DNA of 64,000 nt from Trichoderma breve (Eukaryota; Ascomycota; Sordariomycetes; Hypocreales; Hypocreaceae), in assembly GCF_028502605.1 (NCBI RefSeq), contig NC_079234.1, positions 620,001-684,000 of the forward strand, given 5' to 3'. The notes under the pieces are model-generated. The model worked only from the letters and a program-made list of their open reading frames with translations. It had not been told where the DNA came from and made no database searches. A program made the position numbers and the translations under genes. Shown piece after piece: positions 1 to 64,000 of this stretch. Each line of letters opens with the position of its first letter. Position 1 is the stretch's first letter.

Positions 1-1255
1 TGTCCCAATTTATCCAGAGGGCCGAAGGATTCGGGCTGGCGACATTCGGCCCCTGCAATGACACACCGGGGAATGCCGGTAATTACCCCGAAATGTGCAA
101 GGAGAGAAATAGGTCTGGCCTTTCAAAAGTGCCCAGTGTCGGTCTTCTAACATGGTGAAAGCTGAGACGCCGATTCAGGAATGGGTTTAGCAAGTCGAAG
201 TAAAACGCAACTATCTCGTAGCACGCGGTGCCAGACGGCTCGCTTCCGAAACCGGGAACGGGACGAAAATGAGGATTGGAGTCTCGTATTAGTCGTATTT
301 GTCTAGTTGATGGGCACTTTTCACAAGTTGGGCTTTCTTTCTTTCTTTCTTTCATTATTGCCATTGGATGCATAGGAGACTGGTGTATGTATAAAGGAGA
401 TTGTATTTATGCATACTGACTGGGCTGCTGGTCTTGAGAGAACCTAGAACGCAGGCCCTGCTCAATAGATGGTTCGGGACTCTGCAAATATATATCGCAG
501 TGAGCAAAGAGGGGCATTTTGAAGAAACACCGAGAACCGAGCCTGTGGATCTAGCCCGTCGTTAGCTGATCTTTTAGACTGATTCTCTGTCGACGGAAGG
601 CCGTTTCCGGCAATTTAGACGATTGGCAGGCCGACTAAAACTGCTAGGATTCGGCCTATTTCTCTTTGAGCAAAGGCCCATGAACCAACAACATGCTCTT
701 GATACACAAGGAACAAGGACAAGCCAGAGCGAACCAACAACATTTCGTATCTTGTAACCGAAAGGGCTACTGTTACATTTTCGCATTTCAGAGGCTCCTC
801 CATCAGACGAACTGCTTGGGATTAGTTACGGAGCAGACCCGCATGACTCGCAGGGTTGTATCTGTCGTGACGGGAAACGAAACCCTTCACCAATACGACT
901 CTGTGACAAGGCCCCCAGATTTCATCCCCGAGCTGAGGTGATAGTGGTAATACTACCTACTCTTTGCTAGTGATTGCAGACATGGCTGCTTCCAGCCAGC
1001 CTAACGCAGGGGACCATGAAAGGGGCTAGTATTGCTCGGCCTCTCCCCAGTTATGGCAACGTCGCAGTCCGAATCCTTCTCGACGATTGCCGCTCAACAG
1101 CCGGGGTGTAGAAGACAAATCTTGGAATTCTGGACCTATTAAGCCAACACGGTCCCGCCGCCCGTGTATTCCAGCCCGTTGTTATGTGATGTGCATTTTG
1201 CGATCGACGACCCCCATCGAATCGAATTAATTACTGGAGCTCTGCCTCGCATGCC
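1..1255. other. Intergenic, no gene recognised
   Basis: No reading frame here resembles a known family, and the short open frames lack a plausible exon structure. The last 100 bases are the presumed promoter and leader of the receptor gene that follows. A short CTTT run lies near position 335. Confidence 0.5.
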
Positions 1256-2842
1256 ATGATCGATTTCGGCATCGACGCGCCGTACGGCAAGCGCGATGCC
1301 ATTGATGATGGGGATCCGAATCCTCGCGGCGAGAGTCTCGCGCACTTGTCCATCATATTCGTCTCTCTGGCGGGCTTCTTCGTCATATTGCGGATGGTAA
1401 CGAGATATTTTCACACCAAGGCCTGGGGAGCTGACGATGTCTTGATTGTTGCGGCACTGGTACGTGATGCCCTTTTGTTTGTTTTTAAATATTAAGATAT
1501 ATCGCTGGATGGGGATTGATGGTCTGACTTGTTTCTTCTTTCTCGTTGCTAGGCTCTTGCTTGTTGCATGACGGCTGCTTACAACGGAGGTTCGTTTCGC
1601 TTCTTTTGCAACCCGTTTACTATCTTTTGACTAATACGAAGGAAAACAAAACAGAGGCTGGGAATGGATTTGGACTTCACAGTGACCAGATCGATGCGCA
1701 CCACAAGATATTAGCCTTCAAGGTAAGCACCAGCAAACGATCAGCGGCCCGAAATGGAAGGGGAGGAATAGCAATTCTCTGACCGAAAAGAAAACAGTGG
1801 TTCTTTGCCGCCCAGATCCTATACAAAATCACAACATGCCTTACCAAAATGTCCCTGGGCATGCTGTACCTGCGAATCTTCCCGGACCGCAAGTTCCGCA
1901 TGGCCGTCATCAGCGTCATGGCGGTGACTGCGGCTTACACGCTGGCCGCGGTGCTGATGACGATCTTTGCCTGCAATCCCATCGAAAAGTCTTGGAACAA
2001 GCCCTTGCCCGGCAAGTGCGTCAACTCTATCAGCATTTGGTACTGTGAGTCGGATACTGCCTATATTGTGTTCATGTTGTCTATTTGGGAGCTTGCCAAC
2101 TAACCGCTATTAAAATAGCGACGTCTGTGTTGAACATTGTGACGGACATGTTGATCATCGGGTTGCCGATCAACGAGATTCGACGACTCCAACTGCCGCT
2201 GGTGAAGAAGTTGCTGCTTTGTGCTCTCTTTAGCCTGGGTATCTTTGTCATTGCCTGTACCGTTATACGAATGATTACTGTATCGCCGCAGACGACCGCT
2301 TCGGATCAGACTTGTCAGTCAACGATTACCACAACTCCCCTAAACTTCTACAACACGTGCTAATAGTTGAACTATGTAGATTATCAAGCCGTGTCCAACA
2401 GCTGGACGTTTGTCGAGACTAATGTCGGAATCATTTGTGCTTGTAAGTCTCTTCTAATTCTTTATCAGATCAACCAACCTCCAACAATTTGCTCCTCTCT
2501 CAACCACTCAAGTTCCATGTTAACCATAGAGTTGCTGTAGGTCTACCGATCGTCTGGGTACCTCTCACTAGACAGGTGCTTCGATGGCTAGGTCTCGGCG
2601 GAGAGGAAACGACAGTCACGAGCAAGTCTGCCTACGCCCTCGGATCGCACAACCATGTCAGCAGTGCACGAGCACGCACCAGCCGTCGCGATGCGGAGGG
2701 CGATAGCGTAGAAGAGCTCATGTTTGACGGCATCAAGATGACGAGGAGGTTCAGCGCTCATGTAGTCGAGGAAGATCGGGGTCAGAAAGACGCTTCCCCT
2801 GATGACCGCCCGTGGGAGAAGATCCCCAAGCCGCCGAAATAA
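1256..2842 (+). CDS. PTH11-type rhodopsin-domain integral membrane protein
   Basis: Fungal seven-helix membrane protein of the PTH11/rhodopsin-like family (PF20684 type), a group of putative surface receptors at the plasma membrane. Six introns join a continuous frame: exons about 1256-1460, 1553-1589, 1655-1722, 1798-2044, a short exon group from about 2119 to 2440, and 2541-2842. The hallmarks are visible: a first helix ending in LRMVTRYF, then WGADDVLIV, the helix-3 block WFFAAQILYKITTCLTKMS, the loop ACNPIEKSWN, and the late motif VGIICACLPIVW before the cytosolic tail. The tail is about 90 residues, charged and probably cytoplasmic. An upstream ATG at 1251 hits a stop at once, so 1256 is taken as the start. 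No CFEM domain precedes the helices, unlike classical Pth11. The ligand is unknown. Confidence 0.85.
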
Positions 2843-5800
2843 CTCAACTATATGCAATGCGTTCAGCTTTAGGTCGAGTCCACCGAACGATTATCCCGAG
2901 ATTTCTTTTAATCGTGTGGCCATGTCGTGGTTATATGACAGTATACATCTCGGAAGAAAAAGCTAGGCGACTTACGGACCGGCCTTTTTCACTTCCCTCA
3001 TTCATTGTTTGCTTGGGAGCTTGCATACATGATCTAATAGCACTACAATCCCCTTGGGTCTATTATTGGGCCATCGAGTTATAGCTCTGAAAGACTGACA
3101 GAGAATCGGGAGACGATGGTGCAATCTGTATACGAAGAGTATTCAGATATTGCTTATTGGGGGATCTTCCAATGAAGGCTCATGGAGAGAAGCATAAGAA
3201 ATAGCTTTTCATCATGATACTTGTGTGTATATAATAATAATAATAAAGAATAGCAAATAAGTCCGCTTGTTACTCTCAATCAAGCTTCGAATTATATGCG
3301 ATATGCCCGGCTTGACATGATATTCTTGATTCAAGCGAGACAAGATGCTTCGAAGGTCGTGATGAACACTCTACTCATCACCCTGGACCGTTGCATCACC
3401 TTGGGGCATAAATCTATTGTGACTTTGCACCAATGCTTACCAAGTTCAGCTTGTTAGATGACATATGATTATTGAGTTAACTGGGGCCGCTGATTCATTT
3501 ACAAGGAACGGTGGGAAAGGGCATGCATGATGCTATCTCTTTGTCTTCCCCGTACAGCTGGAATGCGAGCTCCACCAAGGTAGGTAACATTATAATATGG
3601 GCTGATTTCAGTCTCGATATTCAATTACGTCTATTGCGATTTTCGTACAACTTTCTTCGTGGACGTAGAAGAGCAAAAGCAATATGGGGGGCTGAGCTTT
3701 TCACTTGTCATTATAGTACGGGATACTTGCCTTCTGCCGTCTGTGCTGTTGCTGCAGAGTCGAGATATAGCCACCTACTTATAGAAATACGCACCAGACA
3801 TGTATCCATGGACCTGACTACCTTAGTACTTTAGTAGTGCCTGGTTGTCAGGTACCAGCCACCGGTAATTCGGTCCATTTTGTTGGTATCATTGGGAATT
3901 GCGTGACTGTCTGTTAGTAGGATACTGGAAACTCCGCGGCCTGTTGCAGCGTGGTGGCTGTATCTACTTAACAGTGGCGACTATTGCCTGTTATAAACTT
4001 TGCGGCGTCCTGTTTGGCGGAAAGACGCCAAGTAGAATAACCTGAATATATATACAAACCCATCAAACCTGCTTGATACTCTGTATATCCTCACCGACTT
4101 CCCGAATTGCTGATAAGCAGAGCATCATGACATCGGATCTTCGAACGCGTCAGCAGGGAGAAATGCCAAGACGGCAATGTGGAGCCGAGAGTTGAGCCGG
4201 GGAAATGGGGGATTTTTGGTCTTTGACTGAGGCCAATTGCGCCTTGGTTGCAGGCAACGTGCGTTGTGCGTGTCTGGCCTGTATAGAAGAGGCAGTTCAG
4301 TGAGCCCGAGGTTGCGGATATGCCTGTGGCTTTGCTGGATATTCAGCGTCTGTTCAACTCAGCAAAGCTCAAGAGGGAAAACCAGATGCAAAACATGGAA
4401 CACGTCCTCTGCAGCGTGGATACTCGGCGTCGTACGGCTAGGCCTAGCAACTGGAATGGAGGCGCTACTATGCCGAGTCCCGCCCAGCGTAGCCAACGGC
4501 CAGGATGACATTGATGACAGCGACACAGTTGTTCCCTCGCGGTACTCCATACAAGGAAGTCAGATCGCACAAGGATGGAGCCGCGCTTGCGCCGTCACTA
4601 CCGACCGCTGGGCCGCTGCGGCAATCGCTCGGGATTGTTGAGATGCAACTTGTGGTGATGGCGCGGAGATTCAGAAGTTGATAGGGCAGCAAATGCGACA
4701 GGCGGGTGGGATCTCCTCTCATCGTTTGTGCCGACAAGGCTAGAGTGCCAGAAACAGAGGCTGAGACACAGAACCACCGCCCCATTGTACATTCTGTAGA
4801 CTCAGTGTAGAGCGACCATCAGGTATGACATGACATGGCCTGTCGTCTGTACGAAGCCACTTGTACATACGAAACCGCTCGTATGTAGCACCTGGTACGT
4901 GATAGATCCTCCCGCCTGCCTCAGATTCTGTGCCAGCCACTGACAGCTCCTGTCTGAATGGTGTTGGACAAAGCACTGGAAGCCGATACGAGCTCTCCAT
5001 TCGCCAGCTGTCCGAGCTGTCGACTGATGACTGATGACTGATGCCGGATGGCTTCTCGCGTGCCGTCTAAGCCGATCGCCATCCGTCCAGTGGGACCTCG
5101 ACCACGAGCCATGATTGCCGTGTGCCGATTAGCAGCCCCTAGCGCCCTATTGGAGGCATTGGGCAAGGGATAAGACTTCGAAAAGAGCCGCTAGAAGCGT
5201 TGCTTCTCGGGTGCTGCTGTTCTGTACTCGTACTGTAGCTGTGCCATGTGCGATACAGAGACGCGGGAAGTATGAGACCTTGGTCCGTCACTGGTGGTTG
5301 CATTGATGTCTGAAGCCCAAGCCAAGCAAAAGCCCAAGGATGGAAACAAGCACCAGACACTCTGTAGCGTAGACAACATAGGCACTATCTGGGACTGTGT
5401 TAGCAGTCATGCAGCTGGAAACAGACGATGCAACGCCCTGATGCCTTGTTAGCCAGTGGAGAGCTGGGTATCAGGAAAAGACGTGACGATCTCGCCACTA
5501 GGGATGAGGGCTGAAGAGCCGATTTTGCCGTTGAGGAGCAGAACTTGCATGGTCGTATGGCAGAAGAGGAAAAGAGAGAAAAATATGAAAAAATTGAAAA
5601 ATGAAAAATGAAAAAGACGAAAGGAAAATAGAGCAATGTAGAATGTATCCACGAGATGACGGTATCGCAATCAATTCACGCACTCGGTAGGCTGTCAAGT
5701 GAGGAGGTGGTGATTGATATTCATCCATGTTGATGTTGTGTTGCATCTGTGCCGTACTGTCGTCTGTATCTGTAGGTAAATCAGCGGGCTTCTTATCGCG

Positions 5801-6662
5801 ATACCACAGCGGCAAGTACCCGCAACCTGGTGTGTACTTGGTCGGAGTGCCAAGACCTCCCCAGATGCTTCGAGCAGGTACTTGTGCCGCCCGCAGCAAA
5901 TGGTGTAGTGTGCATGTCGCATTGAGGCGCAGCAGGCTCTGGCAAGGTGACGCTGCAGGTACTCTCTCGTAAGGGAAGGCCATCAACCGTGTATCCATCC
6001 TCCATTGCTAAGAGCCTCTTGGCGGTGCCGTTGAGGCTTCGGAATCAGAAGAAAGTACCGCACAGGTACCCCCGGGCGTCAGAGTGTGACCGACCGAGTC
6101 TCACCAAGCAGCGCTCATTGGCACTTAGTTGGCACGCATTCATCCGATCAATTGCATGTACCTGGAGCGGACCAAGTGCCCGTTAGGACGACCTGCGAGT
6201 ACCTTGCGGGATACCTAGCGGCATCAATTGCGTGCCCTGCCCTGCTCAGTGCTCAGTGGACAGTGAGTGAGCCCGCTGGAGAACGGCCCAGAAAGTCCCC
6301 CAGAGAGCCCCAATAGGGCCCCAATAGGCCCCCCGTAAGCCTCGAGAGCCGCCCCAAAGGCGCTAGGACGGACCACTGCCAAAAGCCCGTCATCCCCAAT
6401 CCGCCATCCGTCCCTGCGTCCAGGCCTTGCCCTTGGCGTCTTTTTCGTTGGCGTTGGATCTCGTCTTCCTTTTTTCTTCTTATCCCGTCCACTCGCTCTA
6501 CGCTCTGCAGCCTTGGCCCTCGACCCTCTGCCTCGTGCTGTCCACTGGCCTCGCCGGCCTCATCGCCCCCCCGAATCGAGAGACGACAGCGAGGAGCGCC
6601 GTCCGACTCGTCGCCCCAGGTCTAGGTCGAGGTCTGGCTCATCCTGTCCCTGTCCCTGTCCG
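2843..6662. other. Long gene-poor interval
   Basis: About 3.8 kb without a recognisable gene. Open frames are short, overlap on both strands and carry no family motif. Local structure is limited to a TAA run near 3228-3245, an A-rich stretch of GAAAAAT-like units near 5578-5625, and a pyrimidine-rich leader (about 6380-6560) before the OPT transporter. The interval could hold non-coding transcripts or the long 5' region of that transporter. Confidence 0.5.
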
Positions 6663-9600
6663 ATGAGCGACGACGAGAAGGCCGCTGCCACTGGCGGGGT
6701 GGCCGAGATGACGCCCAATTCGTCTCGTCCGTCCATCGTCGACGACGGTATCAAGGACGTTATTTCGGTAAGGATGCCACGGTCGAAGCAATTCTGCTTG
6801 TCTCTGTTTTTGCGCTGGGAATGTTGTTGCGCGGGCGGTGTCGCATCTGCACTGGGAGCAAGCATCGCCACCAGGGTTCATGTTTGGAAAAAATGAAAAG
6901 GAAAAAAAGCCATTGGATGGGCCAGCGACGACGCCATTCGTTTGCTTCAGCCTGCTTTTGCGTCCTCCGTCTTGCTCTTCAACAGTCTCCCGCTGCCTTC
7001 TCCCCTCTCTTCTGTCCTTTCTTTCTTCGTTTCCTCTTGTTTCAAAATCTGTCATTCCTCGTCTCATCATCAGCTTCCTCAATGAACTGGCACAACTGAC
7101 TGTTTGGGCTCTTCGCCGCCCGCCCCTTTCGCAGGAACCCTTTTCCTACGACGAAGACGATCGCGACTACTATTCTCCGCAAAACACCACCGAGCACGAC
7201 CTCAACGTCACCGAAGATGATTTGCTCGAGGCCCAGGAGCTCGCCTCCCGATACACACTCCAAGAGGTCCGCGACATCATGACTCGAGTCTTTCGCGTCC
7301 ACGAAAAAGACCACAACTTTCCCTCCATTATCATCCAAAAGATCAAGGCCTTTCTCGAAAATGAGTCTGTCTTTTCCAACCCCGAGAAGCACCAGCACCT
7401 GATCCAGGAGATGAAGCTGGAAGCCGCTCTCGTCACCAGCAACAGCCCCTACGCCGAAGTTCGTGCAGTTGTCAGCAACAAGGACGATCCCACAACACCC
7501 TGCTCAACCATCCGCAGCTGGGTCATTGGACTGGCTTTTAGCTGCCTGTTAGCCTTCATCAACCAATTGTTCGACATTCGGCAGCCCGCCATCCGTGTCA
7601 TGGCCAATGTTGCCCAGCTGCTGTCCTACCCCGTGGGCAAGGCGTGCGAAAACTGGCTGCCAGACGTCGGCTTCACCCTCTTTGGCACATATCACTCCCT
7701 CAACCCCGGCCCATTCTCGAAGAAGGAGCACATGCTCATTACCATCATGGCAAACGTGGCTTACAACACGCCCTATACCAACAACATCATCTGGGTGCAG
7801 TATTTGCCCCAGTACTTTAATCAACCGTACGCATCCCACGTTGCCTACCAGCTCCTCATTGCCCTGGCCACAAACTTTATTGGCTACGGCATGGCTGGTA
7901 TCTGTCGCCGCTTTCTCGTCTATCCGTCGTACTGCGTATGGCCGGCTTCTCTCGTCACCATTGCCCTCAACAAGGCCTTTCACAACGAATCCAATGCCGC
8001 GGTCGAGGGCCCCTTTGGCAAGAAGTGGAAGATTTCTCGCATCAAGTTTTTCTACCTCATGTTTGGCGCCATGTTTGTCTGGTTTTGGTTCCCCAACTAC
8101 ATTTTCACTGCTTTGTCTAGGTTCAACTGGCTGACCTGGATCGCCCCCCACAACCGCGACCTCAACGTTATCACCGGCATCAACCATGGCCTGGGCGTCA
8201 ACCCGTTCCCGACCTTTGACTGGAACGTTTTGCTTTGGGACTCGGCCGACCCTCTCATGGTCCCTTTCTACAGCACGCTCAACCGTTTCTTCGGCGTCTT
8301 CATCTCCTTCTGGGTGGTCCTCGCCTTCTGGTACAGCAATGTCTACGACACCGGCTACCTTCCCATCAACAGCAACCGCGTATATGATCACTTTGGCAAG
8401 CTCTACAACATAAGCCGAGCCGTTGACGACCGGGGACTGTTCCACGCCGAAGAATACAAAGCATACTCGCCACCCTTTTTGAGCGCCGGCAACATTGTCA
8501 TTTACATGTTCTTCTTCGCCATCTACACATCGACCTTGACCTACGCTGTGCTATACCACCGTCACGAAATCGTCATGGGGTTCAAGTCTCTTTTCGCCAG
8601 CTTCCGAAAGAAGAAGAACCCGATCAAGGACGAGAGAGTTCTCGACGTTCACAACCGGCTGATGAAGGCATACCCCGAGGTTCCGGAGTGGTGGTACTTG
8701 ATTTGCCTCGTGCTTGCTATTGCCCTGGGCGTTGCTGGCATCGCCGGGTGGAATACAAATACGTCTCCCGGCGTTGTGTTCTATGGCCTGGCACTCTGCA
8801 TCATCTTTGTCATTCCCGTGGGTATCATCAAGGCCATGACGGGCATTGAGGTCACCCTCAACGTGCTGGCCGAGTTCATTGGTGGCTCCTTTGTCGATGG
8901 CAATGCGCTGGCCATGAACTACTTCAAGTCCTTTGGCTACGTCACCTGCGCACACGCCGTGTGGTTCTGTAACGATCTCAAGCTTGCCCATTATGTCAAG
9001 ATTCCGCCTCGCCAGACCTTCATCGCCCAAATCATTGCCACGTTCATCAGCACCGTTATCTGCACCGGCGTTCTCAACTTCCAGATGAAGAGCATCACCG
9101 GCGTCTGCACACCCGATGCGCAATTCAAGCTCACCTGCCCAGGCGTCAACACCTTCTTCACCGCCTCCGTCTTGTGGGGAACAGTTGGACCGCAAAAGAT
9201 TTTTGGCCATTCCGGACAGTATACGGAGATTCTGGTCGGCTTCCCCCTGGGCATCGTCGTCGTCGTCTTCTTCTGGGGGCTCAACAAAAAGTTCCCCAAG
9301 TGGACCTGGACTCGGCAAATCCATCCAGTGGCCATCATGTATGGCGGCATCGTATGGGCACCGTACAACATGTCGTACGTCTGGCCATCTGTTCCCATTG
9401 CGTGGATTTCCTGGGTTTATCTTAAGACTCGATTTGTGTCCTTTTGGTCCAAGGTAAGCGATTTCCCCCAAACTCCCTTTGATAACTCTCCGACTTATGC
9501 TGACTGATTTTTCCCCAGTACAACTTTGTTCTCTCAGCAGCCTGGTCTTGCGGCATCGCCATCTCAGGCATCATCATCTTCTTCGCCTTGCAATACACCG

Positions 9601-9722
9601 ACGTACAATTCCACTGGTGGGGCAACATGGCGTCTGATATGGGCTGCGAGGGCAAGGGGTGCACGCTGAAGCACCTTGCACCAGGGGAATATTTTGGACC
9701 GCGCATGGGCACCTTTGACTGA
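6663..9722 (+). CDS. OPT-family oligopeptide transporter
   Basis: Proton-coupled oligopeptide transporter of the OPT family (Schizosaccharomyces isp4 / yeast OPT1-OPT2 type), which imports tetra- and pentapeptides or glutathione across the plasma membrane. Three exons: 6663-6767, 7135-9453 and 9519-9722, giving about 875 residues, normal for the family. Supporting blocks include the start of the transporter core with NSPYAEVRAVV, the helix motif NQLFDIRQPAIRV, GPFSKKEHMLITIMANV, the SRFNWLTWIAP loop, GIEVTLNVLAEFIGG, and the C-terminal block HWWGNM. The N-terminus (MSDDEKAAATGG) is hydrophilic and cytosolic. Intron 1 is long for a fungus (367 nt, 6768-7134) and is open in one frame, so the ATG at 6838 is a tempting but wrong start. 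The gene stands alone and its specificity cannot be read from sequence. Confidence 0.93.
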
Positions 9723-10533
9723 TAGAAAATGGCGCGACTTGTGTTTTCAGCTTTGGCATTTTTCTTTTTTTTCTCATCTTCGCCAGAGTGTAAGATTGAA
9801 AGGCACTCGGCGCTGGAGTCATTCATAGTGGAGTTAAAGGGAGAAGGGAGCATTCACATGGCGGGAACTGCTTCACAAGCATGTTGGTCTGTTTTTGATA
9901 TTTTGTCTGTTTTTATTCCATTTTGCTGTTTATTTTTTTTTCTACCTCTGGGAAGGAATGGGACGAGTTATACCCCTATGTTGATCTGATAGGAACGAGA
10001 TGACTGAAATGAAGAGCAAAGCCCACTCTTTCAAGGAAACGAGGCGTTTAGAGATTTGTATAAATGCGAACCGAAAGGCGCTAGAAATGGCAATGGACGG
10101 GACTTTTGGTTCAGTGGGTGAGGAAAGGGCGACGGATTTTGAAGCTAGAAAATCAACAATTATTGAACTCTTATTGTCAAGTTGTGTGTTGAGTGTTTGG
10201 TCAAGTCTTTTGTGTGAAATGCTTCATGTTCTTGTGGCGAGAGGTTGGTCACTGACAAAGTTGCTGAGTCAGAAAGCACTGTGCGCTTTCAAGTACAGAG
10301 TACCTGTCTCGGTGCTAGCACAGCGCTGATATCGTCTGTACAGTAGACTTTGCTGACTCGTGCTCGCGACCTGCTCTCTTCATTTCAATTGGCCAGTCGG
10401 CTCTTCACTTCCGCGGGTCTCTCTTGGACATGATACTGAGTTGAAGATTCACAACTTCAACTTTTCTCTTCCAGCTGTTAGTACAAAGAAAGCAGCACAA
10501 TCACTGGCCACGGCCTGGCTGATACCGCCCACT
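9723..10533. other. Intergenic between OPT transporter and Zn2Cys6 factor
   Basis: Contains the T-rich 3' region of the transporter gene (about 9750-9970) and the presumed promoter of the regulator. No gene motif was seen. Confidence 0.5.
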
Positions 10534-12877
10534 ATGAGTGCCGGTAAAATAAGGGCCATGGTGGCCTGCAAGCACTGTCGCCAGCGGTAGGTTCAGACTC
10601 GACAGCTCTGTGCTTCCTTTTGTCTGCGTGGGCTGACGCCAGAGTAGGAAGAGACGCTGCGATGGTATGACGCCACGATGTTCGGGCTGTAGGCAGAGAG
10701 GATTGGAGTGTGTGTACACAGAGGCTGCTCCTCCCAGGTACGTGTGAATGTGAAAAAGAGCTGCATGATGAGGTGAAGCTGTTTCCGTTGGGTGCACCAC
10801 AAAGGAGGTATTGTATTGTTTTTGCGTATTCTGATGAACCTGTGGAAATAGAAACACTACTTTACGCTCCCAGTTGAATGGGTTGGATCACCAGAATGGA
10901 ACCATGGCTTCGGATGAGTTGCTTCAGCGCCTGGAAGGCATCGAGATGTTGCTTGGAGAGCACGCCGAGGCGCTGAGGATACTGCAGCAGGAGAAGCAGT
11001 CGCAGCATCGTGGAGATTTATCAGCATCTATGACGCCACACCTGTTGCCCGACTTTTATCGACAAGCTGAAACTACCGAAAACGATGAGAGTCCGCACTC
11101 TCTTCCACGAGAAGCATCAATGCCGCATTCTACCTGGGCACTCACCACGCACGAAGGAGGCGACTCGTCGAGACGTGGAGTGAATGGTGATGGCGGCGAC
11201 GATGTGCCTCCAATTACCATACCGCTAGGACATCAGACGAGCACGAGCAATCTATTGACGCTCCCTCAGATGCGTCCCTTGGTGGGTGATTATCCCGAGG
11301 ACTTCATCTTCCGGGTCGAGGAGAGCCGATCACCATCTGCGGCCATGGATTTTATGACTGCGCCAGGGCTACAAGGCGAAGAGAAAGATATTGACAGAAC
11401 AGTTACGGACGATTATCTTAGTAGCTTTCTTGCCTTGGTACACGCTTGCCACCCCATCTTTGATCGCGACGATCTTCTCGCAAACTACGAAGCCGCCATG
11501 AGAGAGGGTTTGGGCTCTGACGTCCGGTCGGGCGTGATCCTCGCGGTTTTGGCCCTTGGCGCAACGGCTTCGGATGCGATTGATAACGGGGACAATGGGA
11601 ATACTGGTGATGCTTGCATGCAAAGAGCACTCCGAATCCTCGTGCCGGCGTGGACCCTCTCGTTTAGTGGCAATATTCAGTTGACACAAGGGCTGATTTT
11701 GTGTGCGCTGTACTTTACATATGTGGTGCAGCCGTTGACGGCGTGGAGGTTGATCTATATGGCGTCGACAAGCATTCAACAGCTCTTGATTCGGCAAGTA
11801 TTTTGCGATTTGGTGTGGTGAGGTTGTTGCTGACGGACAACAGGTGCAAGGATATCTTGTCGGGCCAGGCTGAGATTCAGGAATTGACCCGGCTTAGCTG
11901 GATATCTTTTATCATTGAAAGGTGAGGCCAATGATATGATGAACTCAGGGGGGAGGATCTACGCATGTTTGTCGAGGTACCTGATATTAACGAAAATGCC
12001 AACTCCAGTGATCTGATTGCAGAGTTTCACCAGCCAAGGAGCGGCATTGATGTCCTTGTTGATCGTATGCCCTTCCCCAACTACGGCACCAACCCGAAGC
12101 TTGAGCACCTTTGCGTTCTGGCCGAGATATCAGCTCGGTCTCTTCTCAACCGGATGCATCACGCCATTTACTTTACAGACAGCCTTACGATATACGCGGG
12201 CCGCGCTCTCGACTCGCTCGCCTCTTCCCAGCAATCTTCGCTGCAACCGGACGCATCTCTACTGCGAGTTTGCAGCGAGCTTAATTCTCAGCTCGATAGA
12301 TGGTACGAAGGCCTACCGGTCGATATTAAACCTGACCTGTATGATCGCGCGCCAGGAAATAGACAGGCGTGCATATTGCGTCTGCGATACTGGTCTGCGA
12401 AGCAATGTATCTTCAGGCCGTTTGTGATCCACGCCACGTCGTCGCAGTATGAAAAGGAAGGCGTAGAAGTGCCCTTGGCAGTGGTAGCTCAGTGCAAGGT
12501 GTGCCTGGCAGCGTGCCGAGCTTTCCTCCACGGGGCGATATATCTGCTTTCGGAGAGGACGCCCTACGCATATAGCTCACTGCAGTTGTAAGTTCTTCGA
12601 TTTCGATGCCTGAAGTTGAAAGAAAGGGGAGATGTTGGATATGACGAAGACTGACTGGATCGTATTTAGCACTCTCAACTGTTTCTTGGTGCTTGCCCTG
12701 GCTGCAAACTCGCCACATCTCGGTCATCTTGCAGAAGATATTGATTCGAACCACCAGATAGTTGTCGAAGCTCTTGAACCTTGGGCGCGACCGGGATCGA
12801 GCATCGAACATGCCCTAGAGATTGCCAATTCAGTTGCGAGGAAACTTCGTCTTCGCGATGACCGGCGGAGGTTTTAA
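10534..12877 (+). CDS. Zn2Cys6 transcription factor with fungal_trans domain
   Basis: Fungal binuclear-zinc-cluster regulator. The six cysteines are formed only after splicing exon 1 (10534-10586) to exon 2 (from 10648): CKHCRQRKRRCDGMTPRC then SGCRQRGLEC. A short leucine-rich coiled stretch follows (LLQRLEGIEMLLGEHAEALR). The middle homology region begins at the FDRDDLL motif near 11460 and runs to the C-terminus. The remaining exons are about 10874-11793, 11844-11921, 12009-12587 and 12670-12877. The intron at 11794-11843 uses a GC donor (GCAAGT) and an AG acceptor. Taking exon 2 to end at 10741 (donor GTGTGA) gives an in-frame total of 643 residues, but that donor is the least certain junction. 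It converges with the transaldolase-like gene. No target can be assigned. Confidence 0.85.
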
Positions 12878-12982
12878 CGACGATGATACCATGTTCCAAA
12901 CGACTGCAATGTGACCATGCGATATGAAGTTGTGTTTATTTGTCATTTAATTCTATGGTGGTCGGCTATCTATGTGTGGTAT

Positions 12983-14512
12983 TTACAAACCCTGTGCAGC
13001 AATCTCCTTCTCAATGGCCTCTTTCGCCTTGTTCTCCATGTCGATGAAGAATATCTCGACATCCTTCAACCTATTCGCCGCGATGGGATCGTTCCTGATG
13101 GCCTCATCGAGCTTCTCGCCGTCGTTGGCAACGTAATCGGTCCGCATATTCGCCAGCTTGCCGTCCCAGTCCGGACGAGCAAAGGGGTCCATGGTGGACA
13201 GTTTTGTGAGTCGCTGCACCGTGGCGAACTCGGCATAGCCAGCCTTGGGCTTCTTGGTGGTGAGGGGAGGCAGTTTGTCAGGGGTTTCGAGGAGAGTTCG
13301 GATGAGGTGCGGCGAGATGGTGACGTGTGGGCAGCCGAGCTCGGCCATGGCCATGATTTCCGCCGGGGTGAAGTGGCTGTTTTCGTCAAAGGGCAGACTT
13401 GTATTTTAGTGTACAATTCCTTTTCGTTTTGTTTTTGTTTTGTTTGGGGTGAACGGGTGGAAGTTACCTTGCAATGATCATGATGGGTTGTTCTTTGCCT
13501 GTTTCTCGATATTGTTTGGCGAATGCCTCGAGGATGTGGATTACACGAGGGGACATGGGATGCTATTTCGACTGTTAGAATGTCTTGATAATTCTCTAAC
13601 GCTTTTTACTTGCAAAGGGAAAGAAGCAATAGAATGTGTTTATACCTCTAAAGCGGGATCTTCGAAAGCGAGACGCAGAGAAGAGTCCAGATGTGCTGCG
13701 ATTTCTTTTTAATTCGATCAGTTGTCAGTTTCCGTACAATGACTTACAAGAAGCGCCGCACAATTTCGTATAATTAGACGTACCATTGTAATAAGGGCTA
13801 ATAAAGAGACACCCGCTCTGACTAGCCGCAATCCCCTGCTCGAGCGAAAAGACGCTGGTGGCAAGCGTCCGGATGCCCTCCTTGTTGAGCACCTGTGCGG
13901 CGGCGGCAGCGGGGCCGGAAAAGGGGATCTTGATGGCGAAACGGTCGCGGGAGACACCGGCCTGTTCGTAGAGAGATGCGAGGGTGCGGGCGTGGGCGAT
14001 TGTGGCAGAGGAGGATGAGATGTGGCGGAGGGAGGTTTGGATGAGGACGCGGCCGGAGAGGAGGGGGATGTTGCGGGCTGTGAGGGCGACGGCCTGGTTG
14101 TTTTTGTGAGTTTTTGGTGATGATGATGCATGGGAGTTTTCATATCAAGCGAGGAAAATTTTGAAGGAGGGAGCTGGGGAGTGAATGGGTGAAGGAGAAG
14201 GAGTGTGTTGAACATACAGCTTGGTCATAGACTCGCTCCCACCCCTGAGAGCCGTATTGCCTAACAAGATCTTTCAGGAGAGCTTCATCAGCCAGGAGCT
14301 CGTTTGTGATGATGGCTTGATTGGATGTTTCTGGATGACAAACAATTATTATGTCAGTCTTTTGTTCGTCTTGCAATGATGAAAGTTGGTGACAGGGGCA
14401 AAGATGTACGGTTGTGTGGTGTAAATGGGATGCTCTTGATGAGCTCCGTATCAGCGCTGTCGACGTCGACGTTGCAAAGGTCTTCGAGGCGATGGAGCAT
14501 GGAGCGAGCCAT
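12983..14512 (-). CDS. Transaldolase-like protein
   Basis: Class I aldolase of the transaldolase superfamily (TIM barrel), predicted cytosolic. The pentose-phosphate enzyme moves a dihydroxyacetone unit through a Schiff-base lysine. The spliced protein starts MARSMLHRLEDLCNVDVDSA at 14512. The motif RFAIKIPFSG near 13935 places a lysine where transaldolases have the catalytic one, and the later blocks HPMSPRVIHILEAFAKQYR, IIASLPFDEN and GCPHVTISPHLI fit strands 6-8 of the barrel. At least five introns interrupt it, with exons ending near 14425, 14215, 13785, 13650 and 13400. It diverges from canonical TAL1 and resembles the paralogues often found near secondary-metabolism or sugar genes, so activity on sedoheptulose-7-phosphate is not assured. 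It shares a 1.1-kb divergent promoter region with the SDR gene. Confidence 0.75.
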
Positions 14513-15635
14513 GGCTGATGAGGTAAATGCCAATTAACGCTGTATATACGATAGGTAGTCTTTGGTATAAGATGGAACTGTTGGTGTTGGTGTAAGTGAA
14601 GCTGTGACGCTGTTTAGAGGTGATGGGAGGAGACAGGAGTAGGTATGGCAACGTTATATATGCTCTTGTGCATTTATTTTCTTTACATTATTTTACTTAA
14701 TTGGGCTTACTTGACGATAATACATACACCCGCCACCGGTTAAACCAACACGGATATCAGCTCCAGGATGAACCCACACGAACCACCGCATCGTGACTCT
14801 CGTGTTCCCCCGCCTCGGCTCGCCTGCTGCATTCGTTGCGTCCAGCTCCCAAGTTTAAATTGGGTGGGCACATATCAGCCGCGTGACTAATGCGGGCGGG
14901 CCGCCGTTCCGCTGCGTTACCGGTGTAAGAAATATTTGGTGGGTTGGCGGGCCGCCGCTCCGCCGGTTTTTATCGTGTAAGAGTTGGGGGGATTCTCGAC
15001 TAAAACTGGACCGATATTGGCAATTCGTCTTGGTAATCTGTCCTTTTTGGGTTTCTGGAAGAATAGATTAGGACTAGAAAGATGGATATGGTAGTTGTGG
15101 TGTGACATGTCGAGTTGAGCTATGCACTGTATGTTCCACTCTGCATTTAATCGGCGTGAGAGGAGCACACACGACTATACATCAAGTGTGGGAAGATTTA
15201 CGACTATTTTTCGTACTGTCCTCAATAACTTCAATATCCACATGTTGCTCAGACTAATTGGGATGATCATGCTTTGTAATGACCAAGTTCTCGGTTCAAA
15301 CACAAACTAGATGGATCACTTGACAACACATTTGGATCATCGCAGGATTCTCTTACTAATTGACCATTTGTCATATAGTTGCCTGGCATCGTTCTCTTTG
15401 CTAGAATACGAGTTTGAGGTGGCCGGCGGCAACTGGGGCCGCCGCCCGGAACGAGGCCGATAGATGGCACAATCTGTGTTTCGTGTAAGCATAGAGCGGT
15501 GGTAATCGCGATAATTATTTGTTGGAGTATAATAACGGCAGCTGATGTCACGAAAAAAAAGGAATGTTTTACCACCAATGACAATTTTTTGGACGAATCA
15601 CCCTCACGAGATCAAACATAAGCATACACACCATC
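14513..15635. other. Divergent promoter region, transaldolase-like / SDR
   Basis: No gene seen. It contains two imperfect copies of a GC-rich element reading GGCGGGCCGCCG(T/C)TCCGC, at about 14895-14915 and 14945-14965, and a third related GC-rich patch near 15421-15450. Their role is unknown. Confidence 0.4.
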
Positions 15636-16740
15636 ATGGGTTCTACAGAGTCGAGCACCGATCAAACCCTCGTCAACACCAGCACCCCGAATCTCTTCTC
15701 CCTACATGACAGAACAATTATAGGCAAGTATTGTCTAACATCACCCGAGTTCACAACAATAATGTTAATTTAAATCTTCAGTCACTGGCGCGACTGGCGG
15801 TCTCGGTTCGCAACTCACGAGAGCCATCCTCGAGTCCGGCGGCGATGTCATAGCCATCGATTACGGCGAGGTGACGCCAACAACATGGGGTAAGCAAACT
15901 ACCAAACCGCTATAATAACGACAACACATCCTAAATCACTGTTTACTTACACGATATATACAGAACCCCTTCAATCCCTCGCAAAGTCCCTCTCCCGCAA
16001 CCTCACCTACCATGCCTGCGACATCTCCTCCCAATCTCTTACCACCAGCGTCTTCGAAGTAGCAGCCGCTCAAGCCCGATATCCCGTCCGCGGTCTGATC
16101 AATTGTGCCGGTATTGGAACCGTGGGCGACTCCATAGTTTACCCCGAGGATCAAACGAGACGTACACTGGATGTCAATCTCGCTGGTAGTTTGTATGTTG
16201 CGCAGGCAGCGGCAAAGGTTGTGACGAAGCAGTATCATGAGGGGAAGAGTCTGGGAGCGAGCTTTGTGTTTGTGGCGAGCATGAGCGGGTACATTTCCAA
16301 CAAGGTGAGTTGAGTTTATTGCTTCTCTCTTCTGTTCTTCTTATATGGTGTACATGCCCGAGAACTTGCAAAAACAACTTCATATTAATCCGTCTTGTTT
16401 CCCCCAGGCTACCCCAACAGCAATTTATTCCGCATCCAAAGCCGGCGTCCACCAACTCGTTCGCTCCCTCGCCGGCGAATGGGGCTCTTCATCTCCATCT
16501 TCACCTTCAAGCCCAATCATCCGCGTCAATTCCATCAGCCCCGGCGTCATCGAAACCCCCATGACACAGCACGTCCTCGCCAAAGAAGAATGGACCTCAG
16601 TATGGCGGCAAGAAGCAATGCTCAAACGAATCTCCACTCCGGACGAGTATCGCGGGGCCGTAATCTTTCTGCTAGCGGACGCGAGCTCATATGTTACGGG
16701 CACTGATTTGCGGGTTGATGGCGGATCGACGGCGTGGTAA
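15636..16740 (+). CDS. Short-chain dehydrogenase/reductase (SDR)
   Basis: NAD(P)-dependent classical SDR oxidoreductase. Four exons, 15636-15723, 15782-15889, 15964-16304 and 16408-16740, sum to 870 nt and 289 residues. The cofactor-binding motif TGATGGLG is created at the first splice junction. The structural motif NCAG (near 16101), the catalytic serine in SMSGY and the catalytic YSASK (near 16427) are all present, and the protein ends with the usual DGG(S/T) block. It resembles fungal sorbose/xylulose reductase-like SDRs (polyol or sugar ketone substrates), but this is only family-level inference. Intron 1 has a GC donor (GCAAGT at 15724). The gene diverges from the transaldolase-like gene, so a joint role in sugar or polyol metabolism is possible. 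Confidence 0.88.
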
Positions 16741-16863
16741 GAACTGGCATGAGAATAGAAAGATAGCGCAGTATTGAATTCATGTTCCACATTTGCTCCT
16801 CTTTACTAGTAGCAGTGTTCGTGTAGCTTCGCAGCAGTTTGTCATGACTTCCGGCCTTCCGTC

Positions 16864-17078
16864 TCAGCGAAACTCCCTCTCATTCTCGTCCTCATCAGCT
16901 TCTCTTACGCCCCGTAATACTGGCTGCTTCTTCCAATGCAACACCTTTAAAAAAAAAAAACTGGTCAGCAAAAACTCATCTCAGTGCAGTATCCTGCCAT
17001 CAGGAAACTCACTCGTAGATAGACGCCCACGTAGAGTGCCAAAAGCACCGCATATCCAATCCTCTTGATGAAATTCAT
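16864..17078 (-). CDS. 48-residue single-pass membrane micro-protein
   Basis: A two-exon gene too small for ordinary gene calling. Exon 1 (17078-17013) encodes MNFIKRIGYAVLLALYVGVY plus LR, a short basic start and one hydrophobic helix. Exon 2 (16944-16864) encodes a charged acidic tail ending DENEREFR. The intron has donor GTGAGT and acceptor AAAG after a T-run; both exons are in phase 0, giving 48 residues. The ATG sits in a good context (GGCCATGA). Topology suggests a type-II or tail-exposed protein of an internal membrane. The family was not recognised. It converges with the SDR gene, with the two stop codons 124 bases apart. Confidence 0.55.
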
Positions 17079-18523
17079 GGCCGCTGTCCAGACTTCTCCT
17101 TCTATACCCAACAATTCAGAAATCACGTATCATCTTAGATCTTTAGAGAGAAAAGACACAATTATAGGGTTTTAAGGGGGAATGAGATTGTGAACTCGTG
17201 TCGTGTCGGATCGGTAGAAGCCCAAAGATGACGACGAAAAGCACCGATGCAAAAAGCAGTGAGACGGGTCTATACTAGCCCATTCTTATGCCATAATACG
17301 ACCCCAGACCACAGCCAGTGTCCACTTCTTCTAGACCTAGTGGGCCAATAAAGACGTGGCTCCAAATCAGGCACGGGAGGATTGTTCTGTCTTATCATTG
17401 ACACCAAAACGCTGCTCTAACAGGGAGTGCTGCTTCTATGCATTTATTCGCGGGACAATGCGCACGTAAGATCCAAGTCCAAGTAGCCGAGATCCGAGAT
17501 CTTTATCGGTAACTTGTTTTATCTTTGCTTTTTAATGTGTCTTTAATAGATTGAAGCTGACTTACTCTAGCTATTCTATACAGCCTAACTAATAGCATTG
17601 GACATCCGCTGCCTCTACGGAGTAGCCACATCCTCCCATGTCCCGCTCCACCAACCCTCCAGCATACACAACCAATAACTACCTAGAAAACAACCTGTCA
17701 TGGCTACTCTCTCTCTCTTTCTTGGACTAATGTACCGCATTATTCTACTTTTGCATAACTAGTGTGCCACTGTTACTAAACACCGGCCAGTCTCGGTGTG
17801 TTGGACAGTACATGCCAGACATACTCACTCCAGTCTAGTATAGGTAACGCCCAAGGTTGTCGACATTGCCAGCACGACGCTCAGCAAGGAGATTTACGCA
17901 AGAAAATCACTACGGAGGCTGGGATTTGCCGCATCCCATTAATATGTCAAGAAAATCGCCGTAAGATGGGATAGTGACAGATCAAAACGACCCATAACGA
18001 CATACATCGAACCAAACGGGATCCGAAAACTGTGGCCGATTTCGTCAAGAATCACGCGGGATTCAGGGAAGAAAGCTTGACTGCCCATAGGTGATATTGA
18101 GCACCTTGCCCTGAGCTTTGCCCAGATAAATTGACGAAAGGGGACAATGCGGCTGGGCCATGTATCGATCATTTCTGCCAACCCATCGTCAAAGACATAC
18201 CAACATGAATCCCTATAGCAAAGATACGAGTATCTCTGGAAATACACGTAATACTCTCCATATCATCAAAGTACCTACACGTAATCAACGGGACGCGTCA
18301 CTATTCGAAAACTTTGTTTTGTTTGTTTACATGCGTGTACACAAACATGATGCACTGTGTCGAGATGGACACGATGTTGCTACCCGACATTGTTCTACTG
18401 GGCAAATTACATTCAACATCACTTGGGAAAAGACTGTATTAGAAGAATTGAACTCGAAAATTGGTTAACGAGTATAAAACTATTCAATCCAGTGGTTACC
18501 AGATCTGGCACAAGGGCTGAACG
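17079..18523. other. Intergenic, no gene recognised
   Basis: Moderately AT-rich, with stops in all frames apart from two open frames of about 100 codons (near 17940-18470, opposite strands) that show no motif. Includes the upstream region of the small membrane protein. Confidence 0.45.
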
Positions 18524-18703
18524 ATTTCAAACGTTTAATAATTCCAAACACTTATCAATTCCAAACACTTATCAATTCCAAACGCTTAACTATTCTAAAC
18601 CCTGAGCAATTCCAATCGCTTAACAATTCCAAACGCTAAACCATTCCAAACGCTAAACAATTCCAAATGCTAAACAATTCCAAATGCTGAACATTTCCCA
18701 ATC
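18524..18703. repeat. Tandem array of 16-17-base CAATTCCAAACGCTTAA-like units
   Basis: About eleven imperfect head-to-tail copies of a unit close to CAATTCCAAACGCTTAA. They vary mainly by C/T and G/A changes (CACTTAT, CGCTTAA, ATGCTAAA). The array ends right at the stop codon of the small MGCC protein encoded on the other strand. Confidence 0.85.
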
Positions 18704-18704
18704 C

Positions 18705-18947
18705 TCACATTTCCCGATGTGACCACTTGAAGCCCTTGGCTCTTCTGTCCACACACCTCAGACATTGGCATGTCAGGCAGTACTCGCCTTCATAGCCCTC
18801 ATGAGTGGCTGATGAGAAGTTGCGGTGTGTGTGCCCGTTGTGAGGATTGTAGTATAAGGGCTTAGGCCCAGGAGTAGTGGCTGTGTATGGGATAGATTTA
18901 AACCCAGCAGATGTGATAGTCTTGGGGGCAGAAAAGCAGCAACCCAT
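18705..18947 (-). CDS. Possible small lipid-anchored protein, 80 aa
   Basis: A single open frame of 80 residues starting MGCCFSAPKT. Glycine at position 2 followed by two cysteines is the classical signal for N-myristoylation plus palmitoylation, which would attach it to the plasma membrane. The C-terminal half has a cysteine cluster (YCLTCQCLRCVDRRAKGF) that could bind metal. No family was recognised. It lies between a tandem array at its 3' end and a minisatellite just upstream, which argues for caution; composition looks protein-like but the frame could be chance. Confidence 0.4.
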   Translation of the reverse strand: MGCCFSAPKTITSAGFKSIPYTATTPGPKPLYYNPHNGHTHRNFSSATHEGYEGEYCLTCQCLRCVDRRAKGFKWSHREM

Positions 18948-18987
18948 TGTGACTGTGTTTGTTTGTTTGTGGTAAAGAATAGAGAGT

Positions 18988-19147
18988 AGAAGATAGTAGA
19001 GAGAGTGGAAGATAGTAGAGAGAGTGGAAGATAGTAGAGAGAGTGGAAGATAGTAGAGAGAGTGGAAGATAGTAGAGAGAGTGGAAGATAGTAGAGAGAG
19101 TGGAAGATAGTAGAGAGAGTGGAAGATAGTAGAGAGAGTAGTAGATA
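18988..19147. repeat. Minisatellite, 19-base unit, about 8 copies
   Basis: Nearly perfect head-to-tail copies of ATAGTAGAGAGAGTGGAAG. Because 19 is not a multiple of 3, the repeat is read in all three phases every 57 bases, so the long open frame across it on the minus strand is a by-product. It lies directly upstream of the MGCC open frame, in its possible 5' leader. Confidence 0.9.
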
Positions 19148-19149
19148 GC

Positions 19150-20979
19150 TGCTAGAGCAGAAGAGCAGAAGAGTATGAGAGTATAGAAGTTCAGAGTATT
19201 GCTTAGAGCTTAGAACTTGTAAATATGTGCTTGAAGCTGGATGCTTTGAGCTGAATGCTTGGATCTGACTGTTTGGATGTGGTTGTGTAGGAGGAGAAAA
19301 AGAAAACAAAAACCTCGGGGGGAACGAATTCTCTTATAGTCAATCTTAAAAGACAAAAGAACGCCATCCTTCCCGCAGCTTCCAGGTTTTGGCTTCGAGT
19401 ACGTTATCGTATTGACTCACTTCGAAGGTGGTGGCTTGATGGTGGTGATAACGAGCAGCCCTGAAAACTAATCTGCGATAGATACTCTTTTCACAGATTG
19501 GTGTATCATATGCGCAAGTTAAGTTTCTCTCGCACATATACTAGATCCATGCACTTCGTATTTTTCCTAAGAGGTATACGCTATGGTATAATATGCTGAA
19601 TATACCCGCCTACAGTCTAAAAGAAACAATAGCTATACAAGAAGAAATACAATACTCTCCAAGTTCAATACGTATAGCAGACAGATTCATGAGTCACAGG
19701 TGCGTCTTGTACTTTATGGAAATTTCTTTACTAGCTCTGGAGATGGAGTATATGCCCAATTAGTCGAAGATGCTGTTCTTGGTGATTGCAAACACTCTCG
19801 CCTCACCCTCACTTTCAACAATTAATATAGTAGGTAGAATGTAAGATTTTTAGTCATTATTTTGGGAACAATTCGGAAGGATATACAGTATCATTTATGT
19901 AAGAGAGTACTTGATAGTCAGATACCGAGGCAATGAATCATACGAGAGCGAATCATGTCGTATCACGTTCTATTTGTTTCGTTTTGTTTCTAGGTATCTT
20001 TTTTAGACTGAAAAAAATTGCCTTTAGAAAGTAAAGACGCAGCCTCTAGATCAAATTGATAGGAAAACGTCAAAATTCTGGGGTATAAAGATATGGCTGA
20101 CGTATGTTACAAGAGCAACGCGTTTCTCAAGCATTGAAGCCACCCTACGTTGCCAATGTCTATCGAAGCCACCAGATACACCATAACTCTAAGAAATCTC
20201 ATGTTTTGATAAATAATTTCAAGTATTCTCCGCAGCAACGGCGTCTGGTACTGGAAGAGACGTGGAAGAAGATGCTTCAGATGGGCTGGGGAGAGGAAAT
20301 GTGTAGTGCAACAAATACTATACATAGAGAGAAAAAAATATGTATATAAGCACCCTAGAAGATGCCCAGTTGCAATACATCCAGTCCAATCTCACAGTGA
20401 CTTGCTATAAATCTGTGAACAAACAAGTCTCCGAGAATGCGGGGCGGTTGAATGCGCGTTCTAGCAGAGTAGTAAATCTGGACAGGATATGCGAAACAGC
20501 CATACTATGCTTACCTACCTAAAATTAAATATTCACTTACATGAGAAAGTAACCCAAATACTCTGCATTCCAGGATTGAGAGGACAGGCCCTAAATAGCC
20601 GCCGTTGTAGTTTTTATCAGGCAAATCTTATGGTGTAGATCACCGTCTAGCCCTTGCTATATCGGACGAGTGATGAGATTCAGAGAAATCGCACACATGG
20701 ATGGAACAGCTTAGACTCTGAAGATGTTCACTGAAAAGGACCACATTCATAGTAATGGCCTTTCTGCCTGATATATTGAAGGGTGAGGCTATCGACTGCC
20801 TGTGGAACAATGAATGTGCCCAACCCGCCCCGCCTTTTCAGGTACACACATGTGCTTGGTTTTACACATGTGCCTAAACACTTTGTACTGCGAGCGTTTA
20901 CATGTAATGCGAATAGTTAGCGCGATATAGCGTTGTGTGAGGTTTCAAGGCCCCAAGCCCATCGAGCTTCGAAAGGTTC
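19150..20979. other. AT-rich intergenic stretch
   Basis: AT-rich DNA with only short frames and no family motif. One TACATGTA octamer is at 20899. It merges into the NLR relic that follows and is probably part of the same decayed segment. Confidence 0.45.
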
Positions 20980-22000
20980 GTAACGGCCGTAGCGAACGTT
21001 GTTAGCCTCGTCAACAAGCCAAATAAGAAACTCTTGGGTGTTCTCAGGAGAAACTCTGAGACTTTAGCAAACATCAAAGACGGATTTCATACCATGGTTG
21101 TAAGGCGCCGGAGTAGCCCCGAGCCCATCGAGCTTCACGCCTTCATTGAGGAACCACCTATACGTTTTCTGAAACGTGTAAGCCTATCCCACACAGGCTA
21201 CCAAAAAGAACAAATATTAACGTATGCAGCGTGTCGTGGAGCCTGATTCAGCGAAAATACCAGGATATAACTGGGAAACAATTCCGGCGAATCACATGGA
21301 ACTGCCAAAGTTTCGCATGGCATCTGATATTGGATATGGAAGAGTCTTGGATAGATTTGACAACGGCCTCAGCAGCAAAGCTGAACTTACCAGGATATTT
21401 TTTCAACTACCAATGGAGCTTGGTGGAAAGTATGGATTTTACCAACGAATGATACTCTCCCTGAGCACGAAGTACCAAGAAGGCTTGTATCAACAAGATC
21501 GAGGACGAAAAATATTCTATTGGGTAACCTTTCCGAAGAGGCCCATTTCAGTTGCAGAACTTCAGGACGTCTTGGCAATCCCTTCTCCTTCGCAAGAAAT
21601 GGACTTGTCTAGTTATAATTTTCATGACAACAGACCTCTTGAATTGGATCGTGGAATATTATCGGCTTGCGGGGGGCTTGTTGAGGTTGGTATTGCTAGT
21701 TTTCAGTCTCTGGATATCTGTGCTGACCAGTTTGCTTGTAGGTGCGAGACTCATCTCTAGATAGAATCGTTCAGCTGATACATCAAACAGCCCGAGAGTT
21801 CCTCCTACAAAAAGTTGCCGAGCCCTACTACCTTACTGAAGCTGACGGAGATGTGGAGATTGTAATCACTTGTTGCCGAATCATCTGCATTCAGCTCCCA
21901 TTCTCCAAACGGAGGCTGGCAATACCTTTTCACAAGCAAAGGTGGCGGCCAAACATCTTTCAAGCCACTCTCTGCTCGTATACGCCATTATATACTTAAA
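20980..22000 (+). pseudogene. Decayed NLR (hydrolase/NACHT type) gene remnant
   Basis: Pieces of a fungal NOD-like receptor in changing frames. About 20985-21175 encodes a stretch matching the end of the alpha/beta-hydrolase-like N-terminal domain (VVSLVNKPNKKLLGVL, then GFHTMVVRRR, IELHAFIEE). From about 21224 another frame continues it (VVEPDSAKIPGY, IPANHMELPKF). The P-loop core is deleted. From about 21500 the winged-helix end of NACHT appears (FYWVTFPKRPISVAELQDVL, ILSACGGLVEV), interrupted by an intact-looking intron, followed by VQLIHQTAREFLLQK. Frameshifts, the missing ATP-binding core and absence of C-terminal repeats make it a relic. Confidence 0.75.
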
Positions 22001-22221
22001 GAATCACATATATCATCTAGGAGATGGCAACGAAGATGTGCTACTTCAATTCAAAAGTTTTCTCATAAGCTAAAGCTTTTAACTTGATATAACCTATACT
22101 AAGCCCTATTACTAAGTTAGTGATAAAGTTATCTACTATATCCCTAGATTACTATAATACAAAAACACTCTATATAACTTACGCTTCTACAGCTTCTAAT
22201 ACCATGCCTATTTAATTAAGC
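22001..22221. other. AT-rich junction segment
   Basis: Very AT-rich, TA-dinucleotide-dense DNA between two gene relics, of the kind left by RIP or an old transposon. No terminal repeats were seen. Confidence 0.4.
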
Positions 22222-22681
22222 TATCTTACATCAGTCGACCGAAACATCACTCCTTGGGTCCTCGTCTCAGGCCACTGTCCGTTCTACGCTACCGGTGGCC
22301 ACCAGTGCCAGCAATGCCAAGCGGCTTTTGAAGAAATTGTATACATGTATGGTGTGGATCTGGTTGTTAAACGGTCACCAGCACAACGCTGAGAGATTTT
22401 CCCCTATGTATAATAATACCGCCGACCCTAACGGAATGAACGATCCCAAGGCGCCTATGTATATCGTTAACGGAGGGGCCGGAAACATTGAAGGGTTGGC
22501 TGACTTAGGTGATAGCCTACCATTCAGTGCTTACGGTAACGATAAGGACTTCAGCTTCGCTAAGGTCAAGCTTCTGGATAAAAACCATATGCAGATTGAC
22601 TTTATTAAGTCTGAGACAAGAGAGGTTTTGGATTCTTCAGTCTTATTCAAGTCACATAAAGATCAGTTTGTTATAAATTAG
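22222..22681 (+). pseudogene. Purple acid phosphatase, C-terminal fragment with frameshift
   Basis: The 3' part of a metallophosphoesterase of the purple acid phosphatase family (secreted Fe-Zn/Mn enzymes that release phosphate from organic esters). The frame reads VDRNITPWVLVSGHCPFYAT with the conserved GH, then YMYGVDLVV. A run of three A at 22369-22371, where two would keep the frame, breaks the metal-binding NGHQHN motif. The shifted frame continues perfectly with NGHQHNAERFSPMYN and the C-terminal domain to the stop at 22681. The N-terminal two thirds are absent, replaced by AT-rich DNA. One indel in otherwise well-kept sequence suggests a recent loss or an assembly error on top of an older truncation. 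Confidence 0.8.
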
Positions 22682-22947
22682 TGATATAATTTATAAAGCT
22701 GGTTAGTCTTATGCCTCTGGATTACCTTAATTATCTAAGCTACTCCGTCACAACCGACGAGCTGGCTGCTTTTGCCTGCACATAACACTTGATTACATAT
22801 CTGAAGCGTAACTGAATTCTCCAGTAAGAAAACTTGTTTATGAGTTATTGATTGACATGAATAATTAATTCAAGATGTCTACTAATGATAAAACATATGC
22901 TTTGGACCACATTAATATACATTGGCATGAAATTGGCATGCCTGCGG

Positions 22948-24389
22948 CTATCTATGGCAATTAGGAACCAGAGAATGAATGAAGCTCTTAATCAATTGCG
23001 CGGTATCATTCATCAAGCTCCTAAAGGCGTCCCAAGACGTGATAATGTACACCAAACTGTTAAAGAGCGCGTGAAGGGGCCCTGCAACAGATTGCGTAAC
23101 CAAAAGACCAAAGACTAGGTATGGGTACTGGAAGATCTGGAGGAGACGGTTGACACTCGATGGTATCTACAGTCAAAATATGTTAGAGAGTATGAAGTGC
23201 TAGAAATCCATGGAGTGACAAGGTGGAAACTTGAGCTCACCCACACGACGATAAGGGAGATGAAAACTAGACTGGCGTATTTGACGTAGGCAGAGGATGC
23301 TTCAGACAGGTATGACTGGCGTCGTCGAGGTTGAGCTGATCTGACTGACATGCGATGATTTCGATCAAATTTGTGCCAGAGTGACGAAGGCGAAAGATGA
23401 GACCTCGGTCGCGACATAACACCTCCATGACTTGACAGTGGAACAGCCGTATTCTCCCACGAACTGTGACATACCAGAACTTCTTCGTCCATGTCATCGA
23501 GCTGAGCGCTATTCAGCTGTGGCGGGATGCTCCTAGTGGCAACGAATGAGAGCTCTCCACAGGGTTCAATCGGCGTAGCGTTGGTCGTATTGGATCGAAC
23601 TATCCCGTCAGCTACTACTGTGCCGCCCCTGGCTGCAAATTTCAGCACCTGCCGGCGGCGGCAGTATATTCTGATACCGGCAGCAATATATATTGTGAAC
23701 ACGAAGACGATGATAGTCCAAGCCGGACCATATAAGACAACTACTTGCAGATATCTCCATTGGCTGCTCACCCAGCACCACAACTGATTTCCTGTCAACT
23801 ACTTGTACAAAGCGTAACGCATTGACGCAAGATAAACAGTCAACCTAGGAAGCAACTTACGACTGCAGGTCCATACACGTAACCCCTTTCTTCAGTGTGA
23901 ATGAAGAATAACACAAGCGCGGGTATAAATGGAACCCCGTAGCTAAAAAGGAAGTATGGGAATTCAAGACGGCGTAAGTCAGAGGTGCTGTAGCGTCGAA
24001 AAATTGTGAAATAGACGTTGCAGGCCAAGCAGAGGTTCCAACAAACATCGGAAGCGAAGAACCTAGACACAAGTTAGCGACAACTGAGAGATAATCGACG
24101 GAGGGGCCGAGTTAAGATCCGACAGCTATTACCATTGTATGAAGAACGACTGCGATAGGCAGAGTGAGCTACCCGCGCCAGCCTTGACTCCATCGACATT
24201 TATAAAGGTCGATATATTGATCATAATGTTTCCCCATGTCGCGTAAAAGATGAGTCGATTGATCGGGGTTTTAAACCGGTTGCTCAGTAAGAAGCTTGCC
24301 ACGACGAACACTGAGGACACAAGCGACAGCGACGCTGTGGATCGCGTGATGATGATAAGCGCTCTGCGCTGACTTTCAGATGGGGCCAT
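22948..24389 (-). CDS. cAMP-receptor-like G-protein coupled receptor
   Basis: Seven-helix receptor of the fungal Git3/cAMP-receptor-like class, expected in the plasma membrane and coupled to a G-alpha protein for nutrient sensing. Exon 1 (24389 down to about 24130) carries helices 1-2 and the start of helix 3, exon 2 (about 24070-23845) helices 3-4, exon 3 (about 23790-23215) helix 5, a roughly 130-residue third cytoplasmic loop rich in Ser/Arg, and helix 6 ending ISLIVVW. After an intron, IPSSVNRLLQIFQ follows, and the terminal motif NSLVYIITSWDAFRS lies in another frame at about 23060-23010. A further short intron or a frameshift must lie between them near 23070-23110, so the 3' structure is uncertain. 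Helix 7 may be incomplete. Confidence 0.7.
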
Positions 24390-24968
24390 CTAGGCAGTGG
24401 TTCAGCAGCTGTAGCTACTGTCAGAGCAAGCACGGCTCATCTTAAACAATGATTTGAACAAGATGAGGACGGAAAAATGATGCGCAGCACGTGAAAGTCC
24501 GACGACCTCGCATCTGCGTAAATTCATCCCCGTTTGTGGCTTTGCCAACATGCTCATTCAGCCACCTGGCACAAGTAAACTCTATCTTCGTAGACGTGTG
24601 CGGCGACTCCAGCGCCTAGGGCAGAAAACCTTAATATCAATCATACGTGGCTTTCTGATTAGCGGCAGAGCGAGAACAGCACGATACAAGTTTGGTACAT
24701 TTGGCACAACAAGCTTACAACTGGCGATACTCAAGTTGACTGTTCGTACCATGTCATTTGGCCACACTGACTGAGTCTACACATCTTGTGTCCTAGATTG
24801 ACCTTGCTTGTCTTGACGGCTATGAACAGTCTTGGAGCTGTTGTTTGTTGGACCTCGGATTGCATGTATTCACCCCGATAGTTGCTGTAGATGCAACCAA
24901 GCTGAACCTCTTACAGCAGCAAATGAAACTTGGACATTCTATAATGCTCTATAGCCCTTTTTCTTTTT
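24390..24968. other. Intergenic, GPCR promoter / LamA-type 3' region
   Basis: Upstream region of the GPCR gene and 3' flank of the carboxylase gene; no further gene motif seen. Confidence 0.45.
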
Positions 24969-27900
24969 TTACTGAACTTCTTCAACGAAGCAAATTGGAT
25001 CGCCTGGTGAAACAATGGACCCTGGTTTCTGAACGACTTTGGTTACTCTGGTACCGATGAACTCATCTTCGCTGAAGACACTGATCTCCATCTTCATCGC
25101 TTCAAGGATGGTAATCAAATGGTTTTTCTGGATGATATCACCCTCCTTAACCTGCAGCTTCCAGACGTTGGCGTTCATTGGCGACGCAATATACGAGAGT
25201 TTTGGATCTATGAGAGGGTTCAGTTAATCATTTGACGTATGCTTGGATGGGTTACTCGCAGAGGAAAGACACGATTGAATCAAGAGTGGCGCAGGATATA
25301 GTCAACGTACCAGCTTTGAGTTTTTCAATATCGTCAGTGACAAATGTAACCATTGCTGCTTTACTAGCTTTCCATTCTGCAAGGAGAGAAGCTTCTTCCT
25401 TTGCCAATACCGCAGCCGCTTCGTCTTGTCTCTTCCGAACTTGTACCAAATCATCTTGAATGCTATCCAAAAACTCGTTGTATTCTTTCAAATCAAACTC
25501 AGCAGGTTGAATGTCGTATGTGAATTGACCTGCGTGGAAGTCATCGAGAAATTTGTTATATTCCTCTTCCGAGACTTGATAGAACTCAAACTGGTCAAAT
25601 GTTCGGAAAAAAGCAGGCTTGTTTCTTAGATACTGCTTATTAAGGCTGAAAAAGTCCCAGCCTGGAATAGAACGGCCCATCATCTGGAAGCCGCCAGGCG
25701 ATAGCGAGTTGTACAGGCTATCGGGTGCAGTCCTTCGTCAGTGGATGTCCTGAGTCGTAGGGGTGGTAACGGGGAGATTCATACCATGCTGAGATACCTC
25801 CAACACCAACACATCCTTCTGGCGTAGCTGTTCGAGGAGGGTTCCACTTGGGACATCTAAGCTGCTTTCGTGGATCCAAGTTGATGATACAAGGGACAGC
25901 AGTGTAAAAGCAAACAGAGACGCAGATCCATCTAGCCTTGATGAAAGTATCAAGGACATCCTGAGCAGTGATTCCGTTATTTCTAGCAACAAAATCAATG
26001 TTTGATGGCAAATACACAGCAGAAGAGCGAACAGCTTCAGCGTAGTCCTGAATGTACTTCTTGGTCACAGAATCATCCCAGACCAATGGTAGTCGAATTA
26101 TTCGACTAGGGAGCTTTGCCTGAGATGCATCTGGGATTCTCTGCTCGGCCTTTATGAGTTTCTCCATCAACTCAGATTGATGTAGTCGAGTGCCGTCAAA
26201 CTGAACGAGGAGGTCTGAAAGAAGCATCAGTGAGGCCTGTTATGACGCGTCATGATCCGACTTACTGATGTGAGTGGCGACACATCCAGAGATGCGATCG
26301 TCTTTCCAGGATTCTATCTCATTGGCCAAAAGCTCTACACGACCCCGAAGGTTGAGCGATGACTTTTGCTGCCCATATTCCACAAGAATGTATGTATCAC
26401 CAGCCTAGGCTCAGCATTTTTTGTTAGAAGATAGTTCAACGCCATGGTATAATAGATACAGCCATACCTGTCGGTACGTCGTTGGTGGTCGTGAATCTGT
26501 CTCGTGAATCTCCTTGATGACAGCAGATACATGGTCGCTCGGGACAACCCAATCAAGGGGTCTCAAATCCTTGATGCCTCCAGGTCGCTTAAAGGCTTCA
26601 GAAATCGCCGATATAAAATCTATCGTACGTTTACGCAGCTCTATGGCGCTATCAAAAGAGATAGGTTTGAACGTGACGGTGTTACCAGGTGATACTTGGC
26701 CGAGTCGCCAGAAGTCTGCGCGAACAACGGTATTTGTGGATATGAAACCACCCATATCTGGGCCTTCTAATGGCAGAATGTTTGCGCTGTTGGCAGTCTG
26801 TTAGCCGAGTACATCCTTCTATTGGAATTGGCATTTTTTGGAGGACACACGCGTCGCCAGCCCAATTCACGGCTCCAAGGGGATAGCCATATTCGAGAAC
26901 GTTGCTCGGATGGCCTCCTCCCTCTCCACCATCTTGGCGGCTGAACTCTGGCGTTGGGCCAACAATCGCAATACCGCTTCGACTGGCGTTGTGAGACACT
27001 TTCCTGTATTTTTCAAGATACGTCAGCAAATGGCGCATACAGACCACCTCGCAGCGTCATTTCATACCATTTTGTGTTGTAGAGAGTCTCAATTCCACTG
27101 TTGGTCAGGAAACCTACATCGTGTGGACCAGGGACGCAATAAATCTCCCAGTCCGACTCGTATTTGGGAAGTAGATCAGACGGGAAGGCCCTTGTAAACT
27201 GAGACAGCCGACTGACATCTTGCTCCTTTATGAAAATCAAATCACCTGCAGCCAGCCTTCGCCCTTGATATCCGCCAAAATTGCAAGCAATTGCATTGGA
27301 CTTGGAGCCGATGAACTTGGGGCTGTAGAACAATTAGCAAGCGTTGCCGTAATGGGCTTCTCCATTGACACACTTACACAGACGGAAAGCCCCCCGAGAT
27401 GGCCAGGTATGCCCGACAACCGTTACCCCTGATTTTCCCAAGTGATAGCCGCTGACCAGCCTTCACAGCGAAGCTCTCCCAAGATTTCTTGGGTTCACCA
27501 TCTAATTCGATGGCAATATCGGGCCCGCTGACGGCAACCAGGGCGTCTGCCAAGAAGCGGAGTTCCGGGCCAGCACCGGTCATTTCCAGAGCCTCCGTGG
27601 TTAGCTCATTGCCAACCAAGATGTTCGCGACTATACTTCTGTCAGCGTGTCACATCTGCCATTTCTATCCTGGGGCACTAACTCTGGAATGCCAGTGGAT
27701 CCTGTGACAGATGTTAGCATATAAGGAATTGCGGACGTGTTAGAGATGTTTCGTGTTCATACCATAGGACCGGACTCAGGTACGCCATTTCGTACACCAA
27801 ACCAGGCTGGGAGGTCCTGAATGTGTGTAAGAGGCCCCCCCGAGATGACATCAATTGCGCAAGGCTTGTAGTTAAACTTGGTCGAGAGGAAGTTTGTGGT

Positions 27901-29645
27901 TGTCTGTCCAGCCTTGAATGGCGGTGATGCCAGGATCTGTCGCAGAAAGTCGGCGTTTGTTGGTGGTCCAGCAATAACGGAATCGTCGATGAAGCGGATC
28001 AGCTTCTCGCTGCTTTCCTCCCGAGTTGGCGAATGTGCCATGAGCTTGGCAAGCAGGGGATCTTGGTCATCGGCTGTCAGCGCAAAAACCTACAGCAGCC
28101 GAGCAGTTGCTCCGTTACTCCACCCGTGCTCTACTATGTAGTTGACTCACCATAATATGCCGATATGTTGGTACCTTTCGTCACCCATGTGTCGATACGG
28201 ATGTCCCCCTTAGCCCACTCTAGATCTTGCAAGAGACCGGGCGAAGGCGCATAGTTGCGAACTGGGTTCTCCGCGTAAAGCCGCAATTCAACAGCTGCAC
28301 CCTGTGGCCCAGTTGGCTGGCGTTGCTTCAGATGCTTAATGCCACCAAGTGGCGAGGCTTCCGCGGCCGCCTGTTCATACATCATGGCGACAAGGTCCAC
28401 GTTGTAGCACAGTTCCGTGATTCCATGCTCCACTTGCAGACGGGTATTCATTTCAAGGAAAAAGAAGCTGCCGGTATCATCGTCCACTAGGAACTCTACC
28501 GTACCGGCGGACTTATACTTGACCAACTCGGCAAGCCGAATGGCCGCATCACTCAGCTTTTGGCGGAGCCCTGGAGTCTTCCCCACGAATAGACCTATCC
28601 GCACCGTTGAATTAGCTGCCATCAGGAGCTTCTGCTTGCACGAAGAAGTCTATTTGAAACTTACTGGGGCATTCCTCGATGACTTTCTGATGACGACGCT
28701 GGATGGAACACTCTCTTTCAAAGAAGGATATGGCATCGCCCAGCCCGTTACCGAAGATCTGGACCTCGATGTGACGACCCTGAGCAATGTACTTTTCCAT
28801 GAAGACACCAGCATTCTTGAACAGCGTCTGGCCTCTTGAAACAATGGTCTCGAAGTAATGCTGCACCTCGTCCGAGTTATTGCAAACTTGGAGGCCCCTT
28901 TAAAATAGACTTCAGCAGGGAAACAATGCGATCTGTTGAAAGGTCCGAGACTTACATACCACCACCTCCGGCTGTAGCTTTGAGAATGACCTGTGATGTG
29001 AATGGAATGAGTCGAAATGCAGCCTACTACTTCATGCGAACTCACCGGGAATCCGATCGCCTCTGCCGCCTGTCTCGCCTCTTGAGCACTCTTCAATAAG
29101 TCCTTGGTTCCTGGAACAATAGGAACGCCAGCCTCTTCCGCGAGAATCCGAGACGTGTGCTTGATTCCGAATGACTTGATCGTGTCGGAGCTGGGCCCAA
29201 TCCATGTCATGCCGGCCTTTACTACGTCTTCGGCAAAGTCGGTGTTCTCCGACAAGAAGCCATAGCCAGGTATTACGCTGGCAACATTTTCTGCCTGGCA
29301 AATTTCCAAAATTTCCGCGCTGTTGAGCATATGAGTTTAGGATCTCAAAGCGCTTTTTTGTTCCCCACGACTTACGTTTGCAGGTAGCCACCGGCGTTTC
29401 CTCCAGTCAGCGGCACCGCTTTATCTGCAAGACGAACATGAAGAGATTGTTGGTCCACTGGCGTATATATTGCTATAGTCTTGATTCCGAGAGCTCTTTT
29501 TTTTTTTTTTAACTTGTCAGGGCTTCTTCGACCACTGCACTAGTATCCGGGAATTCTTCACTTACTTGGCAGACTTAATGAGCCGGACTGCAATCTCCCC
29601 TCGATTGGCAATAAGCACCGGCGATATATGTGACATAGAGGCCAT
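24969..29645 (-). CDS. lamA: Biotin-dependent urea carboxylase-like enzyme (LamA type)
   Basis: Very large multi-exon gene (about 15 exons, roughly 1,200 residues). Domain order: biotin carboxylase N-terminal part (ISPVLIANRGEIAVRLI, PGYGFLSEN), ATP-grasp core (ECSIQRRHQKVIEE, FLEMNTRLQVEHGITE), biotin carboxylase C-terminal part (ENPVRNYAPSPG), a KipA-like half (27.9-26.4 kb; GGFPSV, GPHDVGF, PTPEFSRQDGGEGG), a KipI-like half (26.3-25.3 kb; PKWNPPRTATPEGCVG), and a C-terminal biotinyl domain with the lysine motif EAMKMEIS at about 25100. This is the urea carboxylase layout without the allophanate hydrolase half. From family knowledge, Aspergillus nidulans LamA has this type and is needed with LamB for 2-pyrrolidinone use; KipI/KipA homologues (PxpB/C) act with LamB-like PxpA as 5-oxoprolinase. 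I therefore infer ATP- and biotin-dependent lactam opening rather than urea use, though urea cannot be excluded. TACATGTA lies 47 bases upstream of the ATG. Confidence 0.82.
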
Positions 29646-30214
29646 CTTTGCAACTGCACTTATTTCGTGTGAAGCAGAACTCCTTGATGTCTACATGTAT
29701 CGATGAAGATTCACCATCAACAGCAACAAGGGTTTCGGGAGGTGTACTTTATGGATAAAGTATGTATGTGGGGCCCGACTGTTCCCATGGATCAGAGTTT
29801 AACACTAATGCCAGGCACGATAATTCATGGACTACAATTGCGTGTCCGGCGTCAAGGGCGTCTGTTGCGTTTGGATCGGCCTCCCCGCATACATGTAAGT
29901 ACAATGAGGTACTTCCAACGTCGACCAAATGTACATTACAATTTCCTTGGCTGCCACGCAGTGTAGCGTGAGTGCCGTCCGTGGTAACTACATGTCAATA
30001 CGATAGCAAGGAAGAAAAGACGCCTCCATCAGGCGGGTACAGCGCAGGTTGGGGACTAAACCAAAAAGTTGGCTTCTTCTTGACAGTCAGCATCTAATTA
30101 CATAAGGGTATGTACACCATCAGTTATGTTGAAGAGCAGTAGAAGATGGCATCCGATTTGCTACTACTATTGTTGCTATTTGTATCTGAGTCACTGATCT
30201 ATGGATGTTTCTCT
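29646..30214. promoter_or_regulatory. Upstream region of the LamA-type gene, two TACATGTA sites
   Basis: TACATGTA octamers at 29692-29699 and 29891-29898, with a near match (TACATGTC) at about 29988. They lie 47 and 246 bases upstream of the carboxylase start and downstream of the AtuA-like gene, so they most plausibly serve the carboxylase promoter. No other gene seen in the interval. Confidence 0.5.
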
Positions 30215-32261
30215 CTAATCTTCTTCCCAGCAGTAAGGTACGAACCGCTGGGGGATAGGAACCCTCTTCGCTCGTATATAGTCCGCAAACCCTTTGCCTC
30301 TCGAGTCCAACAGCGTAGAACTGCTAACGCCGCGCCCTAGAATTCCATAGATGACAAAGTGTACCGCGTAAATCTTGGGAAACTCCACTCTCTCAATGCT
30401 ATATGAATCTTTCCAGTCGCGGCCGATGAGTCCCCGGAAAGTGGAAATGGTCATGTAGGAGCGGAACCAGTCCCACACCTCAGCCGTGTGAACGAATAGC
30501 CCGCAATTCAGATTCGGTCCCTTGTCGCCGGATCTGCCCAGTGCTAAATTACCTAGAGGCATGGAGACGGTTGGGCCCATAGACGCCAGAGACACCGGCG
30601 ATGGTGAATCGTAGCTCACGCGTGGTTCAACAGGTTCAGATTGAGCCAATGGTGAAGACTCCACTGTCTGAATTACCTCGCCACTGGCGTCTAAGAAGTG
30701 CACGGCCTCATGCAGGTCATTCTGCTGTACGAGGGACGGATAGTAGACGTAGAAGGGTTTCGGGTTGCCCGTTCTCGAGTCCTGCGGTTGATAGCGACCT
30801 GCTGCTGTTAGATAAAACCACCCCCGTGCAATACAAGTGAACTGCCGCATTAGCCACTGACCTGAGAAGTGCTGCATGGACTCATTCTGGATCATCTTGC
30901 GGAACGCCAGGAGAGGCTCCTGGGTAAGCGCCTGCACATAAGTGCGGCAGTATGTTGTGCTTTCCAGCTGACTCTGAGGGTCATCCTGTGGCTTGCCGAC
31001 TCTGTAGTTCAACTCAACATAGTGATCAGGTTAGCTTCGAAATCGGGATGCACTCAATACATGTATTGGGGGGGGGGCTCAGCGCGCGGCACACGCACAC
31101 TTGGAAGTCAATCACGTCAAACGCGTCCTGCAGCCCAGCCTCGGCGATGCGGTATCTCATCTGTCGCTCGTACAGGAGGTACTTCTTGCTCGTCGCATAT
31201 CCACCGGCGTTTGTGAGGAACTCGGCCTCGAAGCCTCCCTTGTAGAAGATGGACAGTTTCGTCGTCGGGGGCGGCGGGCGGCCCACAACGCCACTGACCC
31301 TGACGCGGTCCTCGCCGGCAGCCACTATCTCGATGTCATCCAGGATAGCTTTCACATCGCTGTTGAGATAGACGTTGCCCTGAATCTCATAGAGAAGCTG
31401 GCACCGCACCGTGTCCTCGGTGACCATGCCGTTGGTGCCTCGGTGCTTGGTGATGACGCACGTTCCGTCGGCGTCGATCTCTGCAATGGGGAATCCGACA
31501 TCGACAAAGCGGTCCAGGGGATACCTGTGGAATCCGGAGAAGTTGGCGCCCGTCACGTAGCCAGAGCACTCGATGAGGTGCCCTGCAACCAAAGCCCCAG
31601 CCAGCTCGTTGTAGTTGGTGCTCGCCCAGTCATGCCACCACCACGCCGCGGCGATGACGGGTGAAGCATCAGCCACCCTGCCGCAAATGACAATCTGGGC
31701 GCCGTTGCTCAGACCGTCGACAATAGCCCGTGCCCCGAGATAGGCGCGACAGGCCAGGAGCGGGTTCTTTTCCGGGCCGCCCCAGGCGTGGGTGCTGCCC
31801 TGAACATCAACATCCTGGTGGAAGTACAAGGGGAGCTTCCCTTGCTGCGAGGTCCAACGGCGGACGTCCTCCAGCCTGTCGTCCCCGGACACGAAAGCCA
31901 CCCTGACTTGATGGCCCTTGCTGGTTGCGAGCTGCTGGCAGCGAACCGCCAGGGCCTTTGCGCCGAGGCCGCCGCCGTTGATGACGACCCGGATGCCCTT
32001 TTGCGCGATGACGTCGATGCTCTGCTGCAGAGCATCCCATGCGTTGGCCTTGAAGCCCTCGCCGGTGCCCGCGGCCATGGACTCGGCCTCCTGGGCCAGG
32101 TTGTTCTCGGCCAGCCAGTCGCCTGTGATGAAGTCGACCTGCCCGAGCTCGGCCTGCTTCTTCATCTGCCAGCCCGGGTCCAGCTGGGCACCGGAGCAGT
32201 TGGCGACTCTGACGGGCCTGAGGCCCTTGTCAGGGTGGTTTAGGGGTTCCGACAATTGCAT
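30215..32261 (-). CDS. AtuA-like (DUF1446) protein
   Basis: Protein of the AtuA/DUF1446 family with its C-terminal ferredoxin-fold domain fused, about 631 residues. Three exons: 32261-31101, 31012-30862 and 30798-30215, all in frame. The N-terminal domain shows RVANCSGAQLDP, VDFITGDWLAE, GIRVVINGGGLG, VICGRVADASPVIAAA and FHRYPLDRFVDVG; the C-terminal domain carries the typical LALGRSGDKGPNLNCGLFV. The bacterial namesake belongs to the acyclic terpene utilisation operon next to a biotin-dependent geranyl-CoA carboxylase, but its biochemical reaction is unproven. Here it lies beside a biotin carboxylase, transcribed in the same direction, and divergently from the cyclase gene. A role in handling the carboxylated or ring-opened intermediate is only inference. 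Intron 1 carries a TACATGTA. Confidence 0.85.
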
Positions 32262-32791
32262 GATGGATGTCTGGTGTTAATGCTGGGAAAGTCTGATCGG
32301 TTGGGCAATGCAGCAACGGCAGCGACTCAACGTCAGTTATCTTCGCGGAGCCAGATCAACGCGGCACCATCACATGATTACCTCGTGGCTAGCTCACAGA
32401 AGCAAAAAGCACGGCCGGGCGTGCGCGGTAGAATTACATGTATCTTGATGTCAGAGGCATCGGTGCAAGCCGTTGCTGTGTCGAGGTGCGCCAGTTACAT
32501 GTAGATGCTGAGACGCCGTAGACGCCCGAACCGATCGATTCGGAGGTGGGGAGGGAGGGACACACGACACGAGGCGGGGGAGATGGGGATTCGAAGAGAC
32601 GGGATTTAACACATACCAGATAGTTTAGAATTGAGATATCCATCTCCGTATTTTTCTCATCGTCTACCGGAGCCCGAGATTCGGCGCAGCAAGCAACATT
32701 TAAGGAGTCTGAGTACATACATGTATTTGAGCACTGCTCTGAGTTGCCAGGCAACAGAAACCAGCCAGCCAGCCAGCCCGTCGTCGACGCC
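32262..32791. promoter_or_regulatory. Bidirectional promoter with three TACATGTA sites
   Basis: The 530-base gap between the divergent AtuA-like and cyclase genes holds TACATGTA at 32435-32442, 32496-32503 and 32718-32725. The palindrome is symmetric, so one factor could control both directions. A run of CCAG units (about 32760-32776) precedes the cyclase start. Confidence 0.55.
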
Positions 32792-33769
32792 ATGTCTGGA
32801 CCGCCGATTCCATTCTCCAGCCTACCCGTCAACAAAGACAACCCGCTGTCTCGCCTCAATGCCTGGGGCGTGTACGGGCCGGACGACGAGGTGGGCTTCC
32901 TCAACCGCCAGACGCCCGACATCATTGCCGCCGCCGCCGCCAGCGAGATCAAGACGGGGATCCGAGTGGCACTAGACGCACCGCTGAGCTTCCAGGGCGC
33001 GGAGCCTCTGTTCGGGCGCCAGGCGTTCCAGCAGGACATGTACCAGAAGAAGCCCAAGATGGTGCACGACGACACGTGGTCCTTCAACACGCAGACTAGC
33101 TCGCAGTGGGACGGGCTCAGGCACTACGCGTACCAGAAAGTCGGGCTGTTCCACAACGGCACGACTCTCGAGCAGATTGCCACTACGGAGAAGCTGGGCA
33201 TGGGAAAGGTGGTCCAGCGCGGCGGCATCACGGGACGGGCCGTACTGGTGGACTTTGCACGGTGGAAGGACACGCCCGAGGGCGCCCGGGCGGTCAACGG
33301 CGAGTTTGAAAACTTCAAGACTTGCGCAATCAAGCTGGAATGGATCCAGGAGACGCTGGCCTACCAGGGAACCGAGGTGCGCTTCGGCGACATCCTGGTT
33401 GTGCGCAGCGGCTGGTTCCCGGCGTTCCGGGCGCTGAGCGAGGAGCGCCTGGCGGAGCTGCGGATGATGCGGCCGCCGCCGGTGGGCGGCCTGGAGCAGA
33501 GCAGCGGGACGCTGCAGTGGATCTGGGACAACTTCAGCGCCGTGGCCAGCGACCAGCCCAGCTTCGAGCGGTGGCCGACGCCGCTGGACTGGAGCCTGCA
33601 CGAGGTGCTACTGGCGGGCTGGGGGTGCAACATTGGCGAGATGTGGGATCTGGAGGAGGTCAGCAAGCGCTGCGAGGCGCTGGGACGCTGGAGCTTCTTC
33701 CTCGTAAGCATGCCGACGCATGTGCCGGGGGGCGTGGCGAGTCCCTCGAATGCCGTGGCCATATTCTAA
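32792..33769 (+). CDS. Cyclase / kynurenine-formamidase-fold hydrolase
   Basis: Single-exon gene for a cyclase-family protein (PF04199 type), a metal-dependent hydrolase fold that includes bacterial kynurenine formamidase and isatin hydrolase, which open amide or lactam-like bonds. From the ATG at 32792 it has 325 residues, close to the fungal family length. Visible blocks are NPLSRLNAWGVYGPDDEVGFLN, the substrate/metal region SSQWDGLRHYAYQ, GGITGRAVLVDFARW and HEVLLAGWGCNIGEMWDLE near the end. An in-frame ATG at 32744 would add 16 low-complexity residues; 32792 is preferred for alignment reasons. Placed in a cluster with LamA/LamB-type genes, a ring-opening amidohydrolase step is an attractive guess. 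It is GC-rich, unlike its AT-rich flanks. Confidence 0.85.
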   Translation: MSGPPIPFSSLPVNKDNPLSRLNAWGVYGPDDEVGFLNRQTPDIIAAAAASEIKTGIRVALDAPLSFQGAEPLFGRQAFQQDMYQKKPKMVHDDTWSFNTQTSSQWDGLRHYAYQKVGLFHNGTTLEQIATTEKLGMGKVVQRGGITGRAVLVDFARWKDTPEGARAVNGEFENFKTCAIKLEWIQETLAYQGTEVRFGDILVVRSGWFPAFRALSEERLAELRMMRPPPVGGLEQSSGTLQWIWDNFSAVASDQPSFERWPTPLDWSLHEVLLAGWGCNIGEMWDLEEVSKRCEALGRWSFFLVSMPTHVPGGVASPSNAVAIF

Positions 33770-34722
33770 TGGGGGAGCGACGAGGGTTGGCAGTGTTGAG
33801 AGACGAGACGGGTGAGGAGGAGGAGGAGGAGGAGGAGGAGGCGGTAGTAGAGGACCTGGAGGAGGTGATGCTAATGCTGATAGTGGTGATGCTAATAGTG
33901 ATACTAATAGTAATGACAGCAGTGATAATAGTAGTAGTAGTAGTTAAGGATAATAAGTAAGCAGGTATATACATGTAAGTAAATACCTAGTACTCTATAC
34001 TTCCAAGTAATGCGTAAACTACGTGGACTTCATAAGTATATTATGTATCTACCCTAAGTACCTTAACTAAGACAGAAGCATAAGGTACCTATTTAATACA
34101 GAATTACTAATTATACTACTCCTTACCTATAGATTATTGCCTACCACATTGTATATTGATACATGTAAATTCCTTCCTCTCACAGTATCTATCTATCTAT
34201 GAATCATAGTATTACACAATAAGCTGTTTGCGCAAACACATGGCTCGCAATTCACGGCCCAGCATTACTTACTTAGTCACTCACTCACCCACTACTATCC
34301 ATCCCCGTATGGCGCCAGTGTTGGGCGTTTGCGGCGGGGCTGGCGTGTGCAGCGCATACTGTAGGTAGTGCCCGTAATCTGGCCCTGTCCTACTTTTGCC
34401 TGGCCCCCGCCGAACCCAGTGCCGGGACAAACTCTACGGAGCAGCCGTGCTCGCAGACGCAAATGATCCAATACTAGAGGCAGAGGTTTTTCTACTGCTA
34501 CTAACTGACTGATTTATTAACGCGGCCAGCCACTGCTACTGCTGCTTGCCTGACTCCTATTGTTTACAATCAACAACAGCCACTGACTTACCTCGTCCCT
34601 TAGCTCGGCTGGCTCTCTCTGTAATCCATAACAGCCTTCAGCTTAACTACCGAGCTTACTTACAATACTTGTAACAATAACAACAACAATAATAACAAAA
34701 ACAACAACAACAATAAGCAAGG
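33770..34722. promoter_or_regulatory. Intergenic with triplet repeats and two TACATGTA sites
   Basis: Begins with GAG-repeat DNA (about 33815-33842) and GATGCTAAT/AGTAGT-like triplets (33860-33945). TACATGTA lies at 33970-33977 and 34160-34167, about 560-750 bases upstream of the aldehyde dehydrogenase. A CAA/AAT-rich leader (34670-34718) immediately precedes that gene's ATG, as is common in unstructured fungal 5' leaders. Confidence 0.5.
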
Positions 34723-36302
34723 ATGACGCCCACAATCACGCAGACGAACCTATACATCAACGGCGAGGTAAGTACATTACATGAACCCACAGCCGAGGCA
34801 GTAGTGTAGGCCCGTTGGTACGTTGGAGAGACGGTTATGTAGCGCTGACACCCCCACTCCCCGGGAACCAGTACGTGCCGTCTGTCAAAGGCGAGACGCT
34901 GTCCATCTACTCGCCCAACGATGACTCGCTGGTGACGGACAAAATACAGGCAGGCAGCGAGGCCGACGTGGACAAGGCGGTGGCGGCAGCCAAGGCGGTG
35001 TTCCCGGCGTGGCGGAATACGGCCGGATCGGAGCGGGGGCGGCTGATGCTGCGGTTCGCGGACCTGCTGGAGGCCAGCACGGAGCGGATGGCGGAGCTGG
35101 AGTCGGTGGCGATGGGGCAGCCGGTCAGCGTGGCCAAGAAGGCGATCGCGGGAGGGCTGTCGGTGTGGCGGTACTACGCTGGGTGGGCGGGCAAGATCCG
35201 GGGCGACAGCTTCATGCCGACCGAGGCGGACGGGTCGTATAAGCTGGTGCAGTACGAGCCGCTGGGCGTGTGCGCGGGCATCTGCGCGTGGAACGGGTCG
35301 CACGGGCTGGCGGCGTGGAAGCTGGCGCCGGCGCTGGCGGCGGGCAACACGTACGTGCTCAAGCCGTCGGAGAAGAGCCCGCTGGCGCTGCTCGAGTACG
35401 GGCGGCTGTTCGCCGAGGCCGGCTTCCCCCCGGGCGTGGTCAACATCGTGCCGGGCGCCGGGCCCACGGGGTCGGCCATTGCCAGCCACATGGACATTGC
35501 CAAGGTGGCCTTTACGGGCTCGGCGGCGGTGGGCCGGGCCGTCATGAAGGCGGCGTCGGCGTCCAACCTCAAGACGGTGACGCTGGAGCTCGGGGGCAAG
35601 TCGCCGGCGCTGGTGTTTGCGGATGCGGACCTGGCCAACGCCGTGCAGCACACGTCGGCCGGCTTCCTGCGCAACTCGGGCCAGGTGTGCTTTGCGTCGT
35701 CGCGCGTGCTGGTGCACGAGTCGGTGGCGGACGAGTACGTGCGCGGCGTCAAGGCGGCGTTCGAGGCGGCGCGGCTCCAGATGGCGCACTCGCTGCGGCC
35801 TGAGACGGTGTACGGCCCCGTGGCGGACCGCAAGCAGTTTGAGCGCATCATGGGCTTCCTGGACCACGCAAAGGCCGAGGGCACGCAGGTGCTGGCGGGA
35901 GGCGGGCGACTGGGCGACCAGGGCACCTTTATCGAGCCGACCGTCTTCCTCAACCCGGACCTGGGCAGCCGCGTCTACCGCGAGGAGATATTCGGGCCCG
36001 TCCTGTCCATCAACACGTTCCGCGACGAGGACGAGGCCGTGCGCCTGGCCAACGACACCAGCTACGGGCTCGGCTCCTCCGTCTACACCAGCGACCTGGG
36101 CCGGGCCCTGCGCGTCGCCGACAAGATGGACGCCGGCACCGTCGGTATCAACGGCGTCTTCATCACCAGCGCCCAGACCCCCTTTGGCGGCTTCAAGCAG
36201 AGCGGCACCGGCAAGGAGAGCGGCGAGGAGGGCCTGAGGGCCTATCTGCGCGCCAAGACCATCCACATCAACATGCACCCGCTGTCGTCGGCCAAGCAGT
36301 AG
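34723..36302 (+). CDS. NAD(P)-dependent aldehyde dehydrogenase
   Basis: ALDH superfamily enzyme oxidising an aldehyde to a carboxylate. Exon 1 is 34723-34767, exon 2 is 34872-36302, giving 491 residues, normal length. Cofactor and catalytic motifs are intact: KPSEKSPLALL, FTGSAAVGRAVM for the Rossmann segment, the glutamate in LELGGKSPAL, the nucleophilic cysteine in NSGQVCFASS, and EEIFGPVLSI. Closest by eye to betaine/aminobutyraldehyde or general fungal ALDHs; exact substrate unknown. In the cluster it could oxidise the semialdehyde made by the aminotransferase. A 540-codon open frame runs antisense across the whole gene but is a consequence of its very high third-position GC. Preceded by two TACATGTA sites. 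Confidence 0.95.
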
Positions 36303-37460
36303 ACGACAGACTGATGATAGACTAACTGCAGTGCTGCTAGTAGTATCACTACCGTACTCGTATTCTCTCGCAAATCTCGAGGAAAATTAGCCAATTACAT
36401 GTATTTATCCTATCCAAGACAGGGTTTAATTCTGGGGAGATGCACAGTCGAAGTTTACGAGAGAATACGGTAGTCTGTTGGTAACGAACTCTGGGGCGGA
36501 GGGCAGGGTCAAAAAGGGAGGGGGCCAAACACAGATTCGCTGGCTGTTCTTGGCCGCGGGCTGGGTCTCGTCTCTCTGTATGAACAACTTGTGGCACTTT
36601 CCGCAGATAGAAGAATATACATGTAGGCAGAAATATATGCTTTTCATCCATCACCTGGCCACACGCGCGATCCTTTTGTGCTGTCCTTTGCCCCCTTAGA
36701 ATCATGGCGCCGGTTTGAATTCCATCCATTGAGCCCAAGCAGGGGACCCCTTATAAACGAAGGTAATATAATAGTAATAATAATTTACGTACATGTAGCT
36801 AACGCATGGCTGATTAATTGAAGTCCCTGCGTAGGGCCATGTCCATAGTATACACACATATATAAACCGAGAGGCATATGCACAGTGGCTTACACTCTTA
36901 TAACACACGCACACACTCACAGTGGCTTACACACACGCTCACAGTGTTTTACACACTTACATGTACACAAATGTCCCGCTTGGGTACTGCCATGTACTGG
37001 CGCAAGCTCTAGTACTGCCCTAACTCCGTTCCGCTACTCCCAACTCTGCTGCTATCAGCCCCAAGTCAAGAGCCATCTATCCATGGCTAGCGACAGTCCC
37101 AGGGCTTATATCCTACCGCTGGCCCGACCTCACTCTCTCTATCTGGGCCTCGGCCTTGTTAGTCTCTGTATTTTCCAGCCTCAGAGCCTTACACCGTCTT
37201 CCCTTCTGTGCCTCTCTCTCCCCCCTCTCTCTCTCCCCCCCTCTCTCTCCCCCACCCTCTCTGTTTATCTCTATCTATCTATCTATCCATCTATCTATAT
37301 ATATATATTTGATGTGTGTCCTCAGCTGGATACAGGCAGCGTCTTCTTCTTCAAAATAATAGCAACAGTAACAACTAGAACAACGGCGACAACAACGTTC
37401 CCTTGCCCTCCATCTCCCTCTCTCCCTGCCCCTCTACCAAGCTCCGCCAACGCCGCCACC
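36303..37460. promoter_or_regulatory. Promoter region of the cluster regulator, four TACATGTA sites
   Basis: TACATGTA at 36396-36403, 36618-36625, 36790-36797 and 36958-36965, the densest intergenic group in the window. A repeated CACAGTGGCTTACAC element lies at about 36882 and 36918, and a CT/TATC microsatellite at about 37203-37310. If the octamer binds the product of the following gene, this would be autoregulation. Confidence 0.5.
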
Positions 37461-39455
37461 ATGGATCTCCCCGAGCTGTACAGGCTGTTCGACGTTGAGG
37501 CTGACCCGACTGTGCTGCCACAGTTCAACCTGGACTTCACCTTCGCCAATACTGCCCTCCCCGACGCCATTGGCCTGCCCTTTGAAGCCGGCGGCATCCC
37601 GTCCGCCTCCCCAAACACACATATCCCCGGCACCGCCAACGCGGGCCATCCGGATGTCCACATCATCGCCGCCGCCGCCGCCGGCAACCACCGCACCGCA
37701 CTCGTGCCTGCTTCTCACGACCAGGCAGACTGGGCCCTCGCGGATCAGGCACGCGGCGCCGGCATCCCCAAACAGCGGCAAAGGCGCTTCGCCCCGCGCA
37801 GCCGCCACGGATGTCTCACCTGTCGCGCCCGCCGCAAGCGCTGCGACGCCCAGCGGCCTGTATGTCGCGCCTGTATCCGTGTCAACGTCGAGTGCGAGTG
37901 GCCCAGCAAGGGGCGCGCCTCCGACTATCACCGCCGTGATCTGGACACCGAGGCCAACGATCACCAGCACGGCTGTGACGAGCAGCAGCAGCAGCAGCCG
38001 GCCAGACCCGAGGCCGCAGCACGCGGCTCCTTCGTCACCTCGGACTATATGGCTGCCTCTTTGTCGTCTTCGTTGTCTTCTTCGTCTTCTTCCACGGCTA
38101 CCGTCCCTCAGGCTCCCAGCTACTCGACGCTGCCCAACCGCTTCAACCGCAAGCTCTCCGCCAAGGACGCCGCCCTGGAACGCCACCTGCTGACCTACTA
38201 CGTACACAGCTTCATCCCCCGCGTCACCATAGCCAAGTCGTCCACCAACGTCTTCACATCCCTCTACATCCCCATGTCCTTCCAGCACTCCGGCGTCCTC
38301 GACGCCATCATCGCCTGCGCCGCCGCCCACCTCGCCAAGTCCACCCAGAGCTTCCACAAAAGCCAGGAGCTGCACCAGGTCGTAGTCCAGCGCCAGCGGC
38401 TTGCCCTCGACTACGTCAAGAGCCAGGTGGAGAACCCGTCAATGGCCGACGGCGTGGGAGAGCAGGGCGACTACAAGCTCGAGGTGGTGGTGGTCCTGCT
38501 GCTCCTCGTCGGCCTGGAGACGCAGACCGGCGGCCGCGGCTTGCGCTGGATGCAGCAGATTCAGTGGGTTCGGCAGCTGCTCCAGAGACAGGCGGCATCC
38601 GTAACGGATGTCTGGAATTCTTGGGAAGTGGACTGCGTTCTGAACCACTTCGTCTATCACGACGTCATGTGCCTCATCATGGAAGATGTCCTGGACCCAG
38701 AGACCCGCTCTGGTCTGTCTGATGACTCTACTTTGGCTGACAGCCCGCCGTTGGCTATGCCACCTCTACCGCCGCCTCTGCCGATGGACCCAGTTCACTC
38801 CAGCCAGGGTTGCTTCGGCGCTTCATCCTGCGGCCCTGCCTCGCCTGTGGTCCCGAGCATACATGTACATGTAGGCAACACCAACATGGACATCGACTGC
38901 CTTCTCGGCTTGTCCACAGATCTGTTCAAGCTCATCATGAGACAACGCGACTTGCGTGAGGCCCGCTACTGGCTGCCGGGCGCCGACGACTCACACTTCT
39001 GGGAGCTCGAGACGGAAATCTCGAATTGGCAATACAACAACGATCTGGCTGCCTCCCTGGACGTCAACACTCGTCTGGATCTAATCGCACTGGCCGAGTG
39101 TCATCGCCTTACGGCCCTCATCTTGCTCTACCGTCAACACACTGGCCGATCCTACTATCTGCCGGATCTGGCCTCGCAGATCATGTCCATCATCCCCCGC
39201 ATAAGCCCAGACAGCCCCGTGGCTCCCGCCTTGACCCCCATCCTGTTCCTGGCCGGCGCCGAGCTGACATCGGAGGTGGATATTACATTGTGCGCAAGCA
39301 GGCTGAGGAGCATCAAGGACGGCATCAAGATGATGAACGTTGCGCCGGCCGAGGAGGTTTTGCGTCATGTATGGAACGACAGGTTACAAAACAAAATTTC
39401 GACCGACTGGCTCAAGGTGATGCGCGCAAGGCATTGGACTATCAACCTGGGTTGA
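37461..39455 (+). CDS. Zn2Cys6 transcription factor, candidate cluster regulator
   Basis: Single-exon gene of 664 residues. The ATG at 37461 lies in a perfect GCCGCCACCATGG context, so upstream in-frame starts are rejected. The zinc cluster is at residues about 115-145: RHGCLTCRARRKRCDAQRP followed by VCRACIRVNVEC, all six cysteines present. A glutamine run and a serine-rich linker follow, then a fungal_trans2-type C-terminal regulatory domain (LLTYYVHSFIPRV, GVLDAIIACAAAHLA, ILLYRQHTGRSYYLPDLASQI). This layout is common in pathway-specific regulators of amino acid and nitrogen catabolism such as ARG81/UGA3-like factors. As the only regulator inside the eleven-gene block it is the natural candidate for controlling it. 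Two overlapping TACATGTA octamers sit in its coding sequence at 38860-38873. Confidence 0.9.
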   Translation: MDLPELYRLFDVEADPTVLPQFNLDFTFANTALPDAIGLPFEAGGIPSASPNTHIPGTANAGHPDVHIIAAAAAGNHRTALVPASHDQADWALADQARGAGIPKQRQRRFAPRSRHGCLTCRARRKRCDAQRPVCRACIRVNVECEWPSKGRASDYHRRDLDTEANDHQHGCDEQQQQQPARPEAAARGSFVTSDYMAASLSSSLSSSSSSTATVPQAPSYSTLPNRFNRKLSAKDAALERHLLTYYVHSFIPRVTIAKSSTNVFTSLYIPMSFQHSGVLDAIIACAAAHLAKSTQSFHKSQELHQVVVQRQRLALDYVKSQVENPSMADGVGEQGDYKLEVVVVLLLLVGLETQTGGRGLRWMQQIQWVRQLLQRQAASVTDVWNSWEVDCVLNHFVYHDVMCLIMEDVLDPETRSGLSDDSTLADSPPLAMPPLPPPLPMDPVHSSQGCFGASSCGPASPVVPSIHVHVGNTNMDIDCLLGLSTDLFKLIMRQRDLREARYWLPGADDSHFWELETEISNWQYNNDLAASLDVNTRLDLIALAECHRLTALILLYRQHTGRSYYLPDLASQIMSIIPRISPDSPVAPALTPILFLAGAELTSEVDITLCASRLRSIKDGIKMMNVAPAEEVLRHVWNDRLQNKISTDWLKVMRARHWTINLG

Positions 39456-39732
39456 CGAGGGGATGGGGTTGGAGCCGAACCGTCTGGAACCGTGAATGCA
39501 TATGTGTACCTCCAAATATGGTCTGCTTGCTGATCTATATCCAACTTTTTTTTTATCAAGGCAGATGCCTGCACGCTGCACTAGCTTTTCGAGGCTTGGA
39601 AAAAACAGAAGATTTTCAATATATTATTAAAAACGTTCACTTTCCATAAGTATACCTAAGCCTTATACATAATGTTACTAATTAATATCATTAAGGAATC
39701 AGCCAGAGCCTTTACTACGTCCAGTCTAAAAT

Positions 39733-40111
39733 GCAGTGCTGCAGTTTAAGGTATATCTAAAAAGTTAAGAGTATGACTTTTATAATAATTAGCTAACTTT
39801 ATCCTAGTTTATCAGAAGTCAAGAACCTATACTCCCTAGGTATATGTAGTCTACACTATAGTTATATACGCTCTAGACGCCATAAACGCATCCCCCAGGT
39901 TGGCCTTGCTTAAACCTAGTCGGAACTGTTTACTTTAAATGAGTATAGACGTAGTACTGTAGTTTAAGGTACAAAAAACATAATGATCAGCTGGCTCTGT
40001 CCTAGTTTGTCAGGAGTTGGGGCCCTATACTGGTCTACACCATACATGTAGTCATACTCGCTCCAGACGCCATAAACGCATCCTCCGGGTTGGCCTCGCC
40101 TCAACCTAGTC
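39733..40111. repeat. Two diverged direct copies of a ~165-190-base element
   Basis: Copy 1 (39733-39920) and copy 2 (39951-40111) share blocks such as CAGTTTAAGGTA, ATCCTAGTTT, CCTATACT, CAGACGCCATAAACGCATC and AACCTAGTC. Where they differ, copy 1 nearly always has A or T where copy 2 has G or C (AGCTAACTTTATC against AGCTGGCTCTGTC), the direction expected of repeat-induced point mutation. Copy 2 contains a TACATGTA (40043-40050), 296 bases before the aminotransferase ATG. Confidence 0.8.
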
Positions 40112-40345
40112 CTGCAGCGTTCTACCAGCTATTGTGGCCCGGAGGTAAACTCTTTATCTACTACTTAGAGATAACTTAAGGGTGCAGAGATTACCATAGT
40201 CTTTTGTTGTCAGGAACTACCTGATTTCTTCCCTGCATCAATTTCTCGCCCCCCGTCTTCCCAGGACCAGCCTCTCAACTAGTGGTATCTTTGCCTACGT
40301 GTTACACTTCTCCCCACACGTACCGGGAGCGTCAATCTCCTGAAA

Positions 40346-41947
40346 ATGGGATCCACCCAGAAGCTGGATCTGAAGCTGTCCGAGAAAGTGCGCTCGCTAC
40401 TCCGCCAGGAGGCGGCGTACATTGTCGGCGGCGTTGAACCCCTACCCATCTTCCCCGAGCGAGCCCAAGGGGCGAAAATATGGGTAAGCTTGGATCTCAC
40501 AACCCCGGTTTCATGTGCAGACTGAAATCATGCAGATGGGGATCGACGCGTCACTAATACCTATTTTGCGCTGCCTGGGATGTAGGATGTGGACGGCAAA
40601 GAGTATCTCGATTTCATCGTTGGTTTCAGCGCCGCGAACCAGGGCCATGGCCACCCTTACATCATGAAGAAGGTTCGGGAGCAATATGAAAAGAGTCAGT
40701 GAGCGTCTACATCTAGCATGGCAAACGCCGGTTCTGACCCCTTGGCGACAGTTGCACTGGTCAACATCTCGGCGCACAACCCTCAATGGGGCCCGTTCGC
40801 GGAGAAGATGTGCAAAAGATTCGGCTACGACAAGATCCTGGCCATGATCTCCGGCACCGAAGCCGCCGACACTGCTTGCAAAACGGCCCGCAAGTGGGGT
40901 ATCGGAGTCAAAGGCATCCCGGCAGAGAAGTGCCTGGTCCTGGCAACGGGCAAGTCGTACCATGGCATGACTTCGGGCGTGTGGAATCTTCAGGATCCGT
41001 CCAAGGCGCGCACAGGTAGCTAAACCCCAAGTCTGAACAATGCCGTTTTTTGTTTTTCGTTTGGCGGCTGACGCTTCTCGTCGCAGCATACGGCCTCGAT
41101 AGCCAAATCCACATGAACATCAACCCTACCACGGGCGAGCCGTTGACGTACCCAGAGATCGACCCGATGCGCCGATGCATCGAGGAGCATCACCAGCGCA
41201 TTGCGGCCGTCGTGATGGAGCCATATCACGGCGTCACCAGGTATGTGTTTCGTGGAGATGCTCTATATACTTGAGTCTTGCTTGCTCACCACCTATGAAC
41301 AAAGGGACGTACACGACGAAGGCCGCTATGCTCGAGCAGTCTACGACTTGTGCAGAAAGTACAACATCTTGTTCATTTCGGACGAAGTACGCTCCGGAGC
41401 CGGCAAGACGGGAAAGTTCTTCTCATACATGCATCTGGGGGACGACTGCAAGCCCGACATGGTAACCATGGGCAAATCCATCACCGGCGGCGTCTATCCG
41501 CAGTCTTTTGTCATGGGCAAGGAGGCAGTCATGTCGCTCATCGGCTCTGGGCAGACCGCATCCACGTTTGCGTATACGCCAGTTGCCATCGCAGCAGCCA
41601 CTGCGGCCATTGAGACGATAGACCGCGAGAACCTCATGGAGCGTGCCGTAGTCCTTGGGGATCGCTGGGCGTCGACGATCCGATCGTGGAACCACCCTCA
41701 CATAGACTGGGTGAGCCAGATCGGTGCCGACTGCAACATCTTCGTCAAAGGTGTCAGGGCAGAGCGTCTGGGAGCGTTGCTCATGCACAAAGGCGTGGCC
41801 ATCTTCCCCGTACATCCACGCATACGCGTATCCATCCCGTTCATCATGACGGACGAGGAGCTGGACAGGGGACTGGCGATTCTCAAGGACGCGCTCAACA
41901 CGGTGGATCAGTATGGGAGCATTGAAGGAGAGTTTTGGCACCAGTAG
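40346..41947 (+). CDS. Class III (ornithine-type) aminotransferase
   Basis: PLP-dependent class III aminotransferase moving the omega-amino group of ornithine, GABA or a similar amino acid to a 2-oxo acid. Five exons, 40346-40483, 40586-40694, 40752-41015, 41087-41240 and 41305-41947, total 1308 nt or 435 residues. Motifs: substrate/PLP region [17 protein letters not shown], the aspartate in [14 protein letters not shown], and the PLP lysine in [16 protein letters not shown]. Overall layout matches ornithine aminotransferase (yeast CAR2 type) more than mitochondrial GABA transaminase. No obvious mitochondrial targeting peptide. In an A. nidulans-like pathway this step turns the amino acid released from a lactam into a semialdehyde for the aldehyde dehydrogenase nearby. 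Natural substrate unproven. Confidence 0.9.
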
Positions 41948-42637
41948 GCCCCGTCAACCAACTGGTAGGGGCACGCACGCGATTGAATCAAGCAGGGTAT
42001 TGTGGACCACTATAGATGGACATGCAAGTAGTACAGCTTTGTGGCAATGTATTAGATTCCAAGCAAGACCTTTGTCCGAACTGACTCCATGTCTGCTCCG
42101 CACATGGCGGTGGAGCAAGTATCAATGATCATTGATATCTCTGCCAAGCCGCCTGCTCCATGCTACCAAGGGGGCCATGTTTCCGATTAGCCAATACAAG
42201 CGCCGCATGGAATTAGCTTTCTCTCTACTCGTATCGTACTCCGTATCTCTGGCGTTTACAGCGTCTATTGTTATCAACCTGAAGTTTGGAGAATGTGGGC
42301 ACCGCCAAGCAGATAGAGCGTGTCGATCCGGGGTCTGGTCTCCGCAAAACATGTGGCGTTCTGCCTGTAGCCCTTGGTGCGAAATGCAGGGTCTCTCTCC
42401 CCCTATGTGTATGGTTCACATGTTGTCGACATGAATCGGTCAAGGCTGGGGTAGGCTTTCTATCTTCAGCTTGTGGTCGCGATCGATTCATCACCTCGAG
42501 ACACACAGAACTTAAAAAGGGGAGCTTTCCACGATCACCTGGCATCTGGCATCTGGCAGTCGGCCATCAGCTTTCTCTCCCTTTGGTCTTTTATCGTGAA
42601 CAGAAAGTCACCTTGCTTTCGAGTACCCGCTTTCACC
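41948..42637. other. Intergenic, aminotransferase / MFS transporter
   Basis: About 690 bases with no gene motif and no TACATGTA, making this one of two cluster promoters without the octamer. Presumed promoter of the transporter. Confidence 0.45.
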
Positions 42638-44473
42638 ATGTCTCGCTATGTCCCAAACTTGTACAACTTCTGGATTGTTATCTTCGTAGCTCTCGGATCT
42701 GCGGCATGTGCTTACAGTATTGCTGTCATCGGGTATGGGCTGCTTGATGTGTCTCCCCGGTGCCTCGATCCAGTATTTTAACCACTTTGCAGGTCCACGA
42801 CCGGCCAGCCGTCGTTCTACCGGTCTCTCGGTCTCGCAATGCAGGGCGAGCCGGGATACAGTAGGACAAATCACTTGATCGGCGCATTCAATGGTACGCC
42901 TATTTACATTCGCCCCATGCAACATATCAGGACTGTGGTCGAGTTACTGATACAGCTGAGCAGGCGTCAACTCCGCTGGCGCCGCGCTCGGCGCGATCCA
43001 AAGCGCTTGGTTGATGGAACGATACTCTCGAAAATATACGATTCAGTTTGGGGCACTCATCCAGATCATCGGCGGTGCTCTCTGCGCTGGTTCCATCAAC
43101 GTAGGAATGTTTCTGGCTGGTAGATTCATCGTGGGCTGGGCTATTGGAATTCTGTATACGGTAAGCTTCCCAGACCTTTCTAGATGTTACATGCAGCCTT
43201 CCATGTGCTCGACGAGGCTGACAAGTCTTCACTACCAGGCCATCCCCGTTTATCAGAGTGAGATGAGCACCCCTGCCACCCGCGGTTTCATGGTCTCTAT
43301 GCACGGAATCATGATTGCCATTGGCTATCTCCTCAGCTCATGGATCGGATTTGGCGTCTACTTCATCACTGCCAACGGTTCCGACTCCAGCTTCCCATGG
43401 CGTTTCCCCATCAGCTTCCAGATCGTCCCAGCCATCCTTCTCCTGGTGGGCTCGCCTAGGCTTCCATTTTCGCCCCGGTGGCTCGTTCAGAAAGGACGGT
43501 ATGAAGAGGCCAAAGAAGTCCTACGCAGCCTGCATACCTTGAAAGATAGTGACGATCACACCATCTCCAATCGGGAGTTTGACCAGATTCGCCAGCAAAC
43601 CGAGGCCGACCTGGCGGTCAAGGAGCACACCACATGGTACGAGCTGGTCCGAACTCCAGGCAACAGGAAGAGGGCTTTGATTGCTGTCTTTCTGTTCTGG
43701 GGAAATCAAATGACCGGAAACCTTGTCATCGCCAATTACGGAACAATCATCTTTGCCTCGCTCGGAATGACTGGGTATATGCCTTTGTTGCTTCTGGCTC
43801 TCTGGATCGTCGTGTCGGTTGGCGGCAACACCATTTGCGCGCTGTTCCTTGATCGTTTCGGCAGACGAAACTTCATGCTTGTTGGTATCGCCGGTATGTT
43901 TGCTGCGCTTCTCGGCGAATGCATCACCCAGGCTGTTTCCGTCAACAATGACCCCAACTCCAACATCCCTGGAAAACGCGCCGCAGCATTCTTCCTCTTC
44001 TTGTGGATTGCTTTCTACAGCTCCTGCCAAGATGGGACGCAGTATGTCTATCTTGCTGAGATATACCCTAATTATCTACGGGGCCAAGGTACTGCGTTTG
44101 GCATCTTCAATCTCTTCATTGCGTCTATTGTCGTCTTGGTAGCCGCACCGACCGCTTTCAGCAGTAAGCATCCCCTCCTGCCCTCGCTTTCGACACCGTG
44201 CAAAGCCTTACTAACTTCGCGTGTGCAGCCATTGGTTGGAGATTTTTCATTGTCTTTATCGTGCCGACCTTCTTCTACTTCTGGATCGTGTATTTTATGT
44301 TCCCCGAGACTCGCCTCAAGTCCTTGGAGGAGATTGCAGAGCTGTTCTCCGAGTCCGTTGCGGTTCATCTCGATGAGGCCAACGCAGAAGATGAAAAGAC
44401 AGAAGGTGTCAGTATGACAGAAAATGTATCAGTGAGCAAGGATGGAGCAACAACCAAGCAGGAGACGGTTTAG
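42638..44473 (+). CDS. MFS transporter of the sugar porter family
   Basis: Twelve-helix major facilitator transporter in the plasma membrane, of the fungal sugar/quinate/lactose permease type. Five exons start at 42638 (MSRYVPNLYNFWIVIFVALG), with introns near 42733-42793, 42894-42964, 43160-43239 and 44164-44228. Family signatures are present: GRFIVGWAIGILYT after helix 4, RWLVQKGRYEEA between the halves, DRFGRRNFMLVG in the second half, YLAEIYPNYLRGQGT, and the terminal PETRLKSLEEI. The tail is acidic and Ser/Thr-rich, as in porters under endocytic control. Probably imports the cluster substrate or a sugar-linked precursor; specificity cannot be read. Confidence 0.9.
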
Positions 44474-44555
44474 GGCAGGTCAACCAGGCAACTACTTGTC
44501 ACACGTATGTAGTTTACCTTTATCTATAAAGACCAAGGGCAATTACACCCTTATT

Positions 44556-44757
44556 AGATCGAGGCTGTTTGCCTTGTCAGTTTAATTTGAATTTAAAAAG
44601 GCTATACTATCTGCCACAAGTATTCCTCTACTGCGGTTGAGCGTCATCACATGAGTATAAGATCGAAGCTGTTTGGCTTCTTAACTTATTTTGAATTTAA
44701 AAAGGCTGTGCAATCTACTCTACCACCGGTAGTCTTCTACTGAGGTTGAGTATCATT
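44556..44757. repeat. Two adjacent ~100-base direct repeats
   Basis: Copy 1 (from 44556) and copy 2 (from 44660) both start AGATCGA(G/A)GCTGTTTG, share TTTGAATTTAAAAAGGCT, and end near CT(A)CTG(C/A)GGTTGAG with ATCATT or GTCATC. They are diverged and contain no frame. They lie just after the MFS stop. Confidence 0.75.
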
Positions 44758-45440
44758 GTTCATGCTTCCTCAATAGGTCTTCTCGATTTTCATGCATCTC
44801 GCATGGATCAAGGTTTCCTGAGTCTTCAAACTGTGCAAACCAGTTGTGCTGCTGTAGATTGTTATGGATCGGTACTTGAGGTAGGCATGAGACTGTGCAT
44901 TAAGGCCTGCCTTGGCATGTTGCCCCGTTTACATGTACTTAATATTTTACGGAGTGTTCAGCATCCGTATGTCCGGAATGCATGCATGAAGCTCCTCCAC
45001 CTCACCGAGACCACGCAATCAGCGGTAAACTTAATGTGGCTCACTAATCTGGAACCAAAGCCATCGACTTGCGGCATATCTAGGGGGGCTGGCCCACGCT
45101 AGCGGAAAGCTTGCCATAACCCAAGAATCGTGTATCGCGTTTGTGGCGAGAATCCTGGGTAGCGTGATAACGCTTGGGAACATACATAACCCCTCTAACA
45201 AGTGTTGGAGAACGCTCTTGTCAGTCCGGGGGCCTATGTATAGATATATATTACCCCGCATGGAGAGGAGAATTAGAAAGACAATCGTTATATGTATGTT
45301 CGTATATTAATCCGTGTGTGATTGATAAGGTTGTGCACTGCCAAATTGCCGTCAACTTCATAGCCTAGATCCTACAGCAATCTCCCCCGTTCAGAGTTAC
45401 TTTGCCTGTCTAAGCTTTTTGAACCAACGTCGTTACAATC
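44758..45440. promoter_or_regulatory. LamB-type gene upstream region
   Basis: TACATGTA at 44930-44937, about 500 bases upstream of the LamB-type ATG. Open frames in the interval show no motif. Confidence 0.4.
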
Positions 45441-46587
45441 ATGCCGAGAATCCAGCAGCCCGCCAAGATCAATGTCGATCTGGGCGAAGCTTTTGGAAAC
45501 TGGAAGATGGGGCCTGACGATGAGCTCCTGCCTCTGGTAAGAGAAAATATCCGGACCTGGAGTTTGGTCCTCTGATGAGGTTACTTGGACTCTAGCTCAC
45601 CTAGGCTGTTTTTGGGTAGATTGATCATGCCAATGTTGCATGCGGCTTCCATGGGTGAGTAGAAACATTGTTAATTCCAACCCCAGATACGATACACAAG
45701 ATCTTGATATGCTTTGAGCTTCTGCTGACGAATGACAGGGGGTAAGTACAGTCGTATACCCATACGACGTCGCTGGCTTTGTGTCCGTCAGCATGGACTA
45801 ACCAGTTCAAAGTGACCCGGTCACGATGATGGAGACTATTCGCAAAGCTAAAAAGTACGGTGTCAAGGTTGGCGCCCATCCTGGCCTCCCTGGTACGTAT
45901 TTACTCTTCTCTAGTCTCACCAAGTTTCACTGTCGCTGATACGCTTGTTCTGCAGACTTGGTCGGATTCGGACGGCGTGTCATGAATATCACGCCAGATG
46001 AGGCCTATGCGATTACCGTCTACCAGGTGAACGCCCTAAAAGGTTTCCTGGAGGCCGAAGGCATGACACTTCATCATGTGAAGCCTCATGGAGTTTTCTA
46101 CGGCATGATGATGAAGGATTACGACATCGCTCTCGCCGTGTGCCGAGCTATACCTAAAGGCGTCCCAATCTTCCTGCATACTGATACCCTAACTGAAAAG
46201 GCAGCAAAAGAACTGGGTGTTCCGTATATTGCCGAGACATGTGTTGATATCAGATACGGCAACGGTGGCATTCCGGTGGTCAACAGGAGAATGAGGTATG
46301 TCACGCTGTTTTACCCAAAACTCGCTTCTGAGCCCCGGTAGCTGAAGGTTCGCAGCCCATGGAAAAAGGAGGAAATTCAATACAACATCAACAACGTAAT
46401 GGAGAACTGCCAGGTGGACACTGTAGAGGGCGGTAAGTATGACTTCCCTCTGGCCAACCACGAGGTCACTATCTGTGCGCACTCGGATACACCTGGTGCC
46501 CTGGAAGTTGTCAAGGCTATGCGAGAGTCAGTGGATGAATTTAATGCCAAGTACTTCCCCGATTTTAAGCGAAATAGCTCTATCTAG
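45441..46587 (+). CDS. lamB: LamB/YcsF family protein (PxpA-like)
   Basis: LamB/YcsF protein with a (beta/alpha) barrel, homologous to A. nidulans LamB (2-pyrrolidinone use) and bacterial PxpA, the A subunit of 5-oxoprolinase. Exons: 45441-45536, 45620-45654, a 3-base micro-exon 45739-45741, 45813-45892, 45956-46295 and 46356-46587, total 786 nt or 261 residues. Motifs: INVDLGEAFGNWKMG at the N-terminus, HANVACGFHGGDP across the micro-exon, VGAHPGLPDLVGFGRR, VKPHGVFYGMM. The micro-exon GGG is bounded by canonical signals and restores the conserved H-x-G-D spacing; skipping it would leave the frame open but delete one glycine. It should work with the KipI/KipA domains of the LamA-type enzyme on a lactam substrate. 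Confidence 0.9.
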
Positions 46588-47232
46588 AATATCAGTGACA
46601 CGTCAGTGTTAATAATATAAACACATCCCCAAGATTATGATCACATCACGCTGTTGGGCCTGAGTAAGCTTCTAGAAATGAGATTTTGAGCATCATGTAA
46701 TTGCAGTAGTCTCTGTAGCCGCTTGCGCTGATCTTCTTGCCACCTCGCCAATACGAACTACTATCTTGCCCATATTCTATCATTGTGTTTGATTAAATAT
46801 GTGTAAAGCCTTGGCAACTCATCTTTGCGGAGTCAGGCTTCGAATTGTCCCCAGAGACTTCCCATTCCAAGAAGACCTGGAGCGACTCAACTACCAGTCT
46901 CCAATCCTTATCAACTGAAATGACCAGACCGGGGGCTATTATCGTAGAGACCGGTACGAGGCTGGCCAATCTCATTCGACGTAGGACTGAGCCAAGGCTA
47001 GCGCGATGACTGGGCGCGAAACTCGCCCATCTTTTTCGGCGTCTATGGCGCGTTTGAGGGTCTCGTTCCTGGGGTAAGGGGGTCAGACCCCAGTACACCG
47101 GTAGATTTCAACCCCATATCTCAGATGCTGAATCCATGATTCCATTGGACAAAGGTATATATGAGCTACAAAGTCGCATATTTGCCACACCTCCTCCAAC
47201 AGGATAGGTACTTCATGCATTGTAACGTCAAG
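46588..47232. other. Intergenic, LamB-type / SMP-30-like
   Basis: No gene motif. A short perfect inverted repeat GGGGTCAGACCCC lies at about 47079-47091. No TACATGTA. Confidence 0.4.
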
Positions 47233-48450
47233 ATGGCCCGCCTTTTTAACCTTTCCGCGCTTCTGGGTGTGATTGTCGCCTTAGCCCCTTCCTCTGAGGG
47301 TGTTGCCACGGCGAATAAGCAGGTTGAAGTGCCGCGTGAGCTGACGTACAACCTTCCTCAAACATTTCACTCGGATCTCGCCCAAGGGTTCCTCGGAGGC
47401 ACAGTCACCACATCTAAGAAGACTCAACGCCTACTCAAAGAGGCCTTTAATGCCAACTTCGTTATTTATGATGCCGAATTCAAAGATATTCTTGGCAAAA
47501 ACCCTACTCTCGAACTTGTTGCTCAAGATGACGAGGTAGTTGCATACGAAGGCGGTCTCTGGGTGGCTGACCGCGACGAGGTGTGGATGACGAGCTCCGT
47601 TGTGGTATACAACAGAACTTGGATCTCGATTCTGAAGTTGAAGGACAATACGATCCACACGCCTTCATTCCATGGGGACGACTTTGTTACACCAAATGGT
47701 GGATACTATTTCAATGGCACGGCATACTTTGGCACGGTGGGAAACGTGACGTCTCCCGCTGGTGTCGTCGGTATCAACCCCAGGACCAAGGAGGTTACTA
47801 CTGTTGTCAACTCCTATTTCGGACTCAACTTCAACTTTATCGATGATGTTGCATGGACCCGTCGCTGTGGCAAGAACTACATGTTCTTCACCGACTATGG
47901 GACACCAGCGGTGTTCCCAGGAGTTGCGAACAAGGGCAAGCTTCAAATCGCTAATGCTGTCTGGCGATTTGATCCTCAAGATGCAACTCTGATGCCAGTC
48001 ATCCTTCGTTCTGAAGTCGCAGCACCAAATGGCGTTCGGGTCAATGCGGATGGGACTAAGTTGTTCGTGGGTGATTATTCGCTCACTTCAGTGATCGGTG
48101 CAGCAAACGAAACCTTTGGCGGTCCGTCCGTTATTGAGTATGATTTGGACGAGAATGCTCGACCGGTGAATAAGAGGCCCTTCTTCATGGCTAGGGATGC
48201 TGCTGTCGATGGCATCCATCTTGACGACTTCGGAAGAGTTTGGACTGCTGAGGATGATGCTATTTCTGTCCGCGATAAGAAGGGCAAGCTTTTGGGATCC
48301 ATCAACACCTGGAACCTGCGGGAGAATTCAACAGTCCCTGTGGTTGCAAACTTTGCTCTGGCTGGGGACAGGCTTGTCGTGCTGGCTTCTACTCGCATTT
48401 GGGTCGTAAAGCTCGGCCAACAGCTTGTCTCTGGTGGAGATCTCAGTTAA
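47233..48450 (+). CDS. Secreted SMP-30/gluconolactonase-like protein
   Basis: Single-exon gene for a six-bladed beta-propeller of the SMP-30/gluconolaconase/LRE-like family, 405 residues. The ATG at 47233 gives a clear signal peptide (MARLFNLSALLGVIVALAPS), so the product is secreted; upstream in-frame ATGs would hide it. Propeller features include WVADRDEVWMTS, the metal-ligand region SEVAAPNGVRVNADGTKLFVGDY, and DGIHLDDFGRVWTAEDDAI. Several N-glycosylation sequons fit secretion. Members hydrolyse lactones or related cyclic esters and need a divalent metal. Extracellular opening of a lactone or lactam-like precursor before uptake by the neighbouring transporters is a reasonable inference but not shown. 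The catalytic assignment is by fold only. Confidence 0.82.
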   Translation: MARLFNLSALLGVIVALAPSSEGVATANKQVEVPRELTYNLPQTFHSDLAQGFLGGTVTTSKKTQRLLKEAFNANFVIYDAEFKDILGKNPTLELVAQDDEVVAYEGGLWVADRDEVWMTSSVVVYNRTWISILKLKDNTIHTPSFHGDDFVTPNGGYYFNGTAYFGTVGNVTSPAGVVGINPRTKEVTTVVNSYFGLNFNFIDDVAWTRRCGKNYMFFTDYGTPAVFPGVANKGKLQIANAVWRFDPQDATLMPVILRSEVAAPNGVRVNADGTKLFVGDYSLTSVIGAANETFGGPSVIEYDLDENARPVNKRPFFMARDAAVDGIHLDDFGRVWTAEDDAISVRDKKGKLLGSINTWNLRENSTVPVVANFALAGDRLVVLASTRIWVVKLGQQLVSGGDLS

Positions 48451-49367
48451 AAAGCTCCAGGGTATGTGTCGAAAAGGTGAAGAGAAGAGTCGTAGGCGCT
48501 GCGATGGAGCTGTTGGGATGCAAAAAGTTTTATAATATGTAGTCCTCTACCTAGATAGCGTGATAAATCAAACAGACCCGACATTTCCTAGCCAACACCA
48601 CAGTGCTTTCATCTTAGCGTTGACTGATACATTAACTTATACAGCGAGCGCCGCCACCCACGTTCACCTCGCCAACATTGCGTTAAGGTCATGGTAAGAA
48701 GGATCGGAGTCCCAATCAATTGCAAAGTGTCTACTGCATACATGTACGCCATGAATTGAGTTATGCCACCGCTTGTTTATCACCTCTTGCGTTTAGAGCA
48801 GACAGCGGCTGAAAATACCTGAATGACTGGGGACATGCGCTGATCTTTGGCGTTGCGATAAGGCTTCTCCCCGACTGGGCGGTTTGCTTCTATTGTCGCC
48901 GGGACTCACCGAATTACGCACGAAACTAACCGTGTAGATACGAGAAGATACCAAGTTCTTGACGCCCTCTAATATCATTGATATCAGACGCCCGAACTGC
49001 TGCGCAGCCGAAGCGCCTGGCACGCCGGATACGCCGAAGACGCCAATGGCTGAACTAGTCGTAGTTCCAGATTGCATGGACTCCATTCGGTCGCAGTCCG
49101 GGGTAATGGACCCCCCAGATTCTACAACCCCAGCTTTATGGGGATGTGCTGCGTCTGTTAGCCAGAGCATACTACATGTATGCTGCAGCCTTAACAGGCG
49201 AGCCAGTTACTCCCTTTCTGATGACCCTGGGAAGTAGTTACGATTGGATACTGAGAGAATATATAGTCCGTCAACTATTGCGTTCCAGGAGAAGAAACAC
49301 CTCGGTCCATTCATGTTCATTCTCTGAAAACTAACAGCCATTGCCCATACTATTTTTCGCCACCATC
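48451..49367. promoter_or_regulatory. APC permease upstream region, two TACATGTA sites
   Basis: TACATGTA at 48739-48746 and 49173-49180, about 620 and 190 bases upstream of the permease ATG. No other gene seen. Confidence 0.45.
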
Positions 49368-51354
49368 ATGGACGAGGTTACCCCTACGAATGCCAAAACG
49401 GCAGATGGTCTCAATAATGATGATCTGGAGCTGCATGCACAAGGTTACGATCGTGAGATGCCAAGGCGCTTTTCCTTGGTATCTCTGATCTCGCTTTCCT
49501 ATGCGTTGTTTTCTACATGGAACGGTTACGGTAGCTCATTTGGCATAGGCTTTACTGAAGCCTCCTCTGCGGGCTCACTGTACAGCCTCATCATTGCTGC
49601 CGCCATGACAGCCTTAACAAATGCGGGAATGGCTGAGCTTGCCTCGGCCTATCCCGTTGCTGGAGCCCAGTACTACTGGTCATTTGTCGTATCCAGACCG
49701 GACTGGGCTCCATTCGCTTCGTACATGTGAGAAAAAGCCAAATGCCGTCTCCCAAGCACTGACAAATCGGTGAATTACTGACCCATATCTTCAAAGGGCT
49801 GCCGGCGTCAGCACTCTTGGTTGGTGGCTCGGCCTCGCTAGTGTCACGAACTTTGTGGCCGCCATGATTCTTGGTATTGCCCAGCTTAGCTATCCCGAAT
49901 ATACCATCACCCGCTGGCATACTTGGCTCGTGTTCGTGGCCATCACATGGCTTGCAGTTGGATTCAACGTGTTCTGCACGAAGTGGCTGCCCCTATGGAA
50001 TAAGTTTATGCGCAAGCAAAGTTCTCGCCACCACACACAGTCAGTCCCTTTGCTAACTCACCCTTCAGTATATTTCTCTATAATTACGATGACTGCCACG
50101 ACAGTCACCCTGTTTGCTTGTGCGGCGCCCAACTTCCAGACAGCAAAATTTGTCTTTACGGATACCACAAACTCAACAGGCTGGAGCAATGACGGCTTTG
50201 CGTTCCTGCTTGCTATCCTAAACGCACTATACGGATTCCTCGGCGGAGACGCTGGAGCCCACTTGTAAATATACGCGAAAGACGTTGCCTCTCCATGGGC
50301 TGACCGTATTCTCTAGGTGTGAAGAAGTGCCGAATCCAAAAGTGAACGTACCGAAGGTGATGGTAAGTGATTAGTATCTACTCCTGCCTTCGATCCAGCA
50401 CTAACCCTCCGCAGATGTATCCGATCTTGATGGGTGTGATCAGTGGTAGGTTGCAGTTCCTCTCGATACTGTGAATTTGACTAAAATAAGTTTTGCCTAG
50501 CCCTCCCTTTTGCTATTGCCTTGTCTTTCGTCATCACCGACTTTGAAGCTGTCCTTACCACACCAACTGGACTGCCCCTGATCGAGGTCTATTATCAAGC
50601 TACTGGTAGCAAGGTTGCCACATCCATTCTGATGACCGCATTTGCTGTTTGCTTCTTTGGATGCGCTACTGCCAATATCACCACCTCTAGTCGGCAGATG
50701 TGGTCGGCCTGCAGAGATGATTGCTTCCCGTTCTCCAAATACTGGAAGCAGATCCACCCACGCTGGCAAATGCCCGTGAATGCCTGTTGTCTCTCTGGCA
50801 CTCTCGTGACGGTGAGTTACGGAGACAGCCTTGGACCCGAGATTGTGCTGAAGCTAATGGCTTGTCCAGCTGTATGGGCTCATATTCCTGGGTTCTTCCG
50901 CGGCATTTGCTTCTATGGTCGGAGCCTGCATTGTTTTCATGACAACGTCATACGCCATTCCTCAAGGCATCCTGGCATGGCGCGGGCGAGACAAGGTTCT
51001 CCCACCTCGAGCTGTGAATCTGGGCCGATGGGGCCTAGTCCTCAATATCTTGAGCTGTGTCTGGGTAGCTTGCATCAATGTCGTCTACTGTATTCCTACA
51101 ACCTACCCAGTCACCCTCGAGAACATGAACTGGATATCGTAAGAGCCCTTTGGCACCGAAGCCTTCTATCTCTTTTTCTAATATCAACTAACACGGCTTC
51201 TAGTGTTGTGACAGTGGGAATCATCGCCTTTCTTCTCATCAATTGGGTTACCAACCAGAAATATGTTTTCAAAGGCCCGAATATCAACTTTGAAGTTTTG
51301 AATGCGAACGCTCATGATTTTGTGGAGAAACAAACGGAAACGAGCACATCGTGA
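49368..51354 (+). CDS. APC-family amino acid/GABA permease-like transporter
   Basis: Plasma-membrane amino acid/choline/GABA transporter of the APC superfamily (fungal GabA/Uga4-like group). Eight exons: 49368-49726, 49797-50011, 50069-50264, 50317-50362, 50415-50445, 50501-50811, 50870-51138 and 51204-51354. Motifs: an N-terminal REMPRRFSLVSLISLSYALF, AELASAYPVAGAQYYW, NSTGWSNDGFAFLLAILNA and FAVCFFGCATANITTSSRQMW. The 57-base intron at 50012-50068 has a GC donor (GCAAGC) and branch CTAAC; because it is a multiple of three without a stop, retention would add 19 residues inside a membrane segment. In the lactam context, uptake of GABA or a related omega-amino acid or lactam is likely. Two TACATGTA sites lie upstream. 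Confidence 0.88.
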
Positions 51355-51876
51355 TCATTTGGCTTCGATTTCCATCATGGGGTTACGGAGGCCAGTGACT
51401 TGGATTGAGGGCAATATACATGTATACATGCTGTATGGAGCCATAAGGGTTCACAAGCATCGCCATGGTTCAAGGACCCCGAACTGGTGCCGCAACTTCT
51501 ATAGTTACTATTATATATGCTTGAACCTTGACTTCAGAATCAATAGAGTTCCAAATGGAATTCATATATCGCAACAGTTTGTCGTCGTGAATTTTTAAAC
51601 TGAATTAATTTCGCGCTCACTGCCTTACGAGACGGTTATGGGGATCTCCGTAGACAAAGAGACTCCCTTTGCGCCTGTGAACACATCATAGAACAGTTGC
51701 CATAACCATGACGGGGATGTGCAAAATGTTGCAACAGGAGGCAGCCATGGCGAATGCATATCATTGAGCGGCTAATAGTGTGCACGTTTGATACATGTAT
51801 TCTTCAGTTCTCTGATTTTTTCTCTTTCATTTTCTATCTACCTGTTTGTTCTTCAGTCCACCAAGGGAGAGAGACC
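51355..51876. other. Convergent 3' interval with two TACATGTA sites
   Basis: The permease and the alcohol dehydrogenase converge here. TACATGTA occurs at 51417-51424 and 51792-51799 although no promoter is expected, which weakens a purely promoter-based reading of the motif. No gene seen. Confidence 0.45.
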
Positions 51877-53017
51877 TTAAAGTAGAGACTCATCAACGAC
51901 GCAGACAGCCTTGCCCTTCATTTTCCCAGAGTGTGCCAGCTCGACCATCTTTGGGATTTCCTTAAGACCGTTATACTTGTTCACCTCCACCTGGATATTG
52001 TACTTGGCTACATCGTTCACCATGGCCTGGGTAACTTCTTGTCCAGCCCCTAGAGTGCCAATAACCCGAATATCACGGAAAACAAGCTCCTTGAAAGGGA
52101 TGTTGACCACGTCAGGTTGTGCGACCTGGATCATGGTTCCATGCATTCTGGTCACTGCGCAACCAGTTGCGGCAGCTGTATCATGGTCGCTCAGGTTAAT
52201 CGTAGCCTCAACACCACGATTATCGGTAAGAGCATGAACAGCCTTGACGACTGATTGGAGCCCCTCGCGGGCGTCAAGGACGACCTTGGCACCAGCCTTG
52301 TTGCAAAGGGCAAGGCCCTCATCGCGCGCATCAATAGCGACCACGTTGATACCTCGCGCCAATGCGAACTGGATGCCAAGATGGCCAAGTCCACCACCGG
52401 CACCAACAATGGCGAGCCAGCCCCCTTCCTTGACATTGCTCATGTTGATTGTGCGGTAGACAGTAGTCCCTGCACAGGCTAGCGGTGCAGCACTGAGGAA
52501 GCTGACAGAGTCAGGCAGATGCGCCGTGGTTCGGCTGTCAGAAATGTGATAGTCGGCGAACGCTCCGTCTATCAAAATGCCCAGGTACCCATCGACCTTC
52601 TGGCAGTATTGACGCTGGTCGTCATGGGAGTTACACTCGATGCAGTCTCCACATCGCCCCCTACCCATGCCAGACATGACACGATCGCCTGGCTTGAAGT
52701 TATCGACCTTTGGACCGACAGCCACGACTACACCGCTGCCTTCGTGTGATCCTGTGCAGGGTATCGGGGTTGGGAAATAGCCTTCCATCACCATGAAGTC
52801 GGTGTGACATAGTGAAGCCACTGCCGTTTTGATGAGGATCTCGTATCCTTTCAAGTTCTTAGGGGTCGGGATCTTGTGAACAACGTAGGGCTTGTGGAAC
52901 TATGGGCAATTGCGTTAACAGATTTGGTCATCGTTCACAGCTCGCCAAGGTGCAAGATTTGCTTACCTCCACAACCTGGCACGCCTCCATCTCGTCTGGG
53001 ATATCTGTCAGAGCCAT
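51877..53017 (-). CDS. Zinc-dependent alcohol dehydrogenase
   Basis: Medium-chain, zinc-dependent alcohol dehydrogenase, cytosolic. Exon 1 is 53017-52967 (MALTDIPDEMEACQVVE) and exon 2 is 52899-51877, giving 357 residues. Catalytic zinc ligands appear in ASLCHTD and GSHEGSGVV. The structural zinc site has its four cysteines in GRGRCGDCIECNSHDDQRQYC. The NAD-binding fold has GAGGGLGHLGIQFA, followed by an acidic residue (VVAIDARDEG), which favours NAD over NADP. The group is close to fungal ADH1-like enzymes. In the cluster it could interconvert a semialdehyde and hydroxy acid, as an alternative to the aldehyde dehydrogenase. It marks the far border of the block, and TACATGTA lies 259 bases upstream of its start. 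Confidence 0.92.
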
Positions 53018-54046
53018 GGTTGGTAGTAGTCCGATGCAAGTGCTTTGGCTATCGATAGTGTTTTGGTAGTGGGCTAACAGCAAAGATAGCACAGTCAAAG
53101 GAGCCAAGATGAGTTCTGGAGTCTAGCCTGCATCTGCGGCTTCTATCACGATATAAATAAACATATCTATACGTTGATACCTGATCTTGAATCCTTCATA
53201 CGCTGCAACACCTTGGATCGCGTGCACGCGCTTAACGCCAGGAGCACGGCTGTGGGCGAGTTTATTGGTCTTAGGTACATGTACCTAGGTTTGGCCAGAC
53301 TGCTGGCGTCTTAGGCGCGTACAGCGTGTCTGGCGCTTATATACGCTGCAGAAGCATTGTTGAGTTGCTGGAACAATATGTTTGTGGAAAGGCATTGCCC
53401 AAAGCCTGATGGTGCCGTGGTTCTCTTCCTTTTTGAGTATAATGGCATTTTCCCTTTCAATTTGATACAACTGCTTGAAACCGGCTTCGTTCTTGGATGT
53501 AAATGTATTGAGTACCTTATGTCACCCATTCTCTGCAAACACACTGTAAGACTCCCAGTTCATGACGAAGCCGCAAAAAGGTATCTAGAGAACCTTGGTG
53601 TTTCTGTCAAGGGTCCTGATCAATTCCACGACATGCCAAGTTTGGTCACAGTTACTACATCAGTTCAACCTGACGCCAAGTGACCATTTTGGAAACATCC
53701 GCGAGGTTAATTACGCGCAAATTGAGAATGGCAGGAATATAACTTCGAGCAACGGCACATATTAAATATCAGGGCATTTATTATAAGACCTAGAAAACAC
53801 CTCTAAACCCAAGAGACAGTTTCAATAGCGGATATATAATTCAGCAATATAAAAGAGTAACGGCTACTCCAATTTATTATTTAACACTGCGCTCGAGTAA
53901 TATAACAGCTGAATCTTGTAACTTACATTAATGAATCCATCTTGACGGTTATCACTTATTGACCGACTGGGTACTACACTTACTATCAGATATGTTAGAT
54001 ATTAATGAAATAAATAAATAAATTCACAAAAAGCTAGCCTGGATAA
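53018..54046. promoter_or_regulatory. ADH upstream region and NLR 3' flank
   Basis: TACATGTA at 53276-53283 is the last copy in the window. From about 53700 the sequence becomes AT-rich. A 108-codon open frame on the plus strand (53357-53683) has no recognisable family and is left uncalled. Confidence 0.4.
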
Positions 54047-57000
54047 TTACAAGTTCCTTTTTTCCACCTCCCAGAACTTTTTGTATCTCTCTTCTGCAGC
54101 CCAGCCATGCTCTTCTCGGATTCGGGCAAGAAATTCCTCATCAGGCTCCTGTAGCATATGACAATCTGGCTTTGCACCAGCTTCAAGAAGAACATCAAGA
54201 ATATCCCAATTGGCTCTAATAACAGCCGCGTTAAGCGCACTTCCATACTTCCCATGTCGTTCATTATAGATGATATGATCTTTTCGACGTAATAGGAGCT
54301 GAACTGTTTTAAGCTGGCCGGAGTATGCCGCTGCCTGCAGAGCTGTACCGAAGACGCCACCATGTGCGTTGATATCAATATCATGGCATTTATCAAGGAG
54401 AGTTTCCACACCTTTCGTCATTAAGTTCATTATGACGCCCCGCTTGTCGATTCTCTCTACCAACTGCTCATATTCCTCATCCAAATAAGTCGGTAGGGAT
54501 TCGCAGTCATATTGAGTTGCACATGCAACATGAAGAGGAGACCCAAGCTCACCCAGATTGAGATTGGCATCGGCACCATGGTCAAGCAGAAAGAGGATCC
54601 TCCCTATCCACCATGTTTCAAAGCCATCCTGCCAACGATACGATAGGCTGGAATCCTGCACAAGAGAAAGCACGTAATGAAGGGCAGTACCTCGCTTGTC
54701 ATCAACTAGGTTGAGTTCAGCGCCATGCCCCAATAGCAATTGTAACAGGGTATCAACTTGGAATGATGACTTAATGTGTGGGTAAACATATTCGTCAAAG
54801 GACAAGTTGTGTACAGCAGCAGAGTGGAATGGATTAGGGTATTGGCCCTTATGTATCAGAGGATCTGCTCCGCGCTGAAGCAGTGTGCGTATCACGTCCA
54901 TGCCACCCTCGCACCGAAGAACACGCCCATTTGCGCACGCAATCTGCAGACAAGATCCGTATGGCCCGCCGTTGGCATTCACATCAGCACCGCGATCAAC
55001 CAGTAGTTGAACCAAGTCCAGATGACAAGAATGCAATGCAACTTGTAGAGCAGTTCCGTAATTGCCGCCTTCAGCATTCACATTCGCACCATGATCGAGC
55101 AGCAACCGCCCTGTCATGGGACTGCGAGCACAAGCAGCTTGTAGAGAGGTTCCGTAATTGCCACCTTCAGCATTTACATCGGCGCCATAGTCAAGCAGCA
55201 ACTGTACTATCGAGGGGTTGTGAACACAGGCAGCTTGCAGTGCAGTTCCGTATTCGCCGCCTTCAGCATTCACATTAGCACCACGATCAAGCAGCAACTG
55301 CACTGTCGTAGGGCTGTGGACACAGGCAGCTTGCAGTGCAGTTCCATATCTGCCGCCTCGGGCGTTGACATCCGCTCCATAGTCAAGCAGGATCTGGGCT
55401 AGAGCATTGCTAGTCTTGGGGATGAATCGAGCACAAACAGTTTGCAGTGCCGACCCGAATTCGCCGCCTCCAATGTTCACATCAGCGCCATGTTCGAGTA
55501 GCAGTCGAACAGCATGAATAGCATGATCACTGAAGAGACTCTGGCAGGCTGCGTTTAGTGCCGTCCCGTAGTAGCCGCCTTGGGAGTTGACTTCGGCCCC
55601 GTGATCAAGGAGTAGCTGCATCATTTCGATGTGTCCATGAGATGAAGCCGCTTGGAGTGCGTTACCAAACTGTCCTGCTTGCAAGTTCACGTTCGCAGAG
55701 GCACCATTCTCGAGCAGGAGTTGTGCCATGGACGTGGAACCATCGTAAGCGCAGTGGTATAAGAGTGACTGAGGGTCCCGCTTCTCACCCTCTGTCGCAT
55801 ATTCATTCCCAATTCCCGTGCATGCGCGTATATTTACATCGGCGCCACGGTCGATTAGAAGCTTTGCAACCCCGAGATAAAAAGAAGGGCTCTCATCGCC
55901 CCCCCAGCCAGCGACTGCCGCGTGAAGTGCAGTGTGATGATGCTTCGCTTGAGCGTTCGGATTTGCACCAAGGCTGAGTAGGCGTTCGATCATCGGAAGC
56001 ACATCGCTGGTCTTCCCAAAACGGGGCATAGACCGAATATTACCGTAAGGGAAATAACTTAGTTCTATGAGCTGTTCAAGGGGGTAACCGCCTTCGCCAC
56101 CTATATTGACATCGGCACCTCCCCTGAGGAGCAGCTCGAACTGTTTCCGGCATTTGTATCGTGCTGCTTCGCAAAGTGCTGTCCGGGCCCCCTCGGCAGT
56201 ACCAAGCATGTTGATGTCTGCTCCACTGTCTAGCAAAAATTGAAAACACTCCAGGTCATCATACTGTATTGCTGTAGAAAGGACACTTCCTTTTTCATTA
56301 GAAGGACCGTTTATGTTTGCCCCGCGTCTCACGAGAAGCTTCAAGATATCGAGACACCCGTATTCCACTGCAGTCTGCAAAGCTGAGCCCCATCGTTGAG
56401 CGTCGATATCGGCCCCCCTATCCAAGAGGAGGTTCACCATCACTGCGTCGCCCTTCGATACTGCTATTTGCAGAACGTCCCCGTGTTTCTCGAATTCGTA
56501 TCCAATATCACTTGTGGTTGTTCTTGATGTGTTCGGATCGGCGCCCCTGTCTAACAAAAGCACAGCCACTTCCTTTCTGCCTCCATAGACTGCATACCAG
56601 AGCGCTGTATTCAAGTCTCCTTGTGTCAAATACTTGCTTGCACTGAACGCCTGCGATAATATGCATCCGGTTATACGAACGAAACCCTGGTAAGCGGCTA
56701 AACAGTATGGCCGCAGGTGCAGGTCTAACAACCGTGCGGATCCAAAACGTCGAAGTATATCAAAATCTCCAAGTATATCAGAATCTCTGATTAATTGTGA
56801 AAATTTCTTCATAAAATGTCCAGAGATGACATGTAAGAGGTTTTGGCTTCGGATAGCAAGTGTCTGAACCAGTTTGTTGATAACATCTGCATGCCAGTAC
56901 TCGGAAGGGACCATTTCGAGATGGATTAGACAATTCGAAGACGCGTAAGCCTTCAGGGGGTGAGCTTGTTTATCGCCCTCGTTGACTAAAGCACTCATGT

Positions 57001-59443
57001 AACTGAAATAGGAGAAGCAAGAGCATGCAATGAACAAATGGGCGTCGATGTCGCGAATCGAAAAGGTGGAGGTAAGATGCTGCTGGATTCGACTAGATAC
57101 CAAATATTCTTTAATCGAAAAGTGAGCCAAGCGGACGGTCTCTTGATTCTCAACGATGAGGCCAGAGAAATACATTAACACGTCCCGTGGAGTAAAAAGA
57201 CGCTCCGTACTGTCGATAATAAAAGCATCATCTGGATGCATGATGAAGATCTCAGCTAGCTCATCTACCGTCAATGGTTGCATCGAGAACGCGAGCCATT
57301 TGAGAGAATTCGCCACTGATTTCCTGTAACGATCGTCTATTCCCTGAAGCATTCTATCGTATGTTTCATCCAGTCCTTTGGGAAGATCCTCTAATGCTCG
57401 ACGAATATCTCTAGGAGACCTAAGCTTCTGTAGAGCTTCAAACTGGCAACGAATATACTGAAACCTTCCCTGTTATTAGCGCCGGCGTTGCTATACTCGC
57501 TCAATAGAAGACATACATCCCATCTGACTTTTCAATCAGAGCTTTTCTAACCTCAGCCTTAATAAGGATTGGCCAAGAGCTATACTTGGCGTTTGTTAGA
57601 GTTGAGTCTATATATTCGCCAATATCGCGTTCGATCTCTTTCAAGTGAGAGGTTATATCAAGAGGTTCTCTACCCGGCTTAGAAAATTGGTCACGGAGCG
57701 AGACATCGATGTCAGACTCCTTGCGACTAGTACAGAACATATGAAGATTGTTGAGGTTAGAATCGAGGATATAATGCAATATTTCGAGGAGTTCTTCTCG
57801 CTGCGTATTAATATTTGGACATTCATCCAGAGCATCGATGATGATATATACGTTAGTAAATCCGCGAAGGGTTGATATGAAGCTATTCTGGAGCTCCTCT
57901 GTCGACGGCCGCATGCCCTTTTTCTTATATTCACCCAAATCATTGACCGTATCAGGTATGTTAGGTCGGTGACAGCAGACTTGCTTGATAAGGGACGCTA
58001 GCATCCCGTCGCTTTCTTGCCTTGTTGTATCGCTAAAGGTAAAATAGAAATAGACAACTGCGGTAGAGGCGTCGTCTTTAAACTCCCTTTGGAGGTGATG
58101 TATAACAGAGGAGCTTAGCACTGATTTGCCACATCCAGCTAATAATTGTCAGACGGCCGATCTCGGTATTGCGCAATACAAACAAAGTAAATATCAAGTT
58201 AAACGAGGAAAACGAGGAATTTAAACTTACCTTTCCCATGAAGCCATAGAAAAGAAGAAGGGCTTTGTACCCAAGATGCAAATTCTGCATTCTCTTTAAT
58301 TAGCCATTCACTCGTCCCAGCCTTATGTCTTTTGCGAGCGGCGTTATACATGTCCGATGGGTCTATGTCGCATAACCAGTCAAGCAATTCTTGCTGGTTT
58401 CGGTCCCGATTGGCGTTCTCCACTGCCTCTCGCAGACTTGAGATATTGGCACCAATGGTTTTCATGTTAAGTATAGTCCCTTGATACCGTCTCTCAGATG
58501 CAGCAGATTCGTCATCATATCGTTGATCGCGCCAAATCTTATCGATGGCGGCCATTTGGGTTTCTTGCCGGCGTATGTCTTCAACTAAACCGTTCCAGTC
58601 ATTCTTCTGAGAGAAGTCGCTAACAAGACGAGAGGCTTTGCTTTGAGTATAATAGCAATAGCAATGTATCTGGAATCTCAGTATCTGCTGGTATAAGTTC
58701 TCTAGCGCGGACTTATATTTTGAATGTGCCTCTAGAAATGGTTCATCGACTTTGTTCTGACCTTCGTATCGCCGCTGATAGAGATCTTCCCTCATACGGC
58801 CCTGAATAATAAGTGATAAGACGTATTTGAACTCGTTTGCGAGAGACACCGCTTGATTGCTAGGCGTTAAACAAATCTGAAGTCGTTTAGTAACTCTTAT
58901 AAAGATGCTTATGCATAGAATATTACGCACTGACAGCAGCACGCTTATACCAACGCAGGCAAGCGAAGCATAAGGGTTTGGAACAACAGTGGCTGTAATC
59001 GAGTCGTTAGCCATCTTAATGACTCTCAGAACAGATTCAACCGTCTCAGCTGGTCGAATCTCAGAGCCCAGAAACATAAACTTCCAGGCATCTTTCTGGA
59101 CCTGCTCCATCTTTTGGTGCAATAGCCGGCCCATCCAATTTTGTCTATCTTCTTTGGTATCTGGTACAGGATCCAATGCGGCATCCGAGCTATTTTGGAG
59201 TTTGGTCTCATATTCGTCGATTAGTTGTTTATTTTCCTTGCGTAGCTTCTCGTATGCTGAGTTCCACAATTCCACTATTGGCGTATTTTGGTATTCGTCA
59301 TCAGGACTCAATGAGGACGTGTCAGATGTTGAGGGCTGCGCTGGAGCATTGGAGGACCCGATAGGATTAGGATTTGGAAAAGCAGAATCTGATGCAATAT
59401 ATAAGTTATTTGGATCTAGTAAGAGGCATATCAAAACCTCCAA
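54047..59443 (-). CDS. NACHT-ankyrin NLR (NOD-like receptor)
   Basis: Large fungal STAND/NLR protein, about 1,700 residues, of the type acting in heterokaryon incompatibility or non-self response. The N-terminal NWD NACHT-helper domain (TPIVELWNSAYEKLRKENKQ) lies at 59.3-58.3 kb. The P-loop GKAGCGKSVLSSS forms across an intron (about 58235-58140), and Walker B is VYIIIDALDECP near 57840. The winged helix follows after another intron at about 57517-57466 (KWLAFSMQPLTVDELAEIF). From about 56.6 kb to the stop run some twenty or more ankyrin repeats; four or five units at 55.0-55.4 kb are nearly identical. The 5' end is uncertain: ATG 59443 opens this frame, while an upstream frame from 59597 or 59654 would need a 34-base intron, too short for normal splicing. 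Confidence 0.85.
54990..55410. repeat. High-identity ankyrin-coding tandem repeats (~99-base period)
   Basis: Within the NLR gene, successive 33-codon units share NAEGG(N/E)YGTALQAACVH followed by a variable 5-6 residues and LLLD(R/Y/H)GA(N/D)V. Differences cluster at the same few positions, as in the hypervariable repeat arrays of fungal allorecognition genes. Confidence 0.8.
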
Positions 59444-60730
59444 TCTTACTGATCAAGGGACTGGGTTCTGGTGTGCCTCCATTGTCGTGGGCTTGCTGAT
59501 CAGCTCTGTCTTTTTTTCTGCCAAACATGGATAGCCTTGATTTGGACTTCGCATTTTTATCCTTGGGCCTTTTGTGGTTAAACATCCTATCCATAGCGTT
59601 GGGCTTTATCTGTGTCGAGAGATCTAAAAATTGAGCGAAATTGTCGAATTGCACGAAGGAATAAAAGAGTAATTAAATACTGGTGCCTAAACACATTCTG
59701 TCATAGCCTAATATGTCACTGTGATCCCAAGAGCCATTTGAGTGGTCGAGTTGAGCAGGGTATTGTAAAAGGCAGTGCTAGCTAGGCAGTTAGAATCGGC
59801 AGATCTTCTTGGTTTTATTAACGCAGTGGTACACCATTTCGCTCTATTTTAGAGCATGACCTAACTACCGATAATGTTGGTATCTATTCATTTGAGTTGT
59901 CGAGCTGTGTTCTCAATTGCCACATTTATCATTCGTAAGAAACACACAGGGTTCTTCCATTTTGGCCGGACTATTTTCCTATTCGCGTCATAGCGTATTC
60001 ATATATCTCACACGGCTCAATCATCATATCATCGCTTACCTTGCTCGAAGAGGCATATTATCACTTGTAGCTGAAAATAAGGTACCCTAAAATGATACCA
60101 ATCTGAGTCTTGTCCTCATTGATTAGACCTCTATCTACAAGAACCTATCTATGCATTGCGAACAGGCCGATACATAGTTCAGCCACTATTCGATCGGCGT
60201 CTTTCCATACGTCTGCACAAGTACCCGTAGGCTTACTGTGGCCAAGGCGATTGGACTATATTTTAATATGCTTTTGCGAATTTTCCTTATGCACGTTATC
60301 TTCCGCTTCTTGATAATAATTAATAAAGTGTGAGGTTGAGTTGCGAGTATTTGAAGCCGTTTACCCACATGCACTCATTCGCCGGAGCGGCGGTTGAGTC
60401 ATGCCGGGGATTCAACGTTCAGCGCCTAGCAAGCCATCAAAACATATGACCATCACGGCCAAGAGAAAAAAAGGTATTGTGGGCGAGGAGTAGATATTTC
60501 TGGACTATATATTATCTTGAATAGACTGCGAAGATGTGCATTTCAGAAGAACCAGACCCTACTCTGGACAGGTTGATAAGCGGTGCTAAGAATTATCCAC
60601 CATATGAAACTAGCTGGCTTTTCAACCTTCTGCTTCAATTCAGCAACATCATCACTGGATACAACTCTCATCATCACCGCTACATGATAAACGCCCTACA
60701 TAAAAGCAGACACTCTTCATAAGCCTTTCA
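59444..60730. other. Intergenic, NLR 5' region / hydrolase promoter
   Basis: Contains an open frame at 59406-59654 (minus) encoding a lysine-rich peptide (MFNHKRPKDKNAKSKSRLSM) that may be the true N-terminus of the NLR. The rest is AT-rich with no motif. Confidence 0.45.
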
Positions 60731-61726
60731 ATGGATAACCGACCAAAACCGCGGTTCGCCACTCCTTTACCGCAATCCCCTCGATCCGACGTGCTCGAGT
60801 GGAAATTCCCCAAACCGCACAGCCAGCTCGTCCTCACAGGCCGGTCCCGAGCTGCCTGGCACACATCATTCGTGATTCCCTCGCTCAATCTTCTACTAGA
60901 CGCCGGCCTCGTCGTCAACAATCAGCGTCCCAAGCACATCTTCTTGACACACGGCCACAGCGACCACACGCTGTTAGCGCCGGCATTCGTGAAGCGCGAT
61001 GATCCGCCCGATATTTTCTGTCCCATTGAGATGAGGACTGCCTTTGACAATTTCGTCCTCGCCAAGACGATACTCAATCTTGGAGGCGAGATTGGGCCTG
61101 AAGACGCAGATATACGAGGGCTTCCCATAGACGACCAAATAGTTGCGAGGAGCGAGGAATTGGGCCGGACTCCCTCTTCTACGGCTTTTCTCAACACGCA
61201 TCTCACTCACGGCTTACGTCCCGGCGATGTTGTGCCTCTCCGCCGCGCTCAGGGCATCACGGCCACGGCTTTTCATTGTGACCACCAAGTTCCCTGCCTA
61301 GGCTACGTCTTTAGCAAAACCACGCAGCGTCTCAAGCCCGAATTCGCCTCTTTGCCGGGTTCCGAACTTCAAGCACTGCGCAAGGCCGGCACTGAGCTCA
61401 CGGCTCCTCATACCACGCCTATATTTGCCTTCTTAGGCGATACGACAGCCCAGACGCTGGCTGATGAACCGTCATGGTTGAAAGAGGGTATTCCCGTCGT
61501 CATCACAGAGTGCAGCTTCCTCTACGAAGAACACGAAGCACAGGGAATAAAGACCAAACACACATCCTGGCGAGATCTAGAAAAAGTCATAAGAAAGTGG
61601 CCAAAGACGACCTTTGTCCTAACGCATTTCAGCATGCGGTACGATGACGCCGAAATCGCAAAATTCTTCAACGAGATGCCCGAACCGCCGGAAAACATGG
61701 TCGTGTGGGCAGATTTGGAATGCTGA
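60731..61726 (+). CDS. Metallo-beta-lactamase-fold hydrolase
   Basis: Single-exon gene of 331 residues. The protein has the metallo-hydrolase core: HIFLTHGHSDHTLLAP is the HxHxDH zinc motif at residues about 72-88, FHCDHQVPCLGYVF supplies a later histidine, IFAFLGDTTA an aspartate, and TFVLTHFSMRYDD the last histidine. The ATG at 60731 precedes the conserved WHTSFVIPSLNLLLDAG strand. The layout with a late HFS-R motif resembles the RNase Z (tRNase Z) branch of the superfamily, as seen in plant and fungal small homologues, but the flexible arm is not obvious, so nuclease activity is not assured. No link to the lactam cluster is evident. Confidence 0.82.
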   Translation: MDNRPKPRFATPLPQSPRSDVLEWKFPKPHSQLVLTGRSRAAWHTSFVIPSLNLLLDAGLVVNNQRPKHIFLTHGHSDHTLLAPAFVKRDDPPDIFCPIEMRTAFDNFVLAKTILNLGGEIGPEDADIRGLPIDDQIVARSEELGRTPSSTAFLNTHLTHGLRPGDVVPLRRAQGITATAFHCDHQVPCLGYVFSKTTQRLKPEFASLPGSELQALRKAGTELTAPHTTPIFAFLGDTTAQTLADEPSWLKEGIPVVITECSFLYEEHEAQGIKTKHTSWRDLEKVIRKWPKTTFVLTHFSMRYDDAEIAKFFNEMPEPPENMVVWADLEC

Positions 61727-62590
61727 GCGAGAGAGAGAGAGAGAGAGAAATCGTGTGGACGTCCTTGTGAGCTGGTAAGCGACAGACACCGCCAATTTCT
61801 TTGCACTGCCCGTTGGATGAGCTGTCACTGGTGTTACCGTGGATATTGCATCCCAAGTTACATGTTGGTGTGACCCTCAGATGGGGGGCTTGAGTGTGAG
61901 ATGAAATGTCCCAGGGGATGCGAGCAAGTGTCATATACACATACACCAAATCAACCCAACGAAGGAGAGGTTTGTTCACAAAGGATGATGATGAAGCACC
62001 GCTGAGTTAGAGCTACAGCGGACCTCTTCCGACTTACACAAATCAATCTATAAAAAGGAACAAGCACGCACCTCTTTTAGTTCCGGGTCATCGGGAATCC
62101 TAAAAAAGCATCTTCTGCTTCTTCTTCCACGGGTACACCAAAACCCTCACCTCTCACAAGGCCATCTATAAAAGGCAATTCTACGAAGCAAACATTTCTC
62201 GCAAATGGCACGTTCCAAGCTCCATCCATGAACCATGCAAAAATTTCGATTCACTTCATTATCCTCCGTCTCTTTCGAACCAGACTGGTTTGTCATACCT
62301 GCAGAGAGGCCGCCTTGTTTTTTTTTTTGATTCAGTTTGAACTCAAATACAGACGGTCAGCCTACTTTGCATCTTGCTTCTCCTGTTGATTCAGCCTGCA
62401 ACGAGATTCTCTTTCCTGATCCTTTCCAAGTCAAGAAGCTCCCTCATGAATGAAAGATACCCAGCTACTACCTCTACTTGCTACTCCATTTCATCCAAGC
62501 TTATCAACCTCAACACTGAGAATCCCAGCCAACAAATCACCAATCATCACCAGACATATACAAAAACAATCACAAATCACCACCGCCGCC
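61727..62590. other. Intergenic with GA microsatellite
   Basis: An AG/GA dinucleotide run (about 61729-61750) begins right after the hydrolase stop. A pyrimidine-rich and ACA-rich leader (62480-62590) precedes the next gene. Nothing else was recognised. Confidence 0.5.
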
Positions 62591-63013
62591 ATGTGCGTCC
62601 ACTTCCGGTCCTGGAACCGCTGCTCATCCTGCTTCCTCACCTTCAACCGCCGCTGCAACCGCGTCCCCTGCTGGAACGGCTCCCTCTCCCGCTGGCGGAT
62701 CCACCGCCACGGATTGTCCTGCCGCAGCGGCTGCTACGAGCGCGCAGACGACGAGGTCTACACGCACTTGTCCTGCGAATCATGCAACATGGAGGCAGCG
62801 GCAAACTGCGCCGAAGGCAAGGCGGATGTGATGGAGGCGCGGGTGCTGAGAGGGATGATGATGGGAAATAGAGCTACGGCTGGGACGATGAAGAGACGGG
62901 CGGATATTAGTGGTGTGTTTATGAGATTATGGTCATTTAGGGAGGTGTTGCGTGTACGTGGAAATAGCAAAAGGGGGAAGAGGCATCTTCGCATGAGGAT
63001 AAGGATGCTGTGA
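62591..63013 (+). CDS. Cysteine-rich small protein of unknown function
   Basis: A 140-residue protein from an ATG in a strong context (CCGCCGCCATGT). The N-terminal 70 residues hold ten cysteines and several Trp/Arg (MCVHFRSWNRCSSCFLTFNR, then CNRVPCWNG and CRSGCYERADDEVY), ending with CESCNMEAAANC. The C-terminal half is basic (KRGKRHLRMRIR). There is no signal peptide, so a cytosolic or nuclear metal-binding protein is more likely than an effector. The family was not identified; short fungal proteins with a similar conserved cysteine/tryptophan start are known as uncharacterised. The basic tail could extend past the real end if an intron was missed. Confidence 0.55.
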   Translation: MCVHFRSWNRCSSCFLTFNRRCNRVPCWNGSLSRWRIHRHGLSCRSGCYERADDEVYTHLSCESCNMEAAANCAEGKADVMEARVLRGMMMGNRATAGTMKRRADISGVFMRLWSFREVLRVRGNSKRGKRHLRMRIRML

Positions 63014-64000
63014 AGTCCAACATAGACCAAGCTTTTACAATAATATCTAGACTTTTTCAACCCTCCCACTCCCATCCCTTTACCCCCCTCTTCCTATTCT
63101 AATAAAACCTCATCGTGATTGAATCAAAATTTGTAACACCAAGCTCTAACCAAACCCTGCGCGTCTTCAATAAACAACAGCCACATGCGGCCTCCTGTTC
63201 CCCCCAAAACACGCCGTCACACAGAAACCGGGCCCTCGCAGAAATAACCGTTACCCAAGTATCGACACCGTTTTTCAAGGGCGGTCAGCTTTGCCGGGTA
63301 ATTTTTCCCTTTCTCCTCTACTTTGGTGTGTGTGTGGTAGGATGTGTGTATCATGTTGTGAGGGCGCTTTATGAAACCAAAGTACGGGGATGGTGGAGAT
63401 GAAATGATGAGAGGGACTAGTACAACGCTGTGGTACAAATATTCTGCCTGCTATTTTATTCTTTTGTGCGTTCTTCTCGTGGGTTACAGATGACGTTTGA
63501 GGCATTGCTTGAAGCTGTTTGATCAAGTCATATGGCCGGCCCAGCTACCCGGCATTCAACATACAAACATTGGCAAAGACCAGCACCATATCATGTGAAG
63601 CAGCGTTATTCTTGGCAGAGGATCGATCTAAGATTAAAATATGATATAGTTTCTAGAAGAAAATCCCTGCTAAAAACGAACATTGTCATTCTCTTTGCGT
63701 TTTGACCTTACAACGCCAACCTGAGAGACCAACATCGTCACATTCCATGTACCGTCTTCATCTCACCGCAGTCAACTTTTCTCTAAATTCAGAACATAAC
63801 ATGGTACCAATACCTGAACTCCAGTCTGGATAAACCTCGCGGCACGGGACTTCAACAAGCAAACCTCAATGTTACGAAATCTCCCATACAAATGAAGCAA
63901 AATCACCTCGGTATCAAATCCGTCCACGAATCTTGGCTGCAGGCCTCGGCATCTACGCACACAGCTAATAAACGATATGTCATCAATTCGTCGTAAATAT
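63014..64000. other. Terminal interval, no gene recognised
   Basis: Short open frames only, no family motif; presumed 3' region of the cysteine-rich gene and unknown DNA to the window edge. Confidence 0.45.

Follow-up and report, generated by a model that had tools for sequence, protein, structure and literature searches.

An initial annotation of a 64,000-nucleotide stretch of Trichoderma breve DNA (the window) described the block from 24969 to 53017 as eleven genes of named families that form a self-contained pathway for a lactam more complex than pyrrolidinone. The locus thus raises the question of whether these genes make up one unit and, if so, what such a unit would degrade.

Gene content of the block

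An in-house gene finder that handles splicing and was trained on this genome placed exactly eleven gene models in 24969-53017, and these models together with domain matches confirmed the eleven genes of named families. All eleven are free of internal stops, and domain matches cover approximately the full length of the proteins except for the SMP-30 protein and the permease (Pfam was run on ten of the eleven; the zinc alcohol dehydrogenase was placed through NCBIfam and the PDB instead). The minus strand encodes a LamA-type urea-carboxylase-family protein (24969..29645, 1241 aa, 16 exons; Biotin_carb_N, CPSase_L_D2, Biotin_carb_C, CT_A_B, CT_C_D and Biotin_lipoyl) and an AtuA family protein with a C-terminal AtuA ferredoxin-like domain, a proposed C-C lyase (30215..32261, 629 aa; AtuA and AtuA_ferredoxin). 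On the plus strand follow a PF04199 cyclase-family hydrolase (32792..33769, 325 aa, single exon; Cyclase), which carries QTSSQWDGLRH at what we take to be the usual metal-motif position of the family, an aldehyde dehydrogenase (ALDH; 34723..36302, 491 aa; Aldedh) and a Zn2Cys6 plus Fungal_trans_2 transcription factor (37461..39455; Zn_clus and Fungal_trans_2), whose frame is open from 37083 but which probably starts at 37461, given the low-complexity sequence upstream (judged by eye). Next on the same strand are a class-III aminotransferase of the ornithine-aminotransferase subgroup with a putatively altered substrate pocket (40346..41947, 435 aa, 5 exons; Aminotran_3), an MFS sugar-type transporter (42638..44473, 520 aa; Sugar_tr), a LamB/YcsF (PxpA-like) protein (45441..46587, 261 aa, 6 exons; LamB_YcsF), a secreted-looking SMP-30/gluconolactonase-like protein (47233..48450; SGL, positions 106-222 of 246 of the profile covered) and an amino-acid permease (APC; 49368..51354, 539 aa; AA_permease_2, matched in two stretches). 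The SMP-30 frame is open from 47161, and a start at 47233 leaves a plausible signal peptide (judged by eye). The zinc alcohol dehydrogenase (ADH; 51877..53017, 357 aa) closes the block on the minus strand. No strong RIP signal was seen (TpA/ApT 0.56-0.98). The 15 introns of LamA resemble one another over no more than 10-11 bp, and the idea that they arose as introner-like elements was rejected.

LamA and LamB

LamA unites biotin carboxylase, CT_A_B, CT_C_D and biotinyl domains in one chain, the architecture of fungal LamA, with EAMKM as the biotin site, and the LamB/YcsF gene at 45441-46587 is linked to it at a distance of 15.8 kb. PxpABC is made of separate subunits without a biotin carboxylase or biotinyl part, an organisation that is not found here, as both parts reside in the LamA chain. 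In the accessible text on the PxpABC 5-oxoprolinase and the pxpTABC cluster of Corynebacterium glutamicum (PMC13274462), the likeness to the block lies in the LamB (PxpA), CT_A_B (PxpC) and CT_C_D (PxpB) domains and in an APC-superfamily transporter, while the single-chain LamA with its biotin carboxylase and biotinyl domains sets the window apart. The caprolactamase CapAB also hydrolyses a lactam in an ATP-dependent manner, but it belongs to the hydantoinase/oxoprolinase family, to whose ATP-dependent carboxylases PxpABC shows no similarity according to the part of the source available (PMC8453981).

LamA is a member of the urea-carboxylase family that falls short of the family cut-off (NCBIfam urea_carbox, TIGR02712; 1225.6 bits versus a curated 1303.85). 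This score, the closest solved structures (K. lactis urea carboxylase 3va7 and urea amidolyase 5i8i) and the labelling of a homologous gene as urea carboxylase in PMC8675399, whose accessible part leaves the urea-cluster status of its block open, would fit a urea- or guanidine-type carboxylase in a cluster serving a ureido or guanidino compound rather than a lactam. We consider this quite unlikely, since a second LamA of the genome (C2) is also below the cut-off (1266.2 versus 1303.85), the eleven genes include no member of the allophanate hydrolase or amidase families by Pfam and NCBIfam, and the genome encodes a separate urea-amidolyase-like protein of 1830 aa (so called on the basis of length and similarity to LamA), to which LamA is less similar (35% identity) than to the C2 LamA (44%). 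LamB, moreover, belongs to the 5-oxoprolinase subunit family (NCBIfam) and narrowly misses the curated PxpA cut-offs (NF003814, 223.5 versus 226; NF003816, 201.3 versus 213). The reading as a lactam system finds partial support.

Related loci in the same genome

The second LamA/LamB pair, approximately 44% identical to LamA and LamB of the window, sits in a five-gene block at C2:323649-337125. Five-gene sets of this type are already described in Trichoderma: the accessible text of PMC8675399 reports a 5-6-gene segment with urea carboxylase, NADPH dehydrogenase, LamB, MFS and C2H2 regulator genes, and the C2 block has the same five families. The window block has only LamA and LamB in common with that segment: it encodes an MFS protein of the sugar-transporter family and a regulator of the Zn2Cys6 type. 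Because the paralogous pair occupies a different five-gene block, the association of LamA and LamB with the other nine genes is not obligatory, and fungal genes annotated as urea carboxylase and LamB can occupy two unlike gene settings per genome. Conversely, genes for AtuA, a cyclase, ALDH and a sugar-type transporter are found together again at C3:789-802 kb, approximately 116 kb onward, with no LamA/LamB among them, and make up a separate recurring module. An obligate eleven-gene lactam pathway is ruled out by these two loci, as LamA/LamB and the AtuA module are each found apart in the same genome.

The permease encoded by gabA serves the lactam product in Aspergillus nidulans. The A. nidulans system, in which lamA/lamB act in lactam utilisation with gatA and gabA under AmdR/IntA, is, from the portion of the source at hand (PMC8016842), like the window block in its LamA and LamB pair, transaminase (gatA) and permease (gabA); in T. 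breve, by contrast, such functions share one block with AtuA, cyclase, ALDH, ADH and SMP-30 genes, with a local Zn2Cys6 regulator and an aminotransferase of the ornithine subgroup. On the cluster itself the open-licence literature offered little of use, which does not show that it is unpublished.

A palindrome shared by the promoters of the block

The 29-kb block contains 21 copies of the palindrome TACATGTA versus ~1.8 expected from the genome-wide count, with two sites in the remaining 35 kb of the window, and it is present in 8 of the 10 intergenic promoters of the block compared to 5 of 49 control promoters. Copies lie in the promoters of LamA (29692 and 29890; 29692..29897), ALDH (33970 and 34160; 33970..34167), the regulator (36396, 36618, 36790 and 36958; 36396..36965), the aminotransferase (40043..40050), LamB (44930..44937), the permease (48739 and 49173; 48739..49180) and ADH (53276..53283, the last site of the block), as well as in the shared AtuA/cyclase promoter (32435, 32496 and 32718; 32435..32725), and are missing from the MFS and SMP-30 promoters. 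Further copies were found within an AtuA intron (31058..31065), in the regulator coding sequence (two overlapping sites at 38860 and 38866; 38860..38873) and in the convergent 3' gap between permease and ADH (51417 and 51792; 51417..51799). One-mismatch variants showed no enrichment in the block. The element is not specific to the block, because most of its 2425 genome-wide copies lie elsewhere; a second dense place with five sites (C1:722-724 kb) falls between F-box-like and PARP-like genes, where inspection of translations of 8 kb revealed no cluster. In the open-licence literature TACATGTA was met in three papers, each of them on Phytophthora.

We read TACATGTA as the candidate operator of one regulon, and autoregulation of the Zn2Cys6 regulator through the four copies in its own promoter is possible. 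Zn2Cys6 sites usually contain CGG triplets, and the absence of such triplets from TACATGTA counts against its reading as a Zn2Cys6 operator. CGG-type Zn2Cys6 sites were not significantly enriched (best of 63 forms, P 0.035 with 200 shuffles). GATA sites (35 versus 25 expected, P 0.025) and CreA-like sites (37 versus 21.8 expected, a number reached in 0 of 200 shuffles) are in excess, the latter possibly produced by CCT repeats; neither was used as evidence.

As the promoter element is common to the block and four of the eleven genes turn up as a group at another genomic locus, the block is more than a co-location of genes. Two units could nonetheless have become adjacent by accident or be loosely joined, that is a carbon-ring module (AtuA, cyclase, ALDH, ADH, sugar-type MFS and regulator) and a lactam unit (LamA, LamB, aminotransferase and permease). 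The recurrence of the module without LamA/LamB at C3 is consistent with such a division, as are the high GC3 values in the central gene run (ALDH 0.939, cyclase 0.874, aminotransferase 0.741, regulator 0.736 and AtuA 0.735, versus 0.553 ± 0.088 for 44 other genes) and, in these gene models, the many introns of LamA (15) and LamB (5) next to an intronless cyclase and regulator. However, the two sets are interleaved along the block, and both include promoters with TACATGTA (LamA, LamB, aminotransferase and permease; AtuA/cyclase, ALDH, regulator and ADH), so we regard this explanation as unlikely and prefer the reading of the block as, probably, one coherent, co-regulated catabolic cluster.

A possible relation of the AtuA protein to citramalate lyase

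The initial annotation correctly listed an AtuA-like protein but left it without a role; for this family without settled function, a C-C lyase appears to be the best reading of the window protein. A CmlA-like fold was found for a bacterial AtuA relative 37% identical to the window AtuA, this relative and not the window protein itself having been modelled. The reference is citramalate lyase CmlA/CmlB (PDB 9erq and 9evf), known from entry titles and search results; this enzyme splits citramalate into pyruvate and an acetyl unit. At the sequence level the link is weak: the profile E value is 0.0068, hhalign gave a probability of 9.3% for AtuA against a CmlA-like protein, and a PDB search with only the window AtuA gave no CmlA match, even with E values up to 10 allowed. 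The C-terminal domain matches AtuA_ferredoxin only, and so the window protein differs from CmlA/CmlB by AtuA_ferredoxin in place of DUF4387 (CmlB); 9evf_B (CmlB) was not among the matches listed for the fold of this domain, which carries no weight either way. DUF4387 does occur in this genome, at C1 and at C3:6.2 Mb, and C1:7019271-7021091 encodes a CmlA-CmlB-like fusion with DUF4387.

Among 42 bacterial AtuA loci (tblastn, E 1e-6; regulator matches were dropped, and several loci span only 4-12 kb), AtuA was re-matched in 37, while LamB, cyclase, aminotransferase, SMP-30, MFS and permease were matched in none, ALDH in one (L071) and ADH in one (L077). LamA was matched in 17 of the 42, only in and around the biotin-carboxylase part, as expected for acyl-CoA carboxylases. 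Long open frames beside AtuA in the Actinomadura and Actinoallomurus loci were uninformative by eye. With LamB, cyclase and aminotransferase unmatched near AtuA, bacterial operons were set aside as evidence of linkage.

The aminotransferase pocket and the substrate

The aminotransferase scores 318 bits against the ornithine aminotransferase model TIGR01885, below the curated cut-off of 378.4. Alignment with the ornithine aminotransferase of this genome revealed that Y55, Y85, R180 and E235 (human numbering, residues to which we assign ornithine-site roles) are replaced by V, F, M and V, whereas the catalytic Lys, T322 and R413 are retained. Judged from these residues, the predicted substrate pocket is altered and is not that of ornithine aminotransferase, and ornithine or GABA as the amine is disfavoured. 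Because of this pocket and the second LamA/LamB pair in the genome, it is plausible that the cluster acts on something other than plain pyrrolidinone, and to this extent the proposal of a more complex lactam is upheld.

A proposed route

From the computed gene content, intact domains, shared element, AtuA fold relation and altered pocket, we infer every reaction, the order of reactions, the binding protein and the substrate. We put at about even chances that the block is a jointly regulated catabolic cluster whose substrate is a ring compound containing nitrogen (lactam, cyclic amide or imide). The compound would be acted on by the secreted SMP-30-like hydrolase and/or be taken up directly by the sugar-type and amino-acid-type transporters. 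Its ring would be opened by the cyclase-family hydrolase and by LamA (with ATP, bicarbonate and a biotin carrier) together with LamB, the freed amino group would be removed by the aminotransferase, and ALDH and ADH would oxidise the aldehyde or alcohol to a hydroxy-carboxylic acid, whose C-C bond the citramalate-lyase-like AtuA protein may cleave into a keto acid and an acetyl unit. Control of the block through the TACATGTA palindromes would fall to the Zn2Cys6 protein or to a different regulator. Of the self-contained lactam pathway claimed initially, the functions stand, since transport, ATP-dependent ring opening (LamA/LamB), transamination and oxidation are all present in the cluster.

The block could instead serve to detoxify or turn over a cyclic defence compound of plant or microbial origin, with nutrition secondary, as in the Fusarium benzoxazolinone clusters. 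Lactam xenobiotics induce dedicated Fusarium verticillioides clusters (PMC4726666, PMC10512309), one induced set including a putative cyclase (PMC10512309). Yet in the accessible text of PMC10512309 the terms 'lamb', 'lactam utilization' and 'AtuA' are absent, as are 'lactam utilization' and 'carboxylase' in that of PMC4726666, whose FDB1 gene table holds no such gene, and the presence of two transporters of uptake type, a transaminase and dehydrogenases speaks for assimilation. We judge detoxification very unlikely and retain the catabolic cluster as our reading.

An extended version, which we hold rather improbable, is a new and complete pathway of fungi. LamA/LamB would open a methyl-branched lactam that bears a hydroxyl group, and transamination and oxidation would then yield a citramalate- or 3-hydroxy-3-methylglutarate-like acid that AtuA, as a new type of acetyl-releasing C-C lyase with kinship to citramalate lyase, would split into a keto acid and an acetyl unit. 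AtuA, ALDH, ADH and cyclase would then be a reusable back end, its C3:789-802 kb copy serving a related compound without nitrogen, for example a lactone, and a new Zn2Cys6 regulon would use TACATGTA as its operator.

What began as a set of family names becomes a testable unit with one candidate operator sequence, one candidate regulator and eleven targets. The AtuA family gains a concrete chemistry to test, that of a C-C lyase, an idea that would be relevant both to the AtuA step in the bacterial degradation of acyclic terpenes and to AtuA-containing fungal catabolic clusters.

Gene content of the block

The window is C3:620001-684000 of the host genome (38.55 Mb in nine contigs, among them C1 to C5), which we judge to be fungal from its introns and gene families. 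Genes were modelled by a small finder that takes splicing into account and was trained on this genome; small errors at exon edges are possible, and two genes were apparently merged into one model at C3:784493-789112. In the window the gene finder predicted eleven genes from 24969 to 53017, all intact in these models, and returned exactly the number and limits proposed in the initial annotation, whose family names also held: Pfam agreed for 10 of the 11, and NCBIfam and PDB matches identified the zinc alcohol dehydrogenase (ADH). The block reads LamA (urea-carboxylase family, -), AtuA (a proposed C-C lyase, -), cyclase (+), ALDH (+), Zn2Cys6 regulator (+), class-III aminotransferase (+), sugar-type MFS (+), LamB (LamB/YcsF, PxpA-like, +), SMP-30 (+), amino-acid permease (+) and ADH (-). 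GC3 is high in central genes at 31-42 kb (ALDH 0.939, cyclase 0.874, aminotransferase 0.741, regulator 0.736, AtuA 0.735) compared to 44 other genes (0.553 ± 0.088), whereas the values for LamA and LamB, both rich in introns, lie close to the average; the difference may reflect mixed origin or codon selection.

A stretch with few genes and lower GC (0.41-0.48; 16.7-25 kb) lies between the block and an OPT-like transporter with a regulator-like gene (by eye); on the same far side are an SDR gene and one of the transaldolase family. The block is followed directly, at 53952-59528 (-), by an NLR-like gene; by eye, its large product combines a P-loop-like region with many ankyrin-like repeats. The window also encodes a fungal rhodopsin-domain membrane protein (1256-2842) and a metallo-beta-lactamase-fold protein (60731-61726).

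A promoter element shared across the block

A search for an 8-mer shared among the ten intergenic promoters of the block had a single outcome, the palindrome TACATGTA, present in eight of them, while the best 8-mer in each of 60 shuffled promoter sets was common to at most six. In 300 random draws of 10 real control promoters (genes scoring at least 8, upstream gap of at least 300 bp, trimmed to 955 bp), no 8-mer was common to more than six promoters, a comparison that takes account of motif discovery in the same ten promoters. TACATGTA itself occurs in 5 of 49 control promoters; four of these five belong to neighbouring genes at C2:305-311 kb, which can share one site.

In total TACATGTA occurs 23 times in the window (shuffle mean 0.74, maximum 4 over 100 shuffles), 21 times within the block and twice in the remaining 35 kb. 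According to the gene models, 18 of the block's sites are intergenic, one is intronic and two, which overlap, are coding; no other 8-mer is as enriched in non-coding DNA of the block as TACATGTA, whose one-base variants show no enrichment. TACATGTA lies within 1.2 kb upstream of nine of the eleven genes (LamA, AtuA, cyclase, ALDH, regulator, aminotransferase, LamB, permease and ADH), with none in that range for MFS and SMP-30. We read TACATGTA as a putative operator and infer from this distribution that the block would form one regulon.

TACATGTA is not private to the block, as there are thousands of sites elsewhere (2425 copies genome-wide versus 1088 for the pattern read backwards, 2.2 times; about 1.8 expected per 29 kb), and it may serve as a promoter element more widely. 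Outside the block we counted 15 copies in 175 kb (the window outside the block together with 140 kb from elsewhere in the host genome), 12 of them non-coding though half of the examined DNA is coding. At spacings of 40-70, 155-185 and 186-216, ranges picked because the block has pairs there, the genome contains 18, 12 and 15 TACATGTA pairs (backward control 0, 4 and 2), of which 1, 3 and 3 are inside the block; among the listed pairs no other neighbourhood exceeds three, the maximum being at C4:1.64-1.66 Mb.

A second LamA/LamB locus

LamA scored 1225.6 bits against the urea carboxylase model TIGR02712 (NCBIfam), under the cut-off of 1303.85, its best solved relatives being urea carboxylase and urea amidolyase, and LamB fell slightly under the PxpA cut-off (223.5 versus 226). 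A. nidulans reportedly requires both LamA and LamB for growth on 2-pyrrolidinone. At C2:326868-334974 the host genome encodes another LamA (1239 aa) and LamB, which flank an MFS gene; this LamA is likewise under the urea carboxylase cut-off (1266.2), and this LamB is slightly over two PxpA subfamily cut-offs. Since a C2H2 regulator and a flavin oxidoreductase adjoin the C2 pair (whole locus C2:323649-337125), the window LamA/LamB are a paralogous pair in a different gene setting. In its five functions (LamA, LamB, MFS, C2H2 regulator, flavin oxidoreductase) the C2 locus matches a segment reported as inserted in Trichoderma (PMC8675399), whose authors name the large gene urea carboxylase and remark that a urea cluster is not established. 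In A. nidulans, amdS, gatA, gabA, lamA and lamB are under AmdR control (PMC8016842). A third CT_C_D gene of the host, at C4:71602-77094, encodes a urea-amidolyase-like protein with ESCKME at the biotin site instead of EAMKM.

The AtuA module and the aminotransferase

About 116 kb past the block, C3:789-802 kb carries copies of AtuA (38% identical), ALDH (45%), sugar-type MFS (38%) and the cyclase (50% across the final 94 residues). The zinc ADH there is a different one, and a Zn2Cys6-like gene is also present (the latter by eye). No LamB, KipI-type or close aminotransferase match fell at this locus in searches of the whole genome, and its 20 kb contain no TACATGTA. AtuA, ALDH, cyclase and sugar-type MFS are thus a recurring set, predicted to act as a back end. 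Two of the four loci matching the block cyclase in the host genome adjoin AtuA genes; a third AtuA (49-52% to the window AtuA over most of its length) lies some 20 kb away from the C2 LamA/LamB, separated by apparently unrelated genes. Among 42 bacterial loci fetched with AtuA there was no support for linkage of the block families. At the position of the kynurenine formamidase motif HxGTHxDxPxH, the cyclase (32792-33769) and its C3:799 kb copy have QTSSQWDGLRH, resembling QGSTQWDALSH of PDB 5ibz; by these residues they are a cyclase subfamily with predicted altered metal ligands. The locus C1:7016474-7021091 holds a CmlA-CmlB-like fusion (AtuA plus DUF4387), apparently a fungal citramalate lyase; the Zn2Cys6/Fungal_trans_2 gene beside it is the best match to the window regulator among the host loci compared and has TACATGTA upstream.

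The block aminotransferase is closest in sequence to ornithine aminotransferases (best match 5viu, named acetylornithine aminotransferase, the following twelve being ornithine aminotransferases), scoring 318 on the ornithine aminotransferase model and missing its cut-off of 378.4. The ornithine-site residues of the human enzyme, Y55, Y85, R180 and E235, are replaced by V, F, M and V relative to the host's own ornithine aminotransferase (C5), and the catalytic lysine, T322 and R413 are kept. The residue pattern suggests that the protein probably retains aminotransferase activity and uses a different amine donor.

Proposed pathway

The order of steps is tentative. Most likely, the substrate would first be imported; the cyclase and LamA/LamB, at the cost of ATP, would open its ring, transamination and then oxidation by ALDH/ADH would follow, and AtuA would cleave a C-C bond to give a keto acid and an acetyl unit. 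As an illustration rather than evidence, opening, transamination and oxidation of 3-hydroxy-3-methyl-pyrrolidinone would yield citramalate, and such a route would employ LamA/LamB, the aminotransferase, ALDH and AtuA.
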